Below the pieces are notes generated by a model. That model searched no databases, had not been told where the DNA came from, and worked only from the letters and a program-made list of their open reading frames with translations. From a virus: a stretch of 46,085 nucleotides of DNA. Positions 1-46,085 of this stretch are shown piece after piece. The stretch is from the IMG/VR virus record IMGVR_UViG_3300046006_003504, positions 1 to 46,085 of that record; one strand, written 5' to 3'. Position numbers and translations under genes: made by a program. Within the stretch, counting starts at the first letter, position 1; each line of letters begins with the position of its first letter.

Positions 1-353
1 TTTGCCGCAGTTAAGAACTCGGGAGAATGCACTAAATTGGGATATTGTTTGTTGAGATTTTTATAAAAAAGCGGAGGGGCTGTGCATTTGCTGATAATAA
101 CATTATCGTAATCTTTGAGATTTTTTAATACTTCCTCGAGAATACTGGTATCACATTTCCCGTCATCACCAAATGGTGTGGGCACACAAACAAAGACACC
201 TTCACACTCTGCCAAATCTGCATAGCTGTTCAACCCCTTTGCAGGATCTTTATCTACTAATACAAGATCACAGGAAATTTCTAGTGATTGCATAATTGCA
301 TTACCGACAAATCCAAGTCCAATAATGCCGACTTTTGGTCTTTCAAAATTCAT
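1..353 (-). CDS. UDP-glucose/GDP-mannose-type nucleotide-sugar dehydrogenase, N-terminal part (cut by window edge)
   Basis: The 117 visible residues form the NAD-binding domain of the nucleotide-sugar dehydrogenase family, which oxidises a hexose on UDP or GDP to the uronic acid. A Rossmann GLGFVG motif lies at residues 12-17, VCVPTP at 55-60 and SPEFL at 110-114, all family signatures. The catalytic cysteine domain lies beyond the left edge. It is probably the last visible gene of a leftward glycan cassette with the carbamoyltransferase and glycosyltransferases. No clear ribosome binding site precedes the ATG. Confidence 0.85.
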   Translation of the reverse strand, partial: MNFERPKVGIIGLGFVGNAIMQSLEISCDLVLVDKDPAKGLNSYADLAECEGVFVCVPTPFGDDGKCDTSILEEVLKNLKDYDNVIISKCTAPPLFYKNLNKQYPNLVHSPEFLTAA

Positions 354-385
354 TATTATAATTCTTATGTTCGAAGATATTTAAC

Positions 386-616
386 TTAATCATCTGAGAG
401 CCCTATAAAAAGTAGTTCTCGTTCTGTGATATTAGCAATTGGTTTGATCCAACCTTTATCGATGCAGGTTGCTATTATCATAGCATAGTTTTGCGGGCAT
501 TGTTTTGAAATTTCAAATCCTGCTCGAGGTGACAGGGTCATACCGTCGATGATACAGAAATTACGATCACCTTGTTTAAGGGTTCGTATTTGACTTCGAT
601 GAGCTGTGATATTCAT
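386..616 (-). CDS. hypothetical 76-aa protein
   Basis: I do not recognise this small protein. It has mixed alpha/beta-like composition, no membrane segment and no clear motif. A good sigma70-type promoter (623-651) has its -10 element only 6 nt upstream of the ATG, so the mRNA would start at or very near the start codon. It lies between the dehydrogenase and the zinc peptidase on the same strand. It is likely a real phage accessory gene because it has its own promoter and fits the gene packing. Confidence 0.65.
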   Translation of the reverse strand: MNITAHRSQIRTLKQGDRNFCIIDGMTLSPRAGFEISKQCPQNYAMIIATCIDKGWIKPIANITERELLFIGLSDD

Positions 617-622
617 GCATTA

Positions 623-651
623 AGTGTAACATGAATTTAGCCCTATGTCAA
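623..651 (-). promoter_or_regulatory. sigma70-type promoter for the 76-aa gene
   Basis: -35 TTGACA (646-651), 17-nt spacer, -10 TACACT (623-628). The predicted start is near 616, the first base of the downstream start codon. The -35 box overlaps the stop of the upstream peptidase gene. Confidence 0.65.
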
Positions 652-1382
652 CGATCTATCCAGTCTTTATTGCGATACGGTTTACCAATATATGCTTGTG
701 GTAAGTATCTAACAACTTTTTTCTTAACACGTTGAATAATTGGATGATTATGATCGTGTTGAAATGCCTTTAAATACATACGCCAGCTATTATGTCGTCT
801 GTATTTTTTCTTTTGATTTTCATTTAGATATTTGATTATTTGGGAATCGTTAATCCCAAATTTGCTTACCAATTCACATGCAATATTGAATGCATAAGCG
901 TCAACCTCGTCACTGCAACCTAGATAGCTTTGCTCCATTCTTAGCTCAGTTTTTTCTGCATTACTGGCATAATCCGGCAAAACTTTAAACTGTCTGCGCC
1001 TGAATTGGCGCATATGAATTAGCTCATGCAAAATTGTATCTGCAATGCCGTAACAAGTTGATTTATATCTTTTACTATTGATGCATATAGTTTCTTCGAA
1101 CAGTGAATATTCAAATGATATTTCGATGCTTTTGATTTTTTCGCAGTCTCGATCACTATAGTAGCAACCGCCTATCCAACATTGATTAGGATCTACTTTT
1201 GGGTTAAAGTTTTTCTTAAATCTAACAGGAACTAGTTTTTTTAAATGGTTTGTTACTTTTTTATGGAATGCTGCCACAGAAAGTTCAGTATTAACAACTT
1301 CCGGCGCAAGAGCCAGCATAAAACTAACTATAGATTCTCGATCTAATATAGACCAATTGAATTTTACCTTCGGTGTTGGCAT
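648..1382 (-). CDS. putative zinc metallopeptidase with HExxH motif
   Basis: This 244-aa protein has HELIH at residues 119-123 followed by MRQ, the zinc-binding helix of minigluzincin and SprT-like peptidases, with later acidic residues (the SDEVDAYAF stretch) that could supply a third ligand. A second, shorter protein with the same HExxH..RQ arrangement lies at 29890-30318. The start is supported by AAGGGTG 6 nt before the ATG. The substrate is unknown. Neither protein has a signal peptide, so both probably act in the cytoplasm. Confidence 0.7.
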   Translation of the reverse strand: MPTPKVKFNWSILDRESIVSFMLALAPEVVNTELSVAAFHKKVTNHLKKLVPVRFKKNFNPKVDPNQCWIGGCYYSDRDCEKIKSIEISFEYSLFEETICINSKRYKSTCYGIADTILHELIHMRQFRRRQFKVLPDYASNAEKTELRMEQSYLGCSDEVDAYAFNIACELVSKFGINDSQIIKYLNENQKKKYRRHNSWRMYLKAFQHDHNHPIIQRVKKKVVRYLPQAYIGKPYRNKDWIDR

Positions 1383-1426
1383 ATTGCACCCTTTAGTATT
1401 AGTAATTATCCTATTACTATAGTCCT

Positions 1427-1455
1427 ATTATATACTGCTTTAATGGGCTAGTAAA
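1427..1455 (-). promoter_or_regulatory. probable sigma70-type promoter for the zinc peptidase gene
   Basis: -10 TATAAT (1427-1432) and a weaker -35 TTTACT (1450-1455) at 17-nt spacing. The -35 lies in the 3' end of the carbamoyltransferase gene. The AAGGGTG ribosome site follows 40 nt downstream. Confidence 0.45.
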
Positions 1456-2902
1456 CGCTCACTCCATTAATTTCCTGCCATCTTAGGGCATCTGCCCATG
1501 AATTTACCAAAGGTTCTCCCTTGACATTTAGGCTAGTATTCATTAAAATTGGGCATCCACTGACTGCATACCACGCTTCTAACAACGCCCTAAACTTTGG
1601 ATTATCTTGTGCTGTAACAGTTTGGACTCTGCTAGTATTATCAACATGGCAGATACCTGGTAAAAGATCCGGAGTTCTGCAACGTGCAACAAATTGCATG
1701 TATGGGCTTTCTTTAACTGGCATATCAAAATATGTATCTGCATGTTCGGCTAACACAGCAGGTGCAAACGGTCGGAATGCTTCTCTACGCTTTAAAGAAT
1801 TCATTCTATCTTTAGCACTAGGACCTCTAGGATCACACAGTAAACTACGATTTCCCAGGGCCCTCGGACCAAACTCTGCACGACCATTTGCTACTGCTAC
1901 TACTTTGCCTGCTAACAAGTCGTTAACAATGTTGTCGATATCTAGTTCCCGGTCAATATCTGTTCCTAGATACGGTCCCTGCCAATCTAAATGCTGTCTA
2001 GTATAGGCAGCAACTGCACCGATTGCACTACCGGCATCACCTGGATTGGGCATAAGCCAAATATCTTTGTAAAGTTTTGTTTGTGCAATTTTACTGTTAG
2101 CAACACAGTTTAGGGCAACGCCGCCCATGAATATTAGATTGTCACTGGGCAACTTGCGGCGCATCCATGCAACGGTGTTTAGGAGATATTCTTCCATTAA
2201 TGCCTGCACACTGGCCGCAATATCATAATCACTTACACCTTCAGGTCTCGGCCATGCCCTACACCCTTTGTGTAAGTTTACTTTAAGTTTAAAGTCCGGA
2301 CCTTCAAACTTGTCAAAGAACTCTTCTTTAAGAACTTCTACAAGTTTTGGTTGACCTAGCGCAGCCATGCCCATGAGAATATATTCTTCTTCATTGGGTT
2401 TTAGTCCAAGATATTGTGTAAAGGCAGTGTAGAACAATCCCATGCTATGTGGATAGCTCTTAGACCAAACTGACTTTAGACCAGTGTCATCTGCTGTCCA
2501 TATACTAACGGTATTCCATTCGCCTATTGCATCAACTACTAATATACTGGCGTCTTTAAACTTGCTAGTATAGAATCCTGCCGCAGCATGACTTTCATGA
2601 TGACCTACAACTTCTAAAGGTATTGAGTTAAGTCCTACAAGTCTTAGTTGGTCTCTAGGACTCACTATCCACGGACGTTGACCTGAGTAAAGTCTACGTA
2701 AATTCTTTTGCCAAGGTTTTTCAAACCAGACAATTTTTGTGGGGGTTCCATACGATCGCATCTCGTTGACCATATCGACATCTAAGAAATAGTCATTTTT
2801 AATTCGACTATATCGTTCACTGTGTGCAGCCCACACGATTTTATTCCCATTAATGAGAGACATGCTGGCATCGTGATTTTGAGCAGTAATGCCGAGAATC
2901 AT
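1448..2902 (-). CDS. NodU/TobZ-type carbamoyltransferase
   Basis: Enzymes of this family use carbamoyl phosphate and ATP to carbamoylate a sugar hydroxyl or similar acceptor. Visible signatures are HHESH at 101-105 (metal-binding Kae1-like fold), GGVALN at 260-265 and GRAEFGPRALGNRS at 340-353, leading into the C-terminal carbamoyltransferase domain with RPFAPAVL. At 484 aa it is shorter than typical bacterial NodU/TobZ (about 550-600). It starts 1 nt after the stop of a 37-aa gene, suggesting translational coupling. The context points to modification of a surface glycan or a small metabolite. Confidence 0.9.
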   Translation of the reverse strand: MILGITAQNHDASMSLINGNKIVWAAHSERYSRIKNDYFLDVDMVNEMRSYGTPTKIVWFEKPWQKNLRRLYSGQRPWIVSPRDQLRLVGLNSIPLEVVGHHESHAAAGFYTSKFKDASILVVDAIGEWNTVSIWTADDTGLKSVWSKSYPHSMGLFYTAFTQYLGLKPNEEEYILMGMAALGQPKLVEVLKEEFFDKFEGPDFKLKVNLHKGCRAWPRPEGVSDYDIAASVQALMEEYLLNTVAWMRRKLPSDNLIFMGGVALNCVANSKIAQTKLYKDIWLMPNPGDAGSAIGAVAAYTRQHLDWQGPYLGTDIDRELDIDNIVNDLLAGKVVAVANGRAEFGPRALGNRSLLCDPRGPSAKDRMNSLKRREAFRPFAPAVLAEHADTYFDMPVKESPYMQFVARCRTPDLLPGICHVDNTSRVQTVTAQDNPKFRALLEAWYAVSGCPILMNTSLNVKGEPLVNSWADALRWQEINGVSVY

Positions 2903-2903
2903 A

Positions 2904-3017
2904 TCAATAGATAAATGGATCTCGCTTGCGTAGCTCTTCTAGTCGTGCTTTTAATTGTTTCTTTCGGCGTCGCTCATAAAACCACCCTAGAATTAATTCT
3001 TTTATTTTTTTAAACAT
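2904..3017 (-). CDS. 37-aa basic peptide upstream of the carbamoyltransferase
   Basis: This very short gene is rich in Lys and Arg and ends in the residues RDPFIY. Its stop is 1 nt from the carbamoyltransferase ATG, so the two are probably translated together. A TAAATA late-promoter box lies 4 nt before its ATG. From memory, short basic peptides of this kind also precede carbamoyltransferases in T4-like cyanophages; I could not check that here. The function is unknown. Confidence 0.6.
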   Translation of the reverse strand: MFKKIKELILGWFYERRRKKQLKARLEELRKRDPFIY

Positions 3018-3021
3018 AATG

Positions 3022-3027
3022 TATTTA
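3022..3027 (-). promoter_or_regulatory. late-type TAAATA box, 4 nt before the ATG at 3017
   Basis: This is one of twelve TAAATA boxes in the window placed 4-5 nt before a start codon. In T4 the late box TATAAATA spans about -13 to -6, so this spacing puts the transcript start at the start codon. Confidence 0.6.
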
Positions 3028-3525
3028 ATCTATAACACACCCTACTAAATGTAGTCTTGACATTTTGGAAAAATTACAAAAACTATGTTTCTTTGTAGTA
3101 TCCACAATATAAACATTGCCTGCTGGTAAATGCAGCATAGCTCGATTATTAGGAAACACAAATAGGCAATCAGTGTTGGTAATTAATGGTATATGTAATC
3201 GTTGGCTTTTATCTTTATGTAGGCTATAACATGCGAATGGACTTACCCACATTAGCCTAGTTCTAAATAAATTATATTCTTCTATAATTTTTTCAAATAG
3301 TGTGTTTTGAAATATAGGATTAATTTTACTATATTCTGTTTCTAGTCTTCCGGGTTGCAATGTTCCAACAGCACTATTTGAAAATTCTTCACCTTCGGCA
3401 TATTGTAATCCACATTGCTTGCCTTTTGCAGACATTTCCGTCCATGGGATATTTTTTTCCAACTTATTATACTCTTCTAGAATAAGATTAAAATCTATAG
3501 GGGCAATGATAGAAAACAGTTGCAT
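3025..3525 (-). CDS. aspartyl/asparaginyl beta-hydroxylase-like 2OG-Fe(II) oxygenase
   Basis: This 166-aa protein carries the compact AspH-type double-stranded beta-helix pattern: H103-x-D105 for iron, RLHIPL at 109-114, LHLPAG around 131-136, a distal H147 and R157-L-H159 for 2-oxoglutarate. Such enzymes hydroxylate peptide side chains or small molecules. It lies 1 nt from the dCMP deaminase gene upstream and belongs to the leftward operon. The substrate cannot be told from sequence. It resembles the proteins at 13836 and 17183 in motif order. Confidence 0.75.
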   Translation of the reverse strand: MQLFSIIAPIDFNLILEEYNKLEKNIPWTEMSAKGKQCGLQYAEGEEFSNSAVGTLQPGRLETEYSKINPIFQNTLFEKIIEEYNLFRTRLMWVSPFACYSLHKDKSQRLHIPLITNTDCLFVFPNNRAMLHLPAGNVYIVDTTKKHSFCNFSKMSRLHLVGCVID

Positions 3526-3526
3526 T

Positions 3527-4042
3527 TTAATTAAGCTGTGTTACAGTTATTCCTGATCGTTCAAGAAACGTGATACCGCTAGTATCCCTATAAGAGTTCC
3601 GATATAGAACACTGCCAATACCACTTTGGTAGATAAGTTTGGCACAGTCCAAACATGGAGCATGGGTAATAAACATAGTAGCACCCAGACCAGATTCGTT
3701 AGATTTAGCCAACTTGGCAATCGCATTTGTTTCAGCATGTAATACCTCTGGTTTAGTTTTAAGACGATATCGCCCCTGCATTTCATTACCATACATATCT
3801 AGGTATGTTCCTTCATAAGGCCAACCTTCTTCAATTTCGTCGGGACTAAGCCATCCACCTGCTGAACACCATTCAACATCTTCACAGGTGTTATCCCAAC
3901 CTGCAGGCATGCCATTATAACCGATAGAAATAATTCGATCATCCTTAACTACAATAGCACCTACATGGAGTCTACGTGCTGGACTTAATTCAGCAAACCT
4001 TTCGGCAACATCCATGTAGGCATTGATAAATTTTTCTTTCAT
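3527..4042 (-). CDS. deoxycytidylate (dCMP) deaminase
   Basis: The protein converts dCMP to dUMP, feeding dTTP synthesis for phage DNA replication. The zinc-site motifs HAE (102-104) and PCLDC (129-133) are intact. The 171-aa length is near the T4 Cd enzyme, with the usual insert between about residues 50 and 95. Its start overlaps the methyltransferase stop (4039-4042), so it is translationally coupled. It is a nucleotide-metabolism gene in an otherwise glycan-type operon. Confidence 0.93.
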   Translation of the reverse strand: MKEKFINAYMDVAERFAELSPARRLHVGAIVVKDDRIISIGYNGMPAGWDNTCEDVEWCSAGGWLSPDEIEEGWPYEGTYLDMYGNEMQGRYRLKTKPEVLHAETNAIAKLAKSNESGLGATMFITHAPCLDCAKLIYQSGIGSVLYRNSYRDTSGITFLERSGITVTQLN

Positions 4043-4602
4043 TCTATTACTGCATAAAAATGGTTATTGGGAAATTGAACATTGTATTTTCCAAGTTCTT
4101 GTTCTGCTGCTCTACGAGGATCCGAGTCGGCCCATGCATCGTCTCCGGTCATAATGCCTCCTTTTTTCATCTTAGGAAGGAATGCACGGATGTCTGCAAC
4201 TACTGAACCAAAATCATGAGCACCGTCAATCATGATAAAATCAATACTTTCGTCTGCGTAATTATTAGCAGCTTCTTGACTAGTCATCTTAATTGCATTG
4301 TAATGACCTTCAATTGGCTTCATGTTGTTTATAAAAGTTTCATAAAGTGTTCCATCTACTACTTCTTTAACTTCACACTCAGCACCTTGTTGGTGTTCAA
4401 TGCTGCCTTCCCATGTGTCAATTAAATCTAATTGCACATTAACTCCACTATTTAACAGTTCGACAGCTAGGAATGCTCCCGACCTGCCTTTAAAACTTCC
4501 TACTTCGACAAACAGGTCTCCGTCCTCTGCAAGAGTTGCAACATGTCTGTAGAGCCACTCATAGCTAAACCAACCTTCGATATTTTGATAAAAATGTTCC
4601 AT
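4039..4602 (-). CDS. class I SAM-dependent methyltransferase (Methyltransf_24-like)
   Basis: Motif I reads EVGSFKGRSG at 33-42, followed by an acidic DTWEGS strand end and FIMIDGAHDF, the pattern of the Methyltransf_24 / cephalosporin-hydroxylase-like group. At 187 aa it is a single-domain enzyme. Glycan clusters often hold such proteins to methylate sugars. It overlaps the dCMP deaminase by 4 nt and follows a glycosyltransferase gene. AAGGAAAT upstream of the ATG could serve as ribosome site. Confidence 0.8.
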   Translation of the reverse strand: MEHFYQNIEGWFSYEWLYRHVATLAEDGDLFVEVGSFKGRSGAFLAVELLNSGVNVQLDLIDTWEGSIEHQQGAECEVKEVVDGTLYETFINNMKPIEGHYNAIKMTSQEAANNYADESIDFIMIDGAHDFGSVVADIRAFLPKMKKGGIMTGDDAWADSDPRRAAEQELGKYNVQFPNNHFYAVIE

Positions 4603-4611
4603 GTATTTCCT

Positions 4612-5367
4612 TTATTTGTATTCACTTCCGTCTTTGGAATTGTATTTTGTGTCCGGGTTGTATCGTTCAAATGCTTCGTAGTTCGGTTCATTGGGTAACA
4701 CTCTTTTACCAACAAACCAATCTCCTATGTGTTTGATAATATTTTTACCATAATAGTTTTTAACATTTGCCGATACTAATCCCAGGTGTTCGTGTAATGT
4801 TCTACCTACCAGACCTTCATTGAGATTAAAATCATAATAATGTCTATAAGGGAACTTTGTCAATCGCAATGGATATAAACTAGCCATGGGGGAAAATATT
4901 AAACTATTTTTTGCATATCTAAAATTCTTATATATTAGATCATCCGGAGCCGACTCTGGCTCTGTTTCATTTGAATACCAAGCCTGCCGCGCTAACTGCA
5001 CTTGACTTATAGTTTGATCTCTTTCAAGTATTTCTATTAGGTCTGTAATAAGCACAGGCTCTAGTATTTCCACATCATCTTCTTGGTGCCAAACATAATC
5101 GTAATCTCGATCCTTTATAAGGTCCCAAAATTCTGACCATGTTACACTTAACCCTAAGTTATCCGGATGGAGTATAATTTCTTCGTAGCCATATAGTTTA
5201 ACTAGGTCTGTGATCATAGGATCGTTTCTAGTTTTAGGATAATCATCTATAAAAATTCTATGGACTTCACAGCCGTAGAAATTGAGATTGCTTTGAGCAT
5301 GTAGAGTTTTTTTAAGATATTCCAACCTGTTGGTTGAAAATATAACCTGACATATTTTGTAAGACAT
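4612..5367 (-). CDS. GT-A-fold glycosyltransferase (family 2-like)
   Basis: The protein opens with a nucleotide-binding-like strand (VIFSTNRLEYL), has the HPDNLGLS signature typical of family 2 enzymes near 67-74, and HQEDDVE at 94-100 as the metal-binding DxD equivalent. It would transfer a sugar from a nucleotide donor. At 251 aa it lacks membrane segments and is probably cytosolic or peripheral. Its start shares one base with the downstream end of the DUF6445-like oxygenase gene. Confidence 0.75.
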   Translation of the reverse strand: MSYKICQVIFSTNRLEYLKKTLHAQSNLNFYGCEVHRIFIDDYPKTRNDPMITDLVKLYGYEEIILHPDNLGLSVTWSEFWDLIKDRDYDYVWHQEDDVEILEPVLITDLIEILERDQTISQVQLARQAWYSNETEPESAPDDLIYKNFRYAKNSLIFSPMASLYPLRLTKFPYRHYYDFNLNEGLVGRTLHEHLGLVSANVKNYYGKNIIKHIGDWFVGKRVLPNEPNYEAFERYNPDTKYNSKDGSEYK

Positions 5368-5915
5368 TAGTATCGTTCTGTATTAAAGAAAAATGTTTGA
5401 AACAACCTACCGTTGTGTAAGTTATCACCGAAGTAATCTATACTAGCATGAAATAAATCGCCTCGATAGATTATAAGCCTATTGTATTTGTTACCGACTT
5501 TATCAAATAGATCCCATTTAGTATAGTCATACCCTTCGTGATCCGAATTAATTCTTTTAAACTCACCCGACGGCTTATGTCTATAAAGACCTGTGCCGCC
5601 CGTGTGGGGAGCATCCGGAGTTAGGTAACAAACTCCGGCCCACATATTATGATGATCTGCATGTATCCATGTTCTGTCTTGTGCTGTGGTTAATTGAAAT
5701 GCACCAGTATAACCAGTGTCTTCAAACCAGCTAGTTACTGGTCCTGCAAAACTCATCCAATAACTTATACAGTCTTTTACATCATCTGGCAAATAGGGTG
5801 CTGTTCTAACACCTGGATAATTTCCCTTGACTGAAAACTCTTGTTCTAATGCATAGTTTCTAACAGCATCCGGGTTTGAGTAAAAATTGTCAATAACCAT
5901 CATTTCTAAATTCAT
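5367..5915 (-). CDS. DUF6445-like 2OG-Fe(II) oxygenase
   Basis: The 182-aa sequence has the iron motif H85-A-D87, a distal H156 in DLFHAS and R170 in GRLFQ, matching a 2-oxoglutarate oxygenase fold and resembling the DUF6445 group. It sits between two glycosyltransferase-like genes on the same strand, so it may hydroxylate a sugar or peptide precursor. It shares one base with the next gene. Recognition is by motif pattern only. Confidence 0.7.
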   Translation of the reverse strand: MNLEMMVIDNFYSNPDAVRNYALEQEFSVKGNYPGVRTAPYLPDDVKDCISYWMSFAGPVTSWFEDTGYTGAFQLTTAQDRTWIHADHHNMWAGVCYLTPDAPHTGGTGLYRHKPSGEFKRINSDHEGYDYTKWDLFDKVGNKYNRLIIYRGDLFHASIDYFGDNLHNGRLFQTFFFNTERY

Positions 5916-5916
5916 A

Positions 5917-6678
5917 TTAATATCTTAAAAAAGTTCCACTAGTTCCGTCCCAGCCATATATAGTCCAGTCTGTTTCAATAATTTTATCTTGATAAACTCT
6001 TGTAAAATAATATAACAACGTTTCAACGTCATATATCATCTTATCGGAATGTCCGGTGAATGTTTCGATTACATGATAAATGTCTACAATTCTATCAAGC
6101 ATATCTGTTCCAAAACCATATAAAACAGACGAATACTGATATAGTAAATTATCTCCCTGTAAGCCTCTTCGATCTACCATGTCATACGGCCAACTATTGT
6201 TCCATTCAAATTTCATAGGGCGTTTAAAAAATATCTTATCTTTATTATATTCGTTAAACAAAGACACATCAAAACTGCGATCAATAAAATATCGCCCGCT
6301 CATTTTAAATAAGTAATCAAATTGTTCCAACACTGTTTTGTATTTGTTTATAAACGCTAAAAGGATCATTGTTTCACAATAACTTTTGTTACGATGAGAC
6401 TTAGCAATTTTATAAACTTCTGGGAATTCTTCCTTAACGCTGACATAAACTAAATTTCTTTGATAAGATAATAAAGATCTATATTGACTGTAGTTGTCAG
6501 AAATGTCTACTAAAAATAGTGTAGTCTCGTCATCTGTCCTAGCATCTAAACTAGCCAAAGTGAATACAGTATGCCTCAATCTTTCTTCATTAGTAAATGA
6601 GCTTCTGGTATTAGAATAGGTTAACGGGAAGCTATTGTCTATATCTATAGCACTGGTAACGATAAATGCTTTTTTCAT
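5917..6678 (-). CDS. putative glycosyltransferase, uncertain family
   Basis: The 253-aa protein begins with a hydrophobic strand and has a CETMILL...LFKMSGRYFID region in its middle that resembles the donor-site region (K-x-SGRY) of some viral and capsule glycosyltransferases. No clear DxD is visible. It is adjacent to a group 1 glycosyltransferase, overlapping it by 4 nt, and shares the leftward operon. The assignment rests mostly on context; it could be another nucleotide-sugar-handling protein. Confidence 0.45.
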   Translation of the reverse strand: MKKAFIVTSAIDIDNSFPLTYSNTRSSFTNEERLRHTVFTLASLDARTDDETTLFLVDISDNYSQYRSLLSYQRNLVYVSVKEEFPEVYKIAKSHRNKSYCETMILLAFINKYKTVLEQFDYLFKMSGRYFIDRSFDVSLFNEYNKDKIFFKRPMKFEWNNSWPYDMVDRRGLQGDNLLYQYSSVLYGFGTDMLDRIVDIYHVIETFTGHSDKMIYDVETLLYYFTRVYQDKIIETDWTIYGWDGTSGTFLRY

Positions 6679-7697
6679 GTTCTGTAAAAACTTCCACTTA
6701 GTATTTTCTTAAAATAGAAATCAAATTTTTCATGCACTACTGTTTCTGAAAAGTTGTCTTCGGCCCATTTGCGGCAAACATGCGGATCTATTTTATCAAT
6801 ATTGTTTAATGCATTGATAAACTCTTTAAATTCTCTACAACGATATCCGGTAACACCGTTGACTACGGTATCAACAAATCCACCCCAGTCTGTAGTAATG
6901 GCTGGTGTGCCAGAGAAATATCCTTCTACAACCATATTACCGAACGGCTCAATATAGTAAGTCGGACCAATGATTGCTCGAGCATCTCTCATTAACACTT
7001 TACGTTGATTAGCATCACAGAGTCCGACAGTAACCACATGCTCTGGGATTTCTTTATATCCTAAATCTGCAAGAGAGCCGGGCCCTGCTATGACTAGCTT
7101 ATTTCCTGTCTCCTTAGTAGCCTGTATGGCTACATTTAACCCTTTGGACTCAACAATTCTACCAAAGTAAAGTATGTAGTCTTTCTTTGTCTCTGAGAAT
7201 TCGAATTCCTCTGGAGTAAATGCATTTGGTATTACAGCATCAAACCATGAAGGAGACATTAGCATGTTCCGTTCACCGTAAAAAAGATGCATCTGTGAAT
7301 AACTTACAAATACTCGATATGGAGCAAATACAGCTTTTGTATCATATCCGATACTGGGCTCAACTATGTGAAGATCATTGTTGGCTTCGGCAGCTATTTT
7401 GTTCTGCCAACCATGAAAGCACATGATAAGATCCCCAGCTTTCTTTCTTTTTTTTATTGCCTTGCCGGCCTCTATGTTGTATTGTTCTGAATTTTTATTC
7501 TGAACATTATATAAATGGGGCAAACAGATAACTGTTTCGCAATCTACTTTACATCCAATAATCCCATAATGTATACAATCCCATCCTAGTAGTTGCATAT
7601 TTTTAATAAACTTAACAACTGCAATAGAAAACGGATCTATCCTGTTGTTAATATGAACTGGACTATCGGGACTGCTTAAAATATGAAGAGTAGACAT
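6675..7697 (-). CDS. GT4-type (Glycos_transf_1) glycosyltransferase
   Basis: The C-terminal half has the GT-B donor domain: ILYFGRIVESKGL, VIAGPGS and the E-x7-E motif (E250 and E258, EPFGNMVVE) followed by GGFVDTVVNGVTGY. I chose the start at 7697 (340 aa) because upstream in-frame codons overlap the promoter at 7705-7733. It would be the first gene of the leftward glycan operon. It transfers a sugar with retention of configuration; the acceptor is unknown. Confidence 0.88.
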   Translation of the reverse strand: MSTLHILSSPDSPVHINNRIDPFSIAVVKFIKNMQLLGWDCIHYGIIGCKVDCETVICLPHLYNVQNKNSEQYNIEAGKAIKKRKKAGDLIMCFHGWQNKIAAEANNDLHIVEPSIGYDTKAVFAPYRVFVSYSQMHLFYGERNMLMSPSWFDAVIPNAFTPEEFEFSETKKDYILYFGRIVESKGLNVAIQATKETGNKLVIAGPGSLADLGYKEIPEHVVTVGLCDANQRKVLMRDARAIIGPTYYIEPFGNMVVEGYFSGTPAITTDWGGFVDTVVNGVTGYRCREFKEFINALNNIDKIDPHVCRKWAEDNFSETVVHEKFDFYFKKILSGSFYRT

Positions 7698-7704
7698 GCT
7701 ATTA

Positions 7705-7733
7705 ATTATACGCTGTAAAAAATAATAAGTCAA
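7705..7733 (-). promoter_or_regulatory. sigma70-type promoter of the leftward glycan operon
   Basis: -35 TTGACT (7728-7733), 17-nt spacer, -10 TATAAT (7705-7710), predicted start near 7699, almost at the glycosyltransferase ATG (7697). The plus-strand late box at 7745-7750 lies just beyond, giving a divergent early/late promoter pair. Confidence 0.75.
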
Positions 7734-7744
7734 ACATTGACAAA

Positions 7745-7750
7745 TAAATA
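7745..7750 (+). promoter_or_regulatory. late-type TAAATA box, 5 nt before ATG 7756
   Basis: The box precedes the GNAT gene with no Shine-Dalgarno sequence between box and start codon, consistent with a leaderless late transcript. Confidence 0.65.
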
Positions 7751-7755
7751 GTTTG

Positions 7756-8301
7756 ATGATAATACATGCAATTACTGATTTGTCCAAAACTGCAACAGTG
7801 GATTTTTTAAAGGCAGGATTATCAAAAGAAACTGCTAATTTGGAAAACTATCATCCAGACTTTGCTGACAACCCTGCCAACTTATTCTACGTTCTTAAAG
7901 AAGGTCGGTTTATTAATGGCAACTATTTTGTTATGGAAGAAGATGGAAAGTATGTTGGCAGCGCAGGATGGAATCCCTATGGTGATGTTGCATTGGTATT
8001 AACTAGAGCATTCATTCCTGTAGCAGAACGCAGGAAATATAATATGGCACAGTATTTGCTACCTGTAATATTTGAACAAACCCTTGATTTTAAAAAACTT
8101 TGGATTACATGCAATGATTATAATTTTGCAATATACCAAGCACTAACTAGATTACAAGATGGAAAATCTGCAGGATTATTTTCAGCATGGCCACCTATCT
8201 ATAAAAAGTTTGTGCCAGTAGGCAAAAAGATAGTAAACTATACAGAACAGTATGTAGCAGAATATATAAGGAACAATGATGACACAACAAGAAAAAATTA
8301 A
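7756..8301 (+). CDS. GNAT-fold N-acyltransferase-like protein
   Basis: The 181-aa protein shows GNAT-type elements: a YVGSAGW strand, an AFIPVAERRKYNMAQYLLP stretch like the acyl-donor loop and helix, and a C-terminal NDYNFAIYQAL helix. Donor and acceptor are not readable. Its 3' end overlaps an acyl carrier protein gene by 26 nt, suggesting the donor may be acyl-ACP rather than acetyl-CoA, as in the FeeM N-acyl amino acid synthases. Start at ATG 7756 rather than an upstream TTG, because the late box is 5 nt away. Confidence 0.6.
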   Translation: MIIHAITDLSKTATVDFLKAGLSKETANLENYHPDFADNPANLFYVLKEGRFINGNYFVMEEDGKYVGSAGWNPYGDVALVLTRAFIPVAERRKYNMAQYLLPVIFEQTLDFKKLWITCNDYNFAIYQALTRLQDGKSAGLFSAWPPIYKKFVPVGKKIVNYTEQYVAEYIRNNDDTTRKN

Positions 8302-8506
8302 CTTTTTAAAAGAACTAATAATTGAACTTAAAGGCTCTAAGAATCATTTTGAAATTACCGAAGATGCTGAATTGTATACATTAGGATTGGACAGTCTAGA
8401 TATTGTCGAACTACAGATGATGTATGAAGATAAAACTAAAAGAGTTGCAAAAGATCCAACCTCTTCTATCAATACCGTAAAACAATTAATTGATCTGATG
8501 GTTTGA
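8276..8506 (+). CDS. acyl carrier protein
   Basis: At 76 aa it has the size and helical pattern of an ACP with the phosphopantetheine attachment motif DSL (Ser40) inside LGLDSLDIVEL. The serine would be modified by the host's holo-ACP synthase unless the phage encodes one elsewhere. AAGGAAC lies 5 nt before the ATG, inside the end of the GNAT gene. The C-terminal part is more basic (KTKRVAKD) than host FabF-pathway ACPs, suggesting a specialised carrier. It converges on the next gene with a 21-nt overlap. Confidence 0.88.
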   Translation: MMTQQEKINFLKELIIELKGSKNHFEITEDAELYTLGLDSLDIVELQMMYEDKTKRVAKDPTSSINTVKQLIDLMV

Positions 8507-9073
8507 CATATAGGGACCTAGTATTGCATTTGCTTCGTCCCATGTCAGTCTAACTCTTGTAGTTAAATTTACAAGAGGCATTGAATAACAATGTCTCGTG
8601 CTGTTTCCATTAATTAAAGTGTGGATGACCATCCCATTAATTAAATAGGCAGAACCGTTTGTCTCGGCTTCAAACAACACATCGCAATCTTCTTCATTAT
8701 AAATTCTTAGTTTTTCGCCAACCTTATTAGGTATAAAACGAGGAGCTTTATCTGGTTTAAGTGAATACCATTTCATTCTACTTTCACGTGAATTATAAAT
8801 TATGTTAATTTTAACACAATTAGTAATTCGTTTTGATACCTCACTGGCATAGCTAATATCTTTATGTAAGGTATATTTGTGATAAGGAAATGCACTGAAA
8901 AATCTACTGCAATTATCTAAACCAATATTTAGAGATGCTAACCAATCTCTGAACTCTATGTTTATATCAGAGATTGGTAACACTTTCTCAAGCGATAAGG
9001 TATTGTTAATATCTTGATAACATTGAACAAATAAATCAGGTAGTTGTAATTCTTTACAGTAGATGTTTTGCAT
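8486..9073 (-). CDS. AspH-like 2OG-Fe(II) oxygenase
   Basis: In this 195-aa protein H70-K-D72 is the probable iron motif, with distal H151 (MVIHTL) and R160 (STRHCYSM), all in the order of the AspH/cupin-type fold. It is divergent from its paralogues, so the fold call rests on motif spacing. It is transcribed leftward from a palindromic AT-rich region (9076-9088) shared with the PP-loop gene. Its 3' end overlaps the ACP gene tail to tail. Confidence 0.6.
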   Translation of the reverse strand: MQNIYCKELQLPDLFVQCYQDINNTLSLEKVLPISDINIEFRDWLASLNIGLDNCSRFFSAFPYHKYTLHKDISYASEVSKRITNCVKINIIYNSRESRMKWYSLKPDKAPRFIPNKVGEKLRIYNEEDCDVLFEAETNGSAYLINGMVIHTLINGNSTRHCYSMPLVNLTTRVRLTWDEANAILGPYMSNHQIN

Positions 9074-9106
9074 AATAAATATATTTATCTACCGGTTAAT
9101 TTCCCA

Positions 9107-10024
9107 ATGCACTACACAAAAAATAATCATTTATTCTATACCATTGGCAATCGAAAATTTGGTTATCGAGAAACGCCATACGAAAAATTTAAAGTATTCA
9201 CTGGAAAGATTGATCACGATACTTATAGGACTAGTAGCTGGAGAGAAGAATTACGCAAGACTGCTGATACTGTTTTAAAAGAGTATGGAAAAGATTTAGT
9301 GTTGTTTTTGAGTGGTGGCACAGACAGCGAAATTGTTCTTCGAAATTTTTTAGAAATTGGATTTAAGCCTCGCTGTGCTATTATAAAATTTAAGAATGAT
9401 TTTAACATCGGCGATGTTAACGAAGCAATTGAACTTACAAATCTTCTTGGTGTTCAACTAGAGATACTTGAATTTGATATCAAAGATTTTTGGAAATCTG
9501 GAGAAGCTCAAGCATTTTCTTCTAAGATTGATTGCACACAAATTACATACCTAATGGTATATTATCATATTAAAAAATTAGGATTCCCTGCTGTGATGGG
9601 GGGAGAACAATTTTTAAGAAGGCATGTAACAGCCGAAGGTAGTAAATGGTATCACTGTTTTAGAGAAAACGAAGATGCTAGTGCAATGCGATTTAGCGAA
9701 AAATATAATATACCGTTAGTAAATGAATGGTTTAGTTACACTCCAGAGATGATGTTATATTATCTTGAAGATCCTGATATACAACGATTAATTTCTGAAA
9801 GATACAATTATAAATTGACTTCTGTTAGTAGCAAGAATGTAATTTTAAAAAAATTGTATCCTGATATTAAGTTAAGAACTAAAACTCACGGCTTCGAACG
9901 ATTGCTAGGATTCAATGGTGAGGTTTATAATACATTACGATCAAAAACAATTCTTCGTCTCGAACCGTCATTGGATGGGATTTTTATTCCAGATTTAATT
10001 TTACAACTAAAAGGTGAAGTATGA
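9107..10024 (+). CDS. PP-loop ATPase, asparagine-synthetase C-domain-like
   Basis: SGGTDS at 69-74 is the pyrophosphate-loop that adenylates a carboxylate or carbonyl in asparagine synthetase, beta-lactam synthetase and tRNA-thiolation enzymes. The 305-aa protein lacks the N-terminal glutaminase domain of AsnB, so any nitrogen donor would be free amine or ammonia. I chose ATG 9107; an upstream TTG in frame at 9068 would run through the promoter region. It overlaps the next GNAT gene by 4 nt. A second, longer relative is at 36380. Confidence 0.75.
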   Translation: MHYTKNNHLFYTIGNRKFGYRETPYEKFKVFTGKIDHDTYRTSSWREELRKTADTVLKEYGKDLVLFLSGGTDSEIVLRNFLEIGFKPRCAIIKFKNDFNIGDVNEAIELTNLLGVQLEILEFDIKDFWKSGEAQAFSSKIDCTQITYLMVYYHIKKLGFPAVMGGEQFLRRHVTAEGSKWYHCFRENEDASAMRFSEKYNIPLVNEWFSYTPEMMLYYLEDPDIQRLISERYNYKLTSVSSKNVILKKLYPDIKLRTKTHGFERLLGFNGEVYNTLRSKTILRLEPSLDGIFIPDLILQLKGEV

Positions 10025-10608
10025 ATATAATTAGATTAACTAGCGAACATGCTACGGGAGTAAAATCGTTATTCTTTTCAAAGTTAGATTACATGGGCTC
10101 GGACAATTTTTATCAGGAAGATAAAAATTTTGAAGAAAGATTATATCAAATTTTTTGTGATACATATTTGACAGATCTTCAAAATTTTCATGCATTTGGA
10201 GTTGTTGACGAACACGGTAGTGTGCTTGCGCTTATGTCTTTTTACGAAGGCATTGACGATGCATCTTGGTATTTTACTAGTGGCCGCAGTCTGGGAAATA
10301 ATTTCTTACTAAAAGATATACTAGATGTTATTATGCAATATAATGAAAAGAATGGTCGATTAAAGTTCTACACAGTAATGAATGCAAAACATGCTCATCT
10401 AATGAGAAAGTTAGGATTTAGTAAAGTTGCCGCTGAAAGATATGACTACTTTGATGAGTATATTGTAGAACCACGTTGCAAAACATTCTTTGCCACCCAT
10501 TGGGAAATACTTTTTAAAAGATCATTGCTCCCTGTAACCAGTGTAGTAAGATGCACTTTTTTAAAACAAAAATATAGGAACACATTGCCTAACGGGGGAA
10601 ATATTTAA
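10021..10608 (+). CDS. GNAT-like acyltransferase
   Basis: The 195-aa sequence has a GNAT-like layout: an N-terminal helix pair, VVDEHGSVLALMSFY as the central strand pair, and NAKHAHLMRKLGFSKV matching the C-terminal helix and strand of acetyltransferases. The acyl-CoA loop is not well conserved. It is coupled to the PP-loop gene (ATGA overlap) and to the following desaturase, with a GGGGGA ribosome site between. A similar protein is at 18927. Confidence 0.55.
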   Translation: MNIIRLTSEHATGVKSLFFSKLDYMGSDNFYQEDKNFEERLYQIFCDTYLTDLQNFHAFGVVDEHGSVLALMSFYEGIDDASWYFTSGRSLGNNFLLKDILDVIMQYNEKNGRLKFYTVMNAKHAHLMRKLGFSKVAAERYDYFDEYIVEPRCKTFFATHWEILFKRSLLPVTSVVRCTFLKQKYRNTLPNGGNI

Positions 10609-11399
10609 TGTTTAGAAGTATATCAAAATCATTTTGGTTTCAGTTTGTTCCTGCAATAATTTTAGGTGTAATAACAATATGTTTACTAGCAACAGGTATT
10701 ATTCCTTTATACTATCTTATATTGACATTTATAATGTGGATCCTTGTTTCGGGATTGGGAATAGCAGTAGGATATCATAGAGTCTTTAGCCACAAGACAC
10801 ATAGCCTTTCTGTATGGAAAGAAAACATTATATTATTTTTTGCTGCGTTTGCAGCGCAAGGCGCTAGTATTTTTTGGGTGGCATTACATAGAGGATATCA
10901 TCATCCTTATGCTGATAAAGAAAGAGACATACATAGCCCAGTGATACATGGATGGCTTCATTCGTTTGTTGGATGGCAGTATAGAGTAACCGAAGTATCG
11001 CAGCCAGTGCATATTAAGTATGCAGTAGATTTATTAAGAAAACCTAACCATCTATGGTTCCATAAACATCAATTAAAAGTCCTATGGGGTGTGCCGTTGT
11101 TAGTTGCATTAGTCGACTGGAGACTAGCACTAACTGCTTTTTGTTTAGTATCGTTTATTGGAGTAATGCAGGATAATTTAGTAAATGTATTTGGACACCT
11201 AAAAGGTATAATAGGTTATAGAAATTTTGACACTAAGGATAACAGTCAAAACAATCTTATTTTAGGATATCTTGCTTGGGGGCAAGGATGGCATAACAAT
11301 CACCATCATTCACCTGGATCATACGACTTTGGCAAAGCAGTAAGTGGCAAGTGGTGGGAATGGGATTCTTGCAATATCTTTATCCCATTCTTAAAATAG
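10608..11399 (+). CDS. membrane fatty acid (delta-9-type) desaturase
   Basis: All three histidine boxes of the acyl-CoA/acyl-lipid desaturases are present: HRVFSH at 57-62, HRGYHH at 94-99 and HNNHHH at 229-234. Paired hydrophobic stretches at about 12-55 and 160-190 fit a four-helix membrane protein. It would use a di-iron centre, O2 and host electron carriers to insert a double bond. At 263 aa it is slightly shorter than bacterial DesC. GGGGGAAAT precedes the ATG. It ends 1 nt from the convergent radical SAM gene. Confidence 0.9.
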   Translation: MFRSISKSFWFQFVPAIILGVITICLLATGIIPLYYLILTFIMWILVSGLGIAVGYHRVFSHKTHSLSVWKENIILFFAAFAAQGASIFWVALHRGYHHPYADKERDIHSPVIHGWLHSFVGWQYRVTEVSQPVHIKYAVDLLRKPNHLWFHKHQLKVLWGVPLLVALVDWRLALTAFCLVSFIGVMQDNLVNVFGHLKGIIGYRNFDTKDNSQNNLILGYLAWGQGWHNNHHHSPGSYDFGKAVSGKWWEWDSCNIFIPFLK

Positions 11400-11400
11400 T

Positions 11401-12678
11401 TTAATAATCTTTGATATGCCTTACTAAGTCGGGACATAACTTTTTCCAACTCATAGATCTGTGATTATCTAAGAAGTTTGACCATTTAATAAACTTCTTT
11501 ATAAAGTCTACATTTTCTGGATTATTCAAGTTGTTTTGAAGATGTTTCATTGCAGATGCAATATGGGGAATATGTTTGTGCATGTCATATAATTCAATTA
11601 GTTCTTCTCTCATCTTAATTGGAAACATATTAAGATCTAAATGTTTTGGAACTACAATATAGCGCCACGCCGATACTAAGTTTTCTGATTTTGCCCATAG
11701 TTCATATTCTGGAAGATGCCATGCATTGTAAGGCATTAGACACCCAGTGATTGCAGTAATTGAACTTTTATTTTCAGTAATATTTTTATAAACACTTTTC
11801 CAATCTCCCGGAAATCTAATGTATTCATACACTTCGTTCATTCCGTCGAGACTAACTCTCATATCAATTTTTTTAAATTTTTCAAATTGTTTTGAAATCT
11901 TTGGATTAATAGCTGTTAAATTAGTATCATACTCCATTACTATATTTTCACTCAAGCCTGTTTCCACAAGATATTCTAACATCTCGCCGTGAAATGGAAC
12001 AAGCATAGGTTCTCCACCTGTAATATAGATATGTCTTAAATTAGGAGCTATTCTCTTAAATTGGGTGTGCCACTTAGGATCTTGATGCCAGTTTGTTTCG
12101 TCAATTACGAATCGTCCATTAGCCTTTTTTACAAATTCCACTCTTGGGAGATCTGCAATTTTAATTCCAGTTTCTCCAGTAAATTCCATAAACGGTTCAA
12201 CCCACTGCGAACTGTTGCTAGGGTCGCACTGAGCACACGTTAAATTACATAAGTTTCCTAACTTTAAGTCTAAACTAATTAACGGCTTCTTCCATATATT
12301 AGGATTTTCAACAACATTATTCCATTGTGGAACAGGTTCCGTTAATGATCGACTTAGAACTTTTGCATACCATTGCCGTCTTGTGCTTTGTAAATTTTTA
12401 GATAATGCTTTATCTCTGGACCAGCAAGTTGTACAATTTTTGTGCTGTTCTCCTTTTAGCTGGGACTCTCTAATTGAATTATGAAGCATACTATCTAATG
12501 CCTCTTCGATTGTGTGCGTTAATACATGCATAGCATTTCCATGTTGATCCTTAACTATTCCATTGTTAGTCTCTACATTATTAGAAATACAACATACTCT
12601 ATAGTAACCTAAATTATTAATTTCAATCGACGACCACGGAATGGAACAGAACGAATCAGGGAAAATATCTTTATTCAT
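11401..12678 (-). CDS. radical SAM protein with extra cysteines (twitch/SPASM-like)
   Basis: CNLTCAQC at residues 144-151 is the CxxxCxxC [4Fe-4S]/SAM motif, followed by YITGGEP. N-terminal C11, C29-C30 and C82-x2-C85 could bind auxiliary clusters, as in peptide-modifying or twitch-domain enzymes. The substrate is unknown. ATG 12678 (425 aa) is chosen over an upstream TTG because a TAAATA box lies exactly 5 nt before it. It is divergent from the oxygenase at 12708, sharing a 29-nt promoter region. Confidence 0.8.
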   Translation of the reverse strand: MNKDIFPDSFCSIPWSSIEINNLGYYRVCCISNNVETNNGIVKDQHGNAMHVLTHTIEEALDSMLHNSIRESQLKGEQHKNCTTCWSRDKALSKNLQSTRRQWYAKVLSRSLTEPVPQWNNVVENPNIWKKPLISLDLKLGNLCNLTCAQCDPSNSSQWVEPFMEFTGETGIKIADLPRVEFVKKANGRFVIDETNWHQDPKWHTQFKRIAPNLRHIYITGGEPMLVPFHGEMLEYLVETGLSENIVMEYDTNLTAINPKISKQFEKFKKIDMRVSLDGMNEVYEYIRFPGDWKSVYKNITENKSSITAITGCLMPYNAWHLPEYELWAKSENLVSAWRYIVVPKHLDLNMFPIKMREELIELYDMHKHIPHIASAMKHLQNNLNNPENVDFIKKFIKWSNFLDNHRSMSWKKLCPDLVRHIKDY

Positions 12679-12683
12679 AACAC

Positions 12684-12689
12684 TATTTA
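12684..12689 (-). promoter_or_regulatory. late-type TAAATA box, 5 nt before ATG 12678
   Basis: It drives the radical SAM gene leftward and lies back to back with the plus-strand box at 12698-12703. Confidence 0.6.
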
Positions 12690-12697
12690 CACTGTAA

Positions 12698-12703
12698 TAA
12701 ATA
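12698..12703 (+). promoter_or_regulatory. late-type TAAATA box, 4 nt before ATG 12708
   Basis: It drives the rightward oxygenase pair 12708-13846. Only CGGT separates the box from the start codon. Confidence 0.6.
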
Positions 12704-12707
12704 CGGT

Positions 12708-13295
12708 ATGATTTTTTCAACTGAGTTAATTAAAACACTTGACTGGACAGACACATTGCGTAACTGTTCAAATTTTGGAAGCCAATTTGTTGATGATCAG
12801 AAATGCTATGAAAATAGCATAAAAATAAAAGATACACACACTATTATAAAACGATTAGCTGGCACAGAAATCCCAACATGGATTAGAGACTGTTTTAATT
12901 TTGAAATACAAGTGTTGCAAGTGTTTGCAATTAATCCTAAATCAGTTGGACTAATTCATAAAGATGGCATTAATAGGTGTTGCGCCTTTAATATCCCTAT
13001 TAAAAATTGTGATCAAGGATACATGCAATGGTTCGAGCCTGCTGCGTTTTCTGAATTCTTTATTGGCAACGATTATACTACTATACGAATTACCAATGAA
13101 GAAATTAACAAAGGAGAAAAAATTGATATTCCTCCATTGCACTCTACGTTGTTAACATCGCCTGCTATTGTGAATACAGATGTATGGCATCGAGTAGATA
13201 ATCGATCAAGTGACAATGCCAGATGGATGTTAAGTCTTAGATTTAAGGATAATCCGTCATTTGACACTCTTAATAGTAAGTTACATATAGCATGA
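12708..13295 (+). CDS. AspH-like 2OG-Fe(II) oxygenase
   Basis: The 195-aa protein has H84-K-D86, a CCAFNIPI strand, H161 in VWHRVDN and an arginine pair in RWMLSLRF (R172, R178). This arrangement matches the small AspH-like oxygenases found across this window. It overlaps the next oxygenase gene by 4 nt, so the two are probably made together, perhaps acting on the same substrate. The start is fixed by the late box. Confidence 0.7.
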   Translation: MIFSTELIKTLDWTDTLRNCSNFGSQFVDDQKCYENSIKIKDTHTIIKRLAGTEIPTWIRDCFNFEIQVLQVFAINPKSVGLIHKDGINRCCAFNIPIKNCDQGYMQWFEPAAFSEFFIGNDYTTIRITNEEINKGEKIDIPPLHSTLLTSPAIVNTDVWHRVDNRSSDNARWMLSLRFKDNPSFDTLNSKLHIA

Positions 13296-13846
13296 ATTAT
13301 TTTAAATTCCCTATTGATTTACACTTTGATAAAATTGCATTTCTTGATAACCGTCAAGTTGTTCCCCTTGTAACAGATATAAATGAGTTTGCACTACCGT
13401 TGTTTAATCATAACGGGGTAATACCAGAGTTTTTTAAAACACTCGAAATACTATTTGACTCAGTAATAACCAAACCTAGGATATTTGTTTATCCACCCCA
13501 TTTTAATATGACTACTTCTCATATCGACGGATATGCTAATGAGCCAGTTAGATGGGCACTAAACATTCCGCTGTTTGGAACAAAAGGATCTAAAATGAAT
13601 TGGTTTGAAATAGACAATACTATTAACGATCTACAATCATACGGTGATCGATCAAGGGCATTAATTTACGATATAACAACGGACTGTATTGATTCTTTAG
13701 AATTATTAGAACCGTGTATAGTGCGAACTGATATTCCACACAATGTGGTTAATTTAAAATCATCACCTAGGGCAATTCTTAGTGTTCGATTTGAAAGAAG
13801 TATCGTTGATACTATTGAGACAATGCATAAAAAGTTTAATTGCTAG
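13292..13846 (+). CDS. AspH-like 2OG-Fe(II) oxygenase
   Basis: This paralogue-like partner of the preceding gene (184 aa) has H77-I-D79, RWALNIPLF, IPHNVV with H150, and R160 in RAILSVRF. Pattern and length are like the 12708 product though overall identity by eye is low. It ends tail to tail with the 13836 gene, overlapping 11 nt. Confidence 0.7.
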   Translation: MNYFKFPIDLHFDKIAFLDNRQVVPLVTDINEFALPLFNHNGVIPEFFKTLEILFDSVITKPRIFVYPPHFNMTTSHIDGYANEPVRWALNIPLFGTKGSKMNWFEIDNTINDLQSYGDRSRALIYDITTDCIDSLELLEPCIVRTDIPHNVVNLKSSPRAILSVRFERSIVDTIETMHKKFNC

Positions 13847-14456
13847 TTGTTAGCAACAAGTGCAGTCTATATTGTGTTCCTAGGTGTACTACAGAATGTT
13901 TGATATCTCTAGGATTCAAATACCAAATTCTTCCATCAGCTGGCATATGACATAGCGACATATCTCTTGGCGCTGTTTCAAATACCCAAAGACAATTTTC
14001 ATCGGTAATTATTGGTAAATGATATCGATGCGCAGTATGCATGTCACGATGCAACTTATAAGAGTGTTTTGCCCTTAACCATATTAACTGACACCTACCT
14101 TGAAATTTATTTGTAAACTTGCTATTGTGCATAGTCAATACATTATCAATAACTTCTTTAAGATACAACCCATTTAACTCACTTAAAAATTCTGAAAAGT
14201 CTTCTTCTTTAACGCCTGCTTTTTCTGTAGCAATATGATCGTCTCGATATTTTTTCCACCTGTCGACTCCAATAAGACCAGGTAAGTGTGTTAGATTAAA
14301 TGTAGTAGCAGACTGTTTTAATAATTCGTTATGAAATAGAGAATGAGAAATTCCCAATCTTTCAAACAGTATATTAATTGATTCTTCTATTTTTGTTGTA
14401 TTAAAAGTTAGCTCAACAGGAAAACAATATGTATCAATCTTATCAGTTATTATCAT
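13836..14456 (-). CDS. aspartyl/asparaginyl beta-hydroxylase-like oxygenase
   Basis: The 206-aa protein has the fullest AspH signature here: LHRD with H136 and D138, RYHLPI with R144 and H146, CHMPAD at 169-174, H187 in IKHSV and R197 in YRLHL. It is the last gene of a four-gene leftward operon starting at 16582 (TauD, then three AspH-like genes), with overlaps of 4, 4 and 14 nt. These overlaps argue for stoichiometric co-expression. Confidence 0.75.
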   Translation of the reverse strand: MIITDKIDTYCFPVELTFNTTKIEESINILFERLGISHSLFHNELLKQSATTFNLTHLPGLIGVDRWKKYRDDHIATEKAGVKEEDFSEFLSELNGLYLKEVIDNVLTMHNSKFTNKFQGRCQLIWLRAKHSYKLHRDMHTAHRYHLPIITDENCLWVFETAPRDMSLCHMPADGRIWYLNPRDIKHSVVHLGTQYRLHLLLTTSN

Positions 14457-15207
14457 TACATATCCTATTCTTTATATCTTCTTTAAATTTGCCATCTATT
14501 CTTACTGAGAAACTAAAATACGGAACAGCATCAGTTCCATGAAAATCCATTTCATTAAACCAAACGAATTTTTTATCAGTAAGCGTGTAAATTTTTTGAT
14601 TAGTATCTTCATCATACACAAATATCTTTTTAGTAGTATTAGCAGTAGTGAACCAGATAAAATCGTCTTTAGGCTTCTCTATTCGTTGTTGTTCTGAACT
14701 TGCATCATAATGCGGTACTGTTTGATTATTTGCTTCTGTCATGAACAACATTACTCTGCCCACTTCCTCAAACGGCATTTGTTCTATAAGTTTTATTAGT
14801 GAAGGGAAATGTTGAGCATTTTCAGTCCAATAACAATCGCTAGCTACTGCTTTATTCTTTATTCCGCTGCGTTCAATTCGTTTATTAGTTTTAAGATATA
14901 CTGACCAAAACGGATGTGCTACTGGATAGATACATGTCATGAATTTTATCTTTGCTTCAGTAGTTGGCAAATTATCAAATATCTCAATCTGTCTAGTAGT
15001 TAAATATTTTTCTCTATTTTTTATAAACGGAGTTATTTCTTCGTTTTCCCATCTATGGTGAACTCCGCTAGAAACAAACTTCTTATCCCAAGTTGACTTA
15101 GCAATACCTTCACAAATATCCGTATGTAATTCTTCCCAGTCAACAGCTGGCACAAAATTATCTAAATATAAAAATGGAGATTTGTTTTTTCCCAATCCTG
15201 TAATCAT
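14443..15207 (-). CDS. 2OG-Fe(II) oxygenase-like protein
   Basis: VPHYDA gives H166 and D168 in the chosen frame start, with DFHGT (H223) and SVRIDG (R236) as distal ligands. At 254 aa it is longer than the neighbouring AspH types, with an N-terminal extension of about 120 residues. I chose ATG 15207 over a TTG at 15222 because GGAG precedes it and the ATG overlaps the upstream stop as ATGA. Confidence 0.65.
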   Translation of the reverse strand: MITGLGKNKSPFLYLDNFVPAVDWEELHTDICEGIAKSTWDKKFVSSGVHHRWENEEITPFIKNREKYLTTRQIEIFDNLPTTEAKIKFMTCIYPVAHPFWSVYLKTNKRIERSGIKNKAVASDCYWTENAQHFPSLIKLIEQMPFEEVGRVMLFMTEANNQTVPHYDASSEQQRIEKPKDDFIWFTTANTTKKIFVYDEDTNQKIYTLTDKKFVWFNEMDFHGTDAVPYFSFSVRIDGKFKEDIKNRICNDNN

Positions 15208-15743
15208 TCTACTAATCTCCAAGGGTCTTCGACAAATCTAAAACTTAATGATATACGTTTCATACCAAAAGGTGAAAACACCCCGTGTGGAACTTTTGTA
15301 TTGAATAGTGTAGGCATATGCAAATCAAACTTATCAATTAACAAAAATTTTGCATCTTTAAACAAATATCTTGGAATACCGTTTGGTTGCTTTGACTCAA
15401 TCAGTGATCCTTCAATTTGTTTATATATTCCTGTAAACGAACCTTCTGGTATTTTGATTCCAAAATTTAATGCTAATGTATTTTTTTGGCTATCAACATG
15501 TATATGATTGCTACCGTCACCCATGATGGTTATTATTGCACATACTCTAGGACGGATTCCTTGTTGCATAAACCATAGATTAATACTAGGACATTTTGCT
15601 AACACATCTTGAAGAGTAAGATGATAATAGGGATTTTGGCTTTCTATTACAGGTTCGTGAGCATATGCATATACAGAAAGTTCGTTTATAATATTTTCAT
15701 AATTATCAATCTGTATTGTTTTATATAAGAAATTTTCAATCAT
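15204..15743 (-). CDS. AspH-like 2OG-Fe(II) oxygenase
   Basis: H82-V-D84 in NHIHVDS, ALNFGI, VPHGVF with H153 and R163 in KRISLSFRF define the fold. It is 179 aa. It is coupled to the TauD-like gene upstream (ATGA at 15740-15743). The mirror-image AspH/TauD couple lies at 17183-18603 on the other strand. Confidence 0.72.
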   Translation of the reverse strand: MIENFLYKTIQIDNYENIINELSVYAYAHEPVIESQNPYYHLTLQDVLAKCPSINLWFMQQGIRPRVCAIITIMGDGSNHIHVDSQKNTLALNFGIKIPEGSFTGIYKQIEGSLIESKQPNGIPRYLFKDAKFLLIDKFDLHMPTLFNTKVPHGVFSPFGMKRISLSFRFVEDPWRLVE

Positions 15744-16582
15744 ACTTTATGGTCTATATTTATTCTGTAGAAATGTCGCTCAGCATCGTCCTTTAATATC
15801 AGTGATGTACGATTATGTATAAAAGAATAGTTATCATAAATTGCAATATCAAAAGTATCCCAGGTGTGGAAGTATTGTAGCTCTTGAAATTTTAATAGTT
15901 GAGTTGTTAACTCGGCTATCAACGAACAATCTGACTGTAACACTCCGTCAATTTTTACACCACATATCCACGCTTTTTTATAAAATACAGTATTATAATG
16001 ATTTAATCTTAATGACCTTATTCCAGTTATAGGATGAATCTTTATAAGATCGTGTTCTTGAATATCAGTACCTGGCTCATACCAACTTTGCTGTATAATT
16101 TTTACTCTAGGTAATAACTCTTGTTGTGCAGGTGTTAAGTATTTAAAAGCATCTTCAGTTATATTTAAAAATCCTGTTATCCCTGATATCTCAGGATTGG
16201 GATTTTTAGTAATCCATAAGCTTCTAAAAGGAAATGGTCTAAACGATCTATTTGGAATATCAGCATGATACGGCATCGGTTTTACTTTGATGCTTTTGCA
16301 GTTCTTGTTGCTGAATGGACTTAATGTAACTATACGCGAACCTATATCTACATCATCTTTCTCTTCTCGACTATACAAGTAATCTACGTTATTCCAAGGT
16401 TCACCAAAATGCAGGGCAAATTTTGCATAATCAACCTTATCAAAACTCATTCGTTTGAACACTAACAAGTGTCGTTGATATATTAAATTTCTCCAATATC
16501 CCTCGGGCATCTTAAAGAAGTCTAATGGATTATCAAACTCAATAATGCTGCCCCAGTTATTTTGCATAGGTGTTGAAATCAT
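15740..16582 (-). CDS. TauD/TfdA-family 2OG dioxygenase
   Basis: This is a larger 2OG enzyme with H106-A-D108 after a KPMPYHAD strand, a THPITG-like IHPITG signature, H256 in FIHNRT and R273 near the C terminus. The 280-aa length fits the TauD family. These enzymes hydroxylate small molecules such as taurine, carnitine precursors or amino acids. It is similar by eye to the 17764 product. It is first in a leftward four-gene operon, expressed from a late box 5 nt before the ATG. Confidence 0.82.
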   Translation of the reverse strand: MISTPMQNNWGSIIEFDNPLDFFKMPEGYWRNLIYQRHLLVFKRMSFDKVDYAKFALHFGEPWNNVDYLYSREEKDDVDIGSRIVTLSPFSNKNCKSIKVKPMPYHADIPNRSFRPFPFRSLWITKNPNPEISGITGFLNITEDAFKYLTPAQQELLPRVKIIQQSWYEPGTDIQEHDLIKIHPITGIRSLRLNHYNTVFYKKAWICGVKIDGVLQSDCSLIAELTTQLLKFQELQYFHTWDTFDIAIYDNYSFIHNRTSLILKDDAERHFYRINIDHKV

Positions 16583-16583
16583 G

Positions 16584-16589
16584 TAAATA
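16584..16589 (+). promoter_or_regulatory. TAAATA box upstream of the 16615-22537 rightward cluster
   Basis: This plus-strand box overlaps the opposing one (16588-16593). Its transcript would have about 20 nt of leader including AGGGAAG before ATG 16615, so this gene is not leaderless. Confidence 0.5.
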
Positions 16590-16593
16590 TTTA
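16588..16593 (-). promoter_or_regulatory. late-type TAAATA box, 5 nt before ATG 16582
   Basis: It drives the TauD/AspH operon leftward. With the overlapping plus-strand box it forms a compact divergent late promoter. Confidence 0.6.
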
Positions 16594-16614
16594 TGAATTA
16601 ATATAGGGAAGCAT

Positions 16615-17190
16615 ATGAATGTTGAAGCAGTGTGTCTGATTGACAATACATCAAAACCTATGGAAATACTTATTAATCCAGACGCCGGCGGCGATTGGGC
16701 AATACGATATCTCTGGATACAACATCGAGATGATAATGAGACTTTTACTAAAAATTATTTTGTGCAAGGCAGCACACAGGGTATGAATATAAGAAAGCAA
16801 ACCACTCATTTGCAATCAACCTGGAAGAATCATAATGCAGTATTTGATCAGTCGGCACTAAACGGCGACTTAATCTGGCGTGTTAAAGTATTTAATCCTA
16901 TCAGCAACAGTATTGACTATGTCGAAGTGTGGAAAGATATAGATACTATTGTTCGATTGTTTGATGAAGTTGCAGTTTTAGATGATGGAAACAAATGGAG
17001 TAATCAAGAAAAAAGAGATTTGGGACTAGGAATATGGAATGCTGGATTTTGTGTAAGGCATCTTAGACCATATGCTACTATTTCTAAAGATGCAGCAATA
17101 GCAGAATATAAAAAATTTGTTGCTCAATATAAAAATAAAGACAATTGTATTATCAACACACCTATGAAGCAAGGAATTTCAAATGGTTAA
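16615..17190 (+). CDS. hypothetical 191-aa protein in the oxygenase island
   Basis: I do not recognise a family. The sequence is hydrophilic, with a Trp-rich stretch in the first 60 residues and a KWSNQEKRDLGLGIWNAGF segment; no signal peptide or membrane helix. AGGGAAG supports the start. It overlaps the following AspH-like gene by 8 nt and opens a long rightward operon of oxygenases, GNAT, methyltransferase and desaturases, so a role with these enzymes is likely. Confidence 0.6.
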   Translation: MNVEAVCLIDNTSKPMEILINPDAGGDWAIRYLWIQHRDDNETFTKNYFVQGSTQGMNIRKQTTHLQSTWKNHNAVFDQSALNGDLIWRVKVFNPISNSIDYVEVWKDIDTIVRLFDEVAVLDDGNKWSNQEKRDLGLGIWNAGFCVRHLRPYATISKDAAIAEYKKFVAQYKNKDNCIINTPMKQGISNG

Positions 17191-17767
17191 CCATGTTAAA
17201 ATTTTAGACAAGATACCCGACGATATTTTTAATGCTGCCTATAATGAAGTATTACAAATTGATTGGAACAATCTATTAATACCCGATAGACGATCCGAAG
17301 CTAGTGTTTTTAAAACCAGCATAACAAATCATCTAAGGGTACATAAAATTAAAAAAGATACCCCGCATACAATAGAAGCATTATCTGCAATAGTTGAGTG
17401 CATCGATACTCCTGCAAGACTATTATACCCTAAGGTTGATCGTCTGGTTGATTGGGTATTCAATAATGTCAAAGGAACAAAGTTAGGAAGAATAATGCTG
17501 GTAAAACTTCTTCCTGGTGGAGCTATAGGAGAACACATAGACCCGGGACCTTACTTTCAGGCACATTATAGATTTCATGTTCCGTTTATAACACACGCTG
17601 ATATGGTATTCCTCGGCCCTGGGAAATTAAATCCAACACATATGCCAGCAGGATTCTTATCACAGTTGGCAAATAGACAATTGCATTCTGCAGAAAATAA
17701 GTCAAATGTTGATCGCATACATTTAATTGTAGACATAGATTCTGATAACCCTATCTATAACATATGA
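17183..17767 (+). CDS. aspartyl/asparaginyl beta-hydroxylase-like oxygenase
   Basis: H118-I-D120 in GEHIDPG, RFHVPF (R130, H132), THMPAG with H153, H168 in LHSAEN and R178 in DRIHLIVD follow the AspH motif order closely. The 194-aa protein is one of the better-conserved copies in the window. It is coupled to the TauD-like gene by an ATGA overlap. Confidence 0.78.
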   Translation: MVNHVKILDKIPDDIFNAAYNEVLQIDWNNLLIPDRRSEASVFKTSITNHLRVHKIKKDTPHTIEALSAIVECIDTPARLLYPKVDRLVDWVFNNVKGTKLGRIMLVKLLPGGAIGEHIDPGPYFQAHYRFHVPFITHADMVFLGPGKLNPTHMPAGFLSQLANRQLHSAENKSNVDRIHLIVDIDSDNPIYNI

Positions 17768-18603
17768 AAATAACAAACATTAATCCGGGATGGGGAACAA
17801 TAATTGAGTGTAGTAAAGATCAGATATTGGCACATGATCCTACATTTTTTAAAGAATTGGGATACAATCGGGACTTAGTTATTCTAAGAGGACTAGGGAA
17901 ACTTACGCTAGAAGAGCATTACAAAATTCTTTCTTATTTTGCACAGCCTTGGAATGCTGAAGACTATTTGCATAGTAACGAAGTAGTTATTAATTTTGAC
18001 TACAATAATGCTCCAGTTTGTATATCTAGGTTTAGTAATAAAAATAGCAGGCTAGGATCTGTTAAAATGCCGTGGCATGTTGACATAGGTAATTACGGCG
18101 ATAAATCTTTTCCATGGCGTGCATTATATAATTTAAAGAATCCTAATCCTGAAGGAGGAATTACTTCGTGGCTAAATCTTCGATTGGATTTAATCAATCC
18201 TCTACCTGATAAATTAGAGTATTATAAAAACATTGAAGTGGTAAATCAAAGTTGGCATACTGGAGATGCTGCGTTTCTAACTAGAAATCCATATATTAAA
18301 ACGCATCCAATAACTGGAAAAGATTCTTTAAGATCGAACTATTTTGTTGCTCCAGGATGGAGCCCTCATGCTTGGATTAAAGAAACATATTTACAAGGAC
18401 AGCTTGTAGATAATTTAACAGTATTAGGTGCAATCCATAGCGAATTGTCAGCTAGGCCAGAGTTGGTATATAATCATCAATGGGAATTAAATGACATTAT
18501 TATCTATGATAACTGGAATTTGATGCACAAACGAACGCAGTTAGACATAAGTGATGATCAAGAAAGACTTTTTTGGAGGACTAACTTATATCATAATAAA
18601 TAA
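17764..18603 (+). CDS. TauD/TfdA-family 2OG dioxygenase
   Basis: H105-V-D107 in PWHVDIG, KTHPITG, H255 in MHKRT and R272 in LFWRTN are the iron and 2-oxoglutarate ligands. At 279 aa it matches the 15740 product in length and in several blocks (LKNPNPE, HPITG, IYDN), so the two are probable paralogues. Together with its AspH-like partner it mirrors the leftward TauD/AspH couple. Confidence 0.82.
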   Translation: MKITNINPGWGTIIECSKDQILAHDPTFFKELGYNRDLVILRGLGKLTLEEHYKILSYFAQPWNAEDYLHSNEVVINFDYNNAPVCISRFSNKNSRLGSVKMPWHVDIGNYGDKSFPWRALYNLKNPNPEGGITSWLNLRLDLINPLPDKLEYYKNIEVVNQSWHTGDAAFLTRNPYIKTHPITGKDSLRSNYFVAPGWSPHAWIKETYLQGQLVDNLTVLGAIHSELSARPELVYNHQWELNDIIIYDNWNLMHKRTQLDISDDQERLFWRTNLYHNK

Positions 18604-18621
18604 CATAGGGGGAGACTTCAA

Positions 18622-18930
18622 ATGCTTAAAAAGATTTATAATATATTTAGACCAGATGCAAGTGCAGAATTTTGGCACCTTATACCTGAAAATAGGGAAT
18701 GGGCAGAATCTGTCGAAAAAGAAATGATCGAAAAAGGATTAATGATTTCTTGTGAAAACACAATATCCGATGATGGTCTATTGTTTACCAGAACAACATT
18801 ATTTCAAAATTTAGATGGCTTCCATCGGATGAAAGAAGCACTTAAACATCTTTCTTACGATCAAGATAGGATTGACTACAATACTGCTAATTCTCATATT
18901 TTCTTTTCATCTGACGAAGAGATAGAATGA
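18622..18930 (+). CDS. hypothetical 102-aa protein
   Basis: Family unknown. It is acidic overall with an amphipathic N terminus and FTRTTLFQNLDGFHRMKEAL in the middle, suggesting a small alpha/beta fold. A strong AGGGGGAGA ribosome site precedes the ATG. It overlaps the next GNAT-like gene by 4 nt and is part of the same rightward operon. Confidence 0.6.
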   Translation: MLKKIYNIFRPDASAEFWHLIPENREWAESVEKEMIEKGLMISCENTISDDGLLFTRTTLFQNLDGFHRMKEALKHLSYDQDRIDYNTANSHIFFSSDEEIE

Positions 18931-19562
18931 ACAATCTAGGTTATCTGATCAAGCAAATCGAAACCTTAGAAGAGTATGCAGCAGTAGAAAAATTATGGAA
19001 TTCAAAAAATAAATTAATGCGTGAGGAAGGGGCGTCTCTTGTTAAGCACCTTCCGTTGTTTAAAGTAGTAGGAGCCTATTTAAACGATGAATTAGTTGCT
19101 ACTTTGAAATACCATTATTGGAATAATTTTCCGTATTACTCAATAGGCGCATTATATACAAAGAGTGGTTTAGTAAATTTATATGATTTTTCTAACCCAA
19201 ACAATCCCATTCCTTATATTACAGATTTCATTTTAGATAAACTTGAATCTGAAGGATACTACACTTGGTATTATGTTAGAACGCTAGGAAAAGCATATGC
19301 CCGTATTCAACAAAACAATCACGATTTATTATCCTGTACAAAATTAGGACATAGGTATAGGCGAGACATTGAAGAAGTTATTCTTCCAAACGAAATTTCA
19401 AAATTTAAAATACATAACAATCTTATTTTAAATAAGCAGTGGGCGAGACCTATGGTTGTTGTTAGATGCTCACTAGACAATCAATATAGGCCCAATGGCG
19501 ATATATTCAACAACGAATTTAATTTTTTAAAAAATGTTAAAGAAATTACAACGACACACTGA
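18927..19562 (+). CDS. GNAT-like acyltransferase
   Basis: The 211-aa protein shares the layout of the 10021 product: an N-terminal EEYAAVEKLW helix, a VVGAYLNDELVATLKYHYW strand pair and a C-terminal LGHRYRR segment. The acyl-donor loop is poorly conserved, so the fold assignment is tentative. It lies between a small unknown gene and a methyltransferase, with overlaps on both sides. Confidence 0.5.
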   Translation: MNNLGYLIKQIETLEEYAAVEKLWNSKNKLMREEGASLVKHLPLFKVVGAYLNDELVATLKYHYWNNFPYYSIGALYTKSGLVNLYDFSNPNNPIPYITDFILDKLESEGYYTWYYVRTLGKAYARIQQNNHDLLSCTKLGHRYRRDIEEVILPNEISKFKIHNNLILNKQWARPMVVVRCSLDNQYRPNGDIFNNEFNFLKNVKEITTTH

Positions 19563-20286
19563 ATTTGGAAACCAAAAATACAGAGATTATATTCAACCAG
19601 CTAATCAAGATGTATTTGAAATATTCAATGATCGATTATCGATCATTGATCCAGAATGGTATACTAAAGAAATATTAGACTTCGGTTGTAATGTAGGACA
19701 TTTGTTAACCACATCAGCGGGTAAAATTGCCCCTAAGAAATATACAGGTGTTGATATACATAAAAAATCTTTAGAAATTGCAGAAAAATTAAATCCTGAT
19801 GCATCGTGGATACACTATAATGGATATAACTCAACATTTAATCCGGGTGGAAATATTGATGAGTTTTTTACTGTTGAAACAAAACCTGAAATTATTATTG
19901 CATACGGGGTATTCACACATTGTGATTTTAAGGAAACTAATAGATTAATAGCTAACCTAAAGTCTATGTTATCAGATAACGGTATTATTGTGTTTTCAAT
20001 CTGGGAAGATGTGCATGTCGGTGGGTATTTGCATTTCTTAAAAAACTGCTTTGACTTAAAATTACATGCTAACCCAGCGTTTATAAATGCAAAATTTGAT
20101 AAATCAATGTATCTTATAAATCGTGAATCTGCAATTTTTGATAAAGAAGAAACAGGATATACTGATCTTAATTGGTTAGAAGCATTTTATAATAAAGAAT
20201 ACATACTAAAATCAATTCCTAATACAGAGTTTTTAAATGGCACATATTCCCACCACTCTATTTTCTTAACAAAAAATGAAAAATAA
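19534..20286 (+). CDS. class I SAM-dependent methyltransferase
   Basis: LDFGCNVGH at 48-56 is motif I, YTGVDIHKKSLEIA is the acidic strand-2 motif, and AYGVFTHCDF corresponds to motif post-I. The 250-aa protein resembles the 40973 product (shared TGVDxxxxS, xIHYNxYN and YxVFTH blocks), so the two are likely paralogues. It overlaps the GNAT-like gene by 29 nt and the first desaturase of the tandem by 11 nt. Confidence 0.82.
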   Translation: MLKKLQRHTEFGNQKYRDYIQPANQDVFEIFNDRLSIIDPEWYTKEILDFGCNVGHLLTTSAGKIAPKKYTGVDIHKKSLEIAEKLNPDASWIHYNGYNSTFNPGGNIDEFFTVETKPEIIIAYGVFTHCDFKETNRLIANLKSMLSDNGIIVFSIWEDVHVGGYLHFLKNCFDLKLHANPAFINAKFDKSMYLINRESAIFDKEETGYTDLNWLEAFYNKEYILKSIPNTEFLNGTYSHHSIFLTKNEK

Positions 20287-21016
20287 TTTTAATAAATTAT
20301 GGGAATTAACTTCTAAAAAATTTCTTGCATTAACTATACTGTCGCATGTTAGTTTAATGTATGTGCTAATATTGCTTCCTGTCTTACATTTACTATGTGT
20401 GATTACTATTGCAATTTTAATACTGCTATTTGCCAGTGTGCCAGTGTATCACAGATTCCTAAGTCACAGGAGCTGGAATTGTCCTCGGTGGTACGAAATT
20501 TTTGCATCAATATTTGGAGTCTTTAGTTTTACTGGATCCACTATATCTAGAACAGTTACGCATAGGCAACATCATGCATTTGCTGATACTGATAAAGATC
20601 CACATAGTCCTTTATTTTCTCCTTGGTATAAAATATACTTTCCATTTTTTAATCAAAAGAGAATCAATAGTAACCTGGCCAAGGACTTAATATTGGACCC
20701 GCTACATCGAACTATTCATAAATTTTATCTATTAATTATTTTAACAGGGTATACAGTAGTGTGGATGTTATTTGATTTCAATTGGGCAATAACTTTAACC
20801 ATTGCACCAGGATCATTATGCTGGGCAAATGTGTGTATCCTTAATATTTTTGGACACCGAACAACAGGTGGCACAAATAGTAGCATCCTATCTTTTATAA
20901 CACTGGGTGAGGGCAATCATAAATATCATCATGCCAGTCCGACACAATCTAATACTGGGAACGATAGATTTGATATAGCATATCTACTAATAAAATTAAT
21001 TAAGAAAACCAAGTGA
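20276..21016 (+). CDS. membrane fatty acid desaturase (tandem copy 1)
   Basis: Histidine boxes HRFLSH (59-64), HRQHH (96-100) and HKYHH (215-219) are all present. Hydrophobic segments at about 16-58 and 150-185 fit the desaturase topology. At 246 aa it lacks any cytochrome b5 or electron-transfer domain, so host redox partners would be required. Its TGA stop overlaps the GTG start of copy 2. Confidence 0.88.
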   Translation: MKNNFNKLWELTSKKFLALTILSHVSLMYVLILLPVLHLLCVITIAILILLFASVPVYHRFLSHRSWNCPRWYEIFASIFGVFSFTGSTISRTVTHRQHHAFADTDKDPHSPLFSPWYKIYFPFFNQKRINSNLAKDLILDPLHRTIHKFYLLIILTGYTVVWMLFDFNWAITLTIAPGSLCWANVCILNIFGHRTTGGTNSSILSFITLGEGNHKYHHASPTQSNTGNDRFDIAYLLIKLIKKTK

Positions 21017-21753
21017 GTCCTTACAAACAAACATTATATGTAGTATGGGGGAACCAAATACTTTTTGTATTAGGAGTAATACTACTACAGGCTTGGTGGA
21101 CTATTCCATTAGCTATACTTGGGATGTATACGTTTGCTATCTTAAGTGAGATATCAATACATAGATATTATACTCATAAAAGTTATACAACATCATCTTT
21201 TAAAGAAAAGTTGCTTCGTGTCTTTGCAATACTAGCAGGGCAGGGCGCAACAATATCTTGGGTTACAGTGCATCGAACACATCATGCTTTTGAAGATACT
21301 GAAAAAGACCCACATAGTCCAATGTTTCATCCTCGGTGGAAAATATTACTAGGACTGTATCCACAGGACTATAAAAAGACATTGGTAATAGATTTAATGA
21401 GAGGCCCTAGTTGGAAATATTTTGTATTTGAAAATAATTACTACTGGTTGATGTGGACTGCAATTTGGAGTGGGACATTTTTAATACACCCTGTGTTGTT
21501 CTATTTCATAGTATCTGGGTCTGCAATGTGGTATTTGGCAACTAGTCTAGTTAATATTGCATCGCACGGAAATATGTTAGGGGAAAGAAAATTTACTGAT
21601 ACAGTTGCAACTAATAGTCCGCTATTAAATTTAATTACAGCAATAGGAAATCATAACAATCATCACAAATATCCTAACAGTTTTACCTATTCAATTAATG
21701 GAGAAATAGATGTCTGCGGCTATGTCATTAAAAGATTCTTTTCAAAAAAATAG
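21013..21753 (+). CDS. membrane fatty acid desaturase (tandem copy 2)
   Basis: HRYYTH (50-55), HRTHH (87-91) and HNNHH (214-218) are intact. It starts with GTG at 21013, overlapping the preceding stop as GTGA. It shares EDTEKDPHSP with copy 1's ADTDKDPHSP but differs widely elsewhere, so these are not recent duplicates. It overlaps copy 3 by 44 nt. Confidence 0.88.
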   Translation: MSPYKQTLYVVWGNQILFVLGVILLQAWWTIPLAILGMYTFAILSEISIHRYYTHKSYTTSSFKEKLLRVFAILAGQGATISWVTVHRTHHAFEDTEKDPHSPMFHPRWKILLGLYPQDYKKTLVIDLMRGPSWKYFVFENNYYWLMWTAIWSGTFLIHPVLFYFIVSGSAMWYLATSLVNIASHGNMLGERKFTDTVATNSPLLNLITAIGNHNNHHKYPNSFTYSINGEIDVCGYVIKRFFSKK

Positions 21754-22537
21754 TCCAATTATTAAGTATAGTATACTATGGCTAATCGGTATGTTTGGTT
21801 TTGTAGGATCGATATGTTATACTATATATTCTCAGGAATTTACATATTGGGCAATTTCATATTTGTATTTTAGAGTTCTGTGGTTTTTTACAAATGGAAT
21901 TGCACTGCATAGGTATTTTGCACATAAAGCATTTAAGACAGGACCTGTTCGACATAAATTTTTAGCGTGGATTACAGTCCTTGGAGGAGTAGGTAGTCCG
22001 TTTACTTGGGCTATACATCATAGACACCACCATCTTCATTCAGACATGCCTAACGATTTACACAGCCCAAAAGACAGCATAATAAAATCAATGCTAGGAA
22101 CCTGGGCAATTGAACCAATGTCTTGGTGGGCAGGCAAAGGAGTAAACACTATTCCCAAAGATTTGTATAGAGACAAAACAGTAATGTTTATTAATACTCA
22201 CTATTATAAAATTTGGACATTTATATTCTTTTCATCTCTCCTAATTGCAGGATGGCAGTTTTGTTTATTTTTTATAATGGCGCCCATTGGTTGGAATTTA
22301 TTTCACGGTGCAATAACAAATTGTCTCAACCATATGACTATCCCCGGGTCTTATAGAAATTACTCAACTAACGATCAGAGTCAAAACCACAAATGGATCA
22401 ACATTTATCTATTAGGTGAGGGTTTACATAACAATCATCATGCACATCCTGGAAATTACAATCAGGCACATGCACCTGGAGAGTTTGATTTCGGTGCATG
22501 GGTAATTAAGAAATTCTTTGCAATAAATGAAACCTGA
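21710..22537 (+). CDS. membrane fatty acid desaturase (tandem copy 3)
   Basis: HRYFAH (67-72), HHRHH (103-107) and HNNHH (240-244) are intact. ATG 21710 is preceded by GGAG at good spacing; an internal ATG at 21722 is possible. At 275 aa it is the longest copy. Its LHSPKDS and QAHAPGEFDFG segments set it apart from copies 1 and 2, so it may act at another acyl position. Confidence 0.88.
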   Translation: MSAAMSLKDSFQKNSPIIKYSILWLIGMFGFVGSICYTIYSQEFTYWAISYLYFRVLWFFTNGIALHRYFAHKAFKTGPVRHKFLAWITVLGGVGSPFTWAIHHRHHHLHSDMPNDLHSPKDSIIKSMLGTWAIEPMSWWAGKGVNTIPKDLYRDKTVMFINTHYYKIWTFIFFSSLLIAGWQFCLFFIMAPIGWNLFHGAITNCLNHMTIPGSYRNYSTNDQSQNHKWINIYLLGEGLHNNHHAHPGNYNQAHAPGEFDFGAWVIKKFFAINET

Positions 22538-24053
22538 TCTTATATTATTAACAAATACCAGGGGCAGCGTATGGCAACGATCTATAGGTGCATATCAAGT
22601 TGCACATCATTGTCGGCAACACGGTTTCACTGTTCAGGTAATCGATTTTACTGATTTTTTCTCCGAGGAGGAATTAATTGATGTTGTATCAAATTTATCA
22701 TCTAATAATCTATTAGCTGTAGGACTATCGACAACGTTTTATTCTAAACAGGATGACACAAATCCGCTGTTAGCTAAAAATGCAGGCTCTAATTTAAGAG
22801 GTAGTGCAGACATCGATGGAAAAATTTCAAATTTATTTAAACATGTTAAACAACATTTCCCCACGGTGAAAATTATTGCAGGCGGTGCAAATAGTTGGCA
22901 ACTTGAAAATAATAAATTATTTGATGCGGTATTCCACGGATATGCAGAAGAGTCAGTAGCCTCCTATCTTAAAAGTATTCAAACTAAACAAAGAACTAGA
23001 ATACATCTTAAAAAGAACGGTATTGATATAATTAATGGAGACCTTGAAACTTTTGATATTGAATTGCTAGAACATCGCTGGTTGCCAGAAGATATTGTTC
23101 TTCATAACGAAACTTTACCTATTGAAATCGGCCGAGGGTGTATTTTTAAATGCAAATTTTGTAGCTATCCATTAAACGGAAAACAAAAGTTAGACTACAT
23201 TAGAGACTATAGCAAGATAGTAGAAGAAATGGAATATAACTACGCTATGTTCGGTACAACTAACTATTTCTTTACCGATGATACTTTTAATGATTCTACA
23301 GAAAAGATTGAATCTTTGCATAAAGTATTCACTTCATTATCTTTTAAAATTAATTTTGTATGTTATCTTCGAGCAGACCTGATGTATAGGTTTCCGAAAC
23401 AAATTCAATTATTAAAAGAAATGGGATTAAGTTCAGTTGTGCTAGGAATAGAATCTCTACATCAAGGTGCTGCTAAGTCTGTTGGTAAAGGTATGAATGT
23501 TGAAAAAATGAAACAGTTCTTGTTAGACCTGTATTATAAACACTGGGAAGAAAAAGTATCAATTACCTGTTCGATGATTATAGGGTTACCAGGAGAAGAT
23601 GAGGAACATGTTCGATCTGCATTTAATTGGTTTAGAACTGAAGGTAAAGATTTGTGTGATAGCTGGTGGCCACTTACTATTAGTACAGAAGGGCACTATT
23701 TGTCACAGTTTGATAAAGAACATAAGAAGTTTCAATATGATCTATCCCAAGGTGAACCTTGGGTGAGCCCTATTATGAAATACAGCGATGCATATCGATT
23801 ATCCCAAGAGTTCAATTCAATAGGAATGAATCACGATAATCATCCCGGTTCGTGGATGATTATGGCTCTACGCAGTTACGGTTATTCTCAGGAAGAATTA
23901 ATGAACTGGCAAGTTAAAGATATGCCATGGAAGGCACTTTTGAAAAAAAGAATAAGAATGTTTCAAGAGTATAAAACATCTTTAAATTCATTTTTAATCC
24001 AATCTGCAAATGCAGAATGTGATCGAGGTCCCCCGTGTATATCTCTTGCTTGA
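22527..24053 (+). CDS. B12-binding-domain-like radical SAM enzyme
   Basis: The 508-aa protein has an N-terminal alpha/beta domain (about 1-150) of the kind that binds cobalamin in this class, though the classical DxHxxG is not evident. CIFKCKFC at 205-212 is the radical SAM cluster motif, followed by FTDDTF and SVVLGIESL. Relatives methylate, oxidise or rearrange small molecules and lipids. It is last in the rightward operon and overlaps the convergent SGNH gene by 91 nt. Confidence 0.82.
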   Translation: MKPDLILLTNTRGSVWQRSIGAYQVAHHCRQHGFTVQVIDFTDFFSEEELIDVVSNLSSNNLLAVGLSTTFYSKQDDTNPLLAKNAGSNLRGSADIDGKISNLFKHVKQHFPTVKIIAGGANSWQLENNKLFDAVFHGYAEESVASYLKSIQTKQRTRIHLKKNGIDIINGDLETFDIELLEHRWLPEDIVLHNETLPIEIGRGCIFKCKFCSYPLNGKQKLDYIRDYSKIVEEMEYNYAMFGTTNYFFTDDTFNDSTEKIESLHKVFTSLSFKINFVCYLRADLMYRFPKQIQLLKEMGLSSVVLGIESLHQGAAKSVGKGMNVEKMKQFLLDLYYKHWEEKVSITCSMIIGLPGEDEEHVRSAFNWFRTEGKDLCDSWWPLTISTEGHYLSQFDKEHKKFQYDLSQGEPWVSPIMKYSDAYRLSQEFNSIGMNHDNHPGSWMIMALRSYGYSQEELMNWQVKDMPWKALLKKRIRMFQEYKTSLNSFLIQSANAECDRGPPCISLA

Positions 24054-24727
24054 TCTAACTCTTTCCATCTATAAGTTTTACATACAGGATTTTCAATAGG
24101 TCTAAAATCAAAATCTAAACCAAATTCTATAATAGGTATATTGTTTAAATGAACAATATCTAACATCAATTCTCTAAATTGATTTCCTAGGGATTGCCAA
24201 TACTCTAATTCCTTCCCCGCTAGTAGTAAATCAATTCCTTTAGGATTGTTGAACCATACTCCTACCCTGTCTAAATCTTTCCAAAGAAAGAATCTATCAT
24301 TTTCTGTGCGCTGACATACAATTAGTTTAGGCTTTTTATTTGGAAACGCTCTAAGCCAGGCAGCAATATTGGCGGAAATTAAATCATTGCCGGATCCACC
24401 AATTCCCATATTATATATAGGACAAGTAAACGGTAAATGATTCCAGTATACCAATTCAATAGGTAATCCTACTCCCTGGGTATGACTACACCCGGCTATC
24501 AATATATAATTATTATCTTCTAATTCATCGAGATTTAGTTGTGTTCGATGCCCTAGTTTATTAAAAGTGTATGATATATCAGAATGCTGCCATGGCCAAT
24601 TTTTTCCTAGCTTAGTTGTTTGCTGATTAAAATTATTTAAATCGTCTGTTCCAAACCATAACTGTGTAGTGTTTACGCAGTCGAACCCTATAATTCCATT
24701 TTGTTTAATTAAAGACACACTGCTCAT
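23963..24727 (-). CDS. SGNH/GDSL-like hydrolase
   Basis: GCSHT at 79-83 supplies the nucleophile Ser81, GGSGND the oxyanion-hole Gly/Asn block, and DIHGGPRSH near the C terminus the Asp-His pair. The 254-aa enzyme would add or remove acyl groups, for instance on a glycan. Two relatives lie at 42580 and 44479. The last 91 nt are antisense to the end of the radical SAM gene; the catalytic DxxH block lies at the edge of this overlap, so the overlap appears genuine. Confidence 0.75.
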   Translation of the reverse strand: MSSVSLIKQNGIIGFDCVNTTQLWFGTDDLNNFNQQTTKLGKNWPWQHSDISYTFNKLGHRTQLNLDELEDNNYILIAGCSHTQGVGLPIELVYWNHLPFTCPIYNMGIGGSGNDLISANIAAWLRAFPNKKPKLIVCQRTENDRFFLWKDLDRVGVWFNNPKGIDLLLAGKELEYWQSLGNQFRELMLDIVHLNNIPIIEFGLDFDFRPIENPVCKTYRWKELDQARDIHGGPRSHSAFADWIKNEFKDVLYS

Positions 24728-25332
24728 AACGTTTTATATATGTTCGCCGCTAGTCCAATAGAGGTTAGATACTCAGATAATCTTGAGATTAGATGTGCAG
24801 ATAATTTCTGTTGTAAATCTTTATATGAAACTTTTTTAAAATATACAACAACTGATTTCCTAACCTTTGATCCGTTTACGCTTCTGACTCTATGGGGGAC
24901 CTGGGGGTTTACAATTGCCGGAAATGTGTTACAAGTAAATTTAGGTAATATATTATCTGGATTATACCATATGGTATAATCAATGATTGAGCGATTGCTA
25001 TGCACTGGATTTAACCCGTCCTTATCCCAAAAGTCCAACACACTATCTCCTTCTATTAACCAATTAATACCATGCGTTCTTGCACTTGACCGAAAGAAAA
25101 AGTTACCGTCTGTGTGTGGAGGGTTCTCTTGTGCAGTAGTAAGATCCCATTGCCAGATAACTACATTTTCTATTTCCAGTCCTGCAGTTTCTAACAATTC
25201 TATAACTGAAAGTTTTAATATTTCTTTAGAAAAGACGGAAAATTCATCACTACCAATCTTTTCGAAAATCTGAGGATCGGCTAATGGATTCTTATCTATT
25301 TTAATAGGTGTATAACAGTTTGAAGATTTCAT
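24724..25332 (-). CDS. AspH-like 2OG-Fe(II) oxygenase
   Basis: PPHTDGN gives H73 and D75, VPHRVRS gives H147 and RKSVVVYF gives R158. The 202-aa protein has an N-terminal part unlike the other copies. It is in a leftward three-gene operon (26018 to 23963) with ATGA overlaps on both sides. Confidence 0.7.
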   Translation of the reverse strand: MKSSNCYTPIKIDKNPLADPQIFEKIGSDEFSVFSKEILKLSVIELLETAGLEIENVVIWQWDLTTAQENPPHTDGNFFFRSSARTHGINWLIEGDSVLDFWDKDGLNPVHSNRSIIDYTIWYNPDNILPKFTCNTFPAIVNPQVPHRVRSVNGSKVRKSVVVYFKKVSYKDLQQKLSAHLISRLSEYLTSIGLAANIYKTL

Positions 25333-26018
25333 ATTTCAAAAACATGATCAAAAAAATTATGATCGGTATTCCAGGTATTTATTGCCTCACTAGGATTTTG
25401 CAGGTTGTTTTTCAAAGTAGGTTTTACGTTTTTAAACAACACGTCTATTGTATTTTTTGTTAAAATTAATTCCAACCAATCTTTTCTAATTATATCAAAT
25501 ATAATATGTGCCCGAATCCCTGTGCCTAAGTTCAAAGACCTATGTTGCTTTATGTTATTAAACTCGTATATCCCGTATTTTTCTAAATGGTATCTAGCAT
25601 TCTCTATGTCTAAAAATGCATTAATGTTTGTAGTTATAGGTATGTGAATTCTACGACTAAATCTGTGGAAGACTTTAGGATCAATATGCCATCCTTGTTC
25701 TACCCCACCCGGGCATACGCTTAACTCACTTTTAAGAATTTTATAATTAGGAAACAAGTGCATACAACAATCTATAATATTGTATGACTCTTTCTCTATT
25801 AAATTGTCATCGGTGTCATACTCTTTTGACGCAACGCCTTGTATTTCTCCATAATATCGTTTTTGATATAATACGGGAGATTCGGCTAACGCACGATCTC
25901 GAACCAGTTGTTTTTTGTTCCAATTATGGGATACAATTAGATTTTCAAAATATATCAAAAAATCTAGCATATCATTTGGCAATGTATCTATTTTTAGTAT
26001 GTTTGTATCTACCCACAT
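25329..26018 (-). CDS. aspartyl/asparaginyl beta-hydroxylase-like oxygenase
   Basis: H111-I-D113 in GWHIDPK, RRIHIPI (R123, H125), H144 in RYHLEKY, H159 and R169 in IRAHIIFD follow the AspH order. At 229 aa it has an N-terminal extension of about 90 residues. It is first in its operon, with a late box 4 nt before the ATG. Confidence 0.75.
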   Translation of the reverse strand: MWVDTNILKIDTLPNDMLDFLIYFENLIVSHNWNKKQLVRDRALAESPVLYQKRYYGEIQGVASKEYDTDDNLIEKESYNIIDCCMHLFPNYKILKSELSVCPGGVEQGWHIDPKVFHRFSRRIHIPITTNINAFLDIENARYHLEKYGIYEFNNIKQHRSLNLGTGIRAHIIFDIIRKDWLELILTKNTIDVLFKNVKPTLKNNLQNPSEAINTWNTDHNFFDHVFEI

Positions 26019-26022
26019 ACTA

Positions 26023-26028
26023 TATTTA
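26023..26028 (-). promoter_or_regulatory. late-type TAAATA box, 4 nt before ATG 26018
   Basis: It drives the oxygenase/SGNH operon leftward. The box lies between that gene and the stop of the small 59-aa gene. Confidence 0.6.
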
Positions 26029-26039
26029 GTGAATGATAA

Positions 26040-26219
26040 CTACTGATTTATTAGTCGTTCAATCTCATTAGCAGCTTCTTCCAGCAAGTCTGCAATACGG
26101 TCAGGCTTACCTTCTTCTACACTTTTACGTGAAGAAATCTGTCTGCGAATCTCTGCTCGTTTGCGTAGACGGAATACAAGACTTTGTTCTGCTACAGGCA
26201 AGTGACTTTCATCATTCAT
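26040..26219 (-). CDS. 59-aa helical protein
   Basis: This short charged protein, rich in Arg and Glu, has a predicted helix through RLRKRAEIRRQI and an acidic C-terminal helix (LLEEAANEIERL). It is the last of a run of small leftward genes that all overlap as ATGA, which supports its reality. The function is unknown; it may bind nucleic acid or another protein. Confidence 0.6.
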   Translation of the reverse strand: MNDESHLPVAEQSLVFRLRKRAEIRRQISSRKSVEEGKPDRIADLLEEAANEIERLINQ

Positions 26220-26413
26220 TTTGAAAATCTCGGTACTCGTTCAATTGTGCCGCTATACTGAAACGCATCTAACAAAGGAACCAGTGTTACTAGATCGTTT
26301 GCAGCGCGACGCTCAATCATCTTGTGTTCACCATCAATCAACATAAAGTATAATTTGAGTGTGCCTTCGTCAACCTGCGGTTTAAAAATATATTCTAAAT
26401 CTTCTAATATCAT
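26216..26413 (-). CDS. hypothetical 65-aa protein
   Basis: The start at 26413 is preferred over an upstream in-frame ATG because GTGGAG lies 7 nt before it and it overlaps the preceding stop as ATGA. The sequence has alternating beta-like segments (KLYFMLIDG) and RRAANDLVTLVPLLDAF helix. No family is recognised. Confidence 0.55.
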   Translation of the reverse strand: MILEDLEYIFKPQVDEGTLKLYFMLIDGEHKMIERRAANDLVTLVPLLDAFQYSGTIERVPRFSK

Positions 26414-26526
26414 ACTGTCTCCACGATGTAGTATCCCGAGTAGGGATAGCGTTCTTGCAACCATTCCAACATGCCCGGTTCATTGGGCAGTTGGATTGAA
26501 TCAAACTTGTTTGTAATATACATCAT
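26410..26526 (-). CDS. 38-aa small protein
   Basis: A short gene between two ATGA overlaps; GAGG precedes the start. The residues NEPGMLEWLQERYPYSGYY suggest a helix followed by an aromatic tail. It is supported mainly by its perfect fit in the overlapping gene chain. The function is unknown. Confidence 0.5.
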   Translation of the reverse strand: MMYITNKFDSIQLPNEPGMLEWLQERYPYSGYYIVETV

Positions 26527-26768
26527 TCAACCTCAAGCAAAATCTTTTCACCTTCAGAACGAATACGAGCGATCTTACGACCTTCGATCTTCATGCCAAG
26601 TTCAATGAACGGTCCGCCGCTAGGGTCAACAAAGCCCAGGTCATTAAAGTCCATACGCTCTTGTCCTTCGCGACCGCCCATGCGCCAGTATTTGAGATCA
26701 CCAACGATAGTGTAAACACTTTCACTAACTAGCTCAAAACTATATTCATCACCATACCGATTTTTCAT
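26523..26768 (-). CDS. hypothetical 81-aa protein
   Basis: A small, mostly beta protein (FELVSESVYTIVGDLKYWRMGG) with a glycine-rich middle and a charged KIARIRSEGEKILLEVE end. No family is recognised. It lies in the early small-gene chain; the next gene upstream is a single-span membrane peptide. Confidence 0.6.
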   Translation of the reverse strand: MKNRYGDEYSFELVSESVYTIVGDLKYWRMGGREGQERMDFNDLGFVDPSGGPFIELGMKIEGRKIARIRSEGEKILLEVE

Positions 26769-26771
26769 TCT

Positions 26772-26894
26772 TTAACTCCAAAATATTTTTTTAACAAAAC
26801 TAAAAATAACCATAAACATTGTAAAGTAAGCGGCGGCGCCAACTATTAGCAAATACACTATCGCCCACCAGCCTGCTCGCTCTCCTTCGTTCAT
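26772..26894 (-). CDS. 40-aa single-pass membrane peptide
   Basis: After a short hydrophilic start (MNEGERAG) the sequence becomes a hydrophobic span of about 25 residues, ending with FVKKIFWS, so it should insert N-terminus out or in with the basic end cytoplasmic. Its start overlaps the previous stop as ATGA. Small phage membrane peptides of this type often act on the host envelope, but nothing specific can be said. Confidence 0.55.
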   Translation of the reverse strand: MNEGERAGWWAIVYLLIVGAAAYFTMFMVIFSFVKKIFWS

Positions 26895-27103
26895 TTTAGT
26901 TTTCCAATCTTGTTCACAACTTCAGCCTTGCTTTGTAGCAGTTGGGCACGGAATCTACGGTAGGTCCGCAGTGCAGCCACAGCCATAGGATCATTGGGTC
27001 GTGCTTCTAGCTCTGCTATACGAACATCCAGTTCGGCTTCTTTGGCACGATGCCGTTCGACATCTGCCTTGAGCCCTCTAGTATCGCCCCAAAAGAATTT
27101 CAT
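26891..27103 (-). CDS. 70-aa coiled-coil-like protein
   Basis: It is almost wholly helical, with heptad-like spacing in VERHRAKEAELDVRIAEL and again in the second half, separated by a short RPNDP turn. This suggests a helical hairpin. It is in the ATGA chain of early genes. The function is unknown. Confidence 0.6.
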   Translation of the reverse strand: MKFFWGDTRGLKADVERHRAKEAELDVRIAELEARPNDPMAVAALRTYRRFRAQLLQSKAEVVNKIGKLK

Positions 27104-27104
27104 A

Positions 27105-27404
27105 TCATCCCCACTTTAAAATAAAGAACACAGCGTCCTTTTGATTTTTAAAACGAAACTCGAAAGCACCTTGACTCCACCGTGGGTTGTTATACCCTTC
27201 GTTACGATGTCCAAACCGTTCAGAGCACCATGCCATCATGGCATCCTTGTCCTCCCACCAATCACCGCCCGAATAATACACAGTGTATTTTTGAGGGGCA
27301 AGTTCTTCTCGCACCCGCAGTTCTAAACTGCGAGGACGACTTTTGTGATTAGTAAACCAGTTCATAGTATGTGGGTAGAAACTATCGACATCTAAATCAA
27401 TCAT
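27105..27404 (-). CDS. hypothetical 99-aa protein
   Basis: The sequence has mixed alpha/beta character with aromatic-rich segments (YYSGGDWWEDKDAMMAW) and ends in a strand, FFILKWG. It starts within the stop of the HD-hydrolase gene (TAATG), although an internal ATG at 27365 is possible. No family is recognised. Confidence 0.6.
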   Translation of the reverse strand: MIDLDVDSFYPHTMNWFTNHKSRPRSLELRVREELAPQKYTVYYSGGDWWEDKDAMMAWCSERFGHRNEGYNNPRWSQGAFEFRFKNQKDAVFFILKWG

Positions 27405-27907
27405 TACACACCCACATACCGGCTGGCCTCGGCGTGCAAACCTGGATCACCCTTAGTCATCACAGCCAACAACAAACGCTTTTCTTCCAAGTAAGTCTTA
27501 GCGAAAGCAGGATCATGTTCCATGATGCTCTTGCTGTTGGAGATCAAATCTGCCAACTTGATGGTCTGTGCTTCTGCGGGCGCTTCAGCGGTGTGAGCAC
27601 GGTCTACAGCCTTACGTGTGGCACGATTGCCATCTTCGGGCTTAGACACATCAGTCAACCACCCAACTAACTCGGCCACCTCAGTGCCGAACTCGGCACG
27701 GATAGTTTCGATTGTAACACCAGTGTCTTCCACAACATCATGAAGCCAAGCAGCCGCAACCATAGCGTCAGTGCCGCCGTGACTCATCACTATTGAGGCT
27801 ACTTCGGCTGGATGAACGATGTAGGGTTCGAACGTATACTTACGAACTTGCCCTACAGCCGCATGTGCCGCAGTTGCAAATACTCTAGCCCTTATTATGA
27901 TGGTCAT
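27404..27907 (-). CDS. SpoT/MESH1-like HD hydrolase
   Basis: The 167-aa protein contains the HD hydrolase part of the RelA/SpoT family without a synthetase domain, as in MESH1 small alarmone hydrolases: R22-K, H32 in VHPAEVA, HDVVEDT (H56, D57, E60, D61), and KLADLISN (K117, D120, N124). Known relatives hydrolyse (p)ppGpp or NADPH. A phage copy could counter the host stringent response during infection, which is inference. AGGAG precedes the ATG and a strong promoter with a palindromic spacer lies just upstream. Confidence 0.82.
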   Translation of the reverse strand: MTIIIRARVFATAAHAAVGQVRKYTFEPYIVHPAEVASIVMSHGGTDAMVAAAWLHDVVEDTGVTIETIRAEFGTEVAELVGWLTDVSKPEDGNRATRKAVDRAHTAEAPAEAQTIKLADLISNSKSIMEHDPAFAKTYLEEKRLLLAVMTKGDPGLHAEASRYVGV

Positions 27908-27930
27908 GCTACTCTCCTTAGTAAGTATAT

Positions 27931-27959
27931 ATTATAGCATGGTTTTACCATGCTGTCAA
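27931..27959 (-). promoter_or_regulatory. consensus sigma70 promoter with palindromic spacer
   Basis: -35 TTGACA (27954-27959), -10 TATAAT (27931-27936). The complete 17-nt spacer is a 7-3-7 inverted repeat (GCATGGT/ACCATGC), suggesting an operator placed between the boxes. It drives the HD hydrolase and the chain of small genes to 26040. Confidence 0.85.
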
Positions 27960-28507
27960 CCGGTATGATGACCTTTGATTTTGCCCGTTAACGCATCCGA
28001 AATAGCTCGTTCCATTTCTACAACAATCATTCCAGTTGCATCCATGCCCATATCACGACACCGGAATTCTTCCATTCCGCTTGTGCCGCCGTGTAAGTGA
28101 CCGTGAAAGTGAAGGGCGCCACGATGCATTTGATCCCATTCTGCAATTGGATAGTGAAACATAACACACTTGTGTCCGTTATAGTTTATGTCCAAATACT
28201 TATGAACTTCTTTGAAGCAGTTACGGAATGTAGGGTCATTCAATGCCTTACGATCGTGATTGCCTTCTACAAGAATCTTAGTTCCGTTACATCGATTCAT
28301 ATACTCGGCTGCTTTCTGGGCAGGCAGGAATGCAACATCGCCCAAAATATAAACAAGATCGTCTGGATGAACAATACTATTCCATTCGATGACCATTTGT
28401 TCATTCATGTAGTTCACGTCATTGCGAAATCTCGCACGTGATTGTGGGCAGAACGACATAATGTTCTTGTGCCCAAAGTGTAGATCTGAAGTAATCCATG
28501 TTCTCAT
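27956..28507 (-). CDS. calcineurin-like metallophosphoesterase
   Basis: Classic metal motifs are present: D8-x-H10, GD at 56-57, GNHD at 82-85 and HGHLHG at 135-140. At 183 aa it is the small phage/YfcE-like type, which hydrolyses phosphodiesters or phosphomonoesters. Its 3' end overlaps the -35 box of the HD-hydrolase promoter. The ATG is 10 nt after the stop of a 57-aa gene. Confidence 0.88.
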   Translation of the reverse strand: MRTWITSDLHFGHKNIMSFCPQSRARFRNDVNYMNEQMVIEWNSIVHPDDLVYILGDVAFLPAQKAAEYMNRCNGTKILVEGNHDRKALNDPTFRNCFKEVHKYLDINYNGHKCVMFHYPIAEWDQMHRGALHFHGHLHGGTSGMEEFRCRDMGMDATGMIVVEMERAISDALTGKIKGHHTG

Positions 28508-28516
28508 TTTATTATC

Positions 28517-28690
28517 TTAATACGTTTCTTTTACAATATCATACTCTTCTGCAGGCCATTTGGCTTTAAATTCATCTGTTTTAACATATTCATTATAGGT
28601 CTTGGCTTCAAAGAAGACCTTTTTGAATACGCTCATATGTTCGCCCTTGGGCAGAACTGTGAGATAGATCGATTTTGCCTTGCCTGCCAT
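28517..28690 (-). CDS. 57-aa conserved-looking small protein
   Basis: A basic-to-aromatic small protein (SIYLTVLPKGEHMSVFKKVFF) with an AAGGAT ribosome site and a consensus promoter 27 nt upstream. It has features of a real early phage gene. The function is unknown. Confidence 0.65.
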   Translation of the reverse strand: MAGKAKSIYLTVLPKGEHMSVFKKVFFEAKTYNEYVKTDEFKAKWPAEEYDIVKETY

Positions 28691-28716
28691 TGTATATCCT
28701 TTGTGTTAATATTTAC

Positions 28717-28745
28717 ATTATACAGTCAAAAGAAAGCCCTGTCAA
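28717..28745 (-). promoter_or_regulatory. consensus sigma70 promoter overlapping a terminator
   Basis: -35 TTGACA (28740-28745), 17-nt spacer, -10 TATAAT (28717-28722). The -35 box lies in the loop of the terminator hairpin 28735-28753, so one sequence ends the upstream transcript and starts the next. Confidence 0.85.
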
Positions 28746-28753
28746 GCAGGGCT
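28728..28753 (-). terminator. rho-independent terminator of the kinase operon
   Basis: A 7-bp stem (AGCCCTG/CAGGGCT, 28735-28753) with a 5-nt loop, followed on the minus strand by TTCTTTT. It lies 5 nt after the kinase stop codon. Confidence 0.8.
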
Positions 28754-28757
28754 GTGG

Positions 28758-29222
28758 TTATTGTGCGAACCAAATCTCTTTGAAACCTTCCTCTTCGGTT
28801 GGATCTTCCCAAGATCCAATCATGCTATAGATAACATGATCCGGAATCTCTTTGCCAGGACGGCTCATTAACCGACGCATAAGTTCTTTATGCTCAGGTG
28901 TCTTAAACACCACAGCAATGTGCTCATAGTCTGGCAACATGTTGAACTTACGAGCGCGACTTTTAACAGTGGTGCTGGTTTGATCCCAAATAATGTCACG
29001 ATTCATTTCGCGGGCCGCCACCACTTCCTTGGCCATCAAGTCCACCGCAGTGGGCATAAAATCTGTAAAGACTTCGCTGTAGGTACGACCCACTTCCTTA
29101 GCATAGATTTCAACCCACTTGTCTGTGCTTATTCGGGCGCACAGTAATGCCCAGTCTTGTTCATCTACCCAAGTAGATTTACCAGAACCAGGCACTCCAA
29201 TCAATTGATAGCATTTTGCCAT
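28758..29222 (-). CDS. P-loop kinase, polynucleotide-kinase-like
   Basis: GVPGSGKST at 9-17 is a Walker A loop; the 154-aa protein continues with DIIWDQTST and a helical lid RRLMSRPGKEIP, as in the kinase domain of T4-type polynucleotide kinase and related phage AAA-33 proteins. It lacks the phosphatase domain of T4 Pnk. It would phosphorylate a nucleic-acid 5' end or a small molecule. Its start shares one base with the phosphatase stop. Confidence 0.8.
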   Translation of the reverse strand: MAKCYQLIGVPGSGKSTWVDEQDWALLCARISTDKWVEIYAKEVGRTYSEVFTDFMPTAVDLMAKEVVAAREMNRDIIWDQTSTTVKSRARKFNMLPDYEHIAVVFKTPEHKELMRRLMSRPGKEIPDHVIYSMIGSWEDPTEEEGFKEIWFAQ

Positions 29223-29689
29223 TAGTCTACACTCCTAAAAGATCGCCAATCATCTACATTGGGCTTTTCATCTTCATCATAAGTCCAACCCAGAGCCTTC
29301 ATCATGCGGTGCTTGACTAACAGGTTAGGACTACGGAATCGACCAGTATCTTCAAAGCCCAGCATGACCCCAACTTCGCAAACCGCACCTGACCGACAGA
29401 TGCCTGCATAGCAATGAACAACAACATTCATACGATTGTCCAGTGCGTGTTGCAGTAGTCGAACCAGCTCAGCAGCCTGCTCATGACTACAACGCATGGC
29501 TTCGTCGAGGGCAAAGTCTTTTTCTTCTATGTCCAAAAATTCAAAGTTATGTTGTTCTTTGAACTTGTGTGCTGGCACAGGACGCCAGCTGGCTGGATCA
29601 ACAATGCTGATCAGCATACTATTCTCTCCAGCCTCATGATGGAACCTTGTGGGTATATCAGCGGCTGCTACGTTTTCAATCCATGGCAT
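29222..29689 (-). CDS. dual-specificity/tyrosine-type protein phosphatase
   Basis: The P-loop HCYAGICRS at 92-100 (C93, R99) defines the Cys-phosphatase fold, with D53 or D63 as possible general acid. At 155 aa it resembles the small phage and archaeal DSP-like phosphatases. Substrates may be phosphoproteins or RNA 5' triphosphates. It is co-transcribed with the P-loop kinase. Confidence 0.82.
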   Translation of the reverse strand: MPWIENVAAADIPTRFHHEAGENSMLISIVDPASWRPVPAHKFKEQHNFEFLDIEEKDFALDEAMRCSHEQAAELVRLLQHALDNRMNVVVHCYAGICRSGAVCEVGVMLGFEDTGRFRSPNLLVKHRMMKALGWTYDEDEKPNVDDWRSFRSVD

Positions 29690-29698
29690 ATATGCCTC

Positions 29699-29893
29699 CT
29701 AAGTTTCTATGTCGATGTGCCGACCTTTGTCCAAATCTAGACGAAGATTCCTTGCCACTCGTTCTGCTACAATATCTTCAAACTTACGCTGTTCGATTAC
29801 TTTGCGATAGTCCTCGTCTCTTTTGTCTTGAATCAGGCGCTGTTCAAGATTGTATTCTCGAATACGAATTTGTTCTGTTCTTGAAATGTTCAT
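29699..29893 (-). CDS. 64-aa highly charged helical protein
   Basis: Nearly all residues favour helix, with alternating Arg/Glu (IRIREYNLEQRLIQDKRDED). It overlaps the upstream peptidase-like gene by 4 nt. The function is unknown. It may be an accessory subunit or regulator, judged only by context. Confidence 0.6.
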   Translation of the reverse strand: MNISRTEQIRIREYNLEQRLIQDKRDEDYRKVIEQRKFEDIVAERVARNLRLDLDKGRHIDIET

Positions 29894-30318
29894 AATTCGA
29901 TTGCCTTTCTAAATAAAATTTCTTGGCGTGCAAATGCATCCAATTCCCAGGGTTGATCCAGATAGTGCGTCTTTTTACTATAACGCTTGCCCATCCAGAT
30001 CCTTGATTGATTTGGTAAGAACTTCATTAGTCCTTTAGCCAATTGCCGAACGTGAACCATTTCGTGTGCTAAAGTTGTGCCCATATCTAACAGGCCGGCC
30101 TTGGTAATTCGTTTTGGTTTCCTAATTAACACAAGATAGCAGTCGGCAATTTTAATGTCAAGTGTTGCACCCTGCATCCCTTCCTCGATATCTTCGGTAA
30201 CTTTAACTAAAACAGCTCGCCGACTACGAGTCAAACCTAATTGTGCAATCATAGAAGGCATAAGACTGTTAATAAACTTACGTGCATGTTCATTTTTTGC
30301 TTCGACTAGATATTCCAT
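29890..30318 (-). CDS. SprT-like zinc metalloprotein
   Basis: The 142-aa protein has HEMVH at 85-89 followed by VRQ, as in SprT/Spartan-type and minigluzincin peptidases, and a basic N-terminal half. It has the same HExxH-x-RQ arrangement as the 244-aa protein at 648. It is first in an operon of helical protein, phosphatase and kinase, behind a consensus promoter. Possible roles are protein cleavage on DNA or host-protein processing; both are guesses from the family. Confidence 0.72.
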   Translation of the reverse strand: MEYLVEAKNEHARKFINSLMPSMIAQLGLTRSRRAVLVKVTEDIEEGMQGATLDIKIADCYLVLIRKPKRITKAGLLDMGTTLAHEMVHVRQLAKGLMKFLPNQSRIWMGKRYSKKTHYLDQPWELDAFARQEILFRKAIEL

Positions 30319-30348
30319 TGTGCGACCTTTCTGCTTTGTTATAGCCTA

Positions 30349-30377
30349 ATTATAGCATACTTTTACCAGTTTGTCAA
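30349..30377 (-). promoter_or_regulatory. consensus sigma70 promoter of the peptidase-phosphatase-kinase operon
   Basis: -35 TTGACA (30372-30377), 17-nt spacer, -10 TATAAT (30349-30354). The spacer half TGGTAAAA..ATGC resembles that of the promoter at 27931, without the full palindrome. Confidence 0.85.
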
Positions 30378-30382
30378 CTCAG

Positions 30383-30388
30383 TAAATA
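30383..30388 (+). promoter_or_regulatory. late-type TAAATA box, 5 nt before ATG 30394
   Basis: It lies 6 nt from the opposing -35 box, making a divergent early (left) / late (right) promoter pair. Confidence 0.6.
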
Positions 30389-30393
30389 ATATT

Positions 30394-30606
30394 ATGTCCA
30401 AAAAGCAAACTCGCCAAGAAGAAAAACTCGACGAGCTCAACGAACTTTTGAGTTATTATGACTATCCTACAAAAGGGGAAACGCTCTGCTCCCATAAAGG
30501 GTTACTAATGGGCTGGATAGCCAGACTAGCATCAACAGATTATATAGTAGCACAAGAGCTAGAGAATCGGTTAGAAATTGCTAGACAAAAACATAAAAAT
30601 ACATAG
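30394..30606 (+). CDS. hypothetical 70-aa protein
   Basis: A small charged helical protein (EEKLDELNELLSYY ... RLEIARQKHK). It has a single-gene unit with its own late box and ends directly against the convergent gene at 30607. No family is recognised. Confidence 0.6.
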   Translation: MSKKQTRQEEKLDELNELLSYYDYPTKGETLCSHKGLLMGWIARLASTDYIVAQELENRLEIARQKHKNT

Positions 30607-31176
30607 TCAACTTAGCAGTTCAGGATAAAAGAAGCTAAGATCCTTTTGATAAATTAAACGTATAAGATCGTTTGATTCCTTGTCAAACAGTCTTCTATAA
30701 TTCATAGGTTTAGGTAACGTAAATACTGCTTCTGATGATTTTGAAAATTTAATAAAATCAGTTTCAATATATTCGTTCCTTAAAAATATAATCGAATCAT
30801 CCAGAGGATAGTCATCTAATATATTAGGACACAAAGTTGGGTCCAATGCAACTGATCGAACAAGTTGTTTTAAGTCCGTGAATTTTCTTTTATGTCTCAC
30901 AGAGTCTGTGTAAATCTGAAATAATCGTAGCCACGGATCATTTATTGCAGTTATGAATCTAACATTTGGATACAAATTTTTTAAGTGAGATAATCCGGAT
31001 ACAGTATTTTTTACTCGCCCTTCTAGATATCTAAAACAGGTTGCTGGATTTTTTCTAAACCAATAAATGATTGCTGCTAAATTAGCAACGTTGTTATTCG
31101 GGATCCCGAATAACATAAAAATATCATTATCGGCGATTGATAAACTGGATAAATGCTCGTTGATAGTATATGTCAT
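30607..31176 (-). CDS. sulfotransferase-like protein (degenerate)
   Basis: The 189-aa protein has FITAINDPWLRLFQIYTD, which resembles the 3'-phosphate-binding segment (RDPWxRxxSxY) of Sulfotransfer_2-type enzymes, and a closing LIYQKDLSFFYP like their C-terminal signature. The usual Arg and PAPS P-loop are not intact, so catalysis is uncertain. It overlaps the next gene by 50 nt, with an internal ATG as an alternative start. Confidence 0.45.
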   Translation of the reverse strand: MTYTINEHLSSLSIADNDIFMLFGIPNNNVANLAAIIYWFRKNPATCFRYLEGRVKNTVSGLSHLKNLYPNVRFITAINDPWLRLFQIYTDSVRHKRKFTDLKQLVRSVALDPTLCPNILDDYPLDDSIIFLRNEYIETDFIKFSKSSEAVFTLPKPMNYRRLFDKESNDLIRLIYQKDLSFFYPELLS

Positions 31177-32314
31177 ATAATTCGTTTTGTAAAAAATTAA
31201 TATTTTTAGAAAATCTATCCTTGTGTGTGGACCATAATTTTTTAACTAAGTCTGGATTATTTAATAGATGCATATTATTTGATATTGCAAGATACATCCT
31301 ACGAATTGGATGAAGTTCATTATCGTAACTGTGATCTATTACATCGTCGAACACGTCTAATCCCAGGGTTCTTAAAAACTTTACGATACCTGGCGAACTA
31401 ATCCATATTGGAAAACTACACCCATAAAAACAATTAGCAGTTTTTTCAGTTACTAAAAATGCAGTTTCTGTATATGATGTTTCGTTAATAAATTCAATAA
31501 ACGTATTTTGATAATAAGGAGTTAATACCGATAAAAAGTTATTGTAATTGTCATTATCTTTCTCCGGATATATATCTATAGAGTCTGATATATCTAATGC
31601 AGTAGTTAATAGTTTTTGATATCCTACCTCGAATACTTCTTTAATATCTTCCTGAGAAGCAAAGTCCCATGTATGAGTCGGTGTAGTAGGCAATTCATCT
31701 CTAAACATACAGGATATAAGTCCGTGATCTTTTAAATTCAATCCTAATAAAAAAGAAAGAAAATACCGTCTGGCGGTTCTGTTATTCCTATTGAGTGTTA
31801 AGAATGTAGTATTACTTTCTAAATTCTTTTCTAAAATATTAGGCAACCGTTTATACTCTATCATTTGATTAGTAATGTCGCCGCCCCATGGAACAATACT
31901 AACATTTTTATAATTAACATACGATTCTAAATTTTCTAAAGAAGTAATTAATATAAATTTTTTATCTGCATGAGCTTCGAATATATCGGTAAGAGGAGTT
32001 ATTAAGGTAGGTTCGGCATGATACCAGGGATTAAAGTCATCACTGGTTAGATGATCTTTAATGGCAATTATTACTAAATTATTCTTAATCGAGGATTGAA
32101 TATAATTCCAATAAAAGTCTCTATGCACAGCATAATACTCGGGCTCTTCGTCATATGATTTATTTGAAATATTAAACAATTCAACTTTGCCATGTGCTAA
32201 CGTCAGCGACCACACATAGAATGCATCAAATGGTTCTGACACAGTATCTATGAGTTGAAAAAACAATCTAGAAGTAAATTGATCGTTTGGTGGCTGAGAG
32301 AGTATCTGGATCAT
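31127..32314 (-). CDS. large hypothetical protein with a TEKT...HSYD conserved-like block
   Basis: The 395-aa protein has a C-terminal block running from VTEKTANCFYGCSFPIW to DVIDHSYDNE that resembles glycosyltransferase-family-10-like phage proteins seen in marine phages, a match recalled and not checked. The middle carries LTLNRNNRTARRYFL, a possible substrate segment. I cannot name a reaction. It overlaps the Bug protein gene by 4 nt. Confidence 0.5.
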   Translation of the reverse strand: MIQILSQPPNDQFTSRLFFQLIDTVSEPFDAFYVWSLTLAHGKVELFNISNKSYDEEPEYYAVHRDFYWNYIQSSIKNNLVIIAIKDHLTSDDFNPWYHAEPTLITPLTDIFEAHADKKFILITSLENLESYVNYKNVSIVPWGGDITNQMIEYKRLPNILEKNLESNTTFLTLNRNNRTARRYFLSFLLGLNLKDHGLISCMFRDELPTTPTHTWDFASQEDIKEVFEVGYQKLLTTALDISDSIDIYPEKDNDNYNNFLSVLTPYYQNTFIEFINETSYTETAFLVTEKTANCFYGCSFPIWISSPGIVKFLRTLGLDVFDDVIDHSYDNELHPIRRMYLAISNNMHLLNNPDLVKKLWSTHKDRFSKNINFLQNELYDIYYQRAFIQFINRR

Positions 32315-33282
32315 TGCTCTATTTTTTCAAGGACAGGGATCCATAACTTTCTTAAATTAACCATGCTCTGTTTAAATCCATTAGGAGTCAACTCTTGCTC
32401 GTCAGTAAACATATAGTTGTTTTCAAAGAAGATCTGTGCTTCTGGACTTCTAATTGCTTTGGCAAAATTATCAACATACCATTTGTGTATATCGGCTGGA
32501 GTGCCTTTTGGGAGTATAATACCCCATCCTGCATATACATTCATACCCGGAACCCATTTGTTCATCAACGGAGTGTTTTCAAAACCTTTGATGTTACGTT
32601 CACTGGTTAATGCGATAATTTTAATCTTACCTGATTGTGCAAGTGGGGCAGCAACTGCGGCTGGAATAATACCAAACTCTAAATGACCACCTGCTACATC
32701 ATTCCCTGCTTGAGCAGGACCTTTGTATTCTACAGTAACAATTAGTTTTTTATCTAGTCTAATCTTATCTGCCATGTAGTCATAGGCTAACTTATGTGCG
32801 CCACTACCTGCGGCAATGTTAATTGGCTTTGTAGTCGTCTTTAACTTATTAACAAATTCTGCAGGATTATTAACATCACTGTTACTGTGTGCAATCACGA
32901 CCAACGGGCTCTTTGCAATGCCAACTACATATTCAAAATCATCTAACTTATATCTAACAGCAGTTCGTTGAAAGAATTCTGCTGTGACAAATACACCCTG
33001 ATTACTGGGAATATGAATGTGGTAGCCATCAGCCGGACGAGTTATAAAATCGTTCATTGCTATAACTCCGCTAGCACCTGGACGATTTTCTATAATAAAT
33101 GCAAGTTTAGGATTTGCTTTTTCTAGAATACTGCTTACTCCTCTAAAACTTAATTCGTTTCCTGATCCTGGAGCAAATCCTATCAATACATTAATAGGCT
33201 TAGTTGGTTCCCAGGCCCAAGCAGTTGATGTGATTAAAGAAAATACAATTACTTTAATAAAGTTACTAATATATCTGACCAT
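32311..33282 (-). CDS. Bug/TctC-family periplasmic solute-binding protein
   Basis: The first 23 residues are a Sec signal peptide ending at AWA. GFAPGSG at 35-41 and ENRPGASG at 65-72 are the family signatures that bind carboxylates in tripartite tricarboxylate transport. At 323 aa it is full length. No TctA or TctB membrane gene is nearby, so it would have to work with host transporter parts, or serve another periplasmic role. AGAGG precedes its ATG inside the upstream gene. Confidence 0.88.
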   Translation of the reverse strand: MVRYISNFIKVIVFSLITSTAWAWEPTKPINVLIGFAPGSGNELSFRGVSSILEKANPKLAFIIENRPGASGVIAMNDFITRPADGYHIHIPSNQGVFVTAEFFQRTAVRYKLDDFEYVVGIAKSPLVVIAHSNSDVNNPAEFVNKLKTTTKPINIAAGSGAHKLAYDYMADKIRLDKKLIVTVEYKGPAQAGNDVAGGHLEFGIIPAAVAAPLAQSGKIKIIALTSERNIKGFENTPLMNKWVPGMNVYAGWGIILPKGTPADIHKWYVDNFAKAIRSPEAQIFFENNYMFTDEQELTPNGFKQSMVNLRKLWIPVLEKIEQ

Positions 33283-33824
33283 TGTTGTTTTACCTCTATC
33301 TGTTGATTAAATTGTTGTTCGACCCATATTGGTGTAAAGTAATTCCAAGTTAAGTCATGCGTGTGTGCAAACTTTAAAATGCAGGCATTTTGTTTTGCAA
33401 TTTCTCCTAACATAGTGGTGCTATCTTTGTAGGCTGTATAACTAGGATACTTAATGTTAAAGCCGCCCGCTTCGTGCCACCACGCATAACTAGTCATGTC
33501 TGGCCTATAAACCAACATAATCCAATCATTAGAGAAACGTTGCCTAACTGCGTCTAACTTGTATGCCCAATCGTGACTCTTAACTATTCGTGTTCCACCC
33601 GATGTAGTCCATGCTTGATCAATATAATTTTCTTCAAGATGCGCTTCTAGCTCCATTCCTTGACCAAAGTAAGCGCCTTTGTGTCCAGAGAAACCGTTGT
33701 GACTGAATTCTCTTTCAGGTGTTCGGTCGCTGGTATTAAATCCGTTGAGCTGTTCTAGTGTCTGAGCAATACCGCTCCACCGACTTCCTGGGACTCCTGT
33801 AAAAAATAAACGATTAGGTAACAT
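33249..33824 (-). CDS. sulfotransferase-fold (PAPS-binding P-loop) protein
   Basis: LFFTGVPGSRWSG at 6-18 has the position of the 5'-phosphosulfate loop, and RIVKSHDW with MLVYRPD resembles the 3'-phosphate site of sulfotransferases. The 191-aa protein may transfer sulfate to a glycan or lipid, or bind a nucleotide only. It is first in the leftward operon with the Bug protein, with which it overlaps by 34 nt. Confidence 0.55.
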   Translation of the reverse strand: MLPNRLFFTGVPGSRWSGIAQTLEQLNGFNTSDRTPEREFSHNGFSGHKGAYFGQGMELEAHLEENYIDQAWTTSGGTRIVKSHDWAYKLDAVRQRFSNDWIMLVYRPDMTSYAWWHEAGGFNIKYPSYTAYKDSTTMLGEIAKQNACILKFAHTHDLTWNYFTPIWVEQQFNQQIEVKQQWSDILVTLLK

Positions 33825-33871
33825 ATCTTTAATAAATAACTTAGCAGTTAATATTTATGACGGGGGAAATT

Positions 33872-34549
33872 ATGGAATGGAATTTATCAAAGAATAATAT
33901 CATTGTTCGATTTCCTCCTCTTGCCGGTGGAAAATTTTTAATTGGACTTTTAAGTTTTTATAAATCTTTCATGTATCCGGTTCCCTTGGTATATAACAGA
34001 GAACTAATTCAATCGCCCGATCCAGCGACTATCAAAGAGCTATCTTATTTTTATATACCGATATCTGTCCCCCCTAAAGAAGTTAGGGGCTATTGGAAAC
34101 GATACGAGGTTTATATGTATGGGTTTTGGAGATTTACAATTAGTGATCTCATAGGAGATAATCCACAACCGATCGAAGCTACTAACATGCTCATTCACAA
34201 TAAAGTAAATGATATTTTACAAGAATACCGGTGTTTCCACGTAGTTCATGAAAGCACTCATGACCAGCTGTTGTCTATAATGCCTAATGCAACAATTATA
34301 AACTTAATAGATTATGATCTTATTCAACAAGTATCATCGAAGTTTAAAAAGATTCACCAGAACAGCAACAGAGATATCAGTAAACTGCAATCAGATAACA
34401 ATGTTATCAACTTCAGTATGAAGAACATTTTTAATAAAGATAAATTTCTTTCAGAAGTTAACGACCTTGCATATTCAATTTCCGGAAACAATTCTGTTCA
34501 TCCGGGAATTTACAATTACTACGACAAATATAAAGAGGTTCATTTATGA
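33872..34549 (+). CDS. P-loop-like hypothetical protein (family member 1)
   Basis: The first 25 residues (IIVRFPPLAGGKFLIGLLSFY) form a strand, glycine-rich loop and helix shared in pattern with the proteins at 35064 and 35735. This could be a sulfotransferase-like 5' loop, but no second motif is clear. I prefer ATG 33872 (225 aa) over ATG 33857 since GGGGGA lies 5 nt upstream of it. Confidence 0.5.
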   Translation: MEWNLSKNNIIVRFPPLAGGKFLIGLLSFYKSFMYPVPLVYNRELIQSPDPATIKELSYFYIPISVPPKEVRGYWKRYEVYMYGFWRFTISDLIGDNPQPIEATNMLIHNKVNDILQEYRCFHVVHESTHDQLLSIMPNATIINLIDYDLIQQVSSKFKKIHQNSNRDISKLQSDNNVINFSMKNIFNKDKFLSEVNDLAYSISGNNSVHPGIYNYYDKYKEVHL

Positions 34550-35076
34550 CAGTAAATCAAAAATATTTAAATTACTACTTTGGAACCATTTGGCACAAAA
34601 ACAGTAACCCGATATCTAAATTTGAAAAATCAGGAATAACATTAGTTGATAAAATTAATGCCAATGATCGAGTTATTGATGTAGGATGTGGAACGAATCC
34701 ATTTAAAGGATTAATCAATAATTTAGTCGGAGTTGATCCTGCATTTGATCAGGCTGATGTGAAATGCGGTATTGACGAGTTTGAAACTGATCAAACGTTT
34801 GATGTTGCACTGTGTTTAGGAAGTATCAATTTTGGTGATGTAAATGATGTCGAAAGGCAGATTGCTAAGGTGGTTAGCTTACTAAAACCTACAGCAAGAA
34901 TATATTGGAGATGTAATCCCGGGCAACAAGACCATCCTAGTAAAGAATGTGAACTAATTAATTTTTACCCCTGGTCGTTTAGTGAACATATTAGGTTATC
35001 GGATAAATTTGGATTTAAACTAATGGAATGCAGTTGGGAAAATAATCGTAGAATCTACGCAGAATGGAAGCGATAA
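34546..35076 (+). CDS. class I SAM-dependent methyltransferase
   Basis: DVGCGTNP at 45-52 is motif I, LVGVDPAFD motif II and FDVALCLGSINFG motif post-I. At 176 aa it is a small methyltransferase of the Methyltransf_11/25 type. ATGA overlaps link it to both neighbours in the rightward operon. Confidence 0.8.
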   Translation: MTVNQKYLNYYFGTIWHKNSNPISKFEKSGITLVDKINANDRVIDVGCGTNPFKGLINNLVGVDPAFDQADVKCGIDEFETDQTFDVALCLGSINFGDVNDVERQIAKVVSLLKPTARIYWRCNPGQQDHPSKECELINFYPWSFSEHIRLSDKFGFKLMECSWENNRRIYAEWKR

Positions 35077-35753
35077 AGACTTTACTAGATTCAGATACTG
35101 ATACTACTATTATATATCAGGGGGGGTCGGGTGGATTCTTTCTTTATTACCTATTGTTGTTATCGGAAAAATATGTATCGGGTGAAACCGATATACAACA
35201 ATCTAACGATATAGTATCTACAGTGAAGCAGAAAATACTAGAACAGTTTCCCAATAGTCTTAAAGACAATCGAAGCCAGTGGAAGGTTAAAGAATTCTGG
35301 CCAAACAACAATAGTATTAAAAATCAATCGTTCTCTAAGAAAAAATTATTTTTAATTTGCAATCCCTTGTTTAACGAAGGTAGTATTTTAGATAATTTAA
35401 AAATATCTATAGGCACTAGGAAGGTGCTTTTATACACTGACCTTGACATACAACTAAGAATGGCGTATGAAAAGAATGCATACTGGTTTACTGAGATTAG
35501 CAGGAAAAAATTTAATGCTCCTACAACAAATTATGCATATTTGAAACAGATAAAGTTAAATTATAAGATATTTCGTGAGAAGAAAGTCGATCCTAAGGTC
35601 AGCGATATAGTAACATTATATAATCCTAATATATTAATTGATCTAAAAGAGTTAATAGAATATAGTAATTTTAATTCAGACCAAAAAGAATTTGTGCATT
35701 ATTGGACAAGTTTGCAATCAAACAAAATAAAACAATGCTTACAAATATTATAG
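35064..35753 (+). CDS. P-loop-like hypothetical protein (family member 2)
   Basis: The N-terminal TTIIYQGGSGGFFLYYLLLL repeats the strand, glycine loop and helix pattern of its two relatives. The 229-aa protein has a basic C terminus. No recognised family. It overlaps the methyltransferase by 13 nt and the next relative by 19 nt. Confidence 0.5.
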   Translation: MEAIKTLLDSDTDTTIIYQGGSGGFFLYYLLLLSEKYVSGETDIQQSNDIVSTVKQKILEQFPNSLKDNRSQWKVKEFWPNNNSIKNQSFSKKKLFLICNPLFNEGSILDNLKISIGTRKVLLYTDLDIQLRMAYEKNAYWFTEISRKKFNAPTTNYAYLKQIKLNYKIFREKKVDPKVSDIVTLYNPNILIDLKELIEYSNFNSDQKEFVHYWTSLQSNKIKQCLQIL

Positions 35754-36373
35754 TATATAATCCAGGATATGCAGGCAATTTTTTAATTAGATTGTTTAGT
35801 CTCGGAACTGATATAGTTCCGCAGATGCCTACTAATGTAATACAAGATAATATACCTTACTATTCAATTGATCAAAGACTAAGTTTATATTCATTCTCCA
35901 AGGTTCGAGAACATCATTTAAATTGGCAAAAGCTTCATAGAGAATGGATAGATTTCCAGCAATACGAAAATATAAAGAATTTGTTAGTTGATTGCAATTA
36001 TACTCATATTATGTTTGCAATGCACGCCCCTGAACTAGAATTGTATTTTCCGATTATAAAAACAATTCAAGACGTAAGATATTTTTATGTAGATTTAGAT
36101 TTAGAAAAATACGGAAGCTGGATTAATTCTTCACAACAAGATTTGAATTTTAAATATAGAGTAGATGAGATTCTTAAGTATAAGTTATTATTGGATAAAT
36201 CAACTCCTGATCAACGTATAAATCTAACTGCAATGCTCAACTCGAAAGATGAGTTTTTACAAGAGTATCGAAGAGTTTGTGCAATAATGAATATTACTCC
36301 CATAGAAGAACCGGCAATGTCTCTTTATGACGGATGGTATAATACTAGAGTAGCTTATTACATAAAAATTTAA
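35735..36373 (+). CDS. P-loop-like hypothetical protein (family member 3)
   Basis: MLTNIIVYNPGYAGNFLIRL shows the same N-terminal pattern as the previous two. The ATG at 35735 (212 aa) is chosen over an upstream TTG. A later FYVDLDLEKYGSW segment is acidic. The function is unknown. It ends 6 nt from the convergent PP-loop gene. Confidence 0.5.
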   Translation: MLTNIIVYNPGYAGNFLIRLFSLGTDIVPQMPTNVIQDNIPYYSIDQRLSLYSFSKVREHHLNWQKLHREWIDFQQYENIKNLLVDCNYTHIMFAMHAPELELYFPIIKTIQDVRYFYVDLDLEKYGSWINSSQQDLNFKYRVDEILKYKLLLDKSTPDQRINLTAMLNSKDEFLQEYRRVCAIMNITPIEEPAMSLYDGWYNTRVAYYIKI

Positions 36374-36379
36374 TTCCGT

Positions 36380-37489
36380 CTAATTTACGTGTATAATTTT
36401 ACCTAATTTATATAATTTTGTAGTTATTGGTTTAACCGAATAAAAATTATTTTTACTACTAAATAGGTCTTTGGTTAACGAATCAGTTTTTAACAAAACT
36501 AACCCTCTGATATAATTCATTATAAATTTTTCTCTATTGCGAAAACTTTCGTAAAATAAATTACAATCGCGTCCTGAATATTCAAGGTTAGATCCGCTGT
36601 TAGGTAGTATCAATTTAGAGTTTCTGTTTATTTTTTTTTGGATTTCACTTTTTGCTAAATCCCCATACCTACCACACCCTAAGATACTGTATTCAAGTGA
36701 ATCAAATTTGTTAGCATTCCAAATTTCTTGATAAAAGTCTAAAGGCTTATTTTGCTCTATTGATAATCCTTTAATATACTTTGCCAACATATAACTTTGT
36801 TTAATATGTAGCTCGGGGAATTCTCCGCTTATAAAAAAAGGATGCACTCTAATATCAGATAAGTTGTGCCAAGTTTGATCGTCCTGAAAACTATAAAAAG
36901 TATCGTCTTGTATGACAAGTCTGGGTTTATCATGGCCGGTTACATAAATGTAATCTTGATCCAATCCCCAATCATAGGATTCATTTTTTTCTATTGATAA
37001 CTCTTCAGGTAGGCCAACTCCAAATTGTAATCTTTGATTTGTTTTCCAAACCCAGTCTGTCGTATCATATAATGAGATATATTGATTTTTAGTTCCTACT
37101 GTTTTAAATACTTTAAAATTATGCAGAGCGGCTTCTTTGTATATAAAATCTAGGGCGTCGACATACATTAAATCTTCCAACCCCTCATTAGATTTAACTC
37201 TAATATGAGCGGCAGCTATTGGTATATTATTTCTCTTAAAAACTTCATAGACCGTATATGAATCGGTGCCGCCACTAAATCCTAATACTATAGGTTTCTT
37301 TTTATTGGCAAGTTGTCTAGCACGAATGTCCAGCATTGCGTCCCACGACATGTTAGGTTCGACATTCCAATTTGCGTTATCAAATTCTTGTTCGTATAAA
37401 TTAAAATGAATGGGATTGCCCGTTTTTTTAGAATTAGCAAATGCCAAATATTTGTTAGTGAATATTTCTGTTCCGACAACGTAGTTCAT
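36380..37489 (-). CDS. PP-loop ATPase, asparagine-synthetase-like
   Basis: FSGGTDS (71-77) is the PP-loop. The 369-aa protein has no glutaminase domain at its N terminus, only a short 50-residue beta region. It may adenylate a carboxylate for amide formation with a free amine. It is larger than and unlike the 9107 protein outside the ATP site. It overlaps the Bug-like gene upstream by 4 nt. Confidence 0.72.
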   Translation of the reverse strand: MNYVVGTEIFTNKYLAFANSKKTGNPIHFNLYEQEFDNANWNVEPNMSWDAMLDIRARQLANKKKPIVLGFSGGTDSYTVYEVFKRNNIPIAAAHIRVKSNEGLEDLMYVDALDFIYKEAALHNFKVFKTVGTKNQYISLYDTTDWVWKTNQRLQFGVGLPEELSIEKNESYDWGLDQDYIYVTGHDKPRLVIQDDTFYSFQDDQTWHNLSDIRVHPFFISGEFPELHIKQSYMLAKYIKGLSIEQNKPLDFYQEIWNANKFDSLEYSILGCGRYGDLAKSEIQKKINRNSKLILPNSGSNLEYSGRDCNLFYESFRNREKFIMNYIRGLVLLKTDSLTKDLFSSKNNFYSVKPITTKLYKLGKIIHVN

Positions 37490-38382
37490 TTTACTTTTTC
37501 TAAAAGTTTTCTAAAATTTTCGTAGTGCAAATTAGATTGTTGAATTGTTCCAGGTAGGGGAAACTGCGCCATTTTTCTGGCTTTTTCTGCTACCTCTGCG
37601 TTGGTTATGATAGGCTGTAATCTGCGATTGAATTCTACTAGGTCAGCCATATTTGTTTTTGATTTAAATGCAATTAGAGAAATCGGAAACGCCGGAATTG
37701 ATGCTGCCACTGGAAATCGTTTCGATAAATCTGGGCCCATGATTGTTTTATCGCCATTGATAAATCCTAGACTTTTCAGTTGTCCAGATCTAACATGCTC
37801 TTCAAAACTACCACTGGACAAATATATATCGAGACTGCCGTCTTTTAATTGAGAAAAAGAATCCAAGGCCGCTTTATATAAAATCCAATTAACATCTAAA
37901 CCAGGAAATTTTTTAAAGACTTGTTCGGCAATTGCTTTACTAACTGGACTATGATGTCCTACGTTGATTGTCTTTTTTGATTCTAACATCTTAGGCAGAT
38001 CAGAATAAGGATTCTTATCCCCTGTATAAAAACTCAACGGTCCCTGAAACAATGTTGCCATAGCGGTTAGGTCAGAATATACTGACTCGTGGCCTGGAAA
38101 TTTAGAGTTATTAAAAACCAAGTCAGATGGACTACCACATACTAATGAAAAATTAGAATCCTGTGATGCAGCCAGTAGGGCAATATGTCCTTCAGCCCCT
38201 GGCTTGATCATCCAGTTAACTGAAGTGTTGTATTGCTTTTCATACATATCCATTACCAATCTGCAAGAGTCAGTTTTTGCTCCGGATATTGCTGAAGAAT
38301 ACACATTAATCATTTTAGGTAACTCTGCATACGTAGTTGAACATACTAGCCCCAATAACACCAACAATAATTTAAATTTCAT
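37486..38382 (-). CDS. divergent Bug/TctC-like periplasmic binding protein
   Basis: A signal peptide covers residues 1-19 (MKFKLLLVLLGLVCSTTYA). The rest (298 aa in all) has the layout of a Bug protein with KPGAEGHIA and SPSDLVF near the binding-cleft positions, but the hallmark GFAPGSG is not kept. ATG 38382 is set by a TAAATA box 5 nt upstream. It pairs with the PP-loop gene in one leftward operon, an unusual combination. Confidence 0.7.
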   Translation of the reverse strand: MKFKLLLVLLGLVCSTTYAELPKMINVYSSAISGAKTDSCRLVMDMYEKQYNTSVNWMIKPGAEGHIALLAASQDSNFSLVCGSPSDLVFNNSKFPGHESVYSDLTAMATLFQGPLSFYTGDKNPYSDLPKMLESKKTINVGHHSPVSKAIAEQVFKKFPGLDVNWILYKAALDSFSQLKDGSLDIYLSSGSFEEHVRSGQLKSLGFINGDKTIMGPDLSKRFPVAASIPAFPISLIAFKSKTNMADLVEFNRRLQPIITNAEVAEKARKMAQFPLPGTIQQSNLHYENFRKLLEKVK

Positions 38383-38387
38383 GCACT

Positions 38388-38393
38388 TATTTA
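38388..38393 (-). promoter_or_regulatory. late-type TAAATA box, 5 nt before ATG 38382
   Basis: It lies between the tRNA-operon terminator and the Bug-like gene, so this late unit is insulated from the tRNA transcripts. Confidence 0.6.
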
Positions 38394-38413
38394 TCGAGCG
38401 AAATTTTAGTCGT

Positions 38414-38453
38414 AAAAAAACCTCACCGTGCAATTATATTGCAGTGGGCAAGG
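38414..38453 (-). terminator. rho-independent terminator at the end of the tRNA array
   Basis: On the minus strand an interrupted stem (outer CCTTGCC/GGTGAGG, inner TGCAAT/ATTGCA) is followed by seven T. It lies 11 nt after the last tRNA gene. Confidence 0.85.
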
Positions 38454-38463
38454 CCGTGTTGGT

Positions 38464-38537
38464 TGCGGGGGAAGGATTCGCACCTCCGATCTCCAGCTTA
38501 TGAGACTGGCGGGGACGACTAGACTCCCCTACCCCGC
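38464..38537 (-). tRNA. tRNA-Met (CAT), elongator-type or Ile2
   Basis: CAT anticodon in loop CTCATAA with CCAGT/GCTGG stem; acceptor GCGGGGT/CCCCCGC with one mismatch; no encoded CCA. The initiator hallmarks (C1-A72, three G-C pairs above the loop) are absent. Confidence 0.75.
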
Positions 38538-38542
38538 GATAA

Positions 38543-38695
38543 TCAACTTGGAATAATATGCGGAATATACGGCACTGCTCTAGGACCACCATATAGTTGT
38601 TCAAAAAGTTTTTTAGCCTCTTGCGGTGTATCCGCATAGATGCGCTTCTTTTCTTCACCTTGTGGTGTTCTTACAGTTGTCTCATACATTGGCAT
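38543..38695 (-). CDS. 50-aa small protein between tRNA genes
   Basis: This short gene, rich in Lys and Pro, has AAGGAAT before its ATG. Its sequence (a TTVRTPQGEEKKRIYADTP stretch, then an aromatic GGPRAVPY segment) is that of a small folded domain. It is inserted between the tRNA-Met and tRNA-Pro genes. The function is unknown. Confidence 0.65.
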   Translation of the reverse strand: MPMYETTVRTPQGEEKKRIYADTPQEAKKLFEQLYGGPRAVPYIPHIIPS

Positions 38696-38710
38696 ACTAT
38701 ATTCCTTAAA

Positions 38711-38789
38711 TGGTCTCGGAAGTGGGATTCGAACTCACGATCTCCTGCTCCCAAAGCAGGCGCTTTAAGCCGGACTAAGCTACACCGAG
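38711..38789 (-). tRNA. tRNA-Pro (TGG), copy 1
   Basis: TGG anticodon in loop TTTGGGA with CCTGC/GCAGG stem; acceptor C1-G72; CCA is encoded. A second Pro(TGG) lies at 45401. Confidence 0.9.
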
Positions 38790-38798
38790 AAACAAAAC

Positions 38799-38874
38799 TG
38801 GTACCTGGGACTGGACTCGAACCAGTATCGCTCTCCGTGTAAAGGAGACGTATAACCTCTCTACGCACCCAGGC
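38799..38874 (-). tRNA. tRNA-Val (TAC)
   Basis: TAC in loop TTTACAC, stem TCTCC/GGAGA; acceptor GCCTGGG/CCCAGGT; A73 and encoded CCA. Confidence 0.9.
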
Positions 38875-38881
38875 AAAAATA

Positions 38882-38955
38882 TGGAGCGGGGTAGGAGAAT
38901 CGAACTCCTCGCTTTAGCTTGGAAGGCTAAGGTATTACCACTATACGAACCCCGC
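38882..38955 (-). tRNA. tRNA-Gly (TCC), copy 1
   Basis: TCC in loop CTTCCAA, stem TTAGC/GCTAA; acceptor GCGGGGT/ACCCCGC; T73 and encoded CCA. Hairpin element A abuts its 5' end. Confidence 0.92.
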
Positions 38956-39073
38956 ACACTTTATTGAAACACACTGTCGGCGTAGCAAAATCCACCTTGC
39001 CCACATTACTCCGTTCTGGATAGATTACTCTACTGGATTCCAGACAAACTCCTAATGTGCTTCAATAAAGTGT
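38956..39073 (-). repeat. inter-tRNA hairpin element A
   Basis: An 18-bp imperfect (one G-U) inverted repeat, 38956-38973 with 39056-39073, whose base abuts the 5' end of tRNA-Gly exactly. The enclosed 82 nt folds further: TCTGGA/TCCAGA around TAGA-GTAA-TCTA, a possible GNRA-like tetraloop. Unlike elements B-D there is no tRNA CCA directly on its upstream side. Confidence 0.75.
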
Positions 39074-39344
39074 CTAGCTACTCACACCACATGAGCCCCA
39101 AACTGGTCTGTTACTACGTCCATAACATTTATTCTTTTGGAATGGCGTTATACCACACCCTAGGCAGTTTTCAGTATCCCCCAACAGGGACTGTAAGGTC
39201 AGGTCCTAGTGTACCCCCTGTTCTATCGTTTCAGGGACGCTATTTCGTTACGTAGAAATAGTAAGACGGGTTTTCAACAGGTTAATACTAGTTTAAAGTC
39301 CTAGCAGACAGCCATTGATTTGATCGCTGTAATTAACCTAAAAC
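39074..39344 (-). ncRNA. structured non-coding region between tRNA-Thr and element A
   Basis: No gene or tRNA signature is visible in these 271 nt. It has several perfect hairpins: aggttaat/attaacct (39279-39286 with 39332-39339) enclosing two smaller ones, ctatttc/gaaatag (39240-39246 with 39255-39261) and aacaggg/ccctgtt (39183-39189 with 39216-39222). It would be cut out of the tRNA precursor. Whether it functions is unknown; the family is not recognised and it does not match tmRNA. Confidence 0.4.
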
Positions 39345-39420
39345 TGGTGCCGGTTGTCGGAATCGAACTGACCACATCCGCCTTACAAGAGCGGCGCTCT
39401 ACCAAATGAGCTAAACCGGC
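39345..39420 (-). tRNA. tRNA-Thr (TGT)
   Basis: TGT in loop CTTGTAA, stem CCGCT/GGCGG; acceptor GCCGGTT/AACCGGC; A73 and encoded CCA. Confidence 0.92.
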
Positions 39421-39430
39421 AATAATCTAT

Positions 39431-39700
39431 TTAACCACCTTGTGTGGTATCTTTAACTTCTGAATCTTTACGCATTTCTTCTTCCATCCATGCCGACTGT
39501 GCGTGTCGGAATGCTTGTTCCGTTAGTCCATGCCAACCGATACAATCACCAGTCGGACTACGGCCGCACCCGCAGGTGCCTTTTTGCATGTCTTCAACTC
39601 GAGGAGTCATTTCTTTTTTCTTTCCAAAAATTGCATCGTAGTTATCAGCGAATGTAGCTTGGCTAACACTATATGGTCTAGGTCTGCTACCTTTGCTCAT
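39431..39700 (-). CDS. small protein with CDGSH-like Cys/His motif
   Basis: The 89-aa protein contains CGCGRSPTGDCIGWH, i.e. C-x-C-x2-S-x4-C-x-G-x-H. CDGSH iron-sulfur proteins use C-x-C-x2-(S/T)-x3-P-x-C-D-G-(S/A/T)-H, so this is one residue shorter and lacks the Asp. It may bind zinc or a 2Fe-2S cluster. It begins within the stop of the omega-like gene (TAATG), so the two are coupled. Confidence 0.6.
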   Translation of the reverse strand: MSKGSRPRPYSVSQATFADNYDAIFGKKKEMTPRVEDMQKGTCGCGRSPTGDCIGWHGLTEQAFRHAQSAWMEEEMRKDSEVKDTTQGG

Positions 39701-39930
39701 TATCTAACTCTCTTCAAATAATCTCGCCCAATAAAACCTGCTTCAATTTCCTTTAGTGCAGTAACGTTGATGCTGTTGGTTCCTTGAACATTTTTAGCAT
39801 AACCGCGGCGAAGTTCTCTAGCTCGAACAGTGGCAACTAAAACTAAATCGAATCTGTTACCAATGTTCTCGACACACTTGTCTGTGTCAATATTCTGTGG
39901 GCTGTAAGGTGTTTTAATTACTTTGATCAT
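39700..39930 (-). CDS. rpoZ-like: RNA polymerase omega subunit (RpoZ) homologue
   Basis: The 76-aa sequence contains ENIGNRFDLVLVATVRARE and ALKEIEAGFI, which match the conserved core of bacterial omega (VEKIGNRFDLVLVAARRAR and ALREIEEGLI in E. coli). Omega wraps the C terminus of beta prime and helps assembly, and it mediates part of ppGpp binding. A phage copy could replace host omega in RNA polymerase and alter promoter use or stringent control. It is coupled to the small gene upstream (ATGA) and the CDGSH-like gene downstream. Confidence 0.88.
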   Translation of the reverse strand: MIKVIKTPYSPQNIDTDKCVENIGNRFDLVLVATVRARELRRGYAKNVQGTNSINVTALKEIEAGFIGRDYLKRVR

Positions 39931-40088
39931 TGTTTTTCTTTCTTGAAAGATCTAGTCTGATCTTCTAAAATTTGAACATAACTACGGATAAGTCCGCCAC
40001 GTTGATGTGCATTAATATAACTGGACGCCAAAATCTTAACACTTTTGGGAACTTTTACCGCTTTCGAATCATAGCCTCTACAAGTCAT
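39927..40088 (-). CDS. 53-aa basic protein upstream of the omega homologue
   Basis: A small basic protein, start fixed by AAGGAA before ATG 40088 (a longer upstream frame runs through tRNA-Ala and is not coding). Helical and Lys/Arg-rich (KAVKVPKSVKILASSYIN). Its stop overlaps the omega-like ATG. It could be an RNA polymerase or nucleic-acid-binding partner; that is only from context. Confidence 0.6.
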   Translation of the reverse strand: MTCRGYDSKAVKVPKSVKILASSYINAHQRGGLIRSYVQILEDQTRSFKKEKQ

Positions 40089-40111
40089 TGTATTTTCCTT
40101 ATTAAAAACTT

Positions 40112-40187
40112 TGGTGGAGGTGACAGGGATCGAACCTGCGACATTTTGGTTGCAAACCAAACGCTCTCCCAACTGAGCTACACCCCC
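40112..40187 (-). tRNA. tRNA-Ala (TGC)
   Basis: TGC in loop TTTGCAA, stem TTTGG/CCAAA. The acceptor has the G3-U70 pair that identifies alanine; A73 and encoded CCA. Confidence 0.95.
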
Positions 40188-40269
40188 ATATTAAAGCACA
40201 TTTAAACAGTCCTTCAACGTTAGTCGCTATCTCCCTTACTATCGGGCGGATCTGTATGTGCTTTAATAT
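40188..40269 (-). repeat. inter-tRNA hairpin element B
   Basis: A perfect 14-bp inverted repeat (40188-40201 with 40256-40269) that fills the whole gap between tRNA-Leu and tRNA-Ala. The last A of the Leu CCA is the first base of the stem, and the stem ends at the base before Ala G1. A further ACAG/CTGT pairing extends the helix after a TTAA bulge. Confidence 0.85.
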
Positions 40270-40353
40270 GGTGCCCCAAGCGAGACTCGAACTCGCATGC
40301 CTTTCGGCGCCGGCTTCTAAGACCGGGATGTCTACCAATTCCACCATCGGGGC
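40269..40353 (-). tRNA. tRNA-Leu (TAG), type II
   Basis: TAG in loop CTTAGAA, stem CCGGT/GCCGG; long variable arm (CGCCGAAAGGCATG); acceptor GCCCCGA/TTGGGGC; A73 and encoded CCA. It lies just behind the promoter at 40411. Confidence 0.93.
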
Positions 40354-40410
40354 AATATGCTTCAAAAACTTTTTAAGGAACGTTGCTAACAGTTGTTAGC
40401 GTATGTGTTT

Positions 40411-40439
40411 ATTATACAGGGTATTTAACAGTTTGTCAA
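40411..40439 (-). promoter_or_regulatory. consensus sigma70 promoter inside the tRNA array
   Basis: -35 TTGACA (40434-40439), 17-nt spacer, -10 TATAAT (40411-40416). The initial transcript would fold a hairpin GCTAAC/GTTAGC (40385-40400) before tRNA-Leu. The promoter at 42095 has an equivalent start hairpin. Confidence 0.88.
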
Positions 40440-40560
40440 CTGATATTTAAAATAATTTGTTAAAGTAGTGTCACCATCGTTATTGACACCATTCACTCGA
40501 TTGCACTAGTCCGGACGAGACTCGGTAAGCCACTTGGGATACTTGACAAAGGTGCTCCGC
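40440..40560. other. intergenic stretch between promoter 40411 and the T-arm-like remnant
   Basis: No gene is visible. The minus strand has a weak hairpin GTGTCA/TGACAC (about 40478-40499), followed by T-rich sequence, that might attenuate or terminate the upstream transcript just before the next promoter. Confidence 0.3.
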
Positions 40561-40564
40561 TGCG

Positions 40565-40655
40565 TTTACGGGACTCGAACCCGTCCTTCTTTAACATTAG
40601 TCGGCCCTTCGAAGAAGCCTTCTAACGAGTCTTTCTCTTGCTAACACTCTAACAA
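40565..40655 (-). pseudogene. tRNA-like remnant with intact T-arm
   Basis: A perfect T-arm (ACGGG-TTCGAGT-CCCGT) and an anticodon-like stem loop GGCTT-CTTCGAA-GGGCC (anticodon TCG) are present, but no acceptor partner for AAACGCA and no CCA are found. I read it as a decayed or non-standard tRNA. Boundaries are approximate. Confidence 0.4.
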
Positions 40656-40659
40656 AACT

Positions 40660-40738
40660 TGGTGGAAAGTAGTGGAGTTGAACCACTGCCCGGCTTGAGT
40701 TACAAACCGCTGTCTCCCGTATGTGACAGTCACTTCCC
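40660..40738 (-). tRNA. tRNA with unusual anticodon arm (AAC, or TGT if the loop is interrupted)
   Basis: The acceptor GGGAAGT/ACTTTCC with G3-U70, T-arm AGTGG/CCACT, A73 and CCA are good. The arm folds as CGGTTT/AAGCCG around GTAACTC, giving AAC with T37, odd for bacteria. Alternatively, TTTGTAA with a CTCAAG insertion gives TGT (Thr). Confidence 0.5.
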
Positions 40739-40755
40739 ATAAACTAAAAAACTTT

Positions 40756-40832
<77 letters not shown>

Positions 40833-40839
40833 TTACTCT

Positions 40840-40929
40840 TGGTCCCGCAGTGAGGAATCGAACCCCATCCTGGACCTTATCTAGATTAATCGGATATAAG
40901 CCGACCTGCTCTCCTTGAGCTACTGCGGG
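40840..40929 (-). tRNA. tRNA-Ile (TAT) with an enlarged variable region
   Basis: TAT in loop CTTATAT, stem GTCGG/CCGAT; acceptor CCCGCAG/CTGCGGG; A73, CCA. About 21 nt separate the anticodon stem from the T-stem, with an 8-nt palindrome (ATCTAGAT) but no clear variable-arm helix. Confidence 0.75.
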
Positions 40930-40972
40930 TAAAACTTAATTTAACTCTGGATCGAAGATGTTATTTGATTAG

Positions 40973-41644
40973 TCATACTTTATCTATAATAATACAACTT
41001 TGAAAACACCCTTCGACATTTTTAGGAGCCGAAACTATTTTATAATTGTAGTCGAATAAAATTTTAGAAAGGTAATCTTTTTTAAAAAATAATACAGACC
41101 AAGTTGTTTCTTCAATTTGTTTAGAAAGTTTATTGTCGTTAAGATAGATATAATCATCTGTAATGATCGACTCGCAGTATCCTAGAGATTGTTTACGTTT
41201 ATTATAAAAAAATTCTGTAGTATCTTTGTTATCGATATCTAACCAACTTAATAATAATTTACCACCTACCTTGGTTCTATCATATAACCAAGCAATCATT
41301 TCTAACATATCTTCTACAGAAGCATGAGTGAACACGCTATAACTAATAACCGTGTCAAACAATTCATCTAATTGGGGTGTTTCGCCAATAGTTCCAGAAG
41401 GATTATATACATGATTATATCTATTGTAATGAATAAATCTAGCTAAAGGAAATTGATTTTTTCCAGATTTAATTGCTTCATAGTCTACATCTATTCCTGT
41501 ATATGTAGATTGAGAAAAGTTTCCTTTACTACTATCTAAAAACATTCCATAATTAGATCCATAATCTAATATAGAGCCTTTGATAATATCAGGGTGTAGA
41601 ATTTTAAAATAATTAAACGTGTCAATGTAATAATCTATTTTCAT
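40973..41644 (-). CDS. class I SAM-dependent methyltransferase
   Basis: LDYGSNYG at 26-33 is motif I, with TYTGIDVDYEAI and SYSVFTHAS as following motifs. The 223-aa protein matches the 19534 product in several blocks. It sits between tRNA-Glu and tRNA-Ile in the array with its own late box, so it is likely a late cargo gene inserted in the tRNA operon. Confidence 0.82.
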   Translation of the reverse strand: MKIDYYIDTFNYFKILHPDIIKGSILDYGSNYGMFLDSSKGNFSQSTYTGIDVDYEAIKSGKNQFPLARFIHYNRYNHVYNPSGTIGETPQLDELFDTVISYSVFTHASVEDMLEMIAWLYDRTKVGGKLLLSWLDIDNKDTTEFFYNKRKQSLGYCESIITDDYIYLNDNKLSKQIEETTWSVLFFKKDYLSKILFDYNYKIVSAPKNVEGCFQSCIIIDKV

Positions 41645-41648
41645 CAGA

Positions 41649-41654
41649 TATTTA
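41649..41654 (-). promoter_or_regulatory. late-type TAAATA box, 4 nt before ATG 41644
   Basis: It drives the methyltransferase from within the tRNA array, in the same direction as the tRNA transcripts. Confidence 0.6.
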
Positions 41655-41665
41655 TTTTAAGTATT

Positions 41666-41741
41666 TGGCGTCCCTACGGGGATTCGAACCCCGGTACTCA
41701 CCGTGAAAGGGTGATGTCCTAGGCCTCTAGACGATAGGGAC
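41666..41741 (-). tRNA. tRNA-Glu (TTC)
   Basis: TTC in loop CTTTCAC, stem TCACC/GGTGA; acceptor GTCCCTA/TAGGGAC; G73, CCA. The sequence is very close to E. coli tRNA-Glu. Confidence 0.95.
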
Positions 41742-41749
41742 ATTAAATT

Positions 41750-41836
41750 TGGTGGAGACGACTGGAGTCGAACCAGTAGTGCCTTTCGGGCGGCGGATTT
41801 ACAGTCCACTGGGGTTACCAATTTTCCTACATCTCC
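41750..41836 (-). tRNA. tRNA-Tyr (GTA), type II
   Basis: GTA in loop CTGTAAA, stem GTGGA/TCCGC; long variable arm; acceptor GGAGATG/CGTCTCC; A73, CCA. Confidence 0.93.
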
Positions 41837-41955
41837 ATTAGTTGAATCCTCTACACTATATGCCTAACTCAACAGCTTTACTCGAGTTTACTGTTTATTG
41901 CTTTGGTTACATAACGTATGATCAAACCTCTGTGCTTGCAGAAGATTCAACTAAT
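41837..41955 (-). repeat. inter-tRNA hairpin element C
   Basis: A 16-bp stem (41837-41852 with 41940-41955, one G-U) that fills the gap between tRNA-Leu(TAA) and tRNA-Tyr base for base. The 87-nt loop differs in sequence from the loops of A, B and D. Confidence 0.85.
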
Positions 41956-42038
41956 GGTGCGAGAGACGGGACTCGAACCCGTATGCCTTTCGACGGCAGA
42001 TTTTAAGTCTGCTGCGTATACCATTCCGCCACTCTCGC
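41955..42038 (-). tRNA. tRNA-Leu (TAA), type II
   Basis: TAA in loop CTTAAAA, stem CAGA/TCTG; long variable arm; acceptor GCGAGAG/CTCTCGC; A73, CCA. Confidence 0.93.
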
Positions 42039-42094
42039 AAAATACTAACTTATCTTTTTAAAGAACAGTGCTGTTATTAACAGCGTATGTATAA

Positions 42095-42123
42095 ATTATA
42101 CTGTCTTTCTTTGTGTGTGTCAA
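42095..42123 (-). promoter_or_regulatory. consensus sigma70 promoter between tRNA-Arg and tRNA-Leu
   Basis: -35 TTGACA (42118-42123), 17-nt spacer, -10 TATAAT (42095-42100). The early transcript folds GCTGTT/AACAGC near 42069-42084, preceded by ACATACGC, which also precedes the hairpin at the 40411 promoter. Confidence 0.88.
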
Positions 42124-42143
42124 TAGATATTTAAAATAATTTT

Positions 42144-42218
42144 TGGCCGGGCTTGAGAGGATCGAACTCCCACCCTCGGTTTCGAAGACCGAGATGATAT
42201 CCATTTCACCAAAGCCCG
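42144..42218 (-). tRNA. tRNA-Arg (TCG)
   Basis: TCG in loop CTTCGAA, stem TCGGT/ACCGA; acceptor CGGGCTT/AAGCCCG; G73, CCA. Confidence 0.92.
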
Positions 42219-42222
42219 AAAT

Positions 42223-42296
42223 TGGTGCTCCTACGTAGAATCGAACTACGATTCCTGTCATACCAAGACAGTGTTCTTCCATTAAACTATGAGAGC
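42223..42296 (-). tRNA. tRNA-Thr (GGT)
   Basis: GGT in loop TTGGTAT, stem CTGTC/GACAG; acceptor GCTCTCA/TAGGAGC with one mismatch; A73, CCA. Confidence 0.88.
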
Positions 42297-42300
42297 AAAC

Positions 42301-42377
42301 TGGTGCCCCGTGTAAGATTCGAACCTACAACCAACTCCTTTTGAGAGAATCCGCACTACCAATTAGCGTAACGGGGC
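42301..42377 (-). tRNA. type I tRNA with CAA (Leu) anticodon
   Basis: CAA in loop CTCAAAA, stem ATTCT/GGAGT; acceptor GCCCCGT/ACGGGGC; A73, CCA. Bacterial tRNA-Leu normally has a long variable arm, but here the variable region is only 5 nt, so charging identity is uncertain. Confidence 0.7.
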
Positions 42378-42389
42378 ATTGAATTTTAT

Positions 42390-42464
42390 TGGTCTCGCTA
42401 CCAGGAATCGAACCTGAATCTAGACGTTAGGAGTGTCCTATTCTATCCATTGAACTATAGCGAG
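42390..42464 (-). tRNA. tRNA-Arg (CCT)
   Basis: CCT in loop CTCCTAA, stem GGACA/CGTCT with one mismatch; acceptor CTCGCTA/TAGCGAG; A73, CCA. Confidence 0.85.
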
Positions 42465-42469
42465 GTAAC

Positions 42470-42544
42470 TGGCACCGCCTAGTGGAATCGAACCACTATT
42501 ATGAATTTAGAAGAATCATGTCCTATCCATTGAACGAAAGCGGT
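42470..42544 (-). tRNA. tRNA-Arg (TCT)
   Basis: TCT in loop CTTCTAA, stem TGATT/ATTCA with one mismatch; acceptor ACCGCTT/AGGCGGT; G73, CCA. Confidence 0.88.
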
Positions 42545-42568
42545 ATGTTAAAGCTAGCTAGACCTAAA

Positions 42569-42574
42569 TAAATA
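42569..42574 (+). promoter_or_regulatory. late-type TAAATA box, 5 nt before ATG 42580
   Basis: It drives the SGNH gene rightward, against the direction of the surrounding tRNA operon. Confidence 0.6.
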
Positions 42575-42579
42575 TTGTT

Positions 42580-43353
42580 ATGAAATATAAAAAATTAATA
42601 GTATCTGGTTGTAGTTTTACTGAAAACTTAGGTAGTTGGGCATACAATTTATCAGATGAATATAATTTAGAATTGATTAACCTAGCCGTGCCAGGTGCAG
42701 GAAATAATCACATTGTTTGGTCACTTTTGTCTTATCTTGAAAGAAACCAAGTTGATCTTGAAACTACATTAATTGGTATAATGTGGTCCCATCCTGTAAG
42801 AGAGGATTATGTTTTTGAGCATAATTATGATTTTGAGGACCAATCTATATACAAATATAATTATGATTGCTCTAATCGACTAGTTATGTTGGGAGACTTA
42901 ATTTCTAAAGATAATATTAAAATCACAAAGAGAGTGCTATTCGCAGAAGTTGATTATCAAACAAAGTTAGTATCTAGTCGAGGAAATAAATCGGCTATAG
43001 CATTTAGAACATGGAGTTTAAAAAATTTATTAACTTCTCATTTGAAGACTAAGAAAATTGATTTTTTTCAAACTGCTTTTCTTAATTACCTTACTAGCTC
43101 TGCATTAATTAAAAACAACACTGATTCTGATTTTCACAAAACTTTTTCATATTTGGTTGAGTTAGAAAAAATAAATTTAAGTTCTACGTTAGATAACTGG
43201 ATAGAGTTATCTGATAACGAATACTTGGGTGACTTTGCATTTCACATGAAACAGATGCACCCCGATAAAGTGCATCCTAGTAATCTAGGACATAAAATTT
43301 GGACCAAGATGATATTGATTCCAAAATTAAAAAATATTGGCATAGTGATGTAA
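42580..43353 (+). CDS. SGNH/GDSL-like hydrolase in the tRNA array
   Basis: GCSFT at 10-14 places Ser12 as nucleophile, PGAGNNH is the glycine/asparagine block and DKVHPSNLGH near the C terminus the Asp-His pair. 257 aa. The gene runs antisense to the tRNA operon and ends directly against tRNA-Ser. It is distantly related to the 23963 and 44479 proteins by block order. Confidence 0.72.
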   Translation: MKYKKLIVSGCSFTENLGSWAYNLSDEYNLELINLAVPGAGNNHIVWSLLSYLERNQVDLETTLIGIMWSHPVREDYVFEHNYDFEDQSIYKYNYDCSNRLVMLGDLISKDNIKITKRVLFAEVDYQTKLVSSRGNKSAIAFRTWSLKNLLTSHLKTKKIDFFQTAFLNYLTSSALIKNNTDSDFHKTFSYLVELEKINLSSTLDNWIELSDNEYLGDFAFHMKQMHPDKVHPSNLGHKIWTKMILIPKLKNIGIVM

Positions 43354-43443
43354 TGGCAGTGAGTTAGGGATTCGAACCCTAGTGTCGCTTACGCAACCAT
43401 CACCTTTCCAAGATGCGCCAATTGGCCTCTCTGGCAACTCACT
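43354..43443 (-). tRNA. tRNA-Ser (GGA), type II
   Basis: GGA in loop TTGGAAA, stem GCATC/GGTGA; long variable arm with TTGCG/GCGAC; acceptor AGTGAGT/ACTCACT; G73, CCA. Its 5' end overlaps the stop of the 43442 gene by 2 nt. Confidence 0.92.
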
Positions 43444-44059
43444 AAAAAAATTTTTCTAAATCACTGGGTATAGAGTAGCTACTTCTTTTCAGTAGGACTT
43501 CTATATTTTTGTATTCTTCTAGTCCATTCCACGGCGCTCCGGCGGCAATTGTAACTTTAACATCGTCAGTAAAGTTAGACATTCCGTGTGGCCAACCTCC
43601 GTCCATTATAAAAGCTTCATTAATATCCTGAACTGGAACATCACCGTTTGTAGTTTTAAAGTATAGAGTATTAGTTTTACCCTGCACTACTATTCTAAAT
43701 TTGTGTTGTTTAGATCCTACTTCGTGTCTGGCACAATCAATGTGTTCTAAGTTAGAAAATTTAGGAACAGTTTTTAAAGCCATTATTCGAGTTCTCATGC
43801 CCATCCACGGAAAGACATGATCTTCAAACCAATTTTTAACAATTAAAGGTGCATAAGGTAACCAACGAAACTCTCCTTCTCTCATATTAGAAGAACCTTG
43901 TTGTCCAGGTATAGAGTCTTTAGTCATTAACGGCAACATACTAGTTGCTCTATAATTGTCCCAAAACCAAAACTGCTTATCAACGTTAAGGATTTCCTTT
44001 GCCGCAGTTTCTTTATCAAGAATTGGAATATTAACTTTTGCAAATAAAATGTCGTCCAT
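43442..44059 (-). CDS. AspH-like 2OG-Fe(II) oxygenase
   Basis: H106-I-D108 in LEHIDCAR, R122 in KFRIVVQG, and WPHGMSN with H158 give the double-stranded beta-helix ligands. The ATG at 44059 (205 aa) is set by a late box 5 nt upstream; a longer upstream frame would read through that box. It sits in the tRNA array and ends over the first bases of tRNA-Ser. Confidence 0.68.
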   Translation of the reverse strand: MDDILFAKVNIPILDKETAAKEILNVDKQFWFWDNYRATSMLPLMTKDSIPGQQGSSNMREGEFRWLPYAPLIVKNWFEDHVFPWMGMRTRIMALKTVPKFSNLEHIDCARHEVGSKQHKFRIVVQGKTNTLYFKTTNGDVPVQDINEAFIMDGGWPHGMSNFTDDVKVTIAAGAPWNGLEEYKNIEVLLKRSSYSIPSDLEKFF

Positions 44060-44064
44060 AAAAA

Positions 44065-44070
44065 TATTTA
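44065..44070 (-). promoter_or_regulatory. late-type TAAATA box, 5 nt before ATG 44059
   Basis: It drives the oxygenase leftward. Two mutually exclusive hairpins (ggttgat/atcaacc 44072-44088 and aacct/aggtt 44085-44098) lie just upstream. Confidence 0.6.
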
Positions 44071-44248
44071 TGGTTGATGTAATCAACCTGAAAAGGTTTT
44101 CCGAGCGACCAACTATCTTTCTCAAGGACTCATTGGCTTGTCTCGAATAGCAGAGTTTAAACTACCTTGTGCCGCTACTGGTGTGTCATGCTCAAGAATA
44201 GGGCACTAGCACACAAGGGACTCAATACTATCGTCTATCTCGAAAACT
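44071..44248 (-). other. structured spacer between tRNA-Val and the oxygenase gene
   Basis: No gene is visible. An inverted repeat ccttgtg/cacaagg (44165-44171 with 44212-44218) and overlapping alternative hairpins at 44072-44098 are present. It would be transcribed as the 3' part of the tRNA precursor. Confidence 0.4.
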
Positions 44249-44323
44249 TGGTAGTTCCTACTGGGATCGAACCAGTGACCTTCACAATGTCAATGTGATA
44301 TTCTACCGCTGAAATAAGGAACT
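44249..44323 (-). tRNA. tRNA-Val (GAC)
   Basis: GAC in loop TTGACAT, stem TCACA/TGTGA; acceptor AGTTCCT/AGGAACT; A73, CCA. Confidence 0.9.
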
Positions 44324-44328
44324 ATATT

Positions 44329-44450
44329 TGGCCCCGCCGCTGGGATTCGAACCCAGATCTCTTCCTTGACAATGGAATAAGAAATATGCTGAACGTAACC
44401 TAAACAGGTTCACCCTTTTATAAGTGTCCTAACCATTAGACGACAGCGGG
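44329..44450 (-). tRNA. interrupted tRNA (anticodon unclear, possibly Asp GTC)
   Basis: Acceptor CCCGCTG/CGGCGGG, D-arm GTCT...GGAC, T-arm CTGGG/CCCAG, G73 and CCA are all sound, but 68 nt lie between D-arm and T-arm where about 22 are expected. The extra 46 nt include a hairpin (AACC/GGTT region) and a TTCC-ATTGTCAA-GGAA stem loop with a GTC triplet. It could be an intron, a mobile insertion, or a dead gene. Confidence 0.5.
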
Positions 44451-44467
44451 ATTAACTTATCCGTTAA

Positions 44468-44473
44468 TAAATA
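44468..44473 (+). promoter_or_regulatory. late-type TAAATA box, 5 nt before ATG 44479
   Basis: It drives the second SGNH gene rightward, antisense to the tRNA precursor. Confidence 0.6.
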
Positions 44474-44478
44474 TTTGT

Positions 44479-45225
44479 ATGTATGAAAACACTTTTAACG
44501 GAATATACGGATCATTTCACGATTTAGATTCGGAGTTTATGCCTCAAGATAGGCAAGAAACTTACGAACTAAATTGTAAAAGAAATATAAATTGGGAATA
44601 CAAATCTATAAAAGTTCATTATAAATTTAACGAACTGGGACATAGATGTGTATCTCCGTCTGAACTGGGCGACGACTACATCCTGTATACAGGATGTAGT
44701 CATACCCTTGGGATCGGTCTTGCTAAAGAACATACTTACACTGATATTGTGTCAACTATTTTAGGAAAATCTTATTATAATTTAAGTATATCGGGATCAG
44801 GACCCGACATGATTTTTCAAAATATTCTTGCATTTCTTAGTTACGTAAAAAAGAAACCAAGTTCCATTGTTATACAATGGCCTGCATTTCACAGATTTTT
44901 CTATATTAACAATGATCGAGTAGAGTTTTTAAATGCATCCTCTACTGAAGAAATTTGGAACTTCATGGCAGGTAATGATTTTGCAAATCAAAAAAACTAT
45001 CATTATAGATTGATACTCTTGGATGTTCTTAACAATATGGGCATTACTAATATATACGAAATATTTGATGAAACTGATCTTCCTCCAAGTATTACGCCAT
45101 CGAGTGTTGCTACAAAGAAATTATTCTTTTGGTATAACGATCCATTAGATTTTGCTCGAGATGTTTGCCACCCCGGAAGACTATCAAACATCGATCACGC
45201 CAACCGATTGCTGACTGTAATGTAA
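44479..45225 (+). CDS. SGNH/GDSL-like hydrolase in the tRNA array
   Basis: GCSHT at 72-76 (Ser74), the SGSGPD block and DVCHPGRLS near the end (catalytic His). The 248-aa protein resembles the 23963 product: both have an N-terminal FNxLGHR element about 20 residues before the nucleophile motif. It lies between the interrupted tRNA and the type I TAG tRNA on the opposite strand. Confidence 0.75.
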   Translation: MYENTFNGIYGSFHDLDSEFMPQDRQETYELNCKRNINWEYKSIKVHYKFNELGHRCVSPSELGDDYILYTGCSHTLGIGLAKEHTYTDIVSTILGKSYYNLSISGSGPDMIFQNILAFLSYVKKKPSSIVIQWPAFHRFFYINNDRVEFLNASSTEEIWNFMAGNDFANQKNYHYRLILLDVLNNMGITNIYEIFDETDLPPSITPSSVATKKLFFWYNDPLDFARDVCHPGRLSNIDHANRLLTVM

Positions 45226-45230
45226 TAAAT

Positions 45231-45308
45231 TGGTACCCTTGCTCAGATTCGAACTGAGACTGAATGATTTCTAAGACCATTGCCTACTACCAATTGGGCT
45301 ACAAGGGC
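45231..45308 (-). tRNA. type I tRNA with TAG (Leu) anticodon
   Basis: TAG in loop CTTAGAA, stem ATGGT/ATCAT; acceptor GCCCTTG/CAAGGGT; A73, CCA. As at 42301, the 5-nt variable region is unlike normal bacterial tRNA-Leu. A standard type II Leu(TAG) is at 40269. Confidence 0.7.
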
Positions 45309-45315
45309 ATAAAAC

Positions 45316-45392
45316 TGGTGCGGGGTAGGAGATTCGAACTCCTTCTTACTGGGTGGAAGCCAGTCGTGCTCGCCGTTAAACACTAACCACGC
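45316..45392 (-). tRNA. tRNA-Gly (TCC), copy 2
   Basis: TCC in loop CTTCCAC, stem ACTGG/CCAGT; acceptor GCGTGGT/ACCCCGC with one T-C mismatch; A73 (copy 1 has T73), CCA. It may be a diverged duplicate. Confidence 0.8.
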
Positions 45393-45400
45393 ATAAAATT

Positions 45401-45476
45401 TGGTCTCTCCTGTGGGACTCGAACCCACGAAATCCTCGCCCCAAACGAGGTGGCATAGCCGCTAACCGAAAGAGAG
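45401..45476 (-). tRNA. tRNA-Pro (TGG), copy 2
   Basis: TGG in loop TTTGGGG, stem CCTCG/CGAGG; acceptor CTCTCTT/AGGAGAG; A73, CCA. Confidence 0.9.
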
Positions 45477-45482
45477 ATAACT

Positions 45483-45557
45483 TGGCGGTCCCAGGGGGTA
45501 ACGATCCCCCTCTTCAGCAGTGACAGTGCTGTGTGCGTCCATGAACACCTTGAGACC
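45483..45557 (-). tRNA. tRNA-Asp (GTC)
   Basis: GTC in loop CTGTCAC, stem CAGCA/TGCTG; acceptor GGTCTCA/TGGGACC; G73 as expected for Asp; CCA. The T-loop is ATCGTTA rather than TTCGANT. Confidence 0.88.
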
Positions 45558-45563
45558 AAATTG

Positions 45564-45639
45564 TGGTAGTGATGGTCGGACTCGGACCGACGATCTTTTC
45601 CGTATGAAGGAACTGCATTAGCCACTATGCTACATCACC
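45564..45639 (-). tRNA. tRNA-Met (CAT) or Ile2
   Basis: CAT in loop TTCATAC, stem GTTCC/GGAAA (outer pair open); acceptor GGTGATG/CATCACT with G1-U72; A73, CCA. No initiator features. Confidence 0.82.
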
Positions 45640-45735
45640 ATATCTAAACACACTCGCAACCAACTGGCCCGTCCTACGACGTTGAGTGACGCAATGCTTC
45701 TCTAGGAATTTCCATCCCCGAGTGTGTTTAGATAT
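45640..45735 (-). repeat. inter-tRNA hairpin element D
   Basis: A perfect 17-bp inverted repeat (45640-45656 with 45719-45735) that spans exactly from the CCA of tRNA-Lys(TTT) to the base before tRNA-Met G1. It encloses 62 nt of non-coding sequence. Confidence 0.88.
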
Positions 45736-45810
45736 GGTAGGAGCACCGGGACTCGAACCCGGAACTGGCAGATTAAAAGTCTGCTGTGATAACCATTTCA
45801 CTATACTCCC
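45735..45810 (-). tRNA. tRNA-Lys (TTT)
   Basis: TTT in loop CTTTTAA, stem GCAGA/TCTGC; acceptor GGGAGTA/TGCTCCT; A73, CCA. Confidence 0.93.
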
Positions 45811-45813
45811 ATA

Positions 45814-45888
45814 TGGTCCATGCTCCGAGAATCGAACTCGGTTCCTCCGGTTAAGAGCCGGTTACTTCGCCACTAAAGTTTAGCATGG
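45814..45888 (-). tRNA. tRNA-Lys (CTT)
   Basis: CTT in loop CTCTTAA, stem CCGG/CCGG; acceptor CCATGCT/AGCATGG; A73, CCA. It is the first tRNA behind the 46005 promoter. Its D-arm holds a 14-nt sequence that is repeated in the leader (45949-45962). Confidence 0.88.
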
Positions 45889-45962
45889 GTGTTCGTATTG
45901 ACTTTATCTTTTACGTGCCACCTTAGACCATACGGGAGATCTAAGGGACACTAAAGTTTAGC
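45871..45962. repeat. 14-nt direct repeat linking leader and tRNA-Lys D-arm
   Basis: The sequence cactaaagtttagc is at 45871-45884 (inside tRNA-Lys) and 45949-45962 (inside the leader peptide frame), 78 nt apart. It may be a duplicated tRNA piece or allow alternative RNA pairing. Confidence 0.6.
45920..45946 (-). promoter_or_regulatory. leader hairpin before the first tRNA
   Basis: A perfect 7-bp stem CCTTAGA/TCTAAGG with a 13-nt loop, lying between the 8-residue frame and tRNA-Lys. No T-tract follows directly, so it may be structural rather than a terminator. Confidence 0.45.
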
Positions 45963-45977
45963 TGAGCTTCGCTTCAT
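45951..45977 (-). CDS. possible 8-residue leader peptide (MKRSSAKL)
   Basis: AGAGG lies 8 nt before the ATG and a consensus promoter starts about 20 nt upstream. The frame has one AAG and one AAA codon, the codons read by the first two tRNAs of the operon. This could be chance; the peptide is too short for codon statistics. Confidence 0.35.
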   Translation of the reverse strand: MKRSSAKL

Positions 45978-46004
45978 TGTGTTACCTCTTTTGTTTAAGT
46001 TTGT

Positions 46005-46033
46005 ATTATACAACCTTTTGCAGTGGTTGTCAA
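46005..46033 (-). promoter_or_regulatory. consensus sigma70 promoter at the head of the tRNA array
   Basis: -35 TTGACA (46028-46033), 17-nt spacer, -10 TATAAT (46005-46010). It reads leftward into the leader and tRNA-Lys genes. Confidence 0.88.
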
Positions 46034-46085
46034 CTGTTTTTTGTTTAACAGGATTCGCTTTTTTTTCGTTCAATGAAAATTTAAA

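Follow-up and report, generated by a model that had tools for sequence, protein, structure and literature searches.

A conserved gene cassette with an acyl carrier protein, a PP-loop enzyme and GNAT-like proteins at the core of an oxygenase-rich island of large phages: a possible acyl-transfer and tailoring pathway

The JamABC alkyne cassette consists of an acyl carrier protein (ACP), a membrane desaturase of the FA_desaturase type and a fatty acyl-ACP ligase, and the tailoring genes of ornithine lipids include olsC. GNATs that accept acyl groups from carrier proteins have precedent in FeeM, SbzC and SbzI, FeeM and SbzI being paired with FeeL and SbzG (PMC6331615), and OlsB, of the olsB/olsA genes, makes aminolipids from acyl-ACP (PMC11631085). 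Among phages, a cluster of carbamoyltransferases, a halogenase and 2OG oxygenases, together with a HemK-like methylase and phosphatases, has been described in cyanophage S-SSM6a, and a secondary metabolite or capsule decoration was proposed as its product (Iyer et al. 2021; PMC7824862). Viral fatty-acid desaturases have been reported as single genes (PMC7300359). In the isolated Pelagibacter phage Mosig EXVC030M (MT647606), genes for AspH, a fatty-acid desaturase, TauD, GNAT, methylase, radical SAM and carbamoyltransferase proteins lie in one island.

Here we analysed a viral DNA stretch of 46,085 nucleotides (IMG/VR record IMGVR_UViG_3300046006_003504; the window). Positions 7756-26018 hold 11 ORFs of the 2OG-Fe(II) oxygenase type, four desaturases, an ACP, three GNAT-like proteins, a PP-loop enzyme, two radical SAM enzymes, a methyltransferase and an SGNH-like protein; three more oxygenase ORFs (starts 3025, 5367 [DUF6445] and 43442) bring the window to 14. 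Every element of this inventory was found where the sequence-only reading had placed it, and its claim that no structural phage gene lies within the stretch agrees with the Pfam and PHROG scans, which gave no structural match inside. The features are as follows (identities refer to orthologues in the relative G002).

7756..8301, + strand: GNAT-fold acyltransferase 1, core gene g, from the fold of a homologue; without Pfam or NCBIfam match
8276..8506, + strand: ACP, core gene c; PF00550 above cut-off
8486..9073, - strand: 2OG oxygenase, group B; HxD..H..R; 69% identity
9068..10024, + strand: PP-loop ATPase, core gene P; SGGTDSE motif
10021..10608, + strand: GNAT-like acyltransferase 2, core gene G, from sequence pattern only; overlaps P by 4 bp
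10608..11399, + strand: membrane desaturase, core gene F; PF00487 1.2e-9
11401..12720, - strand: twitch-domain radical SAM enzyme; NCBIfam NF033640 4e-76, PF04055
12708..13295, + strand: 2OG oxygenase, group B, by group-B alignment; 55%
13292..13846, + strand: 2OG oxygenase, group B, by group-B alignment; best G002 match 33%
13836..14456, - strand: AspH-like 2OG oxygenase, group A; PF05118 2.5e-4, just under cut-off; 70%
14443..15222, - strand: probable 2OG oxygenase, group D; H-x-D...H...R by eye; 61%
15204..15743, - strand: 2OG oxygenase, group B, by group-B alignment; 66%
15740..16582, - strand: TauD-family 2OG oxygenase; PF02668 8e-11; 63%
16615..17190, + strand: conserved protein, family not recognised; no Pfam, PHROG or NCBIfam match; 60%
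17183..17767, + strand: AspH-like 2OG oxygenase, group A; PF05118 6e-7; 72%
17764..18603, + strand: TauD-family 2OG oxygenase; PF02668 5.7e-16
18622..18930, + strand: small ORF; no Pfam or PHROG family, no homologue among the first loci compared
18927..19562, + strand: GNAT-like protein, relative of 10021; cross-match in iterated HMM
19534..20286, + strand: SAM methyltransferase; PF08242 3e-10
20276..21016, + strand: membrane desaturase 2; PF00487 2e-7
21013..21753, + strand: membrane desaturase 3; His boxes, iterated HMM match; 68%
21710..22537, + strand: membrane desaturase 4; PF00487 1e-13
22527..24053, + strand: B12-binding radical SAM enzyme; PF04055 3e-18, B12-binding domain 1.6e-4, under cut-off; 63%
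23963..24727, - strand: SGNH-like protein; no Pfam match; paralogue of 44479-45225
24724..25332, - strand: 2OG oxygenase, group B, by group-B alignment
25329..26018, - strand: AspH-like 2OG oxygenase, group A; PF05118 0.0018, under cut-off
1448-2902: carbamoyltransferase, outside the stretch, near the island
Starts 4612 and 6675: glycosyltransferases, near the island

The island is built of a conserved core, GNAT-ACP-PP-loop-GNAT-desaturase, surrounded by a shell in which oxygenases, radical SAM enzymes and further desaturases vary, a structure that the sequence-only reading had not noted. It is a variant among phage-borne biosynthetic clusters, and no published description of the cassette was found in the open-access literature. 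Like the S-SSM6a cluster, the island is phage-borne and has several 2OG oxygenases, but an ACP, a PP-loop enzyme, a GNAT pair and a desaturase are not described there, whereas the window has a single carbamoyltransferase, outside the stretch, and no halogenase among its Pfam-scanned ORFs. The Mosig island, although similar in gene content, shows no PP-loop or ACP homologue by the window HMMs within the 40 kb examined and has aminotransferases, nitroreductases and heme genes instead. JamABC shares the ACP and the FA_desaturase-type membrane desaturase; the phage core lacks its fatty acyl-ACP ligase and has a PP-loop ATPase and GNATs. The resemblance to FeeL/FeeM and SbzG/SbzI lies in the proposed step, a GNAT drawing an acyl group from a carrier protein, and in the adjacency of ACP and GNAT, which are fused in frame once, in the homologue L027. 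However, those pathways use AMP-ligases, and by sequence the proteins here do not belong with those pairs. The ornithine-lipid genes offer a GNAT-type N-acyltransferase using acyl-ACP (olsB) as well as an AspH-type hydroxylase and a di-iron membrane oxygenase (olsC/olsE), but no match to OlsA or PF13444 was found, and the island has a PP-loop enzyme. Finally, the SCD1-like desaturase known from phages as a single gene is here part of a conserved operon with ACP, PP-loop enzyme and GNATs.

Conserved in large, uncultured and apparently T4-like phages, the core is a cassette whose genes mostly overlap, and it is under purifying selection. Its order is fixed in dozens of IMG/VR contigs, all metagenomic fragments, of up to 524 kb, and its genes often overlap by 1-4 bp; in about 20 contigs the fixed order and the -1/-4-bp overlaps persist with PP-loop proteins at a median identity of 58%. 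When P was clustered at 90% identity, 59 clusters had P directly followed by G, with F nearby in 53 of the 59 and g, the leading core gene in most relatives, upstream in 41. Since an ACP was detected in only 22 of these 59 cores, a dedicated carrier does not appear obligatory. An independent search from g gave 23 contigs that were new relative to the P search; P, F or both are present in 21. Reciprocal best hits place 17 island genes within 13.5 kb of G002, and in the gene pairs third codon positions change most, as under purifying selection. Comparative genomics, applied to the possibility that the genes are scattered independently in relatives, found no such scattering, the core genes co-occurring in fixed order. 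The fixed order, the gene overlaps, the joint inheritance and the signs of purifying selection together support the concerted action suggested earlier.

The gp23 major capsid protein is present in nine carriers, G007, G024, G019, G030 (524 kb), G032, G038 (452 kb), G039, G040 and G042; none was seen among the annotated ORFs of the 46-kb window fragment, and the absence of Terminase_6C from all of 20 records is uninformative. Against 50,697 phage records, neither megablast of the island nor tblastn of the TauD, PP-loop and B12-radical SAM proteins gave a match. The PP-loop family was found in none of 84,980 species genomes by two pattern-based scans, which distant relatives could escape. Within the searches made, neither the cellular genomes sampled nor the catalogued phages carry this family, which suggests a virus-only cassette. 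A match to 'Acinetobacter phage MD-2021a' was rejected, its annotated neighbourhood being bacterial-looking.

Pfam matches none of the three GNAT-like ORFs, GNAT2 (10021..10608) is without a PDB match as well, and both GNAT profiles gave nothing significant against PDB sequences. For g, GNAT topology is predicted from the GNAT-ACP fusion L027 (AF2 pLDDT ~92 in the GNAT part), and the PDB matches of this model are GNATs without exception; because the ACPs aligned to the fusion were misplaced, only the GNAT rows of the alignment went into it, and confidence in the ACP part is low. The ACP matches PHROG 5934 (acyl carrier protein), its NCBIfam ACP matches being under cut-off, and its serine motif DSL (DSLD) is invariant in 14 homologues. 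Translation of P probably starts at M14 of the ORF. Its AF2 model (pLDDT 92) has MnmA, asparagine synthetase B and beta-lactam synthetase as best PDB matches, with LarE and tRNA thiolases also among the structure matches. The best TM-score, 0.44-0.48, is to beta-lactam synthetase, and all known proteins score below 0.5; by this measure the fold is closest to the C-domains of beta-lactam and asparagine synthetases, which are amide formers. P has the SGGxDS PP-motif of asparagine-synthase-type ligases. This 318-aa protein has no Pfam match and lacks the N-terminal glutaminase domain of asparagine synthetase B, for which the sequence ahead of the PP motif at residue 82 is too short. The closest solved structures of desaturase F, which is SCD1-like, are the acyl-CoA desaturases 4ymk and 4zyo, and its His boxes are invariant in 14 sequences; all four desaturases have the canonical boxes HxxxxH, HxxHH and HxxHH.

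Based on these features, it is tempting to propose that the island encodes a phage acyl-transfer and tailoring pathway, a reading to which we give a probability of roughly 0.4, the reaction class being inferred. The host would add phosphopantetheine to the phage ACP and provide the acyl chain, and one or more of the SCD1-like desaturases would introduce double bonds. The PP-loop enzyme might turn a carboxylate into an acyl-AMP and join it to an amine or a carrier thiol, the activated group being acyl or aminoacyl, and the GNATs would take acyl groups off a thioester and place them on an amine. The AspH-, TauD- and group-B oxygenases, radical SAM enzymes and methyltransferase could then hydroxylate or methylate the product, with the variable shell making the decoration differ from phage to phage. 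The core was not found linked to an acyl-AMP ligase or ACP synthase of its own, and therefore ACP loading is assumed; ACPS was seen in none of 30 related records, and AMP-binding proteins in two of the 30, in G019 about 190 kb away from the core. We infer that the island builds and decorates an acylated compound, most likely a fatty-acyl amide or aminolipid-like compound that is both unsaturated and hydroxylated. The 'peptide-like' product also considered in the sequence-only reading gained no specific support: none of NRPS, RiPP precursor and AMP-ligase was detected next to the core. The product might serve in remodelling of the host envelope during infection, possibly as a surface moiety, or have a small-molecule role. 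The stronger proposal, a complete virus-specific acyl-ACP/PP-loop pathway whose natural product is a lipid or lipoamide peculiar to phages, with modular oxygenase decoration and a ligase family that in the searches made is confined to viruses, we consider rather doubtful.

Alternatively, the island might alter the sugars of LPS or capsule, with their acyl or amino substituents, and thereby let the infected cell shut out rival phages. The carbamoyltransferase, both glycosyltransferases and SGNH-like ORFs adjoin or sit in the island, capsule decoration was among the proposals for S-SSM6a (PMC7824862), and the Mosig AspH/desaturase/TauD/GNAT/radical SAM island adjoins tail-fibre genes. However, glycosyltransferases lie outside the conserved core and occur in only some islands (as judged with the 6675 model), and the substrates of membrane desaturases are acyl chains rather than sugars; we regard this explanation as unlikely. 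Shell content, which varies greatly between phages, could also reflect unrelated auxiliary genes gathering in a tolerated region and acting singly: membrane fluidity has been invoked for single viral desaturases (PMC7300359), and cyanophage 2OG oxygenases have been tied to 2OG/nitrogen status (PMC3037559). We regard such a collection as quite unlikely; against it stand the core, whose order and overlaps are fixed across proteins of ~58% identity, and the co-inheritance of many shell genes.

A role of the PP-loop, GNAT, radical SAM and 2OG enzymes in modifying tRNA, protein or phage DNA might be suggested by the MnmA, TtuA, LarE and QueC-like proteins among the PP-loop matches, by the 26 tRNA genes of the window and by the prediction that many jumbo-phage GNATs are protein or DNA modifiers (PMC7824862). 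Yet an ACP and integral-membrane desaturases in one overlapping operon do not fit it, and by TM-score the PP-loop model is closer to amide synthetases than it is to enzymes acting on tRNA; we regard such a role as very improbable. Returning to acyl transfer and tailoring, auxiliary genes that mimic single host enzymes are known from phages. A conserved multi-enzyme cassette, present in dozens of viral contigs and in none of the cellular genomes sampled, suggests that phages may have a biosynthetic pathway of their own. The gene set is small and defined (five genes plus one or two oxygenases) and open to expression and assay. If the proposal is true, the cassette would offer an explanation for many unexplained AspH/TauD-like oxygenases of aquatic phages.

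As to the oxygenases themselves, the Pfam cut-off was passed by the TauD proteins 15740 and 17764 and by the AspH proteins 17183 and 3025, with AspH 13836 and 25329 just under it; the group-B ORFs (8486, 12708, 13292, 15204 and 24724), 14443 and 43442 had no Pfam match. PHROGs gave no match for six oxygenases, the PP-loop enzyme and two unknown ORFs of the island, and the unknown genes recurring beside the core offer few Pfam or PHROG clues. The five group-B ORFs belong to a family of 38 phage proteins that is highly divergent, with a mean column identity of 20%, and in which H70-x-D72 and H151 are the only invariant columns and R160 is conserved in at least 90%, an Fe/2OG signature. Among 26 group-A sequences both H are invariant and D is conserved in at least 90%, and profile-profile comparison links group B to the AspH group with 95% probability. 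The weakest assignments are 14443 and 43442, putative oxygenases recognised by eye from an H-x-D...H pattern; an HMM also connects 14443 weakly with 17183. The 8486..9073 oxygenase sits on the opposite strand between the ACP and PP-loop genes. In all three relatives tested, oxygenases cluster around the core (G019, p = 0/10000; G017, p = 0.0014; G002, p = 0.0011).

Re-annotation of the window, a 46,085-base record in a virus collection, recovered between 7756 and 26018 every gene class that the sequence-only reading had assigned to a biosynthesis-like island with eleven 2OG-type oxygenases; no structural genes were recognised in the 46,085 bases. The G+C content is 32-35% within the island and 37-45% in much of its flanks. 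The island contains a five-gene core:

7756..8301, plus strand, GNAT1
8276..8506, plus strand, ACP
9068..10024, plus strand, PP-loop protein
10021..10608, plus strand, GNAT2 (GNAT-like by sequence pattern)
10608..11399, plus strand, desaturase

Searching IMG/VR with the PP-loop protein together with its first relatives yielded 25 loci, a set dependent on that seed, and in most of them the five genes stand in identical order, in many with neighbours overlapping by 1-4 bases (median identity of the PP-loop proteins, 58%). The window's own ACP and PP-loop genes stand 561 bp apart because an oxygenase gene intervenes on the opposite strand. Independent searches seeded with GNAT1 (42 loci) and with the desaturase (79 loci) recovered the cassette again, the largest contigs having 524,565, 452,799, 264,637 and 248,884 bases; 21 of the 23 contigs added by the GNAT1 search have the PP-loop gene and/or the desaturase. 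With PP-loop proteins clustered at 90% identity, GNAT2 lies directly downstream in 59 clusters, the desaturase within 1.2 kb in 53 of these, GNAT1 upstream in 41 and a recognisable ACP in 22, counts that are lower bounds since many loci stop at contig edges; oxygenases within 10 kb number 3.2 on average (range 0-10). Nine carriers have T4-type gp23 capsid genes, the 524-kb and 452-kb contigs among them. One core-bearing contig, L027, has another PP-loop-GNAT2 pair at 19377-20790, suggesting that the pair was duplicated.

The PP-loop protein (predicted fold, pLDDT 92) has MnmA and asparagine/beta-lactam synthetases as top PDB matches, of which beta-lactam synthetase reaches the highest TM-scores (0.44-0.48). 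Its top viral matches are unnamed uncultured Caudovirales proteins, one labelled asparagine synthase, and neither a search of 50,697 phage records nor pattern-based scans of 84,980 species genomes detected the family. GNAT topology was found for GNAT1 by comparing the predicted structure of a homologue with the PDB, the DSLD motif of the ACP is kept in all 14 aligned sequences, and the desaturase matches structures of stearoyl-CoA desaturase. The single in-frame fusion of GNAT1 and ACP, in L027, may have arisen through loss of a stop codon or an error in sequencing.

ACPs carry acyl groups as thioesters, acyl chains are what SCD1-like enzymes desaturate, PP-loop enzymes of the asparagine-synthetase type convert a carboxylate through acyl-AMP into an amide, and GNATs transfer acyl groups onto amines. 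Based on these established roles, we therefore propose that the island might encode a phage acyl-amide or aminolipid-like pathway, to which we give a probability of about 0.4. In this scheme, of which we infer the step order, acyl chain, amine and purpose, the ACP would hold an acyl group as a thioester, the desaturase would desaturate the chain, the PP-loop enzyme would activate a carboxylate as acyl-AMP and then form the amide, and the GNATs would pass acyl groups on to amines; tailoring of the product by 2OG oxygenases and radical SAM enzymes would follow. GNATs drawing acyl groups from carrier proteins have precedents in FeeM, SbzC and SbzI (PMC6331615) and in OlsB (PMC11631085). Nonetheless, no ACP was detected in many cores, GNAT1 resembles ordinary acetyltransferases and the structural match of the PP-loop protein is loose, all of which speak against such a pathway. 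Across 30 related records we found no phosphopantetheinyl transferase, and an AMP-ligase in two, once about 190 kb from the core.

Iterated HMM searches divided the island's eleven oxygenases, named here by start coordinate, into four groups:

13836, 17183, 25329 (also 3025, outside the island), AspH-like
8486, 12708, 13292, 15204, 24724, group B, divergent 2OG oxygenases without a Pfam name
15740, 17764, TauD
14443, a probable 2OG oxygenase, alone in the fourth group

The closest solved structures to the AspH group are a 'beta-hydroxylase' (7v4f), proline hydroxylases and AspH itself, and group B aligns to this group with 95% probability. Among 38 group B sequences (mean column identity 20%), just three columns are invariant, namely the H and D of HxD and one further H, while an Arg column reaches >=90%. 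Group B paralogues in the window share just 12-19% identity with 8486, far less than with their orthologues in G002, the window's closest relative (80 kb); thus, the divergence of most of these oxygenases from one another predates the separation of the two phages. Many of the genes around the core are co-inherited: seventeen island genes have reciprocal best hits inside 13.5 kb of G002, mostly at 55-80% identity (two at 27-33%), with gene order and strand rearranged. Throughout these genes, differences are most frequent at third codon positions and least frequent at second ones, a pattern as under purifying selection. In three relatives covered over all or nearly all of their sequence, the oxygenases are concentrated within the island or close to it beyond random placement, the null being uniform placement that ignores gene duplication; in one relative, G017, the cluster starts about 13 kb from the core. 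A family-less protein at 16615-17190 (plus strand) is also conserved in other islands, that of G002 among them. The greatest expansion of desaturases observed is in L033, where eight of their genes surround a single B12-radical SAM gene.

A phage-borne biosynthetic-like cluster has already been proposed for cyanophage S-SSM6a (PMC7824862), 2OG oxygenases are common in cyanophages at up to five per genome (PMC3037559), and viral desaturases are known as single genes (PMC7300359). A comparable mixed island is present in Pelagibacter phage Mosig, where HMMs built from the window detected no PP-loop/ACP core in 40 kb, and in open-access papers we found no description of the GNAT-ACP-PP-loop-GNAT-desaturase cassette.

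On the minus strand at 3527-7787, a block of dCMP deaminase, glycosyltransferase and DUF6445 genes keeps its synteny beside the island in two related loci, L018 and L011 (51-76% identity), and 27404-27907 (minus) encodes a stand-alone HD_4 domain, which is present in ppGpp hydrolases of the RelA/SpoT type. The right end of the window has 26 tRNA genes (38460-45888), with three Pro-TGG and three Met-CAT among the duplicates, and between them lie genes for a methyltransferase and the window's fourteenth oxygenase as well as two SGNH-like ORFs; SGNH-like paralogues lie 20 kb apart at 23963-24727 and 44479-45225. A second PP-loop protein is coupled at 36380-38433 (minus) to a solute-binding protein of the TctC type that carries a signal peptide, as also in L013, L018, L022, L027, L048, L062, L122, L124, L138 and L142 (12 distinct pairs, often with a 4-bp overlap); we take these partners to be phage-encoded periplasmic carboxylate-binding proteins. 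A further TctC protein at 32311-33282 (minus; PF03401, 5e-25) is 56% identical to a protein of L001 encoded near GNAT1-ACP-PP-loop genes.
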